Program-made: the position numbers and the translations under genes
Origin: Sordariomycetes sp. S80-01Y
Taxonomy: Eukaryota; Ascomycota; Sordariomycetes
Direction of reading: 5' to 3'
Length of the DNA stretch: 64,000 nt
Assembly: GCA_037042185.1 (NCBI GenBank)
Contig: JAXQJY010000031.1
Span: 310,001-374,000 of the forward strand
The notes under the pieces: model-generated
The model's input: the letters and a program-made list of their open reading frames with translations, nothing else
Databases searched by the model: none
What the model was told of the DNA's origin: nothing
Shown: one piece after another, positions 1 to 64,000 of the stretch
Layout of the letters: each line of letters starts with the position of its first letter
Numbering within the stretch: the stretch's first letter is position 1

Positions 1-3000
1 AGCTTCCTGCGGAGCTTACATGCGGTGGTCGACACACCCGAGGACAACAAAGGGCCTGTGCGTACCTTCCACCAGTCATTCCCCGATTTTCTCAAAGACC
101 AAGGGCGTGTGAAGAGGGCATGTGTTAGAGAAGGACTTTTGCATGATGGAGTTTGGATAGAAGAGGAAAGGATAAACAGTGAAATGTTCTTAGCATGTGT
201 GGATATTATGAGCGGAAAGAAAAATTCCGGCCTTGCGCTGAAGCAGGACATTTGCAACCTTGTGGGCCCCGGAGAACGAGCTATGGACATCGGACAGGAG
301 GCTATTGAAAGGAGAATTCCAACAGCACTGCGCTACGCTTGCAGGTACTGGATCGGCCATTATATCGCCGCGGGCGCTGTGTACAAGGGGCTTCCCGCAC
401 GACTATGGCAGTTTTTGTCCAAGCATCTCCTACATTGGATTGAGGCGATGAGCTGCCTGGATCGTCTGAGCGAGGCCATCGGGCAGCTGGACCAACTGCA
501 AGGCTATCTTGAGGTGAGTGACACATTTCCGCAGCAGAGACCCTCAAAGAATTAAGACGGCACAGAGTGGCCCATGCGATCACGCAGACCTTCGCGCTCT
601 TGTCAAAGAGTCGACATGGTTTGTCAAAATCAGCAAAGAAGGAGTCGAGGAAGCGCCCCTTCAAGTCTACAGCTCTGCTTTAGTCTTTGCGCCAGAAAAG
701 TCCATGGTGAAGCAGATGTTTATAAACCTTTGTCCGAGGTGGATCCAGGGCCATTGGACGAAGGATGACCATTGGAATGCTAGGATAATGGAGCTCCAGG
801 AAGATAATGATTGGGTTGCGGAGGCAATGTTCTCAGTGAATGGGGAGCGCTTGGCATGCCTAGCTCGCGAAGGCACTCTGAGTGTATGGGACACGGCTAC
901 GGGAGAGCTACTTTCAAGGTCGAACCTGAGTGTCAAGAGTGTCAACATATCCCCACGCAATGAGCTTGTATGGGGCGATGAAATGGGGAATGTGGAATTA
1001 TGGCCGCGGCTGGAGGAGAGGAACAGACGACGTTTGATGACAGGGGCTGTTCATGGCGGCCCGATCGCGAGCGTTGTTTTTTCTCCAGACGGATCTCACC
1101 TTGCCTCGGTGGATCTCAATGGTGTGGTTATTGTCCGTTACCGAGACGCCAATTTTCGCGGCCAGCAATTACATCAGAAACGGCTGGTCTTTGCGGAGAA
1201 AACACGTTGGCAGAAGTCAATGATCTCTTTTAGCCCAAAGGTCGGCGGTCATCAATTCTTGGTAGTTGCAGTACTGGCAAGGAATGGAAGGCGCATCAAT
1301 GTCTGGCGTCTGAGAAGCGGAGGCCGATCGTGGAAGCTTCATCGGAGGTTCAAGGTCGACTCTCAAATCCTGGCGGGCATCGTTCTCATCGGGGACATGG
1401 TGGCGTGTCTTTGCCACGGCCCAGATGAGCTGAGGATTTGGAAGGTTACCGAGCCCACTGTGCCTTTCAGAAGAATCCCGATCACGGTTAGCGAAAACCT
1501 TGATTCTTGTCGGCTTGCGCAGGTACCCGGAACTCTCTGCATCATAGCGCCTAGTGAAGAAGGCTGCCTCGGATTCTATGACCTGAACATGCCAACCGCC
1601 GATGGGTTCCATTTCAACAAGTTGGAAGACTCAGAATGCTTGACTTCTCTCTGTTTCTCGGCGGATGGGAAGCTGTTGGCTGGTGTTGGGAGCCGAGATG
1701 ATACCATTTGTCTTTGGGATACGCGGTCGGCACAACGCGTCGCCGTCGTCGATGAAGAGTATTACGGAGGCATCAGCCTGTGTCCAGCCGGGAATATGCT
1801 TGCTGTGATATCTTACGGGAGAACACAGTTGTACGATTGCGAGCTCCTGCGGCAGCAATATCAAACGAAGGTGGAAGAAGAGATGGATCGACGAAAAAAT
1901 GTCGATGTCGCAGTGTCGGCAGACGGTCAATACGTGGCTGCTACAATGCGAGTAGGACCCAGGAATGCAAGACACGTCGATATGGATCTCTGGGAGACGC
2001 AGACATCAACGAGACAGAGGATTCACACAGATATCATAACTCCATATCCGTTAGTCGCTTTCTCTCCGACAGCGCCCCCAAGCTTGGCTGTATTTGGATT
2101 GACGGAATGTCAGATCTACTGGGATCTCGATGGCAATCGCCCGAGTCGCACTTTCGACATCCAACATGAAGGCTCCTGTACGTGGCGTCGGGCAGAGCCC
2201 GGCGTTTTCTCAACAGATGGCACCTTATTCTCATTCGCCTGCAGGGGATGTCGCCGTATTGTAATGTTGCGGGTCCAGCCTGAGGTAGGCAGCCGCGAAA
2301 GCACCTTCTTTCTCTCGCTGCCGGGTGGCGAAATCCAAAACCTGGCGCCTTGCAACACACGCTCTTTCCACGTCGTGGTAAAGCTGGACTCAGAAGATGG
2401 GGAACATGTATGGTTTGAAGCTGTCAAGTTTCGCCTCAACGGAGATCAGGTCGAGGTGCTCGACGCTCGGAGGCTACCTGATGATACCTCTGAACCAATC
2501 AAAGGTTTAACCTCGATCGCGTATTCATCGAGTCACCAGAAGGTTGCATTGGAACGATGTGGGCTGCTTACCGTTTTCAACGCCCAGGACCATTTCTCTA
2601 GTAAGGCATACCATTGGTCCGAAGAGTTCACAATTTGTGGTGCACAGTTCTGCGCTCAAGGGCGTTGTCTTCTCCTGGGCTGGCAGGGCAACTTGCGTCT
2701 TCCCAAGACGCCTATACCTGACAAGCATCTATGCATTTGTCGAAACATCCCAGTATCCCTAGTGTTCGACCAGGAATGGCTTTTCTGGGAAGGGAAGCCC
2801 TTTCTCTACCTACCACCGTCACGTAAGGACTTGGAATTGCCCAAGTTGTTTGTGCGCAATGGAATTGTCGCATATCAAACAGAAGACCAACTGTTTTGGT
2901 TAAGACTGGGCAACGACTTGAGTGATCTTCTCATGAGGCAGGATCCGATGCATGACGTGGATCTGCTGGTTGAGTCTGAAGAAAGTGAGACTGATCTGGG

Positions 3001-3013
3001 TTACGTATGCTAG
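1..3013 (+). CDS. NACHT-WD40 (NWD/NLR-type) STAND protein, 5' partial
   Basis: This is the C-terminal 986 residues of a fungal NLR-like signalling NTPase; the NACHT core lies left of the window. Frame 1 is open from base 1. The first visible part (LRSLHAVVDTP, then FHQSFPDFLKD) matches the helical region that follows NACHT in fungal NWD proteins. It continues into the conserved linker LLHWIEAMSCL and, after the intron, APLQVYSSALVFAPE. A 52-bp intron at 514-565 (GTGAGT...CACAG, phase 0) is needed to join the two frames. Exon 2 (566-3013) then carries about nine weak WD40-like blades, for example VVFSPDGSHLAS, LCFSADGKLLAG and DTICLWDT. The blades are divergent from one another, unlike the near-identical, fast-evolving arrays of HET-type NLRs. 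The gene converges on the NRPS with 227 bp between stop codons. Role by family: sensing and heterokaryon incompatibility or defence; no specific function is shown here. Confidence 0.85.
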
Positions 3014-3240
3014 ACTAGTCGGCGATACCGGGGTTGCGCTGTTCCTCTGTTGTTGGTCTGAGGCTTTCCTTCACAGCAGGGCCAGGAGCTTATCAAAAAG
3101 ATGGCGGTGGGTGTTTATACTTCAAGGGGCTAAGGAAATATCTATTAATAGAGAAAAAGAAAAGGAAGCTATTGACAGATACGCAACGCGAATGCATTCA
3201 AATGTGTTAGAGACAAAAGAAAGACACGAATGATCCAAAA

Positions 3241-6200
3241 TTACTCCAAAGCCGGCGCAAGCTGTGCAACAACACTTGCCAAATGCTCGCCTAGAGCCAC
3301 CACTCGACTCTCAGAAATTGACGCCACGTCAAAAGTGAAAGACAGCAAAGCTTCATCATCAGAAAGCTGAGCTTGTAAAACAAGAGGATATGAGAAGAAG
3401 CCAGTATGATCACTGCCGGTGAAGTCCTCCTTCGAATTGTCCAGCTGCAAAACTGGCTGTGAACCGTCATCGCCCAGTGCCTCAAAGGCTGCGAAGGGCT
3501 GCACCACCAATAGAGAGTTGAAAGCGCAGGCATTCTTAGCGTCAGGACTCAGTCTTGCGATGTTTTGCAGACCGTACTGCTCATAGCCAATCATACGGTT
3601 CGCATCGTCCTGGACTCTTTGAAGGAATTCGGTTACGTTCTCGTCGCCGTCGACGGTGACCCGCACAGGCACCGTTGATACTGTAGCTCCAGCTACCCTG
3701 TCCAGCCCCAGCACCGGTGATTGACGCCCAGATAGGGTCATTCCGAAAGTGATGTCATCAGTCTCGGAGTATCTCGCAAGGACCAACGCCCAAGAGGCCC
3801 GTAGTATCGTCGCTTTTGTAATCGAACTGTCTGATTGCGGGAATGAGATCACCTTTTTGATCTCACGGGTGACTGGAGCGCTGCTTTGTGGTTTCGGAAA
3901 AGAGGCTTGCCGAGCGCCATGGAGCTCCTGCTGCCAATAAGCCTTGACGTCGGCCTCCTTCATGGACTGGATAAACTGAGCGAAGTGGCTGTAGGGAGTC
4001 AAAGCCGTTTCCTCGCCCATGTATGCCTTCAACAATGTGTCGGTGATTAGTCTCAAAGTCCATCCGTCGTAAATTGCGTGATGAACTACGAGGGCGAAGT
4101 AGTAGATGCCTTGGTCCGCGAAGACGGAGTATCTGCAGAGTCTAGTGTCGTACGTCATGGGCTGGCGGCGCTTGACGTCCTCAAAAGAGTCCCACTGGAT
4201 GTCATCCCGAACGACCACCTGAAGAGAAGCGTCCTGCACCCTAACGATACGGGTGCGCAGGTTTTCACACGTGACAAGAGTCCTCTCCCAGGCCGCCTTG
4301 AAGCGCACAATGTCGACTGAGTCGGAAAGGCGGAAGCAGATCTGTGCAGTGTAGCTGCCTGGCTGTTTTGTAGACAGTGACATAAGTCCGTCTTGGAAGG
4401 GAGAAACGGGATAGGCGTCTTCAAGGCGATCGTTAGGTAGTTTTAGATGCTCGAGCACACGTCCTTTGTCAACTGGGAGCAGGCTGAAAGGCGGCACTTC
4501 AAGGATCTCAGAAGGCCGCGTATAACACTTGAGCGCCATGTCGCACAGTCGCGGGTTGGTGAAAATCGTTGCGACGGACAATGAGAGTCCATAACTCTGG
4601 GCTAGCGATACCAGTCGAATGGCGCTCATCGAGTCACCACCAATTCGTAAGAAGTTGTCATTGCGTCCAGGGTTGACACTGAGAACCTCAAGCCATAGCT
4701 TAGCGAGTTTGATCTCCATGTCAGAAATAGGCGCTTCTTTGCTGCCTCCGCCAGGGGCAAACTTAACCCTCTCTTCGTGAGGCACCTCGCTCAGCAGTTG
4801 TCGTAGCTTGTGACGGTCAATTTTGCCGGATGTTGTCGTGTCTGGCCTTCCGTGGAAGACAAAGTACATCGAGGGAATCATGTAAGACGGCAGAACATCA
4901 CCAAGGTTGTTGTCGAGGTCGGAGATCAGGTCGTGTATCCCATCTTCCACCACTTCCACCAAGCGCAGCCCCCTCTCATCCGAGCTGGTGTTCCAGAGAA
5001 GTGCAATCAGAACTTTTCCGTCCTCACTATCCAAAGTTTCTGTCATACCGGCAACTCCATCCGGTACGAACTCCATCATTCGTTCCTCAATCTCGCCGAG
5101 CTCTACGCGCTGACCGTGCAGCTTGATTTGACTGTCCTTTCGACCAATGAAATCAAGTGTTCCATCCTCATTACGCCGAACCAGATCGCCTGATCTGTAG
5201 GCCGTGCCTCCGTACCAGTCGTCGATCCAGGATTCGGAGGGTCCATTGAGATAGCCGCGGGCCAGCAGAGGCCCTTGGATGACGAGCTCACCCACGCAGC
5301 CAACGGGTGTCAGCTGTGGAATGTTGTTAGGGTCAGCAACCTTAAAGTCAGACAATAAGGCCTTTCCGAGATTGGTTGGTTTGCCAGGAATGCCGCCAAT
5401 GTTTGCTCGCCAGGCACAGATAGATGCCTCAGCGGGACCGTATACGCTATCGATCTGGACGTGGTGTCTCCATTGGTCAATGACTTTGGTATTTATTGCC
5501 TCTCCACCCAACACCAGTCGGGTCAAGTCAGGTACGTCGGCAGGGCTGACCAAAGTCGCAAGTGACGGCGTGAGGAAAGCCCAGTTGGCTTGTGTTCTGC
5601 GAATGGCGCCGGCAACGTCGTTGTAACGCTCGTGATCGGATGGAATGCAAATGGTTGCGCCACGAGCAAGTGTAAATAGAACATCGTAGATACCAACGTC
5701 AAAGGTGTAAGCTGAGAAGCCAAATACGCGGGTGCCAGGTCCGATGCATTGAGCGTATTCAGCCTGGAGCGAAGAGCTCACGGAACGATGCTCTAGAATG
5801 ATCCCCTTGGGTACGCCTGTGCTTCCGGATGTGAATACGACCATGCTCGCATTGTCTGGCGTAACGGTGGAGGAGACTAGTCGAGGGGGATCTGGCAAGG
5901 ACTCAAGAACAGACTCGTCTATGGAGACTGTCTCGACATTCAGCGCCTCGACGGAGGCCACGCTGCTCGAGTGAGTGAGAACCAAGTTCGCGCGAGTCTC
6001 GTTGACAATTGTCTCAAGACGGGCTGAAGGAGCAGAAGGATCGAGCGCGACGAAGGCGCCACCCGCGAATTCTATCGCTACCAGAGCCACTGCTGCCCAG
6101 GCAGACTTGGGGAAGCAGAGCGGAACGATTACTTCAGGGCCAACACCCTGCTGTTGTAGCTTCCATGCCAGGCGCTGGACGTAGACGCTGAGCTGTTCAT

Positions 6201-6300
6201 AAGATAGCTCAGCGTCCCACGAGCAGACTGCAGTGGCAGATGGTCGGACGTCGATTTGTTCCTGGATAGACCAGTGGATGCAGGACTTGGTGGGTTGCAG
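3241..6300 (-). other. NRPS module 14 (A14-T14-C14), terminal
   Basis: Residues about 14010-15029. The A14 pocket code is DVYFVGVICK, the Pro-like subfamily with A3 and A7. T14 is IGGDS (near 4635). The enzyme ends in C14 with HHAIYDGW (4060-4083). In fungi a terminal C domain usually releases the product by cyclization or by transfer to an external nucleophile; no reductase or thioesterase follows. C14 resembles internal C7 and C11 rather than looking like a distinct terminal type, and keeps the full HHxxxDG. The protein stops at AQLAPALE, right where a C-to-A linker would begin. Confidence 0.88.
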
Positions 6301-9300
6301 ATGAGATTCTCGCATCATGGGGTCGTTGGGCCCGACGAGCGAGACGTCTCCAAGCAAAGCATCGGGCTTGCTCAAGAATTGCTGGACCACGAGCTCAAGC
6401 TGGTCGGCGATGGCGCGCACCAGCGGCTCGCTCAAGGAGTCCACGTGGTAGAAGAAGCGGACGTCGATATAATCACCCTGGTCCGTCGTAGTCAAGACTA
6501 GAGGATAGTTGAAGTAATTGCTCATCTCGGCTTCCGTCTTCCCATACTCTTCAGTGCCGTAGATAATGACAGCGTCGTCGCCGGCATCATCATGGTCGCC
6601 GAAGCGCTTTGGTTGGATAACCAGCAGCGTCTGAAATTGACTGGCCTCTTTGGCTGACGGTGAGACCTGTGAGATATTTTGCAGGCCAAACTGTTCATAG
6701 GCGATTGTTTCAGTAGCTTGACGCTGCACATCGTCCAAGAAGGTTGACACGGTTAACTGGGTATCGATCGGCACACGCACCGGAACGGTGGTGATCGCTG
6801 GTCCTGGCATATTGCTCAGCGCAGGAACCGGTGCGTTTCGGCCAGACATGGTTGCGCCGAAGATAGCTTCGTCAGTCTGATTATGGCGGGCCAAGACTAC
6901 GGCCCATGCGGCACGCAGCACTGAGGCGGTTGTAACAGAAGTGGTGTTTGAGAAGCCGATGTTTTTGTTCAGCACGCGGGACTTCGGCTCGATGATGTCC
7001 TTCCGGGAGGGCGGGAAAGTAGGCTTCGTGGCACCCTCGAGCTGGGCTCTCCAGAAGTTCTCTGCATCGCTGGTTGGGACGTTGAGCGTATACTGAACGA
7101 AGGAGGCGTAGTTGGCGAGGACTGGGGGCTCTCTGTTCCAGTAAATGGCTTGCAGTGTAGACATCATGACGCCGAGTGACCACCCATCCATGACGGAGTG
7201 GTGAATGCACAGGACGAAGTAGGTGTTCTTGTTGTCTTCAATGAGTGCGTAGCGTGACAGACGAGATCCATATGTCATTTCGAATGACTGCGTGTGTTGG
7301 ATGTAGTCGTCGAGGGGCTGTTGGCCTTCAGACTCCCAACGAATTTCGTCCCTAAGGACCACTTGAATCGGATTGTCTCTATTAGCCAGGATTCTTGTGC
7401 GAAGGTTATCACATCTGTTGAAGGTCTCTTCCCAGGCATCTTTGAAGCGAGCAGGGTCAATACTCGCAGGGATCCTGAAAAAGTATCGGGTGATGTAAGA
7501 TCCAGGCTGCTTGGCAGAGATGGCCATGAGACCAGCTTGCATAGGAGTGCAAGGATAAGCGTCAGAGAGGGAAAGGGACTTCTGCTGGTGTAGAGTGGCG
7601 ACCTGGTCATCGCTCAGAAGACTGAAAGGCGCAACGTTGACAACTTCCTCAGGCTGAGAATCTTCCACAGCGCAGGCCGCAACGGCACTCAGCTTTGCAT
7701 CTTTGAAGACATCCTGGACAGTTATGCGGATGCCTTGCGCGCGCGCGGCTTGCGTCAAATGGATTGTCGTTACGCTATCGCCGCCAATGCGAAGGAAGCT
7801 GTGATTGCGACCGATGGACTCCTCAGGTAGTCCGAGAATCTGTGCCCAGATTGATTGGAGCCTTTTCTCCATCTCAGTCTCGGGAGGTTTCGCATCATGC
7901 TCCTGTAGAGCATAGCTGGCTAACTCTTCCTGGCTGAGTTCAGCCGTCAGAGTCTGCAACAGCCTTCGGTCGAGTTTTGTCGAAGTGATGAAGGGCATCG
8001 AATTGCAAGGAATATAGAGGGAGGGCACCATGTACCGTGATAGTGACGAGCTCAGGTGCTCGGCTGCGTCAATGACCAAGTCCTTGACTGATTCCATGGG
8101 TAAGAAAAGATCTCCAGGACTGTTGAAATTGGCGCTCGACTTGCTCTCGTCGCTCGAAAAAAGGTACGCCACCAGCTGCGTGGCAGCGTCAGTTTTCAAA
8201 ACATCAACGGCTACCTGACGAACGCTTGGGAGAGCTTGACGCAGGTGGTGCTCGACCTCTCCAAGCTCGACGCGCAGTCCACGGATCTTGACTTGTGTGT
8301 CCTTGCGGCTGGAAAACTCCATGGTGCCGTCTTTGTTGTAATAGCAAAGGTCACCAGTCATATACAGACGATCCCATCCGTCCTCGGTCTGCTTTGGAAG
8401 CCATGATGGTAGATCACTCACTATGGCTTGCGCGGTTCGCTCAGGGCTGGCAAGGTACTCGCGCAGCATTGAGGGACCCTGAATAGCTACTTCGCCTAAT
8501 GTACCGCTGGGTGCGAGCTTGTGGGGGTTGCCTGGCTCGACAATCCAGCAGTGAGCGCCAACCGGGTACCCAACAGTCAGTGGGCTCTCGTCAATTGAGG
8601 CCCATTCGTAGAGACTGGTGATGCAGATAGTCTCAGCCGGGCCCCAGGCGTTAAATAGACGGACCTTGCCGAACCAAGTGTCAAGTAGATCGCGCGTGAC
8701 GGCTTCGCCTCCTAAGGCGAGAGTGTTGAGGCTGGGCACGCTTTCAGGTTGCAATGTCCTGGCAAAGGCTGGCGTCAAGAAGGCGACATTGACCTGTTTT
8801 TCACGGATGAAGGAGGAGATATTGTTCATGCGATCTGCCTCGGACGGTATGCACACGGCGGCTCCGTTCACCAAAGCACCGACAATTTCGCCAATCGAGA
8901 AATCGAAAACGAATGCTGCAAATTGCAGCATATTTACTCCCGGGCCGATGCCAAGGCGTCGTCCAGTGGCCAATTCGCTCGTCACAACGGCCCTGTGCTC
9001 GACCACTAGACCCTTTGGTGTCCCGGTGGACCCCGAGGTGAAGAGGATGTAAGCAGGACTAAGGGGGTCGACTTTCACGGCAACGCCATCTTTGGCGATC
9101 GTGCCGTCTTGTGCAAGGAGTGAATCCATTTCGGGGCTGACTTCGACAACTTGATCGACCAAACGGCTACATAATTCGATGTTTGTTGGCGACGCAAGAG
9201 CAACGGTAGCCTTCGTCTGTCCAACAAGTTGACGCAATCGCTGTTCGGGGTGAGAAGCATCGAGAGGGACCCATGCGGCTCCGACCTTATTGATGGCCAA

Positions 9301-12300
9301 GATGGCAACGACATGCCAAGCCGACTTTTCGAAGCAGACATGCACCAGATCACCAGCCTTGACACCGTGACGAGTCCCCAGCAGCGACGCAAGACGGTCA
9401 GCTGAACTGTTCAAGTCGGCATAGCTCAGCTCTGCGTCCCAGGCCCTGACAGCTGGAGAGTCCGGTGACTGGGCTGCAACCTTGGCTACCATCTCGTGCA
9501 CAGTGGACGAGACAATATCCGGCGTCTCTAAATTGCAGTTCGTGGCAATTTTCATATCCCAAGGGCCGCTGATTGACAGGTCTTTCAGAGGCTTCTCAGT
9601 AGGCTGGGAGAGCTGTCGGATAATGTGCTCCATCTGGTGAGCAAGAGCTTCGACTTGCGGCGCTGCCAGAGCTGCCGTATCGTAAGTAAAGTTGAGAAGC
9701 ATTTCGTCCCCTGTGAATGCTTGAAGTACAAGGGGCATATCAAAATAGCCCTCGGCATTGTGTCTCTCGTCCTCTGCCCCGAGGTCAACGAGAGACAAAA
9801 TGTTTTCTGCGTCTTCGCCCATTTGGGTCATCTTCTCATACGGCTGCACCACCAATAAGTTTGCAAAATTGCAGACCTCTTGGTGATCCGGTCCAAGCTT
9901 AGCGATATTCTGCAAGCCGTACTGCTCGAAGGGAATCATTTCGGACGCCTGGGTCTGGACAGCGTGGAGAAGATCTGCGATGGGCGTGTCTTGGTTCAGG
10001 GTAATCCGCACTGGCACGGTGGTGACTACCGGCCCAGCCATATCCTCAAGGCCGCGAACTGGCGCTTGACGACCTGAAACCGAAGTTGCGAAGCAGATGT
10101 CGTCCACATCGCAATAGCGCGCTAAGAGGATGGCCCAGGCGGTGCGAATCACAGTTGCTTGTGTGATGGAAGGGTTCGCCCAATCTGTGAGACTCAATTT
10201 GTGGCTCTTCATCTTCGACGCGCCCTTGTCCTTAGGCACAGATGGGAAGGCCGCCCGGCGGGCGTCGCGAAGCTGATTCGCCCAGTACTCAGCAGCCTCG
10301 TCGCCATTCGAGTCCTGAATGTGTTTGATGAAGTTCTCAAAGGGTCGAAGGCTTGGCAGCGTGAGCTTCCTGTAAGCAGCTGAGAGCACACTCATCAGAA
10401 TCCGGAGCGCCCATCCGTCATAAACGCTATGATGGACAACGAGGACGAAGAAGCTTTCACCCGAATCATTCTGCAATAAAGAGTAGCGGGCGAGCCGTGC
10501 TCCGTGGCCCATTTCGAAATCTCGAGCTCGGCGAAGGAATGTCTTGACGTCGGTCTCTTGTTCCCAGGCCACGTCGTTGTCAATGTGAAGCTGAAGTGCC
10601 TGTCCATCAATCGGGACAATTCTGGTGCGCATATTGCCGCACACTCTGACGGTCTCTTCCCACGCAGCCTTGAAGGCTGGAATGTTAACGTGGTTCTCGA
10701 TGCGGTAGGTCCATTTTGCGATGTAGGAGCCGCGCTGTTTGGCGCCGATTGCCATGAGACCTTCTTGAAGAGGAGTGCAAGGGAAGGCGTTTTCCACGCT
10801 TTGATCGCCAGATAGGCCGCATAGCTCGCGGATGTCAGGAGCAAGCACGGCGGCTTTGGTCTTTGAGCTGATGAGTTCGAATGGTCCAACATCCGTCTCG
10901 TCCTCATTTGCCTCCGTTGACACATCCCTAGCACGACTGGCTACAGCCTGGAGTCGTGGATCATCAAAGATATCCTTGACAGTGACGGAGATGCCAGCCT
11001 CTCGCGAAGCCTTGACAGTGTAAATGGCGAGAATTGAGTCACCGCCTGTACGCAGGAAGCTGTCATCTAGGCCAATTGTCTCCGCAGGGGTGTTCAACAC
11101 CTTGGACCAGACCTCCTGCAATCTCTTCTCCATGGAGGTTTGTGGCGCTCGCTTCTCTGAAGATGCAAGCAGATAATCGCCTAGATTGAGCTTGTCGACC
11201 ATAGCTTTCAGACTCTTCCGGTCTAACTTGGTGGACGTGATTGATGGCATGGCACTGCACGGAACAAAGTAGGCTGGCACCATGTACGAAGGTAGAGCCA
11301 CCGTCAGGGCACCAGAAACTTCGACCAGTTTTCTTCGAAGGTCAGATTCCAAAGGCATTGCAATCCCGCTCTCGGCGCTTTGTACGGTCTTGTGGTTGGT
11401 AGAGAAGCATGCCACGAGTGCAGACCCGATACTAGGCCGCTCGATGTGAATCACAGCCACATTCTTCGCTTCAGGCAAAGTCTGTCGGACGTGATGCTCA
11501 ACTTCTCCAAGCTCGACTCGGAGACCCCTGATTTTAATCTGATTGTCGATGCGCGAGCAGAACTCGATAGAACCATCAGATCTGTAGCGGCCTAGATCAC
11601 CAGATCTGTACAGGCGATTGTAGCCAGATCCGTTAGTGTAAGGCAGCCACTCGGGCAGGGGATGCACCATCGATGCTTCGGTTTTGGCCACGTCGCCGAG
11701 ATATTCGCGAAGGAGTGTCGGACCCTGAATTAGGATTTCGCCTGCAGTGCCTATCGGTGCCAGCTTCTGTGGGTCTTCCGGTGAAGCGATCCAGCAGAGC
11801 CCACCGACTGGCTTTCCAACAATCGAGGCTGTCTCGTTGGCTGATGGGTACTCCTGAATGGTACTGAAGACGACAGTCTCTGCAGGTCCCCAGCCGTTGC
11901 AAAGTCGGACGCTGTCAGCCCACGAGTGGACTATATCTTGCCCGACAGCCTCTCCCGCGAGAAGTAGCAAATCGAGAGCGGGGAGGTCTTTTGGCTGCAG
12001 TGTCCGTGCTAGGGATGGAGTCAAAAAACTCCAGTTGACCCTGGACTGATTCATGTACTCGACGAGACGGCTTACCCTGTCTTCAGGAGAGGGGACGTGA
12101 ATCGAGGCACCTGAGATCAGGGGCAGTACAATCTCGCCAATGGACAAGTCAAACACGAATGACGCAAATTGCAGCATCCTAACGTCAGGTGAGATTCCTA
12201 GCCTCTGCCCAATGTTGACTTGACTTGTAGTAAGGGACTTGTGAGTAATTACGAATCCCTTCGGGTTGCCGGTAGAGCCCGACGTGAAGATGATGTAGGC

Positions 12301-15300
12301 GGCTGTATCTGGGGAAGCAGACGACGCTGCATTCTTGACATCAGGATATCCCCAAGCAAGGTTGTCAATCAAGGTAGCCGTAACTTCAACGACGTCGGCA
12401 ACAAATCCAGCACACATTTGTGCCAAGTTCGGGGAGGTCAAAACGAGAGACCACTCAGTTTGTTGAGCGATCTGTTCCTGCCTGGATAAGGGATGTCCAG
12501 GATCCAGGGGCACCCATGTGGCAGAAGATTTGTTGATAGCCAAGATGGCTACAAAATACCAGAGGGACTTGTCGAAACAAACGGCAACAATATCCCCGCT
12601 AGCAACATTCTTATCATGGACGAGGTGATGCGACAGCCTGTTTGCGGCTTGGTTGAGTTGGTGGTAGCTCATTTCCCCGTCATGAGCGCTTATAGCCAAT
12701 GCATCGGGCTGTTCAACCGCGCGTTGGGCAAAGATCTCATGCCAACACTGTTCGATCTGCTCCGGGGGCTCGCCGTTCCAAGCAATGGCCTGCTGCAGAT
12801 CCCATTTCGAAGACACGGTGACATCTCGAAGTGCTGTTGTAGTTTTGGTCATCAACTCCCCAATGACAGTGTCAAAGTGCGCGCAAAGAGCTTCAACGTG
12901 TGTCTGAGAGATGCATGACTCGTCGAACGTGGCGAGAAGCTCGGTCTCAGTACTAGACACGTAAGACTGCACAACGAGGGGATAGTTGAAATAGCCCTCC
13001 AGAGACGGGGCATCGGCATCGTTGTCCTGTTTTAGCGGTTGTAAAACACCATCCTCTGTGACAGCATCCAGCGGCGAAAAAGGCTGGATCACGAGCAGGT
13101 TTCGGAAGGCGCAGCTATCCGGACTGATCTTGGCGATATTCTGCAGACCGTATTGTTCGTAAGCTGTCATCTCAGCGGCCTTGTTCTGAACGTGTTCAAG
13201 GAAGTCGATGATGGTTGTCTGGTCATCTATCTGCAGGCGGACGGGTACCGTGGCAATGGCAGCACCCGGGATGTCTTCGATCCCAAGGACAGGAGCCTGC
13301 CGACCTGACAAGGTGACACCGAAAGTCACGTCCCTTGTTTCACAGTAGGCAGCAAGTATGATAGCCCAAGCTGCGCGAATGATGGTAGCTCTCGTAATCG
13401 AGGACTCCGAAGCGTCTGGGAACTTGATGACGCGTGAGTAGTTGCGAGTGCGGGACTCAGGGGAAGCACCGTGACGCGTAGGTGGAAAATCGGCTGCCAT
13501 AGCGCCCTGCAGTTCATGAGACCAATAGTTCCGTATCTCAGTCTCGTTCATCTCCGTGATAAACTTGACAAAACTGACGTACGGCCTCAGAGCAGGCCCG
13601 GGAACATTATGGTATGCACTGAGAAGTGTTTTGATCATGAGATTGGTAGTCCACCCATCGAAAACGGCGTGGTGAAGGGAGATCCTGAAGTGATGCTGTC
13701 CCTTTTCTTCCGACAGGGCATATTGGCACAAGCGGGCGCCGTAGGTCATGGGATCTGCCGCAGAATCCCAAGACGCATCGTCTTTGAGAAGGACCTGGAG
13801 AGTGGTGCCATTGATGTTGATGATGCGAGTGCGGAGGTTGGTACAAAGCTGCATGGTCTTTTGCCAGGCAGTCTTGAATCTTGGAATATCCACGGCATCA
13901 GCCAGGCGGAATGCCAGATGGGCTGTGTAGGAGCCGGGGTTTTTGGCAGACAATGCCATCAATCCCTCCTGGAGAGCGGTAACTGGGTATATGTCCTCAA
14001 CTCGAGAATGATCCTGATCGCATTGATCTTTCGCTTCCGTCAGAGCAACACTGCGATCTAGCGGCAGGAGCTCAAAAGGTTCTGTGTCATAGTTTTCAAC
14101 TGTGGTGGTGTCGGACGCCAGGATAGCCATGTCGCTCAGACGAGGCTGAGCAAACACGTCCGCTGCTGTCAGACCAAGCCCGGCCTGGTTTGCCCTCGAT
14201 ACAAGGTGGATAGCAGAAATTGAATCGCCACCAATAGCAAAGAAGCTATTGTCCTTGCCAATGGACTGGCCATCTATTTCGAGTATTTCGGCCCAGATAC
14301 TCCGAAGACGATGTTCGTTTTCGGTCGTTGGCTCAGAGTCTTCTTGGTGCTCCAAGACAAATGAGCCAATCTGCTCAGTTGTGAGGTTTGCCATTAATGA
14401 CCTTAGGGCACCTCGATCAAGCTTGTGAGACGTGTTGAAGGGCATCGTCGACAGGGGTATCCAGTATGTGGGTACCATGTAGGTCGGAAGAGTCTTCTGC
14501 AGGTCTGCTGCGGCATGCGAAAACGAGTCTCTTATTTGTTTGGTCATCCCTAGCGCAAATGTTGGAAGTGCGCTTGTCGTCAGGGCTTTGAGACCGATAA
14601 ATGCAGTCAGCGTCTCTCTAGAGCCGACATTGATAACATCTGCTGCAACGTGCTGCGCTTCGTCGACAAGAGACTGTTGCATATTGTGCTCGATCTCGCC
14701 CAGCTCAACTCGGTAGCCGCGGATCTTGACCTGGGTGTCACGTCGACCTAGGAACTCGATGGTTCCATCTTCGTTGTACCTGCCAAGGTCTCCGGATCGA
14801 TGAAACTTGTTTTTTGAGGACGGCAAGAAGTCAACTTCCTGGATAAAGGCAGCCGAAGTTCTTTCGAGATCGTTGAGGTACTCGCGAGCCATGTTGCGCT
14901 CGATCAGTATCTCTCCCACAGCACCAATCGGGGCCAGGCGGTTGTAATCATCCAAGTCGACAATCCACATATTTCCGCTGAAGGCGTGCCCAATGTTGGT
15001 TGGCGAATCATCGCGAGACTGATACTCGTAGGAACCGATAAACACAGAAATCTCGGATGGGCCGTAAGCATTAATGAGCCTGACCCGGCCGAACCAACTC
15101 TCAAGGACCTTCTTGGTCGGCGGCTCGCCCACAAGGAGGAGCATCTCGAGATATGACAGCGTGGCGGGGTCGATGGTCTCGAGGAAAGATGAGGTTAGAA
15201 GGGCCGCCGTGACTCTGGCCTCATTCATAAAGTTGACGAGGCTACCGCCTAGTCGTTGCTCCTCGCTCGGCGTACAGATAGTCCCGCCGAAAACCAGAGT

Positions 15301-18300
15301 TTCCAGCATCTCACTCAAACTTACATCGAAGACGTAGCTCGAGAATTGCAAGACGCGGGAGCTTTCGTTGAAGGCGTACGCCCGGTTGTGGCCAAGGAGA
15401 CTTCCGCACAACGCCTTGTGCTCAACTACGATGGCCTTGGGCTTGCCTGTGGAACCGGAAGTGAAAAGAACATAGGCGATGTTGTTGGGCTGTGCTGTCA
15501 GTTGCGCCTCAACGTCTTCAAGCTGGCGAAGGAAGCTAGACGAGAATTCGACGACAGTGTCTGCCATATCCCTGCAGGCCTCACGAGTAGATGGCGAGAC
15601 GATGACATAGCGGTTGCCGGTTTCCTCAATGATAGCACGCCGTCGGCTAGGAGGATGCGACGGATCCAGTGGGACAAAAGCACCACCGGCCTTAAGAATG
15701 CCCAAAACAACAACAGTAGTGTACATTGACTTCTCCAAGCAATAGGGAACCAGCGTCTCACGGCCGATGCCGAGGTTGACCAGGTACGCGGCGAATCTGC
15801 TGGACAGCTTGTCTAGCTCAGCATAAGACAAGCTGCCTTCTGGAGAGTACACGGCCTCATGATCAGGAGTGCGCTCGGCCTGCTGTGACACTAGGTCATG
15901 AACGCAGACATCCGGAGGGGAGTATGCGCTTTCGGCATTCCACCGTGTAATCTGCTTCACGTCGGCAGGACTGCAAAGGATCATGGATGAAAGAGGTTCA
16001 TCCATGGTATCATAGAGCTGCGCTGCACAATGGGCGATCTGTTGTGCGAGCATCGTTGCTCTACCTCCTCCAACGATGCCAGAATCGTGAATCAGCTGGA
16101 TGGTAACATAGTGGTCGGCGACGTGGGCTTCGACAACCAGAGGATAATCGAAGTGTCCCTCGACGTTCTTCTCGAAGTTGAAAGCTTCATTATCGACTGG
16201 TGTCAAAAGGTCCTCGTCAATCATTCCACCAAAGATCTGTTCCACAGGTTGCACGATTAACAAACTAGTGAAGTCAATCGCATCACGCGCATCCTGTCCA
16301 AGTTTTCCAATGTTGCGCAGGCCGAAATGCTCGAAATTGGTCATATCGGAAACATCTTGTTGGACGTACTCCAGGTACTTTTGTTTGGACCAAGTAGGGT
16401 CGAATCGGACTCGCGTAGGCAGTGTTGCAACGGTGGGACCCGGCATCTCGAGGAGTCCACGTACCGCGCCGTTGCGGCCCGAGGAAATGGTACCGAAGCA
16501 GACATCATTGGCTTGACAGTAGCGTGCTAGAACCAGTGCCCAGGCAGCGCGGACGATAGTCGCTGTCGTGAAAGACGACGGGGTGGACTTGGGCAAATCG
16601 AAGGTGTGGCGTGTGGACAGAGTTTCGTTGCTGAGCTGTGATGTCGACACAGCAGGATAGTCAGCCTTCTTTGCTCCTTCTAAGTGCTGTTGCCAGAAAT
16701 GAGCTGCAGCATCGTGATCCATGTTCTCCAGATGGCGAATAAAGCCAGAAAAGGGCTGCAGCTTTGGCGCAGACGTTCCAAAGTACGAGGAGTAGAATGA
16801 TTGCATGAGCAATTTCATCGACCAGCCATCGTAGGCGGCATGATGCGCCGTCCAAATGAAGTAGGTCTTTTTACGAGATTTGACGATGGTCTGGCGGCTA
16901 AGGGGAGATCCGTAGTCGGTGGCGGTGGACTTGACATGGTTGATGAAGTGTTCCAGTCCCTCGGTCTCAACCCACCCAAGATCATCTCTGAGCACAACCT
17001 GGGTCGCGCGACCGCTCAGATGAACTATTCGAGTTCTCAAATTGACACACTGCCGAACCGCATGAGACCAAGCGGCTTTGAAACGATCTAGGTCGACATG
17101 GTCGGCTAAGACGTAGGGCAGGATTGCAGTGTAGCTTCCTGGCTTCTTCTTTGTCAAAACCATCAGGCCTTCTTGGACAGGGGTGCACGGGTAGGCGTCC
17201 TCAATGACTAGATTCTGATCAATTTTGCGAATGGTATCCTCCAATTCGCTCCGAGGGGCATTCAACAGGCTGAAGGGCTCAGGGACATCTTGCTGGTCGG
17301 ACGTGGAGGTGACGCAGAGGGCTTGGTCAGATAGTTTCGGGTTGCGGAAAATGTCAGAGATGGCTAGTCCTATGCCAGACTTGTCGGCGGAAGCAACAAG
17401 CTGGATAGCGGACATGCTGTCCCCTCCAAGTCTGAAAAAGGAGTCATTCTTGCCAATGCTGGCGGGTTCTCTTCCCATGGTCTGAGCCCACAGTTCGCGA
17501 AGCTTGAGCTCGTCTTGAGTGGTGGGCTCAATCTTTTCCTGCGACTCAAGAGAGAACAGCGTAAGTTGTTCCGGTGAAAAAGCTGATGCCGCTTGCCGGA
17601 TTGCTCCGCGGTCGAGCTTCATGGATGTGTTGAACGGCATCGAGCGCACCGGGATGTACAACTTGGGTATCATGTAGCTTGGCAGCCAGTCAGTCAGCTT
17701 ATCGGGCAGGTCTCGTAGCAATTCTCGAAGGGAGACGTCGAGTGGTACGATGGGGTATGGAAGATCTTGGCTTTCTGTCTCGTGTTCCTTGAAATCCATG
17801 AAGACTGCAAGAACGTCTTGAGACCCCACCTTGAGCACGTCGGCTGCTACATGCTCGATAGAAGGCAAAAGTGACTGTACAGCGTACTGGATCTCACCAA
17901 GCTCGATCCTGTAACCATGTAGCTTGATCTGCGCATCGCGGCGACCCAGATACTCAATAGAGCCATCAGTGTTGTAGCGTGCAAAGTCCCCCGTTCGGAA
18001 GAAGGTGGTAGGATCTGAATCTTCGAGAGCTGGACGGAAGTCCACATCGCGCTTGAACACCTCGCTGTTCTTGTCCAAGTTGTTCATGTAACCTCGCGTC
18101 TGGTATCTCTCAATCATTATCTCGCCAACACAGCCGATGGGCGCGAGCTGGTTGTGGTTCTCGGGCTCCACAATCCAGACCTTGGCCTTGAAAGGATATC
18201 CGATGTTGGTAGGCTGGTTCTCGCCAGGCTTGAACTCGTGGAAACACACGTGCATGGAGGCCTCGGAAGGTCCGTATGCATTGAAGAGCCTTACGTGGTC

Positions 18301-21300
18301 AACCCATTTCTCGACGTTGTTCTGACTCGGCGCCTCGCCGACGAAGAGCAGCAGCTCCAGAGACGGGACGTCCCCCGGGGACAGCGACTTGATGACTGTG
18401 TCAGTCAAGAAAGCTGTGTTTACTTGCGCCTCAGACATGAACGCTGTGAGACTTTGCAGACGTTGATCGTCGGACGGCTGACAAATTGTTCCGCCGTACA
18501 TGAGAGTCTCAATAATGTCGTTGAGACTGACATCGAAGAAATAGTTTGAGAACTGCAGAACGCGAGACCTAGCGTTGAGTTCATACCCTCGGCCAGGACC
18601 AAAAATGGTGCTGCTGAGTGCGTTGTGCTCGATTATAAAAAGCTTCGGCTTGCCTGTCGAGCCGGATGTGGACCGAACATATGCGGCGTCAGAGGGCTCG
18701 ACTTTAATCAAGCGTGCTGGGTCGTCTGAAGAGGATTCGAGATGAGATATCAACTTTTCTGAAAGTTCTAGCGCATTGTCGACCAACATTCCACAAGCCG
18801 CGATAGCGGAGGAGGAAAAGATACCAAACTTGGCTTCTGTCTCTTCAATGATGGCTTGGTGGCGGGCTTGTGGGTGCGTCGGGTCCATAGGAACGTGAAC
18901 TGCCCCGGCTTTCAAGATCCCGAGCAGGGCGACAGTGGCATATACAGACTTCTCGAAAGCGCAGATCACCCGTGAACTTCTTCCAACACCCAGCTGACCG
19001 AGGTGCAATGCCAGTTGAGTGGACAGGTGGTCAAGCTCGCCGTATGACAATGTCCTTGTCGAGGAATACAAGGCCTGCTGCGACGGATTGTCCCTTGCTT
19101 GTTGCGAAATGACCTCGTGCGCGCATACATCAAGCTGCGGGGGTATCTGCCCATTCCACTCGCATATCTGAGCCTTCTCCACCTCGCTTAACAGAGATAT
19201 GGACGACGGCACCGAGTCTTCCTTGAGGAGCAGCTCTGAAGCAACATGCCCAATCTGGTCAGCCAAGAGCTCAATCTGGGGTTTCCTCAGTGCGCTAGTT
19301 TGATAGATCAACTCAAGCTTTATGCCAGTCTCCGATACCAGGGCTTCAACGACAAGGTTCTGGCTAAAGTAGTCTTGTCCATGCTCGTCGAAGTACTCAG
19401 ACTCATCTATCGACAAGAGAAGCTCCTCGTCGTCCTGCACCTTGTTGAACATCTGCTTAACAGGTTGGACGATAAGAAGCGACGAGAAGTCGCACGCCGC
19501 CTGGATTTCAGGACTCAGCTTGCCAATGTTCTGGATGCCGTATTGTTCAAATTCGCTCATCTCGGCCGCTTGTTGCTGAATGGCCTCGAGGTACTGCCTG
19601 ACCGTATCTTGCTTGTTAATCTGAACACGGATCGGCAGAGTAGCAATTGTTGCGCCGGGAATGCTCATTAGTCCCTGGATGGGAGCGTTGCGCCCGGACA
19701 CCACAGCCCCGAACGTAACATCGCTGGTCTCACAGTAGCGGGCGAGAACTATAGCCCAAGAAGCTCTAAGAACGGTAGCGGAGGTCACTGAGCTCTCAAC
19801 ATCCGGTAAGGTGAGCTGTTTGCGCACCACTCCTGTTCCAGACGAAGTCGAAGGTTTGGCAGCTGGCGGGAAGGTTGCTTTCTGGGCTCCGTCCAACTGA
19901 CGGCGCCAGAAGGATGCTGCGACGCCGATATCCATCACATGTAGGATGTGGTTGATAAAAGTCGAGTATGGCTCCAACCTGGGAGCCGCACGGCCGTAGT
20001 AAGCAGCCATGAATGTTTGCATAATAAGCGAAAGAGAGAAGCCGTCGTAGATGGAATGGTGAACCACCCAGACAAAGTAACTCGCTTCGCTCTCCTCAAC
20101 GAGGGCCTGTGTGGACAGTCGAGAGCCGTAAGTCATCTCGATATTCTTTGTGTGCGCCATGTAAGAGTTGAAGCTGTCTGTGTGCGTAGTGTCCCAAACC
20201 ATGTCGTCCGCAATTATGGCCTGCAAGGCTTCACCATTTGCAAGCACAATGCGTGTACGTAAGTTGGCACATTGCTGTACAGCAACTTCCCATGAACTTT
20301 TGAAGTGGGCAATATCGGCACTCGAGGATAGCTTGAAAGCAAACTTGGCAATGAAGGACCCCATCTGCTTTGTGGACAGCACCATAAGACCCTCTTGCAG
20401 TGGCGAGCAAGGGTATATATCTTGAATAACCTGATCAGAGCCCATGTTTGTCTGCTTGCGAACAGCTGCCTCTGCGTCGATCAAAGACAGAGGCAGCATG
20501 CCGAATGGGGGAACTTGCTCTTGAACTTTGTTAGTGATAGCAGCGGCCTCGGACACGGCAAGAAGACGGCTGTCTTCGAAGATGTCTTTGACCTTGAGCG
20601 AGACGCCCTGATCACGAAGAGTTGAAACAAGCTCGATAGCCGTGATCGAGTCACCTCCAATCCTTAAGAAACTGTCGTCACGTCCTATGCTCTCAGCATC
20701 GATATTGAGAAGATCGGACCAGATGCGCTGCATTTTGGACTCCATTGCTGTTTCAGGCGGTCTCTTCTCTGTGTCGGCGGGACGGAACTTGTTCAATTGC
20801 TCTCGCGTGAGTTGCTCGGTCATTTCTCTCAATGAGCTCCTGTCCAACTTCGTCGAAGTAATGACAGGCATGAAGTCACATAACATGAAAATGCCAGGGA
20901 CCATGTAGGCGGGCAGCACCACGTCGAGTTTGCTTGTGGCATCGCGGATCGACTTTTGAACATCGGTACCAGGAACGGTGAAGATGTCCTCGGCGGCGTA
21001 GTTACCAGAAAGCCGAGTTTCCCCAGTGAAACAAATGTGGGCGACGAGAGAAGCAGAGCCATTGCAATCCGCAACGCCGACGGCGACCTCTTTGGCGCCA
21101 GGGAAGACTCTCCGCACATGATGTTCGACTTCGCCCACTTCGATCCTGAGTCCGCGAATCTTGATTTGGGTATCCTTTCGGGCTACGAACTGAAGCAGCC
21201 CTTGGCCGTTGATGAAACCAAGGTCTCCAGTCAGGTAGAATCGATCCCAGAAGGGCTGATCCTTGCGCGTTGCCCAGCTCGGAAGGCCTTTTCGCACGGT

Positions 21301-24300
21301 GTGGTTGGTTTTCTCGGGATCTGAAAAATACTCGCGAAGGAGCGTGGGGCCTTGAATGACTATTTCACCCTCGGTGCCAGCTGGAGCAAGACGTAAAGGA
21401 TCTTCCGGGTCGACCACCCAACAGGATACTCCAATGGGCAGACCAATGATGGCCGAAGACTCTTCTGCCGATCTCCATTCATGAATTGAACTAAAACAAC
21501 AGCATTCCGAGGGACCCCATCCATTAAGAAGTCTCAAGCCAGGTACATCGACCCAAGTCTTGTAGAGATCACGACCGACGGCTTCGCCGGCCAGAAGCAG
21601 AAGGTCCAAGGACGGTACTGTTTCGGGCCGGAGCGTGCGAACGTACGAGGGGGTTAAATACGCCCAGTTGACATTGAAGTCTTGGATGAAGCCAGGCAAC
21701 TTGTTCATTCGCTGAGTCTCACTAGGCACGCATAGCGTGGCCCCGTGGATGAGAGGCATGACAATCTCGCCAATTGAAAGATCAAACACGTAAGATGCAA
21801 ATTGCAGCATCTTAACGTCGCGAGTCACTCGCAATCGCCGTCCGGTGGCAGTCTCGCTTGTCAAGACGGCCATGTGTTCCTGAATGAAGCCTTTGGGCGT
21901 GCCCGTGCTTCCTGATGTGAAGAGCAGGTACATCGGGTCGGTCGGCTTGACAGTAACATGGCGGAGGGCAGCCAGTGTATCATTATTGTTTGAAGAGATT
22001 CCGTCCAAGAAATCGGAAGTTATTGGAAGAAGATCTCGTGTGAGGCCTGAACAAGCTTGCGCATTCTCCTTCGAGGTCAAGATGAGTCGAGCGCCAGTCT
22101 GGCTGACGATCTGCTCATAACGATGTCGTGGATGCGAAGGGTCAAGAGGCGACCAAGCGGCGCCAGCCTTGTTGATTGCAAGTATCGCTACGAAGTACCA
22201 AGCGGTCTTCTCAAAGCACACGTGGATGAAGTCTCCGGCGCACGTTCCAAGCTCTGTGACAAGATAAGCAGCTAGATGATTGGAAGCAGCGTCCAATTGT
22301 CTATAGGACAAAATGGCATCATGCGCGTTGATAGCGATGGCTTCAGGATGAAGTCGAGCCTGGTGCGCTACAGCTTCGTGGAAAGTTGACGGAATGATCT
22401 CGGGGGGTTCATTGTTCAGAGCAGCAGCGACTTCTCGGTCTCGTGTAGAAACAAAATCGATAGAGTCCAAAGACAATGTGCTGTCCGAAGTGAGACAAGA
22501 CACGGCTTGCTCGATTTGGCATAATATCAAGTCGATTTGAGAGTCGTCCAAAACCGCCGAATCATATGTGCAGTGCAATGAGTTCTCGCCGTCTGACACG
22601 AGTGCTTGAATAACCAGCGGGAACGAAAAGTAGCCGTCCATACCATGGTCCTCTGTGGTAACAGGCGAAAGCACAGAGTTAGAAGCGTCTTCAACCCAAT
22701 CCATCTTCTGAGATGGCTGCACGACTAAGAGAGAAGAGAAGTCGCATGCATTCTTGATCTCGGCGCTGATCTTGGCGATGTTTTGAAGGCCGTATTGCTC
22801 GTAAGGGATCATCGAATTAGCCTGGGACTGCACGCTCTCCAGCAATTCCTTGACTGATCCTTGGTTCAGCCGGACCCTGATTGGAATCGTCACGACAGCT
22901 GGTCCTGGCATTTCGCTCATGCCCGGAACAGGTGCCTGTCTTCCAGAAACGGTAGCGCCAAAAGTGATGTCCTCAGTCGAGCAGTATCGGGCGAGGACCA
23001 AAGCCCACGCCGTACGGACAATTGTAGCCCTCGTGAAAGATTTACCTGGTGACTGAGGGATGTCAATCTCTTTGATCATCACTTTCGTTGGGCCAGCGCG
23101 GGCGGCACTTGGTGGGAATCTGGCTCGACTGGCGCCCTGAAGCTGCTCTTTCCAGAAAGACTCGGCAGCCTGGTGGTCCAAGGTTTGTACGTAGTGGATG
23201 AAACGGGAATATGGGCTCAGAGATGCCACTATGCCATCGTAAAAGTCCAAGAAGGACCTCATGATCAACTGACCGGTCCATCCGTCATGGATAGCGTGAT
23301 GCACGCTTAGTACCATGTATCTGTGTCCACTTGGTTCGCAAACAAGAGCGTAACGCGCGAGCTGGGAGCCATAGGTCATTTCAACATCTTGCATGGCTTT
23401 GAGGGCTGCAGGTAGGCTCCTGACTCCGACTTCGTCCCATTGACAGTCATCTTGGACCCAAAGCTGAATGGTCTTACCGGAGACCTGGACGATGCGGGTT
23501 CGCAAAGCGGGACAGGCTTCAACTGTCCTCTGCCAAGCAACTTTCAGACTTTCCATGTCGACGTGATTAGCGAGACGATAGGCGAACTTGGCGATGTGGG
23601 TGCCAGGGTTCTTGACCGAGAGTGCCATCAACCCTTCTTGGAAAGGCGTACAAGGCATTGCATCTTCAATATTGGACCTGGGCGGCAGTTGGCAAATTTC
23701 CCGTATGTCATCTGACAGAACTTCTGTTTTCGATCTTTCAGATAATAGACCGAAAGGTAGAACTTCTTCGTCATCCTCCCTAACCTTGGCGGCGGCAGCA
23801 GCAACGGCGGATAGGCGTGGGTCATCGAAGATGTCCTTGACGCTAATGTTATAACCCGAGGCCCTCGCTATCGTCACCATGTGGATCGCCTGGATCGAGT
23901 CACCACCGATGCGCAGGAAAGAATCGTCTCTTCCAATCGAGTCCTTCTCCATGTGAAGGACTTCCGCCCAGATGTTCTGGAAATGAGCTTCCATGTCAGT
24001 TTGAGGAGGTCGCTTATGTCCAGAGGCTAAGGAGTAGTCTCTGATCTGCTCCTCGTTCAGACCAGCGGTGGCTTTCTTAAGCAATCGTCTGTCGAGCTTT
24101 CCAGCAGCTGAGGAGGGCATGTATTTGCATTGGACAAACATGCTTGGAATCATGTAAGAGGCAAGTGATGCACTCAGCCTTCCTGTGCAATCTAGGAGTA
24201 TGTCGCGAACGTGCTGAGACAGTGGCAAAAATAGCTCTTCGAGGTCAGAGCTCCCTTGAAGCGCATCTTTGCCAAGACAGAAATAAGCGACGAGAGTTGT

Positions 24301-27300
24301 TCCGTTCGACGACTCATGTACATCGACGGCAGTCTGAGCAGCTTCCGGGAGGGCTCGCTGAACATGGCTCTCGACCTCACCCAGCTCAAGACGGATACCA
24401 CGAATCTTTACCTGGCCATCCTTTCGAGAGGCATACTCAATAGCCCCATCGGCAGTGTAACGGCCGAGGTCTCCAGGTTTGAATGCTCGGTCCCAGCCCG
24501 GCCGTGGGTCCATCCAAGCAGGCAGGTGCGTCAGGATTGATGTTTCGGTCTTTTTGGAATCGTTCAAGTACTCCTGGAGCACAGTTGGTGTTTGGATAAC
24601 CAATTCGCCCACGGTTCCGATGGGAGCGACTTCGTTCGGGTCTGCGGGGTCCACGATCCAGACAGAAGACGCAACCGGTTTTCCGATCACTGCAGGATAA
24701 TCTGGAGATTGGTACTCGTGGATAGTATCAACAAATATAGTCTCAGTCGGACCCCATCCATTAACTATTCGCGCATGGCCAAACCATGTCTTGAGTAGCT
24801 CGTGGTTGGCGGCCTCGCCACCGAACAGGATCCACTCAACACCAGGAATATCGCTCGGCTTCAAGGTGCGAGCGAATGACGGCGTGAACATGGCCCAATT
24901 GACGTTTTGCTCGGCAATGTATTGGGCGACATTGTTCAGTCGATCTTCTTCAGATGGCACGTGCAGCGAGGCGCCATACAACAACGGCATTATGAGCTCG
25001 CCGAGGCACATATCGAAGACGAATGAAGCCCATTGTAGCATTCTAACCCCGGAGGTCATCCCGAACCTCTGTCCGCAGTGTATCTGGTTGGTTACAAGGT
25101 TGCTGTGAGTATGAACAACGCCCTTCGGCGTGCCGGTGCTGCCTGAAGTGAAAAGGACGTATGCAGCGTCGGACGGCTGAGCCTCGTTGATTGATATAGC
25201 AGGCAACCGGGACAGACTTTCGTTCAATGGCTCATCGACGATAAGGATATTAGATTGAAGCTCTTTGCAGGTTTCAGCCTCCGCGGACGACGCCAGAACG
25301 AGGTTGGCACGTGTCTGATCGAGGATATGTCGTTTTCGGTCTAAGGGGTGCGATGGGTCGAGAGGCGACCATAGCCCGCCTGCTTTGTTAATTGCCAAGA
25401 TGCTGACGACGTACCAGGCAGATTTTTCGAAACAAGCGACTACAATGTCGCCCTTGTTAATGCCATAGTGCTCTATCAGATACTTCGCAAGCCTATTAGC
25501 CGTGTCATTCAGCTGGCTATAGGTGAAACGTCGGTCCCACGCGCTGATTGCCAGAGAATCGGGAGTTTTCAGTGCAATGGATTCGAATTCGACGTGCCAA
25601 CACTTGTCGTAGAAGTCGAAGCGTTGTGAGTTCCAGGTCCTCGCCTGTTCCACATCCCAAGAAGACGAGACACTGACGTCGCTCAACATGGTGTCAGAGC
25701 CGAGTTGGTTCAAAACGTGGTTGAAGTGCTGATAAAGGGCCTCGATGCGGGCTGTTGGGACGACAGTCTCATCGTAAGTGAAGTGGATGTTCGGCTCATT
25801 CCCTGTGATTTGACATTGAGCAACTAGTGGATAACTGAAGAAGCCGCTCATGTGCGAGGGTCCTTCATTGTTCTCCAGTGGTTGCAGGATAGCGTCTGGT
25901 CCATCGCTCACGGACGACGTTGGCGTGAATGGCTGGATTACAAAAAGACTGGTGAAATCACAAGCTTCTTGTGCGTCTGCGCTAGTCTTGGCGATATTTT
26001 GAATACCGTAGTGCTCGTACCGAACCATCTTGCGGGCCTCGTCCTGTGTGGTCTGGAGGTACTGGGAGACCGACACATTCTTGTTCACGTGAACCCGCAC
26101 AGGTACGGTCGCGATCGTGGCACCAGGAATGCGGTCGATTCCACGCACTGGTGCTTGCCGACCCGATGATACCATGCCGAAGGTGACATCCTCGCTCTCG
26201 GAGTACTTCGCCATCACAAGAGCCCATGCTGCACGAACTGCGGCAGCATCGGTGACCGAGTTATTGCTGAGGTTCGGGATATGAATGGGCCTTGTAGTTT
26301 CAAGCGTTCGTCTGGGCGAAGATTTTGCACGGGGCTTCGCTGGAAATGCTGCTTTGGTCGCCCCTTTCAGTTGTTGCTCCCAGTACGACCGACTCGCATC
26401 TTCATCCAACTTGCTCAGGTATTCAACAAAAGTGGCGTAGGATCCGATCGGGGGCACTTCACGCCCCAAGTATAAGTCAAGAAAGCTTGACATGATGATA
26501 CCGACGGTAAACCCGTCGTAGATGGCGTGGTGCATTGCAAGTGCGAGATATCGGCCGGTCGAGTCTTCAATAATAGCATAGCGACTCAGTCTGGATCCAT
26601 GAAGCATAGGAGAGTCTTCTAGGTTCTCTTTGAAGCTTTGCAAGCTCGTGGCACTCTCCCATTGCACATCGCTTTTTGTAACCGCCTGCAGCGTCTGCCC
26701 ATTGTTGGTGGTGAAGATCCTCGTCCGCAAGTTCGGACAGAGTCGAACAGTCTGCTCCCAGGCTGCGCGGAACTTTTTCTTGTCAACGCTATCTGAGATT
26801 CGGAAAGCAATTTGTACCACGTAAGACCCTGGTTGCTTAACAGAAAGCGCCATCAGCCCGTCTTGGAGCGATGATACAGGGAAGACGTCCTCGATGCTAT
26901 TTCTGGAAACCTGACACTGCTTCTCTGCCTGGTTTAACATGGCATTCTGATCGGAGATGAGCTGGAATGGTTGAATTGCCTCTGCACAGCTCTCGACCTG
27001 GCATTGTCGTGCCATGTCAGCAAGTCGGGGATGCGAGAAGATCTGGGTTGCCGAAAGGCCGATGTCGCGCTTGTGGGCTAATCCAACCAGCTGGATGGCT
27101 GCCATTGAATCGCCAATACGCAGAAAGTTGGCGTTGCGACTAATCGTCAAAGGATCGATTCTCAAAGTCTCCGCCCACAAGTCGCGGAGTGTCTCTTCCA
27201 GGGCGGTAGCCGGTGCCTGATATTGGCCAACACCAGGGGCAAACTGCATGCGATGCTCATCTGGCGATGACTGAGCGATTTCGATGAGCTTCTTGCGGTC

Positions 27301-30300
27301 AATCTTCCCCGAGGACATCTTCTCAGGTGTACCTTCGAAGACCAGATACAGACCGGGCAGCATGTATGAGGTCAGTGTGGTTGATGCAGCAGAATCAATC
27401 TGCGATATCAACCTCTCGATCTCAGGCACGACCTCATCGACAAGCTTGACAGTTGGTATCTCTGAGCGAGGTCCACTGGTGTACCAGAGTAAAGCTGTCA
27501 AAACATCTTCATCGCCGTTATCGCTGCCGGTGACGGCGACGATGGCAGCCATGTCTTTTGGAAGATGTTCGTTAATCCTCGTTTCAACTTCAGCGAGCTC
27601 GACTCTTCGGCCGTGGATCTTTATTTGGCTGTCTTTCCGACCCAAGAAGTCGAAAGTGCCATCTTCGTTGCGTCGAACCAAGTCGCCAGTGCGGTATGCT
27701 TTCCCACCGATATGATCCCAACTCAGGCTGTCAAGCCAAGCTTCGTTGGCATCTACGTCTACATCAACGTATCCACGGGCGAGAAGTGGCCCCTGAATGA
27801 CGAGTTCACCGATTCCACCGATGGGTACAAGCTTTTGCGGGTCTTGTGAAGTGACCACCCAGAAGGCGCAGGACAGTGGTTTTCCGATGTTGCTTGCCTT
27901 GCCGTTTTGGAGTTGCGGCCTCCAGGCGCATATTGATGCTTCGGCAGGCCCATACAGACCATGCACATCGGCATAGTCTTTCCAAAGGTCTACCACCTTC
28001 TGCGTTGGGGCCTCGCCTCCCAAAGCCAACTGTTTCAGCAATGGGACGTCTGATGGCTTCAGGAGGGAAGCGACTGAGGGGGTTAAGAAAGCCCAGTTGG
28101 CTCCCGTCCGATTGATGGCCGCAGTTAAAGCTGAAGCGTCGTATCGTTCTTGTTCTGAAGGGATGCATACGCATGCGCCCCGTGAGAGAGTGACCAGCAC
28201 GTCCATCACACCAACGTCGAAAGTATAGGCCGAGTACGCGAATACCCTGGTTCCAGGGCCGATGTTCTGTGTACTCCCATATCCATCTGCTGATGAACAA
28301 ATGGCTCTGTGCTCGTGCAAAATACCCTTGGGCTTCCCTGTTGAGCCGGATGTGTGAATAACGAAGGACGCATTGTCTGGGTGAGCGTGATCAAAGGGAA
28401 CCGCCTGTGACACGTCTGGTAAGGACGCGATGTATCCCTCATCGATTGGTATGAGCTTCACATCAATTCCATCAACAGCTTCTTCGCACGCCGGTGCGTA
28501 GAGTAACATATTGGCTTGGACACTGGCGATGATGTCTTCCGACCTCTGTCGAGGAGCATCCGGATCCAGTGGCACGAAGGCTCCGCCCGCCATTTGAACA
28601 GCCATCATTGTAATGACAGCAAATGCAGACTTCTTGAAGCATACTGGGACCAACACCTCTGGCCCAACTCCTAGATTGCGAAGTTGGACCGCGAGCCTCA
28701 ATGCATAGTCACACAACTCGCGATAGGTGAAGTTGCCATCCCAAGAGCTTATGGCATCCTCTCCAGGTCGAGATCTCACTTGCTCCAAGAAGCGCCAGTG
28801 AATGCAAGAGTCGCTAGACTGCTTGAGATTGGAGCTCTGCAAAGCCTGTTTGCGGTCCCATTCGTCAACCAGCAAGAGTTCACTGAGGGTGTGCTGCGGT
28901 CTCGAGAGCTGTTGTACCGCCTGGTTCATCTGCCTCGATAGAGCAACCATCATGGCATCGCTGATAGAACTTTTGTCATAGAAAAAGATTACCTCGAGGT
29001 TGTCTTCGTATATAGACACCAAGAGGACAAGCGGATAGTTGAAGTACTTCGTCATTTGCTGCACAGTCAAGTCCTCGTTGTCTTGGCCGAGGACCATGTC
29101 ATCTGCACCGTCGGAGAAGGATTTTGGCTGGGTTACCAACAGTGAGGTAAAGTCACATGCTTGCTTAGCAGACTCGGAAATCCTCGAGATGGCTTGCAAG
29201 CCCAGCTGCTCATAGCCCATGACCTCTGTTGACTGCTGTTGAACGGCTTGGAGGTATGAAGCCACGGATAGTTCCTTATCAGTATTTACGCGCACCGGTA
29301 TAGTCGCAATAGCCGGGCCAACCATGTTCTGAACGCCGTCAACAGGCGCGTTGCGGCCGGAGATCGTCGCGCCGAACGTCACATCATCTGCCCCGTCGTG
29401 GTGCGACAGCACTAGAGCCCAGGCGGCCCGAGCAAGAGTGGCCTTTGTAATTGAATTGTCCAAGCTTGAAGGCGTCTCTATGTTCGTCTTCAATAAGCGG
29501 CTCTTAGATTCTGCGTCGACGTCTGTAGTAGGTGGGAACTTGGCTTTGTTGGCTCCCTCGAGTCGTTGTCCCCAGAAGCTGATCGCATCTTGCGTCGAAA
29601 GGTCTCGGACGTAGCGTACAAAGTTGGCGTAATGATCAATGGGCGGAATTTCAAGGCCTTTGTAAAAGGCGTCGAATGTGGAAGACACAATCTGCAAAGC
29701 CCACCCGTCTATAATAGAATGGTGAATCGACAGGATCATGTAGTTGTCGCGATTAGATTCAGTGAGAATAGCGTAGCGACACAGCTTAGTGCCATAAGTC
29801 ATCTCAAACTTCTTGGAAATGAAGTCACTTAAGGTCAATCCGTGTGTTGGCTCCCACACCTTCTCATCATCCACAATAAGTTGAAGAGTTTCGCCGTCAA
29901 CCGTGATGATTCGGGTTCGCAAATTAGGACACCGATCAACAGTCTTTTCCCACGATGAGCGGTAGCGGTTCAAATTAGTCTCGGGGCCAATTTTGAAGAC
30001 GTAGTTCGTGATGTAAGACCCAGTTTGCTTTGCTGAGAGTGCCATTAGGCCACTCTGCATCGGGGTTGTAGGGTAGGCATCGACAACTTGGTTGAGCGAG
30101 AGACCAGTCTGGCCTTGAAGCCATGGTCCGTGAACCCACTCTCGCGCTCTGGCGCTGAGCATCTCAAATGGTTCAAGCCCGACATGACTCGCTTCGGGCT
30201 GAGATTCAGATGCAGCAGCCGCAACAGCCATCAAACGCGGGTCGGTGAAGACGTCCTTGACGGCCAAAACAATGCCTTCCCCCCTAGCCGCGGACACCAG

Positions 30301-33300
30301 GTTGATGATCGATATTGAATCGCCGCCCAGCTTGAGGAAGCTCTGGTCACGACCAATTGCATCCGTAGGCAGGTCTAAGACAGACGACCACAAAGACTGC
30401 ATTCTGATTTCCATGGCAGTTTCGGGGGCTCGGACGATGTCGTCATTCAAGGCGTAGGTAGAGCGTTGAGTCTTCTCAAGAGAAGCAGCCATGGCAATCA
30501 AACCCTTCCTATCCAACTTGTTGGAAGTGATAAAGGGCATATATGCGCAAGGAATGAAGACTGAAGGATTCATATATCCAGGCAACACAACACCAAGCTT
30601 TCCAGACAGGGTAGTCATAATGGTCTTGAGCTCGTCAGTCAAGGGCATGAAGAGGTCTTCGGCGCGGTGATGACCTGGGCCGCGACTTGTTTCGTTGAAG
30701 CAGATGAAAGCGACCAGAACAGAGGCAACTTCATTGTACAAGACATCCACAACAACTTGACGAGCGCTCGTGAGATTCGACTGGATGGCATGTTCTACTT
30801 CGCCCAACTCAACACGCAAGCCGCGGATCTTGACTTGAGTATCCCGCCGGGTGACGAATTCGATCTGGCCACATGCGTTATAGAAGCAAAGATCTCCGGA
30901 ACGATAGAAGCGGTTCCATTTTGCGTCGGCCGAACCGTGACGAGGAGCCCACGCTGGCAAGCCTCGCATGGTGGAGGCTTCGGTCTTGACGGGATCTGCC
31001 AGGTATTCACGCAGCAACGTTGGCCCCTGGATGACAACCTCACCGGTAGTCCCATTAGGTGCGAGCTTGGATGGATTGTCTGGATCAACGATCCAGCAGT
31101 GGCCGCCCACCGGCTTGCCGATTGTTGACGGTTCATCATCCACCGAGTATTCGTGAAGTGTACTGCAACAGCACGTTTCGGCTGGACCCCAGCCATTTAC
31201 AAGTCGTGTTCTTCCGATCCAACGGTCAAAAATGTCCCGAGACACTGGCTCTCCAGCAAGCAGTAGCAGTTCAACACATGGCACATCTTCGGGGCGAAGA
31301 GTACGGGCCATGGCCGGGGTGCTGTACATCCAGGAAACTTGCGAATCACAGATAAATTCGGCAATTCTGTTGGTGCGATCATACTCAGAGGGAACTGAGA
31401 TACGAGCCCCCGTGATCAGAGGAGCAATGGTCTCTCCTACCGACATGTCGAAGACGTAGGCGGCGAACTGGAGCATGTTGGCATCGCTCGCGAGGCCTAG
31501 TCGCTTTGCGATAGCGGTCTGAGAGGTCAATACAGCGCCATGCTCCATGACAAATCCTTTCGGCGTCCCTGTGCTACCACTCGTGAATAGCACGTACATC
31601 GCATCGCCTGGGCTGACTTGCAATGTTGGCCCATTTTGAGGGATGGAATTGTTGTGCCGGAGCTGCTCATCTAGCTCGGCAGTCACGCAGAGAACATGGG
31701 CAATGAGCTTGCTACACAGTTCTGCGTTTCCAGGGGACACGAGAGCCAGACAAGCCTTAGTCTGGCTGACGACCTGCTCTTGACGGTGAAGTGGGTGTCC
31801 GGGATCAAGGGGAACCCAAGCTGCACCCGCCCTGTTGATGGCGAGTATAGCCACAAAGTACCACGCGCTCTTCTCGAAGCAGACGTGTACTAAATCACCT
31901 ATTTTGACGCCAAATTCTGAGATTAGGTGAGAAGCTAGTCGCCTAGCCGCAGCATCAATTTGCACATAGCTGAATGTCTTATCCCACGCCACGACAGCGG
32001 GCGCGTTAGGTCTCAACAGCGCCTGTTGAGCGACGGCTTCATGAAATGTCGATTCGATGATTGCTGGCTCTTCATCATTAGATTGCAAAGCCAGCTCAAG
32101 GTCGAGGTCTGATGAGAGGCTGAGATCGGAGATCTTGCAAGGCTCGCCCGAGACCAGTTGTTGCACTGTATGGTCAAACTGGTAGGCCATAGCCTTCATC
32201 TGCGACTCCTGAAGAGCTCCAGCATCATAGTAGAAAGAAGCGATGATTCTATCATCGCCGACGTTGCATTGGAGGACACAAGGGTAGTTGAAGAAGTCAC
32301 GAACGGACTCTTCAACATCTTCGTCCGCTGTGTCGTGAAGAAGTTCATTTTTGAGGCTCTGCTCCAGCCCCATCTGTTTGAGAGGTTGGACCACCATCAA
32401 GGAACTGAAATCTGTGGCCTCTTTGAACTCAGGCCCGAGTTTGGCGATATTCTGAAGCCCATACTGCTCAAACGGAACCATTTCGGTGGCAGACATCTGC
32501 ACTGCGCCAAGGAAGTCCTGGACTGATTGGCTCTGATCCAGGCGTACACGAACGGGAACTGTGGCAATCATGGGCCCGGCGATCTTGTCCGCGTCTGCGA
32601 TGGGTGCGTTGCGCCCGGAAACAGTGGCGCCAAACGTGACATCGTCAGTATCGCAGTAACGAGCCAGGAGCAATGACCATGCGGCTCGCAAAACCGTCGC
32701 TTTGGTGACGTTGATTTCGCTCTTATTTGGGACTTGGATAGTCTTGTTGAATACCTTGGTGACGAGCTTTGAGGAAGGCTGTCGGTGTTTTGGGTATGAG
32801 GCGCGTTGCGCACCGCGTAGGCTTTCCGTCCAGTAATCTGCTGCCGCAGCTTTGTCGAGACTGGTAGTGTAGGCAACGAAATGCGAGTAGGGCACCACAG
32901 CAGTCAACGAGTTGTCGTAGTAGATGTTCATGAGCGTATCGAGGATAATCCTGACACTCCACCCATCGAAGACGCTGTGGTGGCTGGACCATGTGAAGTA
33001 GTGCGGCCCGTGCGCATCGCTTGTGAGACGGAAGAGGTTGAGCTTCGTACCATATGTCATGTTCGTGTTGATGTCCTCTTGCCATTGGAAGTCACCCGCA
33101 ATGACCGCTTGTACAGCGGAGCCTTGCCACTGAATGATTCTGGTGCGCAAGTTGTTGCATTTCTCAACCGTCAGTTTCCAAGCGTTCTTGAAACGCTCGA
33201 TGTCGACATCCTGAGCAAGTCTAAATGTGCTATGCGAAGTGTAGCTGCCTCGTTGCTTCACGGAAAGAGACATTAGACCTTGTTGGAGAGGGGTAGTAGG

Positions 33301-36300
33301 GTAGATATCCTCGATGATTTCGCTTTCTCCTAGGCCGCACTGGACTCTGAACTGAGTCTGAATGTCGTCGATATCAGAATGAATCAGACTGTATGGTGTA
33401 ATTTGGTTCTCAGCGGTATCAGCGTCTCTAGTGAAGATAGCAAGTGCGTCCAGTCTAGGCGTTGTGAATACGTCGGTGACTGTGAAGTTGAACCCTGCTT
33501 GCTGGGCTGCGGATACCATGGTGATGGCAGAAATGCTGTCGCCGCCAATTGAGAGGAAGCTGTCACTTCTTCCAATCTGCTGCTTCTGGATGTTGAGCGT
33601 GCTAGACCAAATGTCACGGAGTATTGCTTCCTCGGCAGTTGTCGGTTCGACCTTCTCTTCACTGGCCAGAGAGTAACCAGCGAGCTCATCGGGTGATAAT
33701 TTCTGACCCATCGCTCGCAATTCCTTGCGGTCGACCTTGAAGGCACTGACAAACGGCATGGCGTCGACTGGCAAAAAGTGCGAGGGGACCATGTACTTGG
33801 GTAGCACGTTTTTCAGCTTAGTACCAAGGAAAGCGAAAGACTTTCGATTCTCTTCCGACATTGACATGATGGAGGATCCTTGCGATGAGGCAGCCTCGTC
33901 TGACCGACTGACAAAGGCGACCAGGAAACGATAGGTATCAACATTGATAACCTCGACACACACCTGACGGCAGTTCTGGTCTTGGTTCTTGATGGCGTAC
34001 TCAATCTCCCCAGGCTCTAGACGTTGGCCTCTAATCTTGACTTGAGCATCTTTGCGGCCGAAGTACTCTAGCGCGCCGTCGCTTCTGAATCTGACCAGAT
34101 CACCAGTCTTGTAGAACCTGGAAGCCTCTTTGCTGTATGTGTCGGGAAGCCATTCCACATGCGATAGGAACGCTTCTAGCGTCTGGCTCTCATTGTTAAT
34201 GTACCCGCGAGCGAGCGAGTGCGATTGAACAATCAACTCTCCAACGCAGCCCATTGGAGCCATCCTGTCATGGTTGACTGGATCCACAACCCAGCAGCTG
34301 GCGTTTTTCGGTTTTCCAACGGTCTCGGGGGCATCGGCGAATGTGAATTCGTGGCTTAAGCAGATAATGCAAGTTTCAGTAGGCCCGTAGCCATTGACCA
34401 GCTTAACACGACCCAGCCACTGATCCAAGAGATCGCGCGTTGGTGCCTCTCCCACACTCACCAGCGTCTTGAGGCTCGGCACCTTGTCGTGAGAAAGCGT
34501 GCGAGCAAAGCTAGGCGTCAACATGGCAATGTCGACACGAGCGCGTTGGATGAATTCGGCTGTGGTTTGCAGTCGCTCGTTCTCGTTGGGGACACAGATC
34601 GTCCGCCCGTGAACCAGAGCGCAGATAATTTCCCAAATGGCAGCGTCGAATCCATAGGCTGAGAACTGAAGAACTCGACTCGCTTCTTCCGTCTCAAAGA
34701 GCTGGCCGATACCCAGAACGCTCGTTGAGCTAATTGCAGCGTGATTAATAACCACGCCCTTGGGCTTGCCAGTTGAACCCGAGGTGAAAAGAGTGTAGGC
34801 AGTGGATGCCGGGCTGCAGCGAGGCAAGTTGTCAGAGCCAGATTGCATATGGCCTATTGTCGTTGCAGAAAGCTCAATGAACTGACAGTCCAGATCATTG
34901 GATAAGACAGCGGCCTCTGACGAAACGACGACAACTCGAGCGTCCACCTCACTAGCGAGCAATTTGCGTCGATCTGCGGGAAGCTGCGGATCTATTGGTA
35001 CGAAAAAGGCTCCAGCTTTCAGAATACCCAGCATAGCAATGATGGCCCACGGAGATTTCTCGAAGCAAATAGGAACAGCGCAGTCGGGTTGTACACCGAG
35101 GCTTACGAGGTGACGGGCTAGCTTGTTCGAGATCGTGTCCAATTCAGCGTAGGTGAAGCACTCGGTCGTGGAAAAGACGGCCGCCTGTTCAGGTTGAACG
35201 GCTGCCTTCTGACTGATCAGTTCGTGGACGCAAATATCGATGCGTTGGGGAGGCCGGTTGAATTCCAATGCCTGCTCCAAGTCCCAGTCATTCGAAAGAG
35301 GCAGGTTTCCAATAAGACTGTCATCTTGCTCCAGGAGGCTTTGAGCAATGGTGTCTAGCTGATGGGAGACAGCTCGGAGCTGCCACTCGTTGACATAGGC
35401 ATCTTGATAAGTAAAGCGCAGAGTGACAGTGCACGCATTCACGACTACCTCAATTACCAGAGGATAATTGAAAGCCGACTCCTCGATGTTGAGCTCTTCA
35501 GTGGCAGACATGACTCTGAAATCCTCTTCGGGATCCTCGTTGGGCTGGATGATGAAGAGCGAAGTGAAGTCACACGCTTCCTTGGCCGCCTCGTTGATCT
35601 TTGATATGTTCTGTAATCCAAAATGTTCATATGGCACCGAGTCAACGGCCTGCCGCTGAACGCTCGCGAGGTACTCTCGAACGGTCTGCTCTTTGTCAAC
35701 ATGTACCCGCACAGGTACGGTCGCAACGAGAAGACCAGACATCGTCGAGATGCCCTTGACGTTTGCTTGTCGGCCAGATACGGACATTCCAAAAGTCACA
35801 TCACTTTCAGAATTTGAAAAGCGTGCTAGAACCAAAGCCCATGCGGCGCGCAGAACGGAGGCTTTCGTGAACGCACTTCCAGCGGATTTGACGAAGGGAA
35901 AAGTCGTAATAAAGGATCGTGTTTCATTTCTGGTACCGCTTCCATTGAGCTTCGTATTCGGGAATGCAGCACGCTGGGCTCCTTCGAGTTGTTTGGACCA
36001 GTACTGAGCAGCAGCATCTTGGTCCATCTCTTTAACGTAGCGTATGAAGGTGCTGTACGGCGTCAGAGTGATGGGGTTCTGGTTGCGGTAGAAATCGTTC
36101 AGAATCTGGAGGATTAAATCGATGGACATGCCATCTACGACCGCGTGGTGGCTCAGCCAGAAGAAGTACGTATTACCGTCTTCTTCCTTGCTTAAGCTGA
36201 AACGGTTGAGTTTGGAGCCGAACACCATCTTGACGCCCTTCGCCCTGTCGATGATCTCTTGGATGCTCAATTCGCCGACACAGTCCCAGGTAGTCTCGCT

Positions 36301-39300
36301 TCGGACTACCGCCTGACAAGCCATCCGATCCAGCTCGACGATGCGCGTGCGCAAGCTGTCTATGCTCGCGACGGTCTTTTCCCACGCAGATGTGAACCTC
36401 GACACGTCCACATCCTTGGACAGCTTGTACAAGCGCTGACCAATGTATGATCCGGGAGTTCTGGCACTCAAAGCCATCAACCCCTGCTGAAGAGACGAGC
36501 AGGGGAAGATGTCGTCAATGCTATCAGCGGGACCAAGCTCGCAGAGGCGACTGGCAAGCGGTATCTTGGCAGAACTATTCGAGATCATGCTGAAAGGCTC
36601 AACAGACTGCGAGAATGTCGTTCTCTTGGAAAAAACGGTGTTTTCTGCCATGCTCTTTAGATTAGGATTGCGGAAAATTGTCGAGATCGAAAGGTCGATC
36701 CCTTGGCCAGAACACAAAGTGACAAGCTTGATGGCGCTGATACTATCACCCCCAATCTCGAGGAACGAATCGTTTCTGCTGATATCCCTGGCCGGGACTT
36801 TAAGCAATTCCGCCCACATGTCGCGCAACTTGGTCTCCAATGGCGTCTGCGGCTCCTCTTTCTTTTCTTGACGCCCAAGACTAAGCTCAGAAAGGTCGGT
36901 GCGACCAGCTAGCTCAATCAAAGCCTTCCTATCGACCTTTTGGGAAGTATTGAAAGGCATATTCCGTAGAGGAAGACAAAGAGAGGGCACCATGTAACCG
37001 GGGAGCTTTGACTTGGTGTGGTCGATGATGGCTGACATGCGCTGCTTCACTTCGTCTGCAGGCTTGAGCAGTTCTTCGTCCTCCCTAGCCCATTTGGAGC
37101 CGTCGGAAAACGTAACGAAGGCCGAGAGTGCCTTTCCTGACTTTCGAGGTACGACTTCGACGGCCACATGGTCCACCGTCGGCATCGCCTTGCGAATGGT
37201 ATACTCGACCTCGCCCAACTCAATGCGTTGGCCTCGAATCTTGGCTTGCCTGTCCTTCCTTCCGAGGAACTCAATGGATCCATCGGGAAGATACCTCGCA
37301 AGATCGCCCGACTTATACATGCGCGGAGGCTTGAGGTTCGAGGTATTTTCCAACCAGCCATTTGCTTCAACAAAAGCTTCACTTGTCTTGGATTCGTCAT
37401 TGAGATAGCCTCTTGCCAAGGTGTGAGACTGAATGAGAAGTTCTCCGGTGCATCCAAAGGGCGCCAGTTTATGGTAATTGTTGGGGTCGACGATCCAGCA
37501 GTGACCGGTTGTGGGGCTTCCGAGATTGGTAGCCATGTCCTTCGAAGAGCTGTACTTGTGCACAAGCATGATGATGCAGCACTCGGCGGGAGCGTAGGTG
37601 TTATAAAGTCGGACATGCTCGAACCAAGTTTCAACAACTTCCTTCGTCGGTGCTTCGCCACCCAAAACAATGCTTTTTAGGGTGGGCACCTGGGAGGGCG
37701 TGAGTGTTTGCGTGAACGAAGGTGTCAAGCAAGCTGTGTTGATCGAAGCCTCATTGATGAACTGCGAAAGCTTTCCCAGGCGTTGTGTCTCATTTGGAAC
37801 GCAGACGGTTCCTCCAAAAATCAGCGTCCCGAGTATCTCAATGATGCTGACATCAAAGGTAAAGTTGGAGAACTGCAACGTGCGAGACGAAGGACTGAAG
37901 CCAAGTGCCGTCCCGTGACCCTTCAAACTCGTAGTTACAGCCAAATGTTCCATCGTAAACCCCTTGGGTGTACCAGTGGATCCAGATGTAAAGTGAATGT
38001 AAGCCGCATGCCTTGGCTCAACCTGGACTCGGAAAGGCTCGCCACAGGTCTCGCTCATGTTCGAAAAGAAGGATGCCGAAAGTTCCAGCTGACCTTCGAC
38101 AAGGCCCAAGCAGCTCTCGTGTGTCTCCGATGATGTGATCATGAATTTAGCACCTGTCTCGTGAACCAGCTTCTGGCGGCGGCTGAAGGGATGAGTCGGA
38201 TCCAGAGGTAGGAAGGCTGCTCCAGCTTTCATAACGCCAAGCATGGCAACTACCGTGTACGCTGACTTCTCGAAACACGTCGGCACAACTTCCTCTCGCG
38301 TAATACCCATTGACACAAGATACTTCGCAAGGTGGGAAGACATGGAGTCCAGCTGATCATACGTCAGGATGATGTCCGAAGAGAACACTGCCTCCTTGCT
38401 AGGCGTCTGAGAGGCCCGAGATGAGATCAGGTCGTGGAGACACGCATATTCGTACGGCGTTTCGTGTTGGTTGAGAGAACGCGCTTGCTCGAGGTCCCAC
38501 GGCCCGTCAACTCGGACATCGCTCAGTCGACCCTTCAGCTTTGACAATTCCTGAACAGTACGCTCGAAATGGTGGCCTAGTGCGTCCATTTGTCTCTGGT
38601 CTAAGATATCGGGTCGATAGGTGAAGATGACGTTGATAGCTCCGTTCTCCATGATGCAGTCAACCACCAATGGGTACGAGAAGAAGCCGTCCAAAGACTC
38701 CTCAATGTCAATGCTGGTAAGTAACTTCTCGCCATCAGCTTCGGCGGTGTAGATCTGCTTGGGCTGTACCACGAAGAGACTCGTACTGTTGCATGCATCT
38801 TTAGCTTCGGGCACTGCTTGAGCGATGTTCTGTATGCCGAATTGCTCGTAAGAAATCATGTCGGTTGCCTGCTTCTGCAGCATTTCCAAGTAGTCTAACA
38901 CAGACTGCGTGGGGTCAAGCCTGACGCGAATAGGTACAGTTGCAATGGCTGGCCCAACAATCTCACCAATGCCTTCTAAAGGTGCTTGTCGGCCGGAAAC
39001 TGTAGAGGCGAAGCTGATATCATCGGAATCGCTGTACTTTGCTAGTAGTATTGCCCAGGCGCCCCGGAGTAAGGTCGCCTGGGAGAGCGATCGATCAGCC
39101 TGCTGATTCAAGTTGATCATTCTCGTCATCTTTTCGGCTCGGACACGCTTCATCTCGGTATCCCGACTGGCAGGAGGAAAGGTTGCTGGCTTAGCACCCT
39201 CCATTTGCTGTCTCCAGAACGTGCTAGATTCGTTGACGTCTCTAGACAGCGCGTAGTGGACCAGGCTAGAAAATGGGTAGAGAGGCTCCGGAGTCTCGTC

Positions 39301-42300
39301 GTTATAGAAAGCGAGACACGTCTCGATGACAAGCCTAACAGACCATCCATCCGCAACTGAGTGATGGCACATCCAGACGAAGTAGGTGTCGTCGGGCTCG
39401 AAGATGAGTGCATAACGAGAGAGATGAGTGCAATAGCTCATATCGATATTCTTGGTCTTCTCAATGAAGGAGGACAGTGTCTTGTCCTGGGTGTCTTCCC
39501 ACTGAACTCCTTCCCGAAGCACTGCCTGCAACGTTAGGTCGCCTGACACAATGATGCGGGATCGCAGGTTGCTGCAGTGTGCAACTGTCTTCTCCCAAGC
39601 GTCTTTAAATCGATCCAAATCAATTCCAGGTGACAGCTTGTACACATGTTTCATAGTGTACGACCCGGGATGGCGGGCACTGAGAGCAATCAGGCCCTCT
39701 TGCAGGCTGATGGTTGGGTAGATGTCCTCGACATCGTCTCGTGAATCAATTTGGCACTTCTGTTGCACCTCGAACAGTATCCTCTCAGCTGAAGAAGGCG
39801 TCAACAGACTGAAAGGCTCCGGAACGCCTGATTCTTCGATTGTTGGGCTCTCAGATTCGACACGCTCTGCCATCTTCATCAGACTTCCAGCTTCGTTAAT
39901 GACGGCCACCGTAAGTCGAAGTCCACTTTTGCGGGAGAGATTGACGAGTTTGATAGCGGCTAGTGAGTCACCTCCATGACGCATAAAAGTGTCCTTCTTG
40001 CCAATGAGCTCTTCATCAATGCCTAGAACCTGGGCCCAGAGGCTTCTGAGTCTAAACTCTATATCAGTCGTTGGAGGCGTGCTCTCGATCGCATCGGGCG
40101 AGAACTGCGCCCACAGAGATTTCGAACTGGCGTGAGCAGCTTCGACCAAGCGCCTTTTATTGACCTTTCCGGACGTCGTGCGCCCTGGGCTTCCGTTGAA
40201 AACCAGGTAGCTCGTGGGTACCATGTATGCGGGCAACGCTTGGCTCAGCCCGCTGTCGAGCATGCCGATAAGGTCCTTGTGCTCCTCAGTTACATGGTCG
40301 ACAAGCCTAAGTTCGTCATCGGATTTTGCGGTGTTGTGCCAGAGAAGTGCCAACAGACGCTGAGACGTCCCATCCTCGCCCCCGAAAACGTCGACGACGG
40401 CATCCACATGCTCAGGGAGTTGTCCGCGAATGCAGGTCTCTATCTCTTCGAGCTCAACGCGCTGTCCGTGAAGTTTGATTTGACTGTCTTTCCGTCCAAC
40501 AAACTCAAAGGTGCCGTCCTCTTTGCGACAGACAAGGTCTCCGGTACGGTACGCTCGGCCAGATGAGGTCATCCAGCTGCTGTTCGTCAGCCAAGGTGAC
40601 TGGTCGCCATCAAGATATCCTCGAGCGAGTGTAGGGCCTTGAATTACCAACTCGCCTACACATCCAAGTGGAACCAGTTTGTCAGCATTGTCAGGCTCAA
40701 CTACCCAGAACGCGCTTGAGATAGGTATGCCAATGTTGTTGGCTGGGCCATCAATTCCGACGTCCGTCCGCCAGGCGCAAATTGATGCCTCGGCCGGTCC
40801 GTAGAGACCAAAAAGCTTCACATGGTCTTTCCACTTGGCTGTGGCTTTCTTCGTGACGACCTCGCCACCGAGGCCCAGTACCCTAAGGCCCGGGACCGTA
40901 AGAGGATCAAGCAGCGAAGCCACAGTAGGCGTCAAGAAGGCCCAGTTCGCATTCAAAGCATTTATTGCGCCATCAAGATCATTCTGGCGAGCTTCATCAG
41001 AAGGGATGCAGACACAAGCGCCACGCGAGAGCGGTACCAAGACATCCAAGATGCCGACATCGAATGTGCACGCGGAAAAGGCAAACACACGGCTGCCTGT
41101 GTCGATAAGGGTGCCATAACCATCGGAGGAAGAGCATACAGCCTGATGCTCTACAACCACGCCCTTGGGTTTGCCTGTGGTTCCCGACGTGAAAATGACA
41201 AAGCTGGGGTTTTCTGGTCGTGTGGCAGTTACAAGAGATTGTTTCGGATCAGGGAGGCTCTTCAACATCTCTTCCGTGACCGTCAAAGTCTTGACATTGA
41301 GGTCTTCGAGCTTGGAACGGCAGCCAGGGGCCACTAAAGCTATTCTCGCGCCGACCTCCTCAATGATGCCCGCCAGACGAGCGCTGGGCGCTGAAGGGTC
41401 TAGTGGAACAAAAGCACCACCCGCCCTTTGGACTGCGATCATGGATACCACAGCCCATGCAGATTTTGGAAAGCAAAAGGGTACAGTTGCCTCCGGGCCA
41501 ACGCCCAGAGTCTGAAGCTTAGCGGCGAGTCGAGTCGAGTAGATGCCTAGTTGCTCATAAGACAGCTCAGTCTCGAGGTCCCAAGCAGCTACGGCGGGGG
41601 AGGTAGGGTTCTCTCTGATGCGCTCATCAATCAACCAGTGAGTGCAAGACTCTGTCGGTGCTGTCAAGTTACTCGATCCTGCAGCCAGCTCGTAATCCCA
41701 AGAGTCCATAAGCGATAAGTCGCACAGCTTTGTTCCCTGGTTCTCCAAAAGCTGCTGAACAGCGTAGTCTAGGTGATGAGCCAGTGCTTCGACTTGCTTC
41801 TCCGAGAGGGCATCATTCTTGCGGAAGAATCGCACCTCAGCGTGATCTTCTTGGATCATGAACAGAAGAACCAATGGATAGTTGAAGTAGTTGCCCATCT
41901 GCTCCTCCGTCATATTGTATTCATCCTGCCCAAACACAATTACCGCGTCGTCACTGTCTTCGCCGTTCAAGTAAGAACGGGGCTGAATCACGATCAATGA
42001 GGACAAATCAGTGGCAGCTCTCGCGTCCGAGCTCAACTTGGCGATGTTCTGGAGACCCAGCTGCTCATACGCAACCATGTCCGACGCCTGCTGCTGTACC
42101 GTGTGGAGATAGTCTGAGATAAGGGTTTCTTTTTCGATCTGCACACGAACAGGAACTGCGGCAATTGCTAAGCCAGGCATGTTGTGCAGGTTGGGCAGAG
42201 GTGCATTCCGGCCAGAAACCGTGGCACCGAATGTCACATCTTCGGTATTGTTGTGACGAGCCAAGACAAGCGACCACGCCGCTCTGAGTACCGTAGCCTT

Positions 42301-45300
42301 CGTGCTCGAGGCATTGGTCAGGGTTGGCATATTGATACGTGCTGTGGTGATGGTCGTTTCACCTTCAGCACGCGGCGGAAATGCCATGCTTCTTGCACCT
42401 CGAAGTTGGTTCTTCCAATATGTTTTGCACTCTTCGCTCTGGATTTGCATACTGTACTTGACGAAGTTGACATATGGACTAATCGGCGGGGGCTCGAAGT
42501 TCCAGTAGAGGGCGGTGACGGTTTCTTCCACAACACGAAGCGACCAGCCGTCGAGGACCGTGTGATGGATCACCCATACGAAGTAACTGCCCCCCTCGGG
42601 CTGGGTGATGAGAGCGTAACGGCAGAGCCTAGAGCCGTAGGACATCTCATAGCTGTCAGTAACCTTGGTAAATTCGTTGACATCCATGTCGTTCGTTTCT
42701 TCCCAGGTTCCGGCGTCCTTGGTAATGAGCTGCACGGAATCATCATCGCTCATGATGATTCTGGTACGGAGATTGCCACAAAGCTGGATCGTTTTCTCCC
42801 ATGCGGCCTGGAACCGTGCCACGTCGATGCCACCGGGGATCTTGAAGAAATACTTGGTAGTATAGGATCCGGGCTGTTTTGCCGACAAGGACATCAACCC
42901 ATCCTGGAGCGGGGTGCAGGGGTAGGCATCTTCAATGTCATCCATGGCTAGACCAGTTTGTTTGCGAACAGTTTCTTCGAAGGCCTCGTCCCTGGGATTA
43001 AATTCGAGCAAGCTGAATGGCTTGATTTGGTCTCCCTCTTCTCCCATTTCATCTTGCTGCTGGGCTTTAGATGCAATAACAAACAGCCGCGGATCGTCAA
43101 AGATGTCCTTGACAGTCAAGGAGAGTCCCGCGGCGCGAGCATCTGCCACAAAGGATATCGCCATCACCGAGTCACCGCCTAGACGTAGGAATGAATCATC
43201 ACGTCCAATGGATTCTTTGGGTCGGTTCATAGTCTCTGCCCAAATCTCCTGGATCTGAAGCTCAACTGAGGTCTCCGGAGCGCGCTTCTCACCAGACTGC
43301 AGCGCATAAGCCTCCAAAGCCGCTGGACCCAGTCGAGAGGTCAGACCCAGCAGCGACCTGCGGTCCGTCTTAGTCGATGTGATTATGGGCATGAACTTGC
43401 AAGGTATGAAGATCCCAGGAATCATGTAATCGGGTAGCTTGACGCCAATCTCGCTGACCACAGCATGCAACTGCGCTTGCATCTCAGGACTGAGGGGGTC
43501 GAAGATATCACCGTCTTTGGTGCCGATCTCAGTGTCGTCGGTCTGGCAGAACCAAGTCACAAGCCGTGCGCCATCATCGCTTCTAAGGACGTCCACGACG
43601 ACCTGCTGAGCCATGGGCATGCTTGCGCGAATGTGATGCTCAATCTCACCAAGCTCGACGCGGAGTCCACGGATCTTCACCTGGCTGTCCTTGCGAAATC
43701 CGAATTCAATGGTTCCGTCAGGGTTGTAGGAGCACACATCGCCGGATTTGAAGAATCTTTGGAAAGCCCAAGAGCTTTCACCCGCCCATTCGGTGCAGGC
43801 CTCAATCTTAGCAGCGTTGGTTTTCTCGAGGTCACCTAGGTATTCACGCAGGATCGTCGGCCCTTGAATCATGACTTCGCCAAGAGTGCCGACCGGAGCC
43901 AGTTGATACGGGTTTTGGGGATCGGCTATCCAGCAAAAGGCACCTACAGGTGTGCCGACGTTCATGGGCGATTCTTCGGCCGAATCTTTCCACTCGTGGA
44001 GGGTGCTGAAGCAGCAGGTCTCTGCTGGACCCCAACCGTTCATCAAGCGCACCTTGCCGAACCATTGCTTGATGATATCACGGCTGGCAGCTTCACCAGT
44101 GAGGAGTAGAAGCTCAAGCGTCGGATAGTCTTCCGGCTTGAATAGTCGAGCTACCGAAGGGGTTAAGTAAGCCCAGTTCAGTTGCTTGTCGTTGATGAAG
44201 TCCTTGAGGTTGTTCATACGAATCTCATCCGAGGGTATGGCCAGGGATGCTCCGTGCAAAAGGGGTCCAAAGATCTCGCCAATTGACAAATCGAACACGA
44301 ATGCCGCGAATTGCAACATCCTCACGGCCGGTGTGAATTGCATTCTTTTGCCAATGGCAGTCTGGCTGGAACATACAGCTCTGTGGTCGATCACAAGACC
44401 CTTCGGTGTGCCTGTGCTGCCAGACGTAAATAACACGTAAGCTGGGTCGTGGCCAGAGACAGCAACGACCGGGCCAGAGCTCTCAATCTCCATTGCCATA
44501 ATGAGTAGTCGGTCTTCCAGGGTTTGAGAAACTTCCACTGCCCGCTGGACTAGTTTCTCGCATGCGGTAGTAGTGTTTGATGAAGTCAGCGCCAATGCTG
44601 CTCCAGTCTGCGACACGATCTGCGCGAGTCTCTGTGGAGGGTGCGAAGGGTCGAGTGGTACCCAGGCAGCCCCTGCCTTGTTGACAGCAAGAATGGCGAC
44701 AATGTACCAGGCACTCTTCTCAAAGCAGACGTGGACGAATTCCCCGACTTTCACGCCAAGGTCTTTCACTAGGTAGTTGGCCAAACGGTTGGCCATGGCA
44801 TCAAGCTCGCCATATGATAGATTGAGGTCCCACCCCAAGATAGCAGGTGCTGAGGGTTGTGTCTGAGCTTGCTTCTCGATAAGCGTGTGTAGACAGGTAT
44901 CGACAATATCCGGCGTCGTAGCGTTGAACTGTCTTTGACGCATCAGGTCGTCATCTCCGGCCATCTTCACCATGATCTCGCCAACTCCAGCCTCGGGGTT
45001 CTTCAAAAGCTGGTGGACGACATTTTCATAGTGCTTAGCCAACGGCTGGATTTCAGTTTCCGTCAAGACCGTTGGCTTGTAGGTCAAAACGAAGTTGACG
45101 GAATCTTCGTATACATATCCTTGAGCCACAAGCCCATAGTTGAAGAATCCTTCGGGTAGCTCCTCAGCAGGCTCGTCATGCACGTTACGCTGGCTCATGA
45201 CGTCTTCAGCGGAACCTGCCAGATACTTCATCGGCTGAACGACAAGCAGATTCGTGATATCGCAAGCAGCACGGGTCGCGTCGTTGATCTTGGCGATGTT

Positions 45301-48300
45301 CTGGAGACCAAATTGTTCGTATGGTACCATTTCAACAGCTTGCTCCTGAACACGTTCGAGGAGACTCGCAGCAGAGGATCCCGTATCCCAACACACGCGA
45401 ACCGGAACAGTTGCGGTCACCGCACCCGTCATGGTATCAAGACCGTTGACGGGCGCCTGCCTTCCACTGACAGTCGATCCAAACGTCACGTCACTCGAAT
45501 CTGTGTAGCGACCAAGCACCATAGCCCATGCTGTCCGCAGAACAGTGGCGATCGTTATAGATTGCGTAGTCCCTGATGTGGAAATACGCAAGCTGTAAGA
45601 TGTGCTTTCGTTACTTCGGGATGATCGCCTCGGGAACAGAGTCTGGCTCGCACCAGCAAGCTCAGACGACCAGTAGCTATGCATCTTCTGTTGGTCCAGC
45701 TCCATCGTGTACCGTATGAAGCGCTGATATGGGGCTGGCTGAACGTGAGACAGACCCCGATAACTGTCAGCCAGAATGGATCTCATTTCTCGCATGGTCC
45801 ATCCGTCATAAAGATCATGGTGTGCGGCGAGAACGAAGTAGCGCTCGCCATTGCTGTCATGAACCAGGCTATAGCGTATGAGCCGGGAGCCAAAGTGGAT
45901 AGGGGTGTTGTCCACAGCCTGGAGAAAGCTCTTCAAGTCCATCCCGTGGCTCGGTTCCCATGCAGAATCGTTATCGAGCACAACCTGAACCATAGTTCCT
46001 AGCAGGTTGACGATCCTGGTGCGCAGGTTCGCGCATGCTGCTACAGTGGTGTTCCAAGCTTGTTGGAACCTTTCCAAGTCGATGTCGGAGTTGAGACGGT
46101 AGATCCAGGTCGAAATGTAAGAGCCAGGCTCTTTGATCGCAAGTGCCATTAGACCCTCCTGAAACGCAGTACACGGGTAGGCGTCCACTATTGTCTGGTC
46201 CTCTGACAAGCCGCACTGCTGTCTGATGGTTGCACTGAGGATGTGTTGGCGCTTCGCCTCGTCCAGCAAGGAGAATGGCTCAATATCGTCCACAGCAGGG
46301 GCAGTTTCTTGGACAGAGGCAGCAATCTCAAAGAGGTGAGCACCGTCAAATATCCTCTTCACTGGGAGAACGATTCCTTCCCGCTGAGCAGTATTGGCGA
46401 GACGAATTGCCGCAATAGAATCTCCACCGGATTGTAAGAAGACATCGTCCCGGCCGATTGATTCGGGGGCTTTTCCCAGAATGTCAGCCCAAAGCTGCTG
46501 CATGCGCTCCTCCATCCGGGTCTCGGGCGCCCTCTTTTCGAGATTTTGAAGCGAGTATGCTGCGAGCTGGTCCTTGCTCAGTGCTTGGAGTCGTTTCTGG
46601 AGCGTCTTCCGGTCCAGCTTGGTAGATGATAGTACAGGCATTTTTCGAAGGGGAACAAAGATGGAGGGTATCATGTAGGATGGTACAAGTGCTGAAAGTT
46701 GGTCGATCGCCGTCGCCAAAGTCGATCGCTGATCGGAGTTGAGTGGAAGGAGTTCAAGATTGTCGTCACCATCAAGCTGGGTGGCATCAGTCAAACAAAA
46801 GTACAGCACAAGGCTGGCGGCGCGATCACAAGACTCGACCTTTCCCACTGCGACTTGACGTGCCTCCTTGAGTAAAGACCTGATGTGGTGCTCAATCTCC
46901 TCCAGTTCTATCCTCAGACCTCTGATCTTGATCTGAGTATCCTTTCTGCCGGAAAAGCTGATTGTGCCATCTGCATTGTAAGAGCCCAGATCACCAGTGC
47001 AGAAGATTCGGTCTCCCGACTTCAGCTCCGGTGCCCACGCAGGGAGCGTGTCCATGATAGTCCGTCTAGTTTTATCCTCATCTCCGAGGTATTCGCGGGT
47101 GATAGTTGGGCCTTGGATCAATATTTCGCCTTCCTCGCCGACCGGGACGAGCTGATCATGATTGTTGGGGTCTACGATCCAGCAAGATGCTCCAACAGGT
47201 CGTCCGACAGTCAGCGGGGAGTCGTTAACGGATGTGTACTCGTGTAAAGTGCTGACAACGCAGGTCTCCGCAGGTCCCCATCCGTTAACCAGTCTCAAAT
47301 TCCCATGCCATTCCTGGAGGATGTCTTTGCCGACTGCTTCGCCTGCTAGCAGCAATAGCTCAACATTTGGAAGATCCGATGGCCGCAGGGTGCGTGCGAA
47401 TGATGGCGTAAGAAAGAGCCTGGTAACTCGGGTCTCGTTGATGTAAGTTGTCAATCCCTGGAATCTTGTCTCTTCCGAAGGCATGCAAACACAGCCACCA
47501 AAAATCAAAGGCGGAATCACTTCCCCTATTGACATATCAAAGGTGAAGGAGGCAAAGCACAGTTGCCTGACATCTGGTCCAATTCCCAGTCTCCGACCAA
47601 TGGCGACTTGACTGGTGCAGACAGCTCCGTGTTCCATGACAAACCCCTTCGGAGTTCCTGTAGTTCCGCTGGTGAACAGAATGTACGCAGCGTTCCGGGG
47701 CCCAACTTCCGATGTCGGTTCGCAGTCTTTGTGGCTAGAGCCCAGCTCTAAATCCAGGTCGGACGATACTTCTATGACAGTAGCCTCCGGATCGATCGAG
47801 CCACAATGGCTGGCGGTTTTCGATGAAGCAAGAATTAACTTAGCCCGGGTCTGGGAGATAATTGACTGCTGGCGTTGGACCGGGTGTTGGGGATCGAGGG
47901 GTGACCAGACGCTGCCGGCTTTGTTCACGGCCAGAATGGCAACAACGTACCATGCTGACCTCTCAATGCAGACATGGATAATTTCTTCTGGCTTGGTATG
48001 GAAGCTTCGTTGAAGGTAGCTCGCCAGTCGGTTGGCGGCAGAGTCAAGCTCTCGATATGTGAATGTGCGGTCCCAAGCTTGGACAGCGATCGCGTCGGGG
48101 CGAAGTCGAGCCTGGTCTCGTATTAGGTGGTGAATGCATGATTCGATAATCTCGGGGTAGTAGTCGTCGTTCCATCGCGTAGCCTGTGTTAGTATAGAGT
48201 CGTCATATTCGCTGTCTTTCGCTTCGTAGATCTTGTGGTCGCTTTCGAAGTCGTCGTCAGCGCAGTGGTCGTGGGGCTTCCCATGGCTGTCCGCAACAGC

Positions 48301-48330: not shown

Positions 48331-50097
48331 GGCGGTGTCGTTTATTCCTGCTGTTTGGGCTTGGTGAATCAGTCAGATAGAATCATTGATGTCTACGCGC
48401 TGTACAAGAAATCGCGGATGTTGAGAGTATGGCATGCGATTGTGCATTTGCTATCGAGGAGCTAAAATCGCATCGTGCATAGCCTTCGGCTCCGAAGCTG
48501 CCCAGGCCGTCGCTGACAGGTCGCCAGATCGACGATTAGGAGCGACATTCCTCCGACTTTCATGCAGCAGTCCGAAGGCTGGGGCTTACAGGTACATGCC
48601 GTAGGATTGGATCCCCGAGATGAAGGAAGATGTGAGGTGAGGTTAAGGCTGAGGTTGGGTGGAGACCCGAGTAAGTCCCCACTGCGGATCTAAGATCTCC
48701 AGAAGAGCTTAACTATCCATACTAGGGGTGGAGATGGCTTCGGGCGTGCGCATCCCAGGCCTGAACAGTTCATAAAATTACTTTCATGACAGAACAATTC
48801 GGCTTGATGTGACATTCCTCTTGACGGTTGACCATTTGTTTTTTTCCCTACCATTGGCCCCAAAAGCAGACGTGTGGTGGGCACTGGAGTACAGTAATAC
48901 CGTGCAGGGGGATGGTTCCCCCGGCCCCCAACTCCAGCAGTCGTCGGCTCTCCAACTTGCGCTGGGCAGTGTTAGGATACATGTACTTTAAATGACGATC
49001 CTTCCATGCATGTCCCGCCTTATTTGTGTCATTTGAATAAGGTTAATAGATCCGCGTCTTGGCACCTCGTGTTCCTTGCACAACGACAGCATGTGTCGAG
49101 TGGTGGCACTCCTACCCTGTACATGCCGAGAACGATATTGCCAACGACATCAACGACATGTTAAAATTGAAGAAATTAGAAAGACACAAAGGACTCGCTA
49201 AAAATCTTCTCGTAGTCTGCGAGATAGCCAGCATAGCGGGTTTAAGAGGTTTTGTGTTTCAACCTCGGAATTATGAGGTTTTGTACGCTGGGTGTCATAC
49301 TCAAGTGTTTATCACGTTGCCGTGCTTACGACACAAAAAGGAACAAGTCGCATTGCGCCCGGCCACGAATAATGCGTTCTCAAAACGATTCCATGTGATT
49401 ATCGATGACAGGTTCTTCTCCAGCGCTGCCTTGAAATTTTTGCTAAATTGAAGCAAGACGCGCCAAACCGTCGATAGCTGCGTCTGGCTGGTATTGACAT
49501 GACGACAAGAACCATCCAAGCGCACTCCCAATAACATGTTCTCAGTGAAGTAGAATCTTTCTTGACATCCACAGATTCATGCTTGCCGCGCTTCTCACTT
49601 AGACGCGCGCCCAATGTCGCTGAATTGGCGCGGCAGAGGCGCGATGTCAGCATCGGTACTTGAATCCTTCGAGGATGAAACCAGATCCTTTGGCTTCGCG
49701 TCGGCCCGGACCTGATCTGGACTCGGGTCCGAGGCCAGAGACCCCGCGACTTGGGCTCGAGAACTATGCCAATTAGATGAAAGCTGAGGCCTCACCCTCT
49801 TTGAAGAGTACTTGGCACCCAGGTCACCAATCCAGACCGTGGACACTTGATAGGCTGTAGAGACCGCTCCCTCGCCGTCCTTGGATCCGCGTTACACCCT
49901 GTTCAACGACATCCGAAAGTGAACGGCGATGGGCAACCTTCCGCTGCAGCGCGGATGCTGGAGATCTGCGCCGCCATGACGAAGTCGCTGTAGGCATTGG
50001 GGATTTAAACAATAAGACCAAGCGGTTCGATCGAAGTTCGAAATAGTGTTTGTAAACGTCCGAGGACTTTACCCAGCATATAGAAGCCGCCGGCGTG
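48331..50097. promoter_or_regulatory. Divergent intergenic region between the NRPS and P450 start codons
   Basis: This 1.77-kb stretch holds no convincing coding sequence. It must contain both promoters, since the NRPS runs left and the P450 runs right. The most distinctive part is within 250 bp of the NRPS start (48430-48580), which carries several inverted repeats, including a CGG-N2-CCG core. A patch at about 49140-49440 is more AT-rich; an open frame there lacks a good ATG and protein-like composition. Assignment as a shared regulatory region is an inference from layout. Confidence 0.6.
48481..48580. promoter_or_regulatory. Inverted repeats with CGG-N2-CCG core, possible Zn2Cys6 regulator site
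   Basis: CTTCGG-CT-CCGAAG (48484-48497) is a perfect 6-bp-arm palindrome containing CGG-N2-CCG. A further copy, CCGAAGGCT at 48572-48580, is the exact reverse complement of AGCCTTCGG at 48481-48489. Paired CGG triplets are the usual targets of fungal binuclear zinc-cluster regulators. It lies about 150-250 bp upstream of the NRPS ATG. No such regulator is encoded in the window, so the link is inferred. Confidence 0.4.
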
Positions 50098-51827
50098 ATG
50101 GAGGCCAACTTCAGCACCCCACCCAGCAGGGAGCCGCAGCGCGGCCACCTCGTCGAGCTGGTCGAGATCGGTGTCACGCACTGGCCGGCCGCTATCACGA
50201 CTTTCCTACTTGTCTTGGCAGCCTATGGTGTCCAAAGCTATTTGAAGCCAGATCCCAATGCAGACCTGCCGCGGGTCGGCGACAGAGATCTCAACGCAAG
50301 ATGGATGAAATACCTGGGTCCAGGGAGCTGGGACATGTACTTGGAGGGGTACCGAAAGGTAAATTAACTAGGAGATAAGCTTTTTCCGGCAACTGAGTAA
50401 CTGACATAAACTCAGTTCAAAGATGGGCCGTTCAAGATCACCGACGCAAAAAGTATGTGCCATGGACGAGCTTCCACGAGTGTTATTGACAAGTGGCAGA
50501 ACGTGATAGAATCGTACTCCCAGCTTCGATGCTGCCTGAGCTCGCCAAGTACCCTGATGAGGTTGTGAGCGGCCCAGAGCTGGCAGCAGAAAACATGCAC
50601 GTCCAGTACACGATGCGAGACCCTTCAACTCCTGTCTTCAAGCGTGTTCTTCTGTCCCAGCTAACCCCGGCGCTTGCGCGGGTTACCCCTGCGATGAGAG
50701 AGGAGGTCGTCGATGCCATGGCTTCAGAGCTTCCCGACTCGTCGGACTGGACTGAGACCACCATTCATGACAAGATTCTCCGGATAGTAGCCAAGTCCAC
50801 CGGCCGTATCTTCATAGGTCCCGAGTGCTGTCGCGAGGAGACTTACGTCGAGGGATCGACCAACTTCATAACTGACCTCGCCCACGCTTCTGCCGAGATC
50901 AACAAGATCCCTTGGTACCTCCGACCCTTTAAGGCACCCCGACTAGCCTCAGTGAAGCTTGTCCGCAATCGCATGAAAGACTTCGCCGACATCCTCGAGC
51001 CTGTGATCAGGAAGCGTAAGCAGGAGGCCGCGAAACTGGGCGATGACTACCAGAAGCCCGATGACATGACGCAATGGATGATCGAGTCCGTCGACAGGAT
51101 TGGCGACAAGGAGGTTATGGACATCGCCCTCGAGCAAGCTGGGATAAGCTTTTCCGCCGTCAACTCTACAACGCAGCACACAAGCCTCGCATTTTTCACT
51201 CTTGCTGCGTATCCCGAGCTCGAGCCGATCTTCCTCGAGGAGATCAACCAATGCTTAGAGGAGTCGGGTGGGGAATGGACAAACCATGCGCTCCAAAACA
51301 TGAAGAAGCTCGACAGCTTTCTCAAGGAGGTCGGCCGATTCGAGCCTTTCACAGCCTACACATTTGCCCGTAAGATCATGTCGCCGATTACTTTGTCCAA
51401 CGGAATGCACCTCCCCAAGAACACCGTCATCGAGATCGACTGGTACGGTATTAGCCAGGATGAAGAGGTTTATCCCGAGCCTGAGAAGTTTGATGCTTTG
51501 CGCCACTACAAGCTCAGACAGGAGAAGGCATCCAAGGCGGCCGAGACGCAGCATCAGTTTGTCAACATCTCGCCGCAACACCTGACTTGGAACTACGGAC
51601 GACGGGCTTGTCCCGGCCGTTTCTTCGCTGCCAACATCATGAAGCTCATGTTCGCGAACCTGTTACTCCGATATGAAGTTCGGAATGCGGAGGGTGTCGA
51701 GGGCCGAGTGCAAAATATCCGTGCTGTGGGAATGGTACGTACGTCACTAATTGCTAATGCTAAAGACTGACATGAGCTCTAGCAAGCCACGAATCCCGTC
51801 AACAAGATCCAAATCCGGAAGAGGTAG
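50098..51827 (+). CDS. Cytochrome P450 monooxygenase, 4 exons, 525 aa
   Basis: A microsomal class II P450, a haem-thiolate oxidase. Exons 50098-50358, 50416-50452, 50500-51734 and 51783-51827 sum to exactly 526 codons with the stop. Introns are 57, 47 and 48 bp, with CTGAC or TTGAC branch sites. An N-terminal membrane anchor spans about residues 30-49. The I-helix segment is AVNSTT (319-324), ExxR is E376-V-G-R379, the PERF-like region is PEKFDALRHY, and the haem loop is WNYGRRACPG with Cys470. The first residue of the loop is Trp instead of the usual Phe. The start is the ATG at 50098 just ahead of the anchor; the 37-nt exon 2 (FKDGPFKITDAK) is supported by the family pattern GPFKI. Divergent from the NRPS, it is the likely tailoring enzyme, hydroxylating a residue or the finished peptide. 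The CYP family is not assigned. Confidence 0.9.
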
Positions 51828-51978
51828 GCAAGCTGGACTTGCAGTGAGTCAAATGAGTTTACGGCTACTATGTATCATCACCGATAGGCGTCCCAGCGGA
51901 TTACATTGTATTCATCTTCAATCAAAGTTCGATTCTCTGCCCATTGCCATCACCCACCACTGGTCTGTGCTCTTACTG

Positions 51979-52794
51979 TTACATCAAAAAGCAGCATAAT
52001 CTCTTCTTCTCACCGTGATCGTGCCTCTCTGAACCCCCGCCCCGCCACTCCCTTCCAGCCTGTCTATCAGCTACCCACCCACGATAGATGGTATCCTCCG
52101 CAAAACTCCAATTTCTCACCATGACCATACCTTCCCAGACCCTCAGCTGCTCTTCATGCTCTTTCAGCGGTCCGCAGATGTTGAATCGCTTGTTCAATTT
52201 GGTCCTGAGCTGCCACAAGCGGTACTCGAAGCGCTCGATCTTTCCGAACCGGTATATCAGGTACGCCATTGCTACAGCGTATACCCGAGAAGCTCCCTCC
52301 AGCGCATCAAAGTCTGAGCTTTCCGCACCATGCTCTTCTGTATTCTTTTGCAGGAGGACCCTTTTGCCCTGTTGGATCTGCTTCTCGATCTCGATGCAGA
52401 GTGGGCGGAAGTCTTTGAGTATATTGCGCTCGTCGTAGCCCAATCGCTGTGTGCACCGCTCCTCAAAAGCTGTGGGGCGGTCAATTGAGACAGGAGTATA
52501 TATTCCAGACAAACGAGCAAGCTTCAATAAACGAGGGCTTTCGTGGTCCCACTCCTCTTCGTCGAGTTCAAAGATGCTGTGCTGTGGGCATTCTAGATCA
52601 AGACTGCTTCGTTCTTCGGGCTGCCGAGGTCGAGGCGAGGGAACTAGCTCGTAGATGGAAGTCTGCTTATGAAGTTTGATCACCGTTGAGATGCTGTTTG
52701 GTGGGTCTCTGAAGGAGAAGATGTCTTTCGTGCCGATGAGCAGTTCCGGTGCTAGCTCGCTGACGCTGAACTGGGGATGGTACTTTGACACCAT
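51979..52794 (-). CDS. Unrecognised 271-aa protein with C-terminal CaaX-like motif
   Basis: One continuous frame from ATG to TAA, converging on the P450 with 151 bp between stops. I recognise no domain. It has an N-terminal acidic and polar half (LDEEEWDHES), a helical-looking charged middle (IEIEKQIQQGKRVLL; RFEYRLWQLRTKLNKRF) and a basic tail ending KKRLCCFLM. The last four residues CFLM fit a CaaX box for farnesylation, with an adjacent Cys that could be palmitoylated and basic residues before it, the layout of small membrane-tethered GTPases. It has no GTPase motifs. A GT-AG intron with its donor at about 52892 may lie in the 5' leader. Membership of the NRPS locus is unproven. Confidence 0.65.
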   Translation of the reverse strand: MVSKYHPQFSVSELAPELLIGTKDIFSFRDPPNSISTVIKLHKQTSIYELVPSPRPRQPEERSSLDLECPQHSIFELDEEEWDHESPRLLKLARLSGIYTPVSIDRPTAFEERCTQRLGYDERNILKDFRPLCIEIEKQIQQGKRVLLQKNTEEHGAESSDFDALEGASRVYAVAMAYLIYRFGKIERFEYRLWQLRTKLNKRFNICGPLKEHEEQLRVWEGMVMVRNWSFAEDTIYRGWVADRQAGREWRGGGSERHDHGEKKRLCCFLM

Positions 52795-55700
52795 TGTGTC
52801 TAGCGCACCTCGTCAGCTACTCAAGGTATGCAGAGATACCCTGAAGATGATCAAGAGACATTGGACATCAACATGAAATGTTGAGGAGCTTACCTTTGCG
52901 GATTCACCGGCTATCCCTCTCGCAGTCACATCGGATGAGCTCGAGGCTGATTTCTCACCGCCTAATGGGCTATCATGATTCGATAGCTCTGCTATTTGAA
53001 GAGCAGCAGAGATCGTGGATGGCTTGTCTCTACTACAAGAACCGCCTTCATTGACTTTCGCTCACTGGATCATGCCATATTCGGCGCAAGCTCGGTAAGC
53101 GCGCGCAACGCCGCCTAGCCCGTTGCCGCTACATCTGCCATAGTAACTCTTACACGGTTCCCGATCGCTCCCTCTGGCGTTACTCGCCCCTGTACACAAT
53201 AGTACTGCGGGAATCTCATTTGTGAGGGCGAACTTTGACCTTCAGCGGTCCTGTCGTCCGCCACCGTCACTTTCCATACCTCTAGCTTGGGGTGTGGTAG
53301 AAAGCCTGGCTTCTGAGCTTGAATCCTGCATTTAACCTTCCAAAGGGCTTGGAAGTTGTAGTATAAGTGGGTCGTCGTGGTGGTAGCAGCATATGACCAT
53401 GCTACGGCCGCGGTTCAGATCTCTCTGGCTGCGTCCGGTACGAGCGCCCCCTACACCATCAGAGAATTCTTTTTCCAACTAATGATTCTCGTGTTTGGGA
53501 ATTATAGAGGCCTTCATAATGGTTGAGCGGCGAACTTCAAAGGGAAGGTTGGACGTAGAGCGACAGGGGTCCTAACGGCAGCGGCGACTGGAGGAACCAC
53601 ATTGCCCATTCACCCACGAGGTCATCCAGGGCATTGACTCTAAGGAGACGACAGCGACATACTAGATACCCGACCAGGCGAGGGTATGGAATACCGCTGC
53701 AGCGACAACAGTCCAATGAACCAGTTTAACAGAATCTGCCGGGATCTCGGAAAAGCTCTAGTGAGGTGAACAGCATCCTGCCCTTCTACGAATTGAAGTG
53801 ATCCGGCGAGCACGTGTGCTTCACAGCATCCCTGGTGTTCGCGATTGCAGCCGCACGGCAAATGTACCGGAGTAGGACATGGTCAGAGTCAGGGCCATAT
53901 CTGAGATACGGGACAGGCAATACGGAAAATGACGTGAACATGTATGTGCCTGGACACACTCAACGACGATCTTGTACGATTGGGACCGTCTGCTCCGCAC
54001 CGTAAGCAGCTGCAAAAGTGGGATGAATATGCGCCGCACTTTGCCTTGGAGTCTGGCTGTGGTCCCCACAGTGTTGCGTATCATACTCGAGCAATAGAAA
54101 GAAGTGGAGGTGATCCAGGAACAAATGAGCTGCAGAAGTTACATACTGTTGTGCCGGACTTAGACGCCGAGTTCGACGACAGTCTCGCCTATCACCCTCG
54201 TCTATTGAACGAGCGGAGGAGAGACAACCCGAGGACAGGGGCACGAAGGGTGAGCGCGCAGCCGGCGCGGGGGAGGTGACGACTGCTGCTATGCTGCCAC
54301 GTAGGGATCTCGATATCCGATGGTCAGCATCGGTTCGTAGTATTCCGCGTGCCGGTTCCTAGATGATAACCGTTGAGATCGGAATTGTGCCGCTTTCCGC
54401 CGGGCACGTATCGAGAACAACGAGTCAGTCAACTACTGTGAACAACGAACCAAAAGTGTCCACGAATCAGCGGAGGTGGGAGACATGCAGCTCCTAGCCG
54501 GGTTTGAAAGTATAGTGCCGATAGCCGCATGAACTGGCGCAGCAGCTTCGTGTCAGTATATACTCCGGCCCTGGTATTATTGCTGGAACAAAGTGTAGTG
54601 GGGCGCACGGCCCCTTATCGCCGTGACCTCATGTCATACGGGCGGCTGTTGGCGAGATGGATGCCATTCGCAGCAGCCGTTTCAGCCAATCGACCGTTGC
54701 CCACGAGGTTGGCCTTTGATCGACGGCCAGTCAATCAATGTCAGCCAGTGTAGGGATGCCTTGGAGAGCTCCTCGTCGGCACTTCGCCGACGCTAGCCTT
54801 CAGGCACAAGGGTTATGACTTGCGATTCTGCCGTTGGGGAACGATTGAAGCAACAATAGAAAGGAGCGCGCATCGAAGCGTGGTTTGAATGGTAGCTGAC
54901 TCTTTTCAGCTGGTTGCATGTGGCAGGTGGCTTAGGTTCTGCGCCTGAGGATTCCCCGAGCCTACATCCCATATATGTAAGTATGACATGCATAGTAGCG
55001 GAATATGTCAAGTGCGGGGAATCCAAGCAGGCTGAAGTCAGTCAGTAGACTTGGAAGGAACTATAACGGCGTTTGCAACGTGGTCTGAAGGTTCGCAGCA
55101 TCCGAGTGGCATGGCGCGTCTAGAGTGCGAATTGTCGCGGCTATGCGTATCTCCAGTGCCCCTGTTTCGTAGTAGACAAAGTGCCTACGAGAGCCTCTCC
55201 ACGGTAATTGCCGAATGCGCAGTCCCAATCACAATGGGGTTACCCCTGGTCGGGCCTCCATTGGAGAGGTCGGCACATCTCTGGGTGTCACAGCATGCAT
55301 CGGCAGCTTGTCACCGTTTCCATTCAGCCCCCTCAGGCAGATCTGCATCATGCCCAAGTCAACAAATGACGTCTGTGCTTGTCATCTCCAAAAAGCCAAG
55401 AATCAGGCTGACTCCTCTTGCAAGATATGGCGTCCATGTGACGGCCTCGAGATCCATCGTCTGGAAAGCTACGTTTCGTCTGCGTAGCGAGGACGCCAAG
55501 CTGTCCCAAGATAACCCCGGCAGGTCAACCGCGAAGTCACCTCGCTGATAAAAAGCCTCGTGCCTTGGCAGTCGTCGCCTAGCATCCTGGCATCCCCCTA
55601 CTTATCACAATCCACCATCCGAAAGTTCACTTCAGCATACCGTAACGTGGGGTCAGCATCAGCGATCCTCCATCCTTCAGCCCGCATGGGTGGTGGTGGC

Positions 55701-58229
55701 CTGGCCCCAACCGCACCTCATGCAGACCAACGAACAAAGGCCAACGCCATGCGTCCTCGTCGCGCTCGGACGCAATGGAGCGCGATAATATTGATTTCTT
55801 GGAGACGCCGCGACAAGAGGATGCGCGTCTCGAGCCGGTGCAGTAGTTTGGCATACATGTCAACGTCGCGATCGAAGCTTCTGCCCGGCGATCTGGATTC
55901 TGGGAGGCAGAGACACGCTTGGCTGTCCGGGCGGGGTGGAGCGGAGCGGAAAAGGCTACAGGGAGCAGTGCAGGCAGCCAATGTGCCGTCGCTCTCGGTT
56001 GCTGTCGTCGTCGTGCGGCACGAATCGAGCGTTTAGCCACGAATTGCGTTCCAAAATAGTAACCGTGTCTGGCCCCCTCCGGCCTCCGGGTCTCCTCCCT
56101 GCCCTCTGCCTCAGCCTGACCTGATCCACGACAGGCCGAGAGCCTCGCACGCAACCTCGCCAGACGCAGCAAAGGCGCACGCGACGGGTCCATGGATCCA
56201 TGGGTCCAGGAACTTTGCGCTTGACTAACGGAATCCACTTGGCAGCGCGAGGTGCCGGAGCGGCGTGCCACCGTCATCGCCTCCGTGGCCCTGGACCTGG
56301 ACGGCGAGCGTCTTGGCTTCTGGGAACGGCGTAGCGTGCGAAACGGTCAGGCCGATCGAAATGTTCTGGAATCATGCCTTTTCGGGGTACCGTTCCGGCC
56401 ACTCGCCGAGCTTCGCCCTTGACGCTGGCTGGTGCATTCCGTCCAAGCGCCGCTGCTGACCAGTCAAGGCTCCTGGTCCTTGCGAGTACGAAGTCGAAGT
56501 CGACTCCTCATGGAAGCTGCGGTGTAAGTCGGGGATGAGGAACGATGAGTCTGAGGCATCTTGAGGGTGTCGTGGCTGCATGGTGCATGATGTCCGCGTC
56601 GTCGATTTCTTGGAAGACTGCATAACGCCGCATTGCCCGCAAATACCATACCCTTTGCCATCGTATTCTCTCAGCTCGCGCTGCACTTTCGTGCCCCCAT
56701 CCCCGACAGCTGCCGCCAAAAGGTCTCGAACTGCCACGAAGCTTCCAGCTGGAGGCGAAGGCGACTTCGTCAGCATCGCCTGATTATAGGACACGCCGAA
56801 TTGCCTCACACGCGACTGGCCGCTTGCAGCGCGCCTTATGACTCAGGCCCACGGCGCCAGCGAAGCTACGGCTGCCGTGTGGCAGGGGTCCCACCATGTG
56901 GCAGCTGCGTGCGTCTAGCGTTTTAGACGGTGCTGACTCGGAGCTGTTATGTCAGACTCGGACGGGGCACTGCGCGGTCGACTAATACGCAATACTCCTA
57001 GGCATCCGGCCCAAACCTCCTCTCGTCCGTGGAAAGGGGGCCCCGTTGGCTGCTGCTCGCACACGCAGAACCAGATTGGGAATTTCATTCCAGGACGAAA
57101 AGCGCCGAAGGAATGAGGAACTGGCCGGGCAGTGGTGGCTGGTCTTGGCTCTGGTGTCAAAAAGCTAAATTGCAAAAGAATACTGGAGTCGAGCGAAGCC
57201 AGACGGTCCATTTGCCGAGGCCACCGGTGCCCACTGCCGAGGTCTCCATCTCCTTTTTGCCCAATATTTCCCTCTCAGCCCGATGTTATATTAGCACTTG
57301 ACAAAATGTCCCTACTATAGCCTATACTGTATGCTGTGCGAGGCATATGTCGCCGCGGGAAGCTGAAATGAGCTCCGGCAATGCGACGCCCATCTCGGGT
57401 GCCGCTAGAACCCCTGCGTCCGTGACGTCGCCTCCCGCCAGGGATGGGCTGGTCCGTCTCAGTTGCTAGCGCTCCGGCGCACTGGGATGGGCTGGGATAG
57501 GAAAGTGCTCGAGATCCTGCCAGCCAGGCTGCCAGCTCCGACACCGCCCTTTGGACGTGAGCTGGGAACGCCAGGCAATTTAACTGCGCAGCGCCGTCGG
57601 GAGCTGTGAGTGCTCCGGAGCAGATGCAGCAAGGGCGCCCCCAGGCGGGTTCCACGATGTCATGGAGCGGGACTGCTCCTGGGCGGCTGTAGGAGCGTCC
57701 TTGTGACCATGGGTTGCGGATCGAGGGCGCATTAGTAGAGTAGATCATCTGCAGTTCGAGTCGGGCGACGCTGCTTCGCCTGAAAGGGCATGCGTTGCCG
57801 CTCCGGACGAGTCGACCAGCTGTTAACGTGTTATGTGAGATCGGCACGTTGCGAGTGATATGACGGAATATAGAGATCGTTCAGATCTGGTGGTCGCGTC
57901 AACATCGACGGGGCGTCAGGGGTTGCGCGACGGCTCGTTCGCAGCCAGGGATATCTACTGCCGGAGCCATGCCGAAGAGTATTTCCCTTTCAGAAACTCA
58001 AAGTTGAATAATGATCTTTTGAGTTTAAACACATCACAACCCAGCATGGACAAGCAAGTCTTGGAAAGCGGTCCGTGCCCTTGTTGTTTGTATTTTTGGA
58101 GATAAGCCTTAGCTGCTCGGAGACACTTCCTCAACAGCAGAGAGAAGCTCTGTTTGGCATCGAAGTTCAACCACTGAACCCAAAGACAGCATGTTGTAGG
58201 AGATCATAAACATGAAATAGAAAGTCAGA
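52795..58229. other. Gene-poor region, no supported gene
   Basis: About 5.4 kb in which I find no convincing protein, tRNA or transposon. Open frames of up to 216 codons exist (for example 55627-56277 minus and 57275-57847 minus), but their translations are Arg/Ser/Pro-rich and lack domain-like segments. Base composition is not skewed to AT as RIP-mutated repeats would be. The stretch probably separates the NRPS/P450 locus from the next genes. Confidence 0.5.
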
Positions 58230-59243
58230 ATGCGAAATATCGGTAGAATGCTATATTATCTCAATAGGAGGGGGAGAATGTCCCCATCTTCCATACACTT
58301 CACAACCACAGACAAAGTACCACATATAATGTTGCTCACTCAACCAACTGCTCTCAGAGCAGATGTCCTCAAGCATTTCAACGAGATGTGCTCCAGCGAC
58401 GCAACCGATATCTATGGCAACCGCCACGAAGGGGAGCCGCTCTACGTGAGGCGCATTCTGCAATGGCGCCGAAACGTCACGCCCCTCGAAGAGCCAACCA
58501 TGGCTACTGATACAGCTGCGAACCCACCATACCAGCCATTTGCACCCGGATTCCGTCCTTATTTGGTTTCTGCTATGCCGCGAGATTACGCCGGGAGCTT
58601 CTACGATAGGCCTACAAGCAAGAAGCATGGTAAGATTGCAGATTCGGTGGGAGACCAACACATCTCAAATAGTCTCATACCCGAGGGCAATGACGCACCC
58701 CTGGCCCCTCGTCAAGGCTTACTCCTGAGATCTGGGGAATTTACAGCCCCGCAGCGTTCTGGTGAGGTCGATATCCCTGAAGATCTCGTCAATAAGCAAG
58801 AATATCTTCGCACCGCTGTTCGCAGCGGAGCTCCCAAAGATCAGGCAGAAGAAGACAGGCTCGCTGGAACAGCCCGTGAAGAAGACTGGGAGTCAGCCAG
58901 GAGTGCAGCCCCAGAAGGTTATGACGCCCAAGATTACCCCGGGTTTCCACCCTATGACTGGCGTAGCAGCCCACGGACACCCCCTGCTCAGCCCAAGCCT
59001 TACTTGACTTCCAGATCCAAGCTGAAGATTAGACTGGACGCCTACGAGGCTCTGGAGGCTTGGAGGAAGCAGATGGAAGCCTGCGAGCCGACCACTGGGT
59101 TGGGATCGGCCTGCCTTGGAGGAGAGCCTCTCGGGCCTCCGCAGCGCCTGCAGAATCCCCCGAGGCCAATTGGGTCGCCAGCAGTCCCGAAATTTGGAAG
59201 ACGCTTCCACATTCCTAGCAACAGAAAGACACTGTTCTCTTAG
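58230..59243 (+). CDS. Hypothetical protein, up to 337 aa, start uncertain
   Basis: An uninterrupted frame whose translation from about residue 91 (MATDTAANPPYQP) looks protein-like: Pro-, Asp- and Glu-rich, with YDAQDYPGFPPYDW and a helical segment LKIRLDAYEALEAWRKQME near the C-terminus. The first 90 residues are less convincing, so the true start may be a later ATG or an unseen upstream exon. No signal peptide, membrane segment or known domain is visible. It could be a lineage-specific gene or a chance frame. Confidence 0.4.
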   Translation: MRNIGRMLYYLNRRGRMSPSSIHFTTTDKVPHIMLLTQPTALRADVLKHFNEMCSSDATDIYGNRHEGEPLYVRRILQWRRNVTPLEEPTMATDTAANPPYQPFAPGFRPYLVSAMPRDYAGSFYDRPTSKKHGKIADSVGDQHISNSLIPEGNDAPLAPRQGLLLRSGEFTAPQRSGEVDIPEDLVNKQEYLRTAVRSGAPKDQAEEDRLAGTAREEDWESARSAAPEGYDAQDYPGFPPYDWRSSPRTPPAQPKPYLTSRSKLKIRLDAYEALEAWRKQMEACEPTTGLGSACLGGEPLGPPQRLQNPPRPIGSPAVPKFGRRFHIPSNRKTLFS

Positions 59244-59821
59244 TGAGGCGGGAGAGAAAGAAGATAGGAATTGCAACTGGTGTGGCATTCAGAACAAGTC
59301 AAAGAGACTGGGAAGACAGACGAGACGGACGAGGAGAAGGCCAGGCATGGGGACTTCGACCAGACGGGCCGGATGGAAGACGAAGACCACCTGAGACCCA
59401 GAAAGTGGGACTGAAGTAAGCCACGCAGGTCAATCGGTCAGTAGCAAGTTTGAGAATGGCCTTCCTGTAAACAGATTGCCTGGCATGGGAGGCAATGATG
59501 AATAAATACCGTACAACTCACATGTCTCCTTTTTTTGCCTTGACACATGCGATGCACTAACAGCTGGCAGGGGTGGCAGGCCAACGCCCTGCTAGCGCCG
59601 AGGTCGGTGGGCCTAGCGCGGTGGCCGACGGCTGGCCGAGTCCGGGCTGCAGGCAGGTCTGCAGCAGGTCTGCAGCAGCGCCGTTCGCCGCCGTTTCGAG
59701 TCGATTACGCTGCCAGTCGTAGCCGCAGATGCCAGACCCTGATTTAAGTTTGGGCGGCTGGCAGCAAGGGTCTTGGCTGAACTGGTTCGCCTGCTGCCCT
59801 CCTAGCCTGCCAAGCTGCACA

Positions 59822-59875
59822 CACTCACGCTCACGCTCACGTTCACTTGCACGGATTACGGATTACGGATTACGG
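59822..59875. repeat. Short tandem repeats: TCACGC-type, then (GGATTAC)x3
   Basis: A TCACGC-like repeat at 59822-59845 is followed by three perfect copies of the heptamer GGATTAC at 59853-59873. It lies upstream of the SFP1-like gene; no function is implied. Confidence 0.8.
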
Positions 59876-60032
59876 TACCCAAAGCGGTAGCACCTGCTTG
59901 CACCAACGCCATCTGCTACTGGGGCGCACCTTCCCCCAAAACCCCGGCCGGACCCTCCTCTCCTAACGGACGCTGCAGCTGCCAACCTTCAACAAGTGCC
60001 ACTTCCCTCCAACCGTACTCTACTCTACTTTA

Positions 60033-60055
60033 CTCAACTCAACTCAACTCAACTC
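60033..60055. repeat. CTCAA pentamer microsatellite
   Basis: Four to five tandem copies of CTCAA sit in a C/T-rich tract about 280 bp upstream of the SFP1-like ATG, probably in the promoter or 5' leader. Confidence 0.8.
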
Positions 60056-60330
60056 TACCCGATCCCAACTCCCTCCGCCATCCATCCCTTCTTCCCACAA
60101 CCACCGCCTCTCCCCCACGATCCGTCGCACTCGGCTGCTTTCTATTTGCAGCATCACAGTCGACATCTCTGCTTCGGCTACGGCCTTCGACTGCTCGAGC
60201 ACTGCGACCACACGCGCGCAACCGTCACCGCCCGCCACTTTCATCCGCTCCAGGTCTGAGCAGTTCGCCGCAGCGCAACTCCCTTCATCTTCGACAAGCC
60301 CGTCCTCCGCCAGGACTCCCTTCTTCACAG

Positions 60331-62108
60331 ATGGCCCTCGACGCTTCCATGGGTCGCGCCCGCCAAGATTCCTTCGTCAGCGCCGGCCCGCGACCCATTT
60401 CCACCAACAACCAGAACCGAGACAATGTCAACCGGAACCGCCGCGAGAGTCTCGCAGGCAGCCTCATGGGAGGCGGCGGTATCAGCTGGGGCGGTGTCTC
60501 CTTTGGCAGTTTCGTACGAGACGAGTAAGTTGCAGCCTTCACATTCCAAATCCCTCGGCTATCTCGCCCGGAGCGAGCCTCACCCTTATCCGAGGCTGCG
60601 CAGGGCATCTAGGCTCGAATGCGACTGCCCACTGCCCCTCGCCCCTCTTTTGACTCACCGCGAGACATTCCCACGTTGCCCAGATTCACAAGCCTTCGGC
60701 TTCGTCGCACAGAAGCTAACGGGTCTCCGCAGCATCATGATGCAGGGCTCCTCGCCCTTCACCGGCCAGCACCAGTCGCCATCCTTCCACAGCGGTTCCT
60801 ACCTTCCTAAGCTCGAGGCAAACTTCATGCGGGACTTCACATGCTGCGGCAAGATGCTGGCTAACCTACACGATCTGCTGCAGCACTACGAAGAGTCGCA
60901 TGCCGAGAGCAGCCCCTCGAACACGATGAACAACAACTTCACCCAATTCTCCGGTCGCGGATTCCAGCCCTCAGCCCCCGGCACGCCAGGTCAGACGACA
61001 GCGCGGCCAAGTCCCACTCAGCTCGGGCAGCACATGCCGGGTTCTGGCATGCCCTTGATGGGTGCGGCTCAGCAGAACCAGAATCTGAACGACGGCGACC
61101 TGTCGGCAGCTGCCTTGGGCGGCAATGACGAAATGGATGCGGTGGCGGATATGGAAATGGACGACGCGATGGGCATGGACCTCGACGATAGCCAGCAGCG
61201 CATGCAGCAGACACGCCAGATGTTTGGGCAGCAGCAGCGGCCGCAGCTTAACATGGAGACCTCGGGTATCACCCAAGGTCTACGAACTTCCCAGCCCACT
61301 ACTCCGGCTGCCGCCAGCTTCGGTTTCCAGCACAACCCGACCGTTTCCTCGGTAAATACGCCTACGCTGGCCACTGCGCAAGGCCAGATGGCAGACATGG
61401 ATCACATGGATGAGGATCTGCCTGGACAGCCCATGGGCGGTGGCGCTGCTGACATTGGCGACGGAACCATGAACGGTACGAACAACTACATCAACGACCC
61501 AGCGCGGAATCTTTTCAGCCAGGGCGCTGCATTCCCGACCGGCGGCAACCGCACCATTCAAGCACAGCTCGCGCAGCTCGGGATCACCAACGGACAGCAG
61601 ATGGACCCTCAGAGCAACGCTCTTTTGGTGCAGCGTCTGCGCTCCATGATCTCGGCCGAGGAGCACAAGCCTTTCAAGTGCCCGGTCATCGGCTGCGAGA
61701 AGGCCTACAAGAACCAGAACGGCCTCAAGTACCACAAGTCGCACGGCCACCAGACGCAGCAGCTTCACGAGAACGGCGACGGCACCTTTTCCATCGTGAA
61801 CCCGGAGACTAGTGCTCCTTACCCGGGCACCCAAGGCATGGAGAAGGAGAAGCCATTCAACTGCGAAACGTGCGGCAAGCGCTACAAGAACCTGAATGGG
61901 TTGAAATACGTAAGTAGAATTGACCAACACCTGTTTGACCGCCAGCTAACGACCCTGCCAGCACAAATCGCATTCGCTGCCCTGCAACCCCGACTTCCAG
62001 TCGCACGCCGAAGCCGCGGGCATCCAACTCCCCCAGATGGGCCCCGGCGGCCTCGTGGGCGACAACCAGGCGCAACAGCAGCCACCTCAGCAAGCCCCGA
62101 TCTCATAG
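60331..62108 (+). CDS. sfp1: SFP1-like C2H2 zinc-finger transcription factor, 3 exons, 505 aa
   Basis: Homologue of the yeast SFP1 family, nuclear regulators of ribosome biogenesis and cell size that respond to nutrient (TOR) signals. Exons 60331-60524, 60733-61909 and 61962-62108 total 506 codons. Introns are 208 bp (GTAAGT...CGCAG) and 52 bp (GTAAGT...GCCAG, branch site CTAAC). Residues about 50-100 hold the family segment [24 protein letters not shown] and [11 protein letters not shown] degenerate finger FTCCGKM...HYEESH lies at about 101-121. A Gln/Met/Asp-rich middle follows. The C-terminal pair of fingers begins at C381 ([19 protein letters not shown]) and C442 ([17 protein letters not shown]), with [16 protein letters not shown] between them. 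The second intron falls between Tyr457 and His458, inside finger 2. The start has good context (CACAGATGG). Probably not part of the NRPS cluster. Confidence 0.9.
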
Positions 62109-63717
62109 TCGCGATACGTCAGCATTAGACTGCCCTCTCCGCGATCTCACGAGTCGTGAACCTTCGAAATGGCTCCATGACGTCGTGCTCCCTCATTCCG
62201 CAAACGACGATCCGATCCCTCGATCGCCAGCGCCAGTGGGAGCGCCAGCGCCGGCGCCAGCAACAGCGACAGCGAGTTAGCGAGCACAGCGACTAGCATT
62301 CCATCCCCTCTCCTTCTCGAAAAGTTCCTTGATTCTCATTGCGAATGACTTTACGGCTTCCGCGACGGCGTTCATACCGGGATGGCATCGGAAAATCAAT
62401 TCATAGACCGACTTCGACATTTTCTTTTTCCCTACAATTTGCGCGCGCCCCTCACTTGGAAATTGACGGTCGCACCGACTTCTGCGACTCTCACTTCGAA
62501 ATATACCCCCCACCAACCCCACCAGACCGTCACCCCTCCCCTCCTGCTTAGCGGCACCGTTACTGTTCAGGTACCATCGCCGTCATCCAGGGTCTTGCTG
62601 GCCCACCGAGGCGCGAAATCTTCTTTCTCTCTTGGACGGGGAGCAAAGTGGGCATTGTGGCCCGCGGTTCCGGTTCTCCGGCCAAAGGAGGGGCAGGCTG
62701 GACATGATTTCTTCAGCACTCAGCATACTTTTGGCGACGCTTGTTTAGACAGCATCCTGGCTTTCGTCTGGTGCCACCTCTGCTAGGGGGTGGAGGGTGG
62801 TGGGAATCTCTTACGAGAGGATCTTCAGTCACCCCGTGCTGCGAACCCCCGCCTTGCTCTCGAGGCTGGCGATTCGAGGCAACTTGAGTCATGGGTTTCT
62901 GCACGACCAGACGAATCACGCCTGCGATGGATACATACACCACCTACAGCTACAGACGGGCACCCGAAGGAAGAAGGCATCCGAGGATGCATGGCCGCCG
63001 ATCACATCCTCCCAGGGGCTTTTAGCCTCCTCGCGGGCTCACAGGTTCTTCCGAGCACGGAAAGCGATCCACCGCGCGTCGCATCCGGTTCTCGCTTGTC
63101 TTCTGCCCGATGGCTGCCATTGCTTTACACGTTCGTGCTTTTCCGGCGCGTAAAAGAAGGAAGGTGGTCTTTTGCTCTTACGCTTTTCTTGTTTTCTTCT
63201 TTTGCCTCCCTCTGTTTCCGAAAATCTGTTTTGCGTTGTTCTACTGCTCGGTACATCCCTGCTACGGCAGCACTGGTCTTGCGTGTTATGGTGGATGACG
63301 TGAAACGCGCCTGCGGGCGATGGGCGACGGCCGTTTATAGACTGGATGTCATATGTAGATGAGTGAAAAGATGACCTGCTTTACCTCTTGGTGCATTGCG
63401 CAATGTGATTCGTATCGAATTGTCGCTGCGCGGCCAGGCTGGTTGTCGTAACGAACGGCATTAGTGACCATACGCAATTTCATTGAGGGAGCTCGACAAA
63501 AGAAGGATATCTATTGCAATCAGACGGCTAAGCTACCAACGCCTTGCGATGCGATGCGTGAGCGAATAAAGACTTCGTAAGACATAACCATGGGACAGGC
63601 CACCTCCTCGCTCCTCCCATTTCCCCCATCATCGACAAAACCTCCAACAGTCGACACCTCTCAACCAGGAGCCCTGCCAACGCTTCACAGATGCCCCGTC
63701 CGGTGCTGAGCAAACCT
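62109..63717. other. Intergenic region downstream of the SFP1-like gene
   Basis: The first few hundred bases are probably the SFP1 3' UTR. They include an imperfect GCCAGC/AGCGCC repeat at 62226-62280. A 190-codon open frame (62790-63362, plus) begins at GTG and has no domain-like features; I treat it as chance. No tRNA or repeat element is seen. Confidence 0.45.
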
Positions 63718-64000
63718 CTAATTCATCTCCATCCCCTCATCCTCATCGCCCTCGCTCTGCTCCATGCCCTCGACGCTGCCAACGCTGACCTTCCTCTCGC
63801 CCCATTCCAGCTCCTCGCCGCCCACGATGCGTCCCTCCATGTCGATCTCCTGGCTCAGCTCCACGAGCGCGGAGCGCGGCAGCTTCAGGAAGCCCTGGGT
63901 CCTGACGACGCGGCCCCAGTGCGTGAAGCAGAAGGTCCCGGCGCGTTTGCGCAGCCACTCCTCCGACGCCAGGCCGGCGGCATACCAGATGGTGCAGGCA
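63718..64000 (-). CDS. C-terminal part of an unrecognised protein, N-terminus beyond the window
   Basis: Reading leftward from 63999, one frame stays open for 93 codons and ends at TAG (63718-63720). It begins ACTIWYAAGLASEEWLRKR and includes FCFTHWGRVVRTQGF, LPRSALVELSQEIDMEG and a very acidic tail (EGDEDEGMEMN). Strong GC bias at third positions and a coherent amphipathic composition support real coding. I do not recognise the family. The helical LPRSALVEL pattern is faintly like BACK regions that follow BTB domains, but that is a weak guess. Confidence 0.65.
   Translation of the reverse strand, partial: ACTIWYAAGLASEEWLRKRAGTFCFTHWGRVVRTQGFLKLPRSALVELSQEIDMEGRIVGGEELEWGERKVSVGSVEGMEQSEGDEDEGMEMN

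What the first reader, a model, noticed from the sequence alone, without database searches (positions are those of the whole stretch)
3241..48330. 45-kb intronless NRPS with a pure (A-T-C)x14 layout and no loading, epimerization, methylation or release domain other than C
A single 15,029-codon frame encodes 14 complete modules, starting with a bare A and ending in a C domain. All 14 HHxxxDG motifs and all 14 carrier serines are intact, so it looks functional. I know of no fungal 14-module NRPS with this exact layout: cyclosporin synthetase has methylation domains, and peptaibol synthetases have KS-AT loading and a terminal reductase. It may make an undescribed 14-residue peptide.
Basis: partly seen in the sequence, partly recalled or inferred. 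Interest (0 to 1): 0.9.

Follow-up and report, generated by a model that had tools for sequence, protein, structure and literature searches.

The report
Fourteen-module peptaibol-like peptide synthetase
A fungus carries one intact 45-kb gene for a giant enzyme that should join fourteen amino acids, many of them probably the unusual building blocks of peptaibol antibiotics, and because it lacks the usual caps at both ends it may close the chain into a ring of a size rarely seen in fungi.

Summary
ORF 3241-48330 (-) is one open frame of 15,029 codons with 14 A, 14 T and 14 C domains and no room for another domain. One correction: T7 lacks a conserved glycine (GDS, not GGDS). The layout, A-T-(C-A-T)x13-C, is ordinary fungal grammar; a last C domain is the usual fungal release position. 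What stands out was not in the finding. First, the pocket codes are peptaibol-type: 8 of 14 match a published table of peptaibol codes at 6 or more of 8 positions (Aib-like at modules 1, 2, 6, 9, 12; Ile/Iva-like at 13; Pro-like at 3 and 7, with 14 weaker), against at most 4 of 8 for six control codes. Second, both peptaibol caps are absent: no KS-AT loading, no reductase. Third, C-domain kinship follows the class of the next A domain, and the terminal C sits among domains that accept Aib-class residues, the class of module 1. Best reading: an orphan peptaibiotic-type synthetase that closes a 14-residue Aib/Pro-rich chain head to tail. Cyclisation is inferred, not shown; the terminal C looks like an ordinary elongation C domain.

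The parts
3241..48330 (-). NRPS gene, single open frame, 15,029 codons, A-T-(C-A-T)x13-C
44998..48144 (-). Module 1 (A1 T1 C1); pocket DMGFLAGVVK, 7/8 to an Aib code; class b; no loading domain in front
41740..44901 (-). Module 2; DLGYLTGCFK, 6/8 to an Aib code; class b
38539..41652 (-). Module 3; DVLFGGLICK, 7/8 to the Pro code; class a
35326..38445 (-). Module 4; DVICVGTIIK, unassigned (4/8); class c
32149..35238 (-). Module 5; DAWMVVGIIK, unassigned (4/8); class c
28900..32055 (-). Module 6; DMGYLAGCCK, 6/8 to an Aib code; class b
25696..28812 (-). Module 7; DVMFAGLICK, 6/8 to the Pro code; class a
27010..27216 (-). T7 carrier domain lacking one Gly of the GGDS motif (FLRIGDSM)
22486..25608 (-). 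Module 8; DMGMLGGFVK, weak (5/8, nearest is a Gln code although the domain is class b)
19225..22389 (-). Module 9; DLGYLAGCFK, 7/8 to an Aib code; class b
16009..19131 (-). Module 10; DVNFLVAMHK, unassigned (4/8); class c
12844..15912 (-). Module 11; DVSLLVAVFK, weak (5/8, tie between Gly and Iva/Ile codes); class c
9604..12753 (-). Module 12; DLGFLAGVFK, 8/8 to an Aib code; class b
6367..9507 (-). Module 13; DFGFAGACIK, 6/8 to an Ile/Iva code; class b
3256..6285 (-). Module 14; DVYFVGVICK, 5/8 to the Pro code; class a
3244..4533 (-). Terminal condensation domain C14 with its leading linker, the only candidate release domain in the protein; HHAIYDG
50098..51770 (+). Cytochrome P450 gene with likely introns, transcribed away from the NRPS; candidate tailoring gene (start and exon boundaries read by eye)

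Best explanation
This is a fungal 14-module non-ribosomal peptide synthetase of peptaibiotic type. Shown: the architecture, the intact motifs, the three A-domain classes and the closeness of most pocket codes to peptaibol codes. Inferred: A1 loads an Aib-like residue with a free amine, because no KS-AT acylation domain precedes it. Modules 2-14 add residues in order, giving roughly Aib - Aib/Iva - Pro - x - x - Aib - Pro - x - Aib - x - x - Aib - Iva/Ile - Pro. C14 then joins the carboxyl of residue 14, held on T14, to the free amine of residue 1, releasing a head-to-tail cyclic tetradecapeptide. The divergent P450 may oxidise it.
For: Codes: 8 of 14 match one of 17 published peptaibol codes at 6 or more of 8 positions; six control codes reach at most 4, and 0 of 5000 within-column shuffles reach 8 such matches. 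Three A classes, supports 94/92 to 100/100, parallel the three published peptaibol A-domain clades (Aib and small or branched residues; Val/Gln/Asn/Leu/Ile; Pro on a long branch; PMC4517408, one section read). No KS-AT or reductase by Pfam in the protein, in six frames of 48331-61832 with stops as X (only the P450 at E up to 0.01), or in the three minus-strand frames of about 1081-3242 just downstream (no match). All 42 A, T and C domains searched against both flanks give nothing better than E 0.029. C-domain kinship follows acceptor class: 3 changes, reached by 4 of 2000 shuffles, against donor class 5 changes, reached by 980 of 2000. C14 groups with C7 and C11 (98/98), both of which feed class b modules; setting its acceptor to b costs 3 changes, to a or c 4; module 1 is class b. 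C14 has an unremarkable end branch (0.58; median 0.84).
Against: C14 shows no CT signature. It scores no higher to the TqaA CT domain (44.7 bits at best) than internal C1 does (47.2), keeps the first His that the terminal C of another fungal synthetase has lost, and its model matches other C domains ahead of TqaA CT, as internal C11 does (CT first at rank 8 and 10). C_i and A_(i+1) are neighbours, so the acceptor pattern may record co-duplication rather than function; C14 could be the stump of a longer line. Five modules (4, 5, 8, 10, 11) have no confident substrate, class b module 8 is nearest to a Gln code, A14 is only 5/8 to Pro, and Ala codes are second best for A3 and A7 (6/8, 5/8). No peptaibol synthetase sequence was available for a tree. 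T7 lacks a Gly.
Confidence: 0.5

Rival explanations
1. Split or truncated assembly line: the gene is the upstream part of a longer peptaibiotic synthetase, and C14 condenses the 14-mer with a residue carried by a second protein encoded elsewhere.
For: C14 looks like an internal C domain in sequence, tree position and fold. A split peptaibol synthetase is described in Tolypocladium, 8 + 13 modules (review PMC11610996, passages).
Against: C14 ends cleanly, 4 aa after the domain. The described split carries KS-AT at its front; this gene has none. No A, T or C remnant in either flank (best E 0.029 over 42 queries). No second NRPS was found in the window; the rest of the genome is not held.
Confidence: 0.2
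2. Linear release: C14 or a free-standing enzyme releases a linear 14-mer to an amine or alcohol, or to water, giving a linear peptaibiotic with an unusual C-terminus.
For: Peptaibols are linear (abstract of PMC11610996, listing), and Tolypocladium efrapeptins carry a C-terminal blocking group (PMC4517408, passages).
Against: No reductase or thioesterase matched by Pfam in the protein or in the flanking frames scanned. Leucinostatin synthetase, whose product ends in an amine, ends in an NAD(P)H-dependent reductase (PMC4946873, passages). No N-terminal capping domain, unlike peptaibol synthetases.
Confidence: 0.2
3. A carrier defect: T7, short of one Gly, is poorly loaded, so the line is inactive, or module 7 is skipped and a 13-mer results.
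For: T7 is the only one of 14 T domains without GGDS and has the lowest score of the 14 to the self-made T profile. Module skipping is described for a 14-module peptaibol synthetase (review PMC11610996, passages).
Against: The serine is present, T7 passes the Pfam cut-off (39.3 against 20.8 bits; T14, with GGDS, scores 38.5), and no stop or frameshift interrupts the 15,029 codons.
Confidence: 0.1

Closest known systems
14-module peptaibol synthetases of Trichoderma (tex2 type)
   Same: Module count; three A-domain classes; Aib and Pro pocket codes; a class b module before each class a module (3 of 3; also in 9.7% of shuffles), as the T. endophyticum line has Aib 4, 8, 12 before Pro 5, 9, 13 (PMC9961477, passages)
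   Different: No KS-AT loading region, no terminal reductase; class a at modules 3, 7, 14 instead of 5, 9, 13; ends in a C domain
Leucinostatin synthetase LcsA (PMC4946873, passages)
   Same: Large synthetase whose A domains fall in the peptaibiotic clade and include Aib modules
   Different: LcsA is PCP-(C-A-PCP)x10-NAD with separate PKS and acyl ligase; here 14 modules, no leading PCP, no reductase
Cyclosporin synthetase SimA (PMC3688495, passages)
   Same: 45.8-kb single locus; terminal C held responsible for cyclisation (PMC3672099, passages)
   Different: 11 modules with methylation domains; its A domains form a clade apart from tex1/peptaibols in that paper
Fungal CT domains (TqaA, PDB 5dij and 5ejd)
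   Same: Position at the end of the line; same overall fold
   Different: C14 is no closer to TqaA CT than internal C1 is by sequence, ranks it about as C11 does by fold, and keeps both His
Verrucamides A-D, the only fungal cyclic tetradecapeptides in a 2017 review (PMC6150023, passages)
   Same: Ring size predicted here
   Different: Verrucamides are N-methylated with two D residues (PMC9258550, passages); this line has no methylation or separate epimerisation domain

Membership tests
Fungal multimodular NRPS | A-T-C modules in one protein with intact core motifs | tested here: met
   14 A, 14 T, 14 C in order; HHxxxDG 14/14; carrier Ser 14/14, one T without the second Gly
Peptaibol synthetase | KS-AT-ACP loading region at the N-terminus | tested here: not met
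   62 aa before A1; no Pfam match there nor, at E up to 0.01, in six frames of 48331-61832 apart from the P450
Peptaibol synthetase | C-terminal NAD(P)H reductase | tested here: not met
   Protein ends 4 aa after C14; no Pfam match in three minus-strand frames of about 1081-3242
Peptaibol synthetase | Aib/Iva and Pro pocket codes | tested here: met
   8 of 14 at 6/8 or better to a published peptaibol table; six controls at most 4/8
[quoted passage not shown]
   No peptaibol synthetase sequence was at hand; three internal classes of parallel kind only
Peptaibol synthetase | Linear product, acylated, with a C-terminal amino alcohol | not testable with these tools
   Needs chemistry; the domains for both caps are absent
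Fungal cyclising synthetase with CT | C-family domain as the last domain | tested here: met
   C14 at 3256-4437
Fungal cyclising synthetase with CT | Last C domain closer to known CT domains than internal C domains are | tested here: not met
   TqaA best bits 44.7 (C14) against 47.2 (C1); Foldseek puts other C domains first for C14 and C11 alike. One CT family (TqaA) and two internal domains compared
Fungal cyclising synthetase with CT | Release by intramolecular attack | not testable with these tools
   Inferred only from missing caps and the acceptor class of C14
Cyclosporin-type synthetase | Methylation domains inserted in A domains | tested here: not met
   A domains are 511-539 aa, aligned without a large insert

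The most novel reading that the evidence does not exclude
A peptaibol-type assembly line has lost both end caps and become a macrocyclase: it makes a head-to-tail cyclic Aib/Pro-rich tetradecapeptide, a large cyclopeptaibiotic, closed by a terminal C domain recruited from an ordinary elongation C domain with acceptor preference for Aib-class residues, not from the known CT lineage.
Probability: 0.38. Interest if true: 0.72.

Novelty: new variant of a known kind. Interest (0 to 1): 0.52.

Why it matters
Linear peptaibols are among the best-known fungal membrane-active peptides. A synthetase with peptaibol-type pockets but neither end cap would show that such lines can be rewired to make rings, and a 14-residue Aib/Pro ring should be rigid and protease-resistant. 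It would also make testable where fungal terminal cyclisation domains come from: here the candidate looks like an ordinary elongation domain, and its kin predict which residue it accepts. If cyclisation fails, the gene is still an intact orphan line with a partly readable product.

Tried and rejected
Considered and rejected: (1) chimeric or collapsed assembly: no exact direct repeat of 24 bases or more in the ORF, GC3 0.575-0.616 across the 14 modules. (2) Bacterial origin or recent transfer: a pattern-filtered search with the seven class b A domains returned 32 prokaryote loci at only 26-32% identity; an earlier single-protein search gave nothing in viral or genome contigs. These collections are of viruses and prokaryotes, so no nearest fungal relative could be named. 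(3) Class a as Trp or Ala: I first weighed Trp from recalled codes; the published table puts A3 and A7 nearest to Pro (7/8, 6/8) with Ala next (6/8, 5/8), so Ala remains possible. (4) Missing end domains hidden in the flanks: not found (the stretch 61833-64000 was scanned only as selected frames). (5) Efrapeptin: set aside because its pipecolic acid positions, recalled, do not fit class a at 3, 7, 14; no efrapeptin synthetase sequence was at hand. (6) Verrucamide synthetase: set aside for the lack of methylation domains. NCBIfam only repeated the NRPS call and showed 25 of 105-108 families per large piece, so it does not test for epimerisation domains; their absence rests on spacing and on one C per T.

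Led nowhere: text search for contiguous codes (0 papers); no pocket table in the passages seen of PMC3672099, PMC10512319 and PMC4977696. Literature novelty rests only (open-access library): none of the titles and abstract starts listed describes a cyclic peptaibiotic larger than a tetrapeptide; cyclic peptaibiotics are named as a group in one passage (PMC8512731), and the 2008 review on cyclopeptaibiotics and cyclic tetrapeptides was seen as a reference title only. I read no paper whole.

Rows dropped before counts: three codes of the published table with a blank last position were left out; of the eight rafflesfungin codes five distinct ones served as controls (two duplicates dropped, one cut off in the passage). 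A first flank search printed only 20 rows; one search repeated it in full (42 queries, 23 rows). Searches left 229 residues inside A10 unscanned; one search filled them.

Full report
Observation. The window holds one open frame on the minus strand, 48330 down to 3241, of 15,029 codons. Pfam on pieces that together cover the protein reports only AMP-binding, PP-binding and Condensation above cut-off. Profiles seeded with the protein's own first module and iterated find 14 A, 14 T and 14 C domains in strict A-T-C order. Gaps between domains are 4-36 residues, with 62 residues before A1 and 4 after C14. There is no room for methylation, reductase or thioesterase domains. All 14 C domains have HHxxxDG and all 14 carriers the serine, but T7 reads FLRIGDSM where the other 13 have GGDS. 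It still scores 39.3 bits to PP-binding, cut-off 20.8, close to T14 at 38.5.

Is the layout special? Written from the start, A-T-C repeated 14 times is A1-T1 followed by thirteen C-A-T modules and a last C. That is standard fungal grammar: five of the six modules of pneumocandin synthetase are A-T-C and its last C is proposed to cyclise (PMC3672099, passages), and fungal lines typically end in CT (PMC6518819, passages). Fourteen-module fungal synthetases are known as peptaibol synthetases (PMC9961477, passages; PMC11610996, passages; PMC6606783, section 14). So the layout alone is not novel.

A domains. The positions that line the pocket were mapped by aligning the 14 A domains to GrsA residues 234-528, checked against PDB 1amu. 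The A domains form three classes: a = 3, 7, 14 (100/100); b = 1, 2, 6, 8, 9, 12, 13 (100/99); c = 4, 5, 10, 11 (94/92). Table 5 of PMC6606783 lists eight-letter codes of four 20-module peptaibol synthetases with the residues detected in the peptaibols. Against its 17 distinct ungapped codes, module 12 is identical to an Aib code; 1 and 9 match Aib codes at 7 of 8, and 2 and 6 at 6 of 8; 13 matches an Ile/Iva code at 6 of 8; 3 and 7 match the Pro code at 7 and 6 of 8 (Ala next, 6 and 5); 14 matches the Pro code at 5. Modules 8 (nearest Gln) and 11 reach 5; modules 4, 5 and 10 only 4. In all, 8 of 14 reach 6 or more. Five rafflesfungin codes and GrsA reach 3-4, and 0 of 5000 within-column shuffles give 8 such matches (mean 2.9). 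[quoted passage not shown] Val, Gln, Asn, Leu, Ile; and Pro on a long branch (section 9 read). The reference table covers one Trichoderma clade only, and no peptaibol synthetase sequence was available, so common descent is not tested.

Predicted order: Aib - Aib/Iva - Pro - x - x - Aib - Pro - x - Aib - x - x - Aib - Iva/Ile - Pro. Every class a module follows a class b module (3 of 3); 9.7% of shuffles do as well, so this is suggestive only.

End caps. The first peptaibol synthetase, Tex1, starts with KS-AT-ACP, inferred to acylate the N-terminus, and ends in a reductase (PMC11610996, passages). Neither is in the protein. Pfam at E up to 0.01 on all six frames of 48331-61832, with stops as X, found only the P450, and on the three minus-strand frames of about 1081-3242, just downstream of the gene, found nothing. 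Twenty-six selected flanking frames gave WD40, P450 and weak, below-cut-off zinc-finger matches and, at a laxer cut-off, one chance-level match. All 42 A, T and C domains searched against both flanks gave nothing better than E 0.029. A line that leaves both ends uncapped suggests, by inference, that the ends are joined to each other.

C domains. On a tree of the 14 C domains, labels by the class of the next A domain (acceptor) need 3 changes, reached by 4 of 2000 shuffles; labels by the preceding A domain (donor) need 5, reached by 980 of 2000. The backbone of the tree is weak (6 of 11 inner forks open); the groups C2-C6-C13 (100/99), C9-C10 (100/98) and C7-C11-C14 (98/98) are firm. C7 and C11 feed class b modules, and C14 is cheapest with acceptor b (3 changes, against 4 for a or c). 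Module 1 is class b. That fits closure onto residue 1, but equally a line that once went on to a class b module 15, since each C domain is physically joined to the next A domain and the two may be copied together.

Is C14 a CT domain? By position yes, by kinship no. Against PDB sequences C14 reaches 44.7 bits to TqaA CT and the internal C1 47.2; both have bacterial C domains on top. AlphaFold2 models of C14 (pLDDT 84.0) and C11 (85.1) match other C-domain structures first; TqaA CT enters at rank 8 for C14 and rank 10 for C11, with TM-scores by query length of about 0.66 and 0.69. So if C14 cyclises, it does so as an ordinary C domain put to that use. Its end branch is short (0.58; median 0.84), so it shows no sign of decay. 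Only one CT family was available for comparison.

Surroundings. Left (1-3013, +) is a WD40-repeat gene whose upstream frame ends in a stretch that I read, from recall, as the end of a fungal NACHT-WD40 protein (Pfam confirms only WD40). Right is a P450 transcribed away from the NRPS, an unknown 271-aa ORF, and a C2H2 zinc-finger ORF (matches below the Pfam cut-offs) that I take, from recall, for an SFP1-like regulator. No transporter, ligase or PKS was recognised by the Pfam scans made. No tRNA and no Rfam match. No host genome is held; fungal origin rests on the gene structures and layout, not on a database match. Class b A domains have prokaryote relatives at 26-32% identity in the 32 loci found.

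Known products. A 2017 review lists verrucamides A-D as the only fungal cyclic tetradecapeptides (PMC6150023, passages); they are N-methylated and contain two D residues (PMC9258550, passages), which this line is not equipped to make by itself. Searches for cyclic peptaibiotics and for 14-module cyclising synthetases showed no such system in the listings; one passage names cyclic peptaibiotics as a group (PMC8512731), and a reference title couples cyclopeptaibiotics with cyclic tetrapeptides.

Verdict. Real, intact and mostly ordinary in layout, but with peptaibol-type pockets and neither peptaibol cap: a new variant of a known kind. Head-to-tail closure is the likeliest fate of the chain (about 0.5), ahead of a split line (0.2), linear release by a partner (0.2) and a carrier defect (0.1).

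Noticed in passing
window 27010-27216 (-): T7 carrier domain lacks one Gly of GGDS, the only such case among 14; could favour skipping of module 7.
   Followed up: partly
window 1-3013 (+): WD40-repeat gene, frame 518-3013, preceded in another frame by what looks (recalled) like the end of a NACHT NTPase domain; possibly a fungal NLR-type gene cut by the window edge.
   Followed up: partly
window 50098-51770 (+): Cytochrome P450 with two likely short introns, start about 1.8 kb from the NRPS start and transcribed away from it.
   Followed up: partly
window 51979-52794 (-): 271-aa ORF without any Pfam match beside the P450; may be a cluster gene.
   Followed up: no
window 60260-62128 (+): C2H2 zinc-finger ORF (below Pfam cut-offs) in a G+C-richer stretch (about 60%), perhaps the housekeeping border of the cluster (SFP1-like by recall).
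   Followed up: partly
window 3241-48330 (-), C2, C6, C13: The three C domains that feed the Pro-type modules 3, 7 and 14 form a tight group (100/99), suggesting copying of C-A units.
   Followed up: yes
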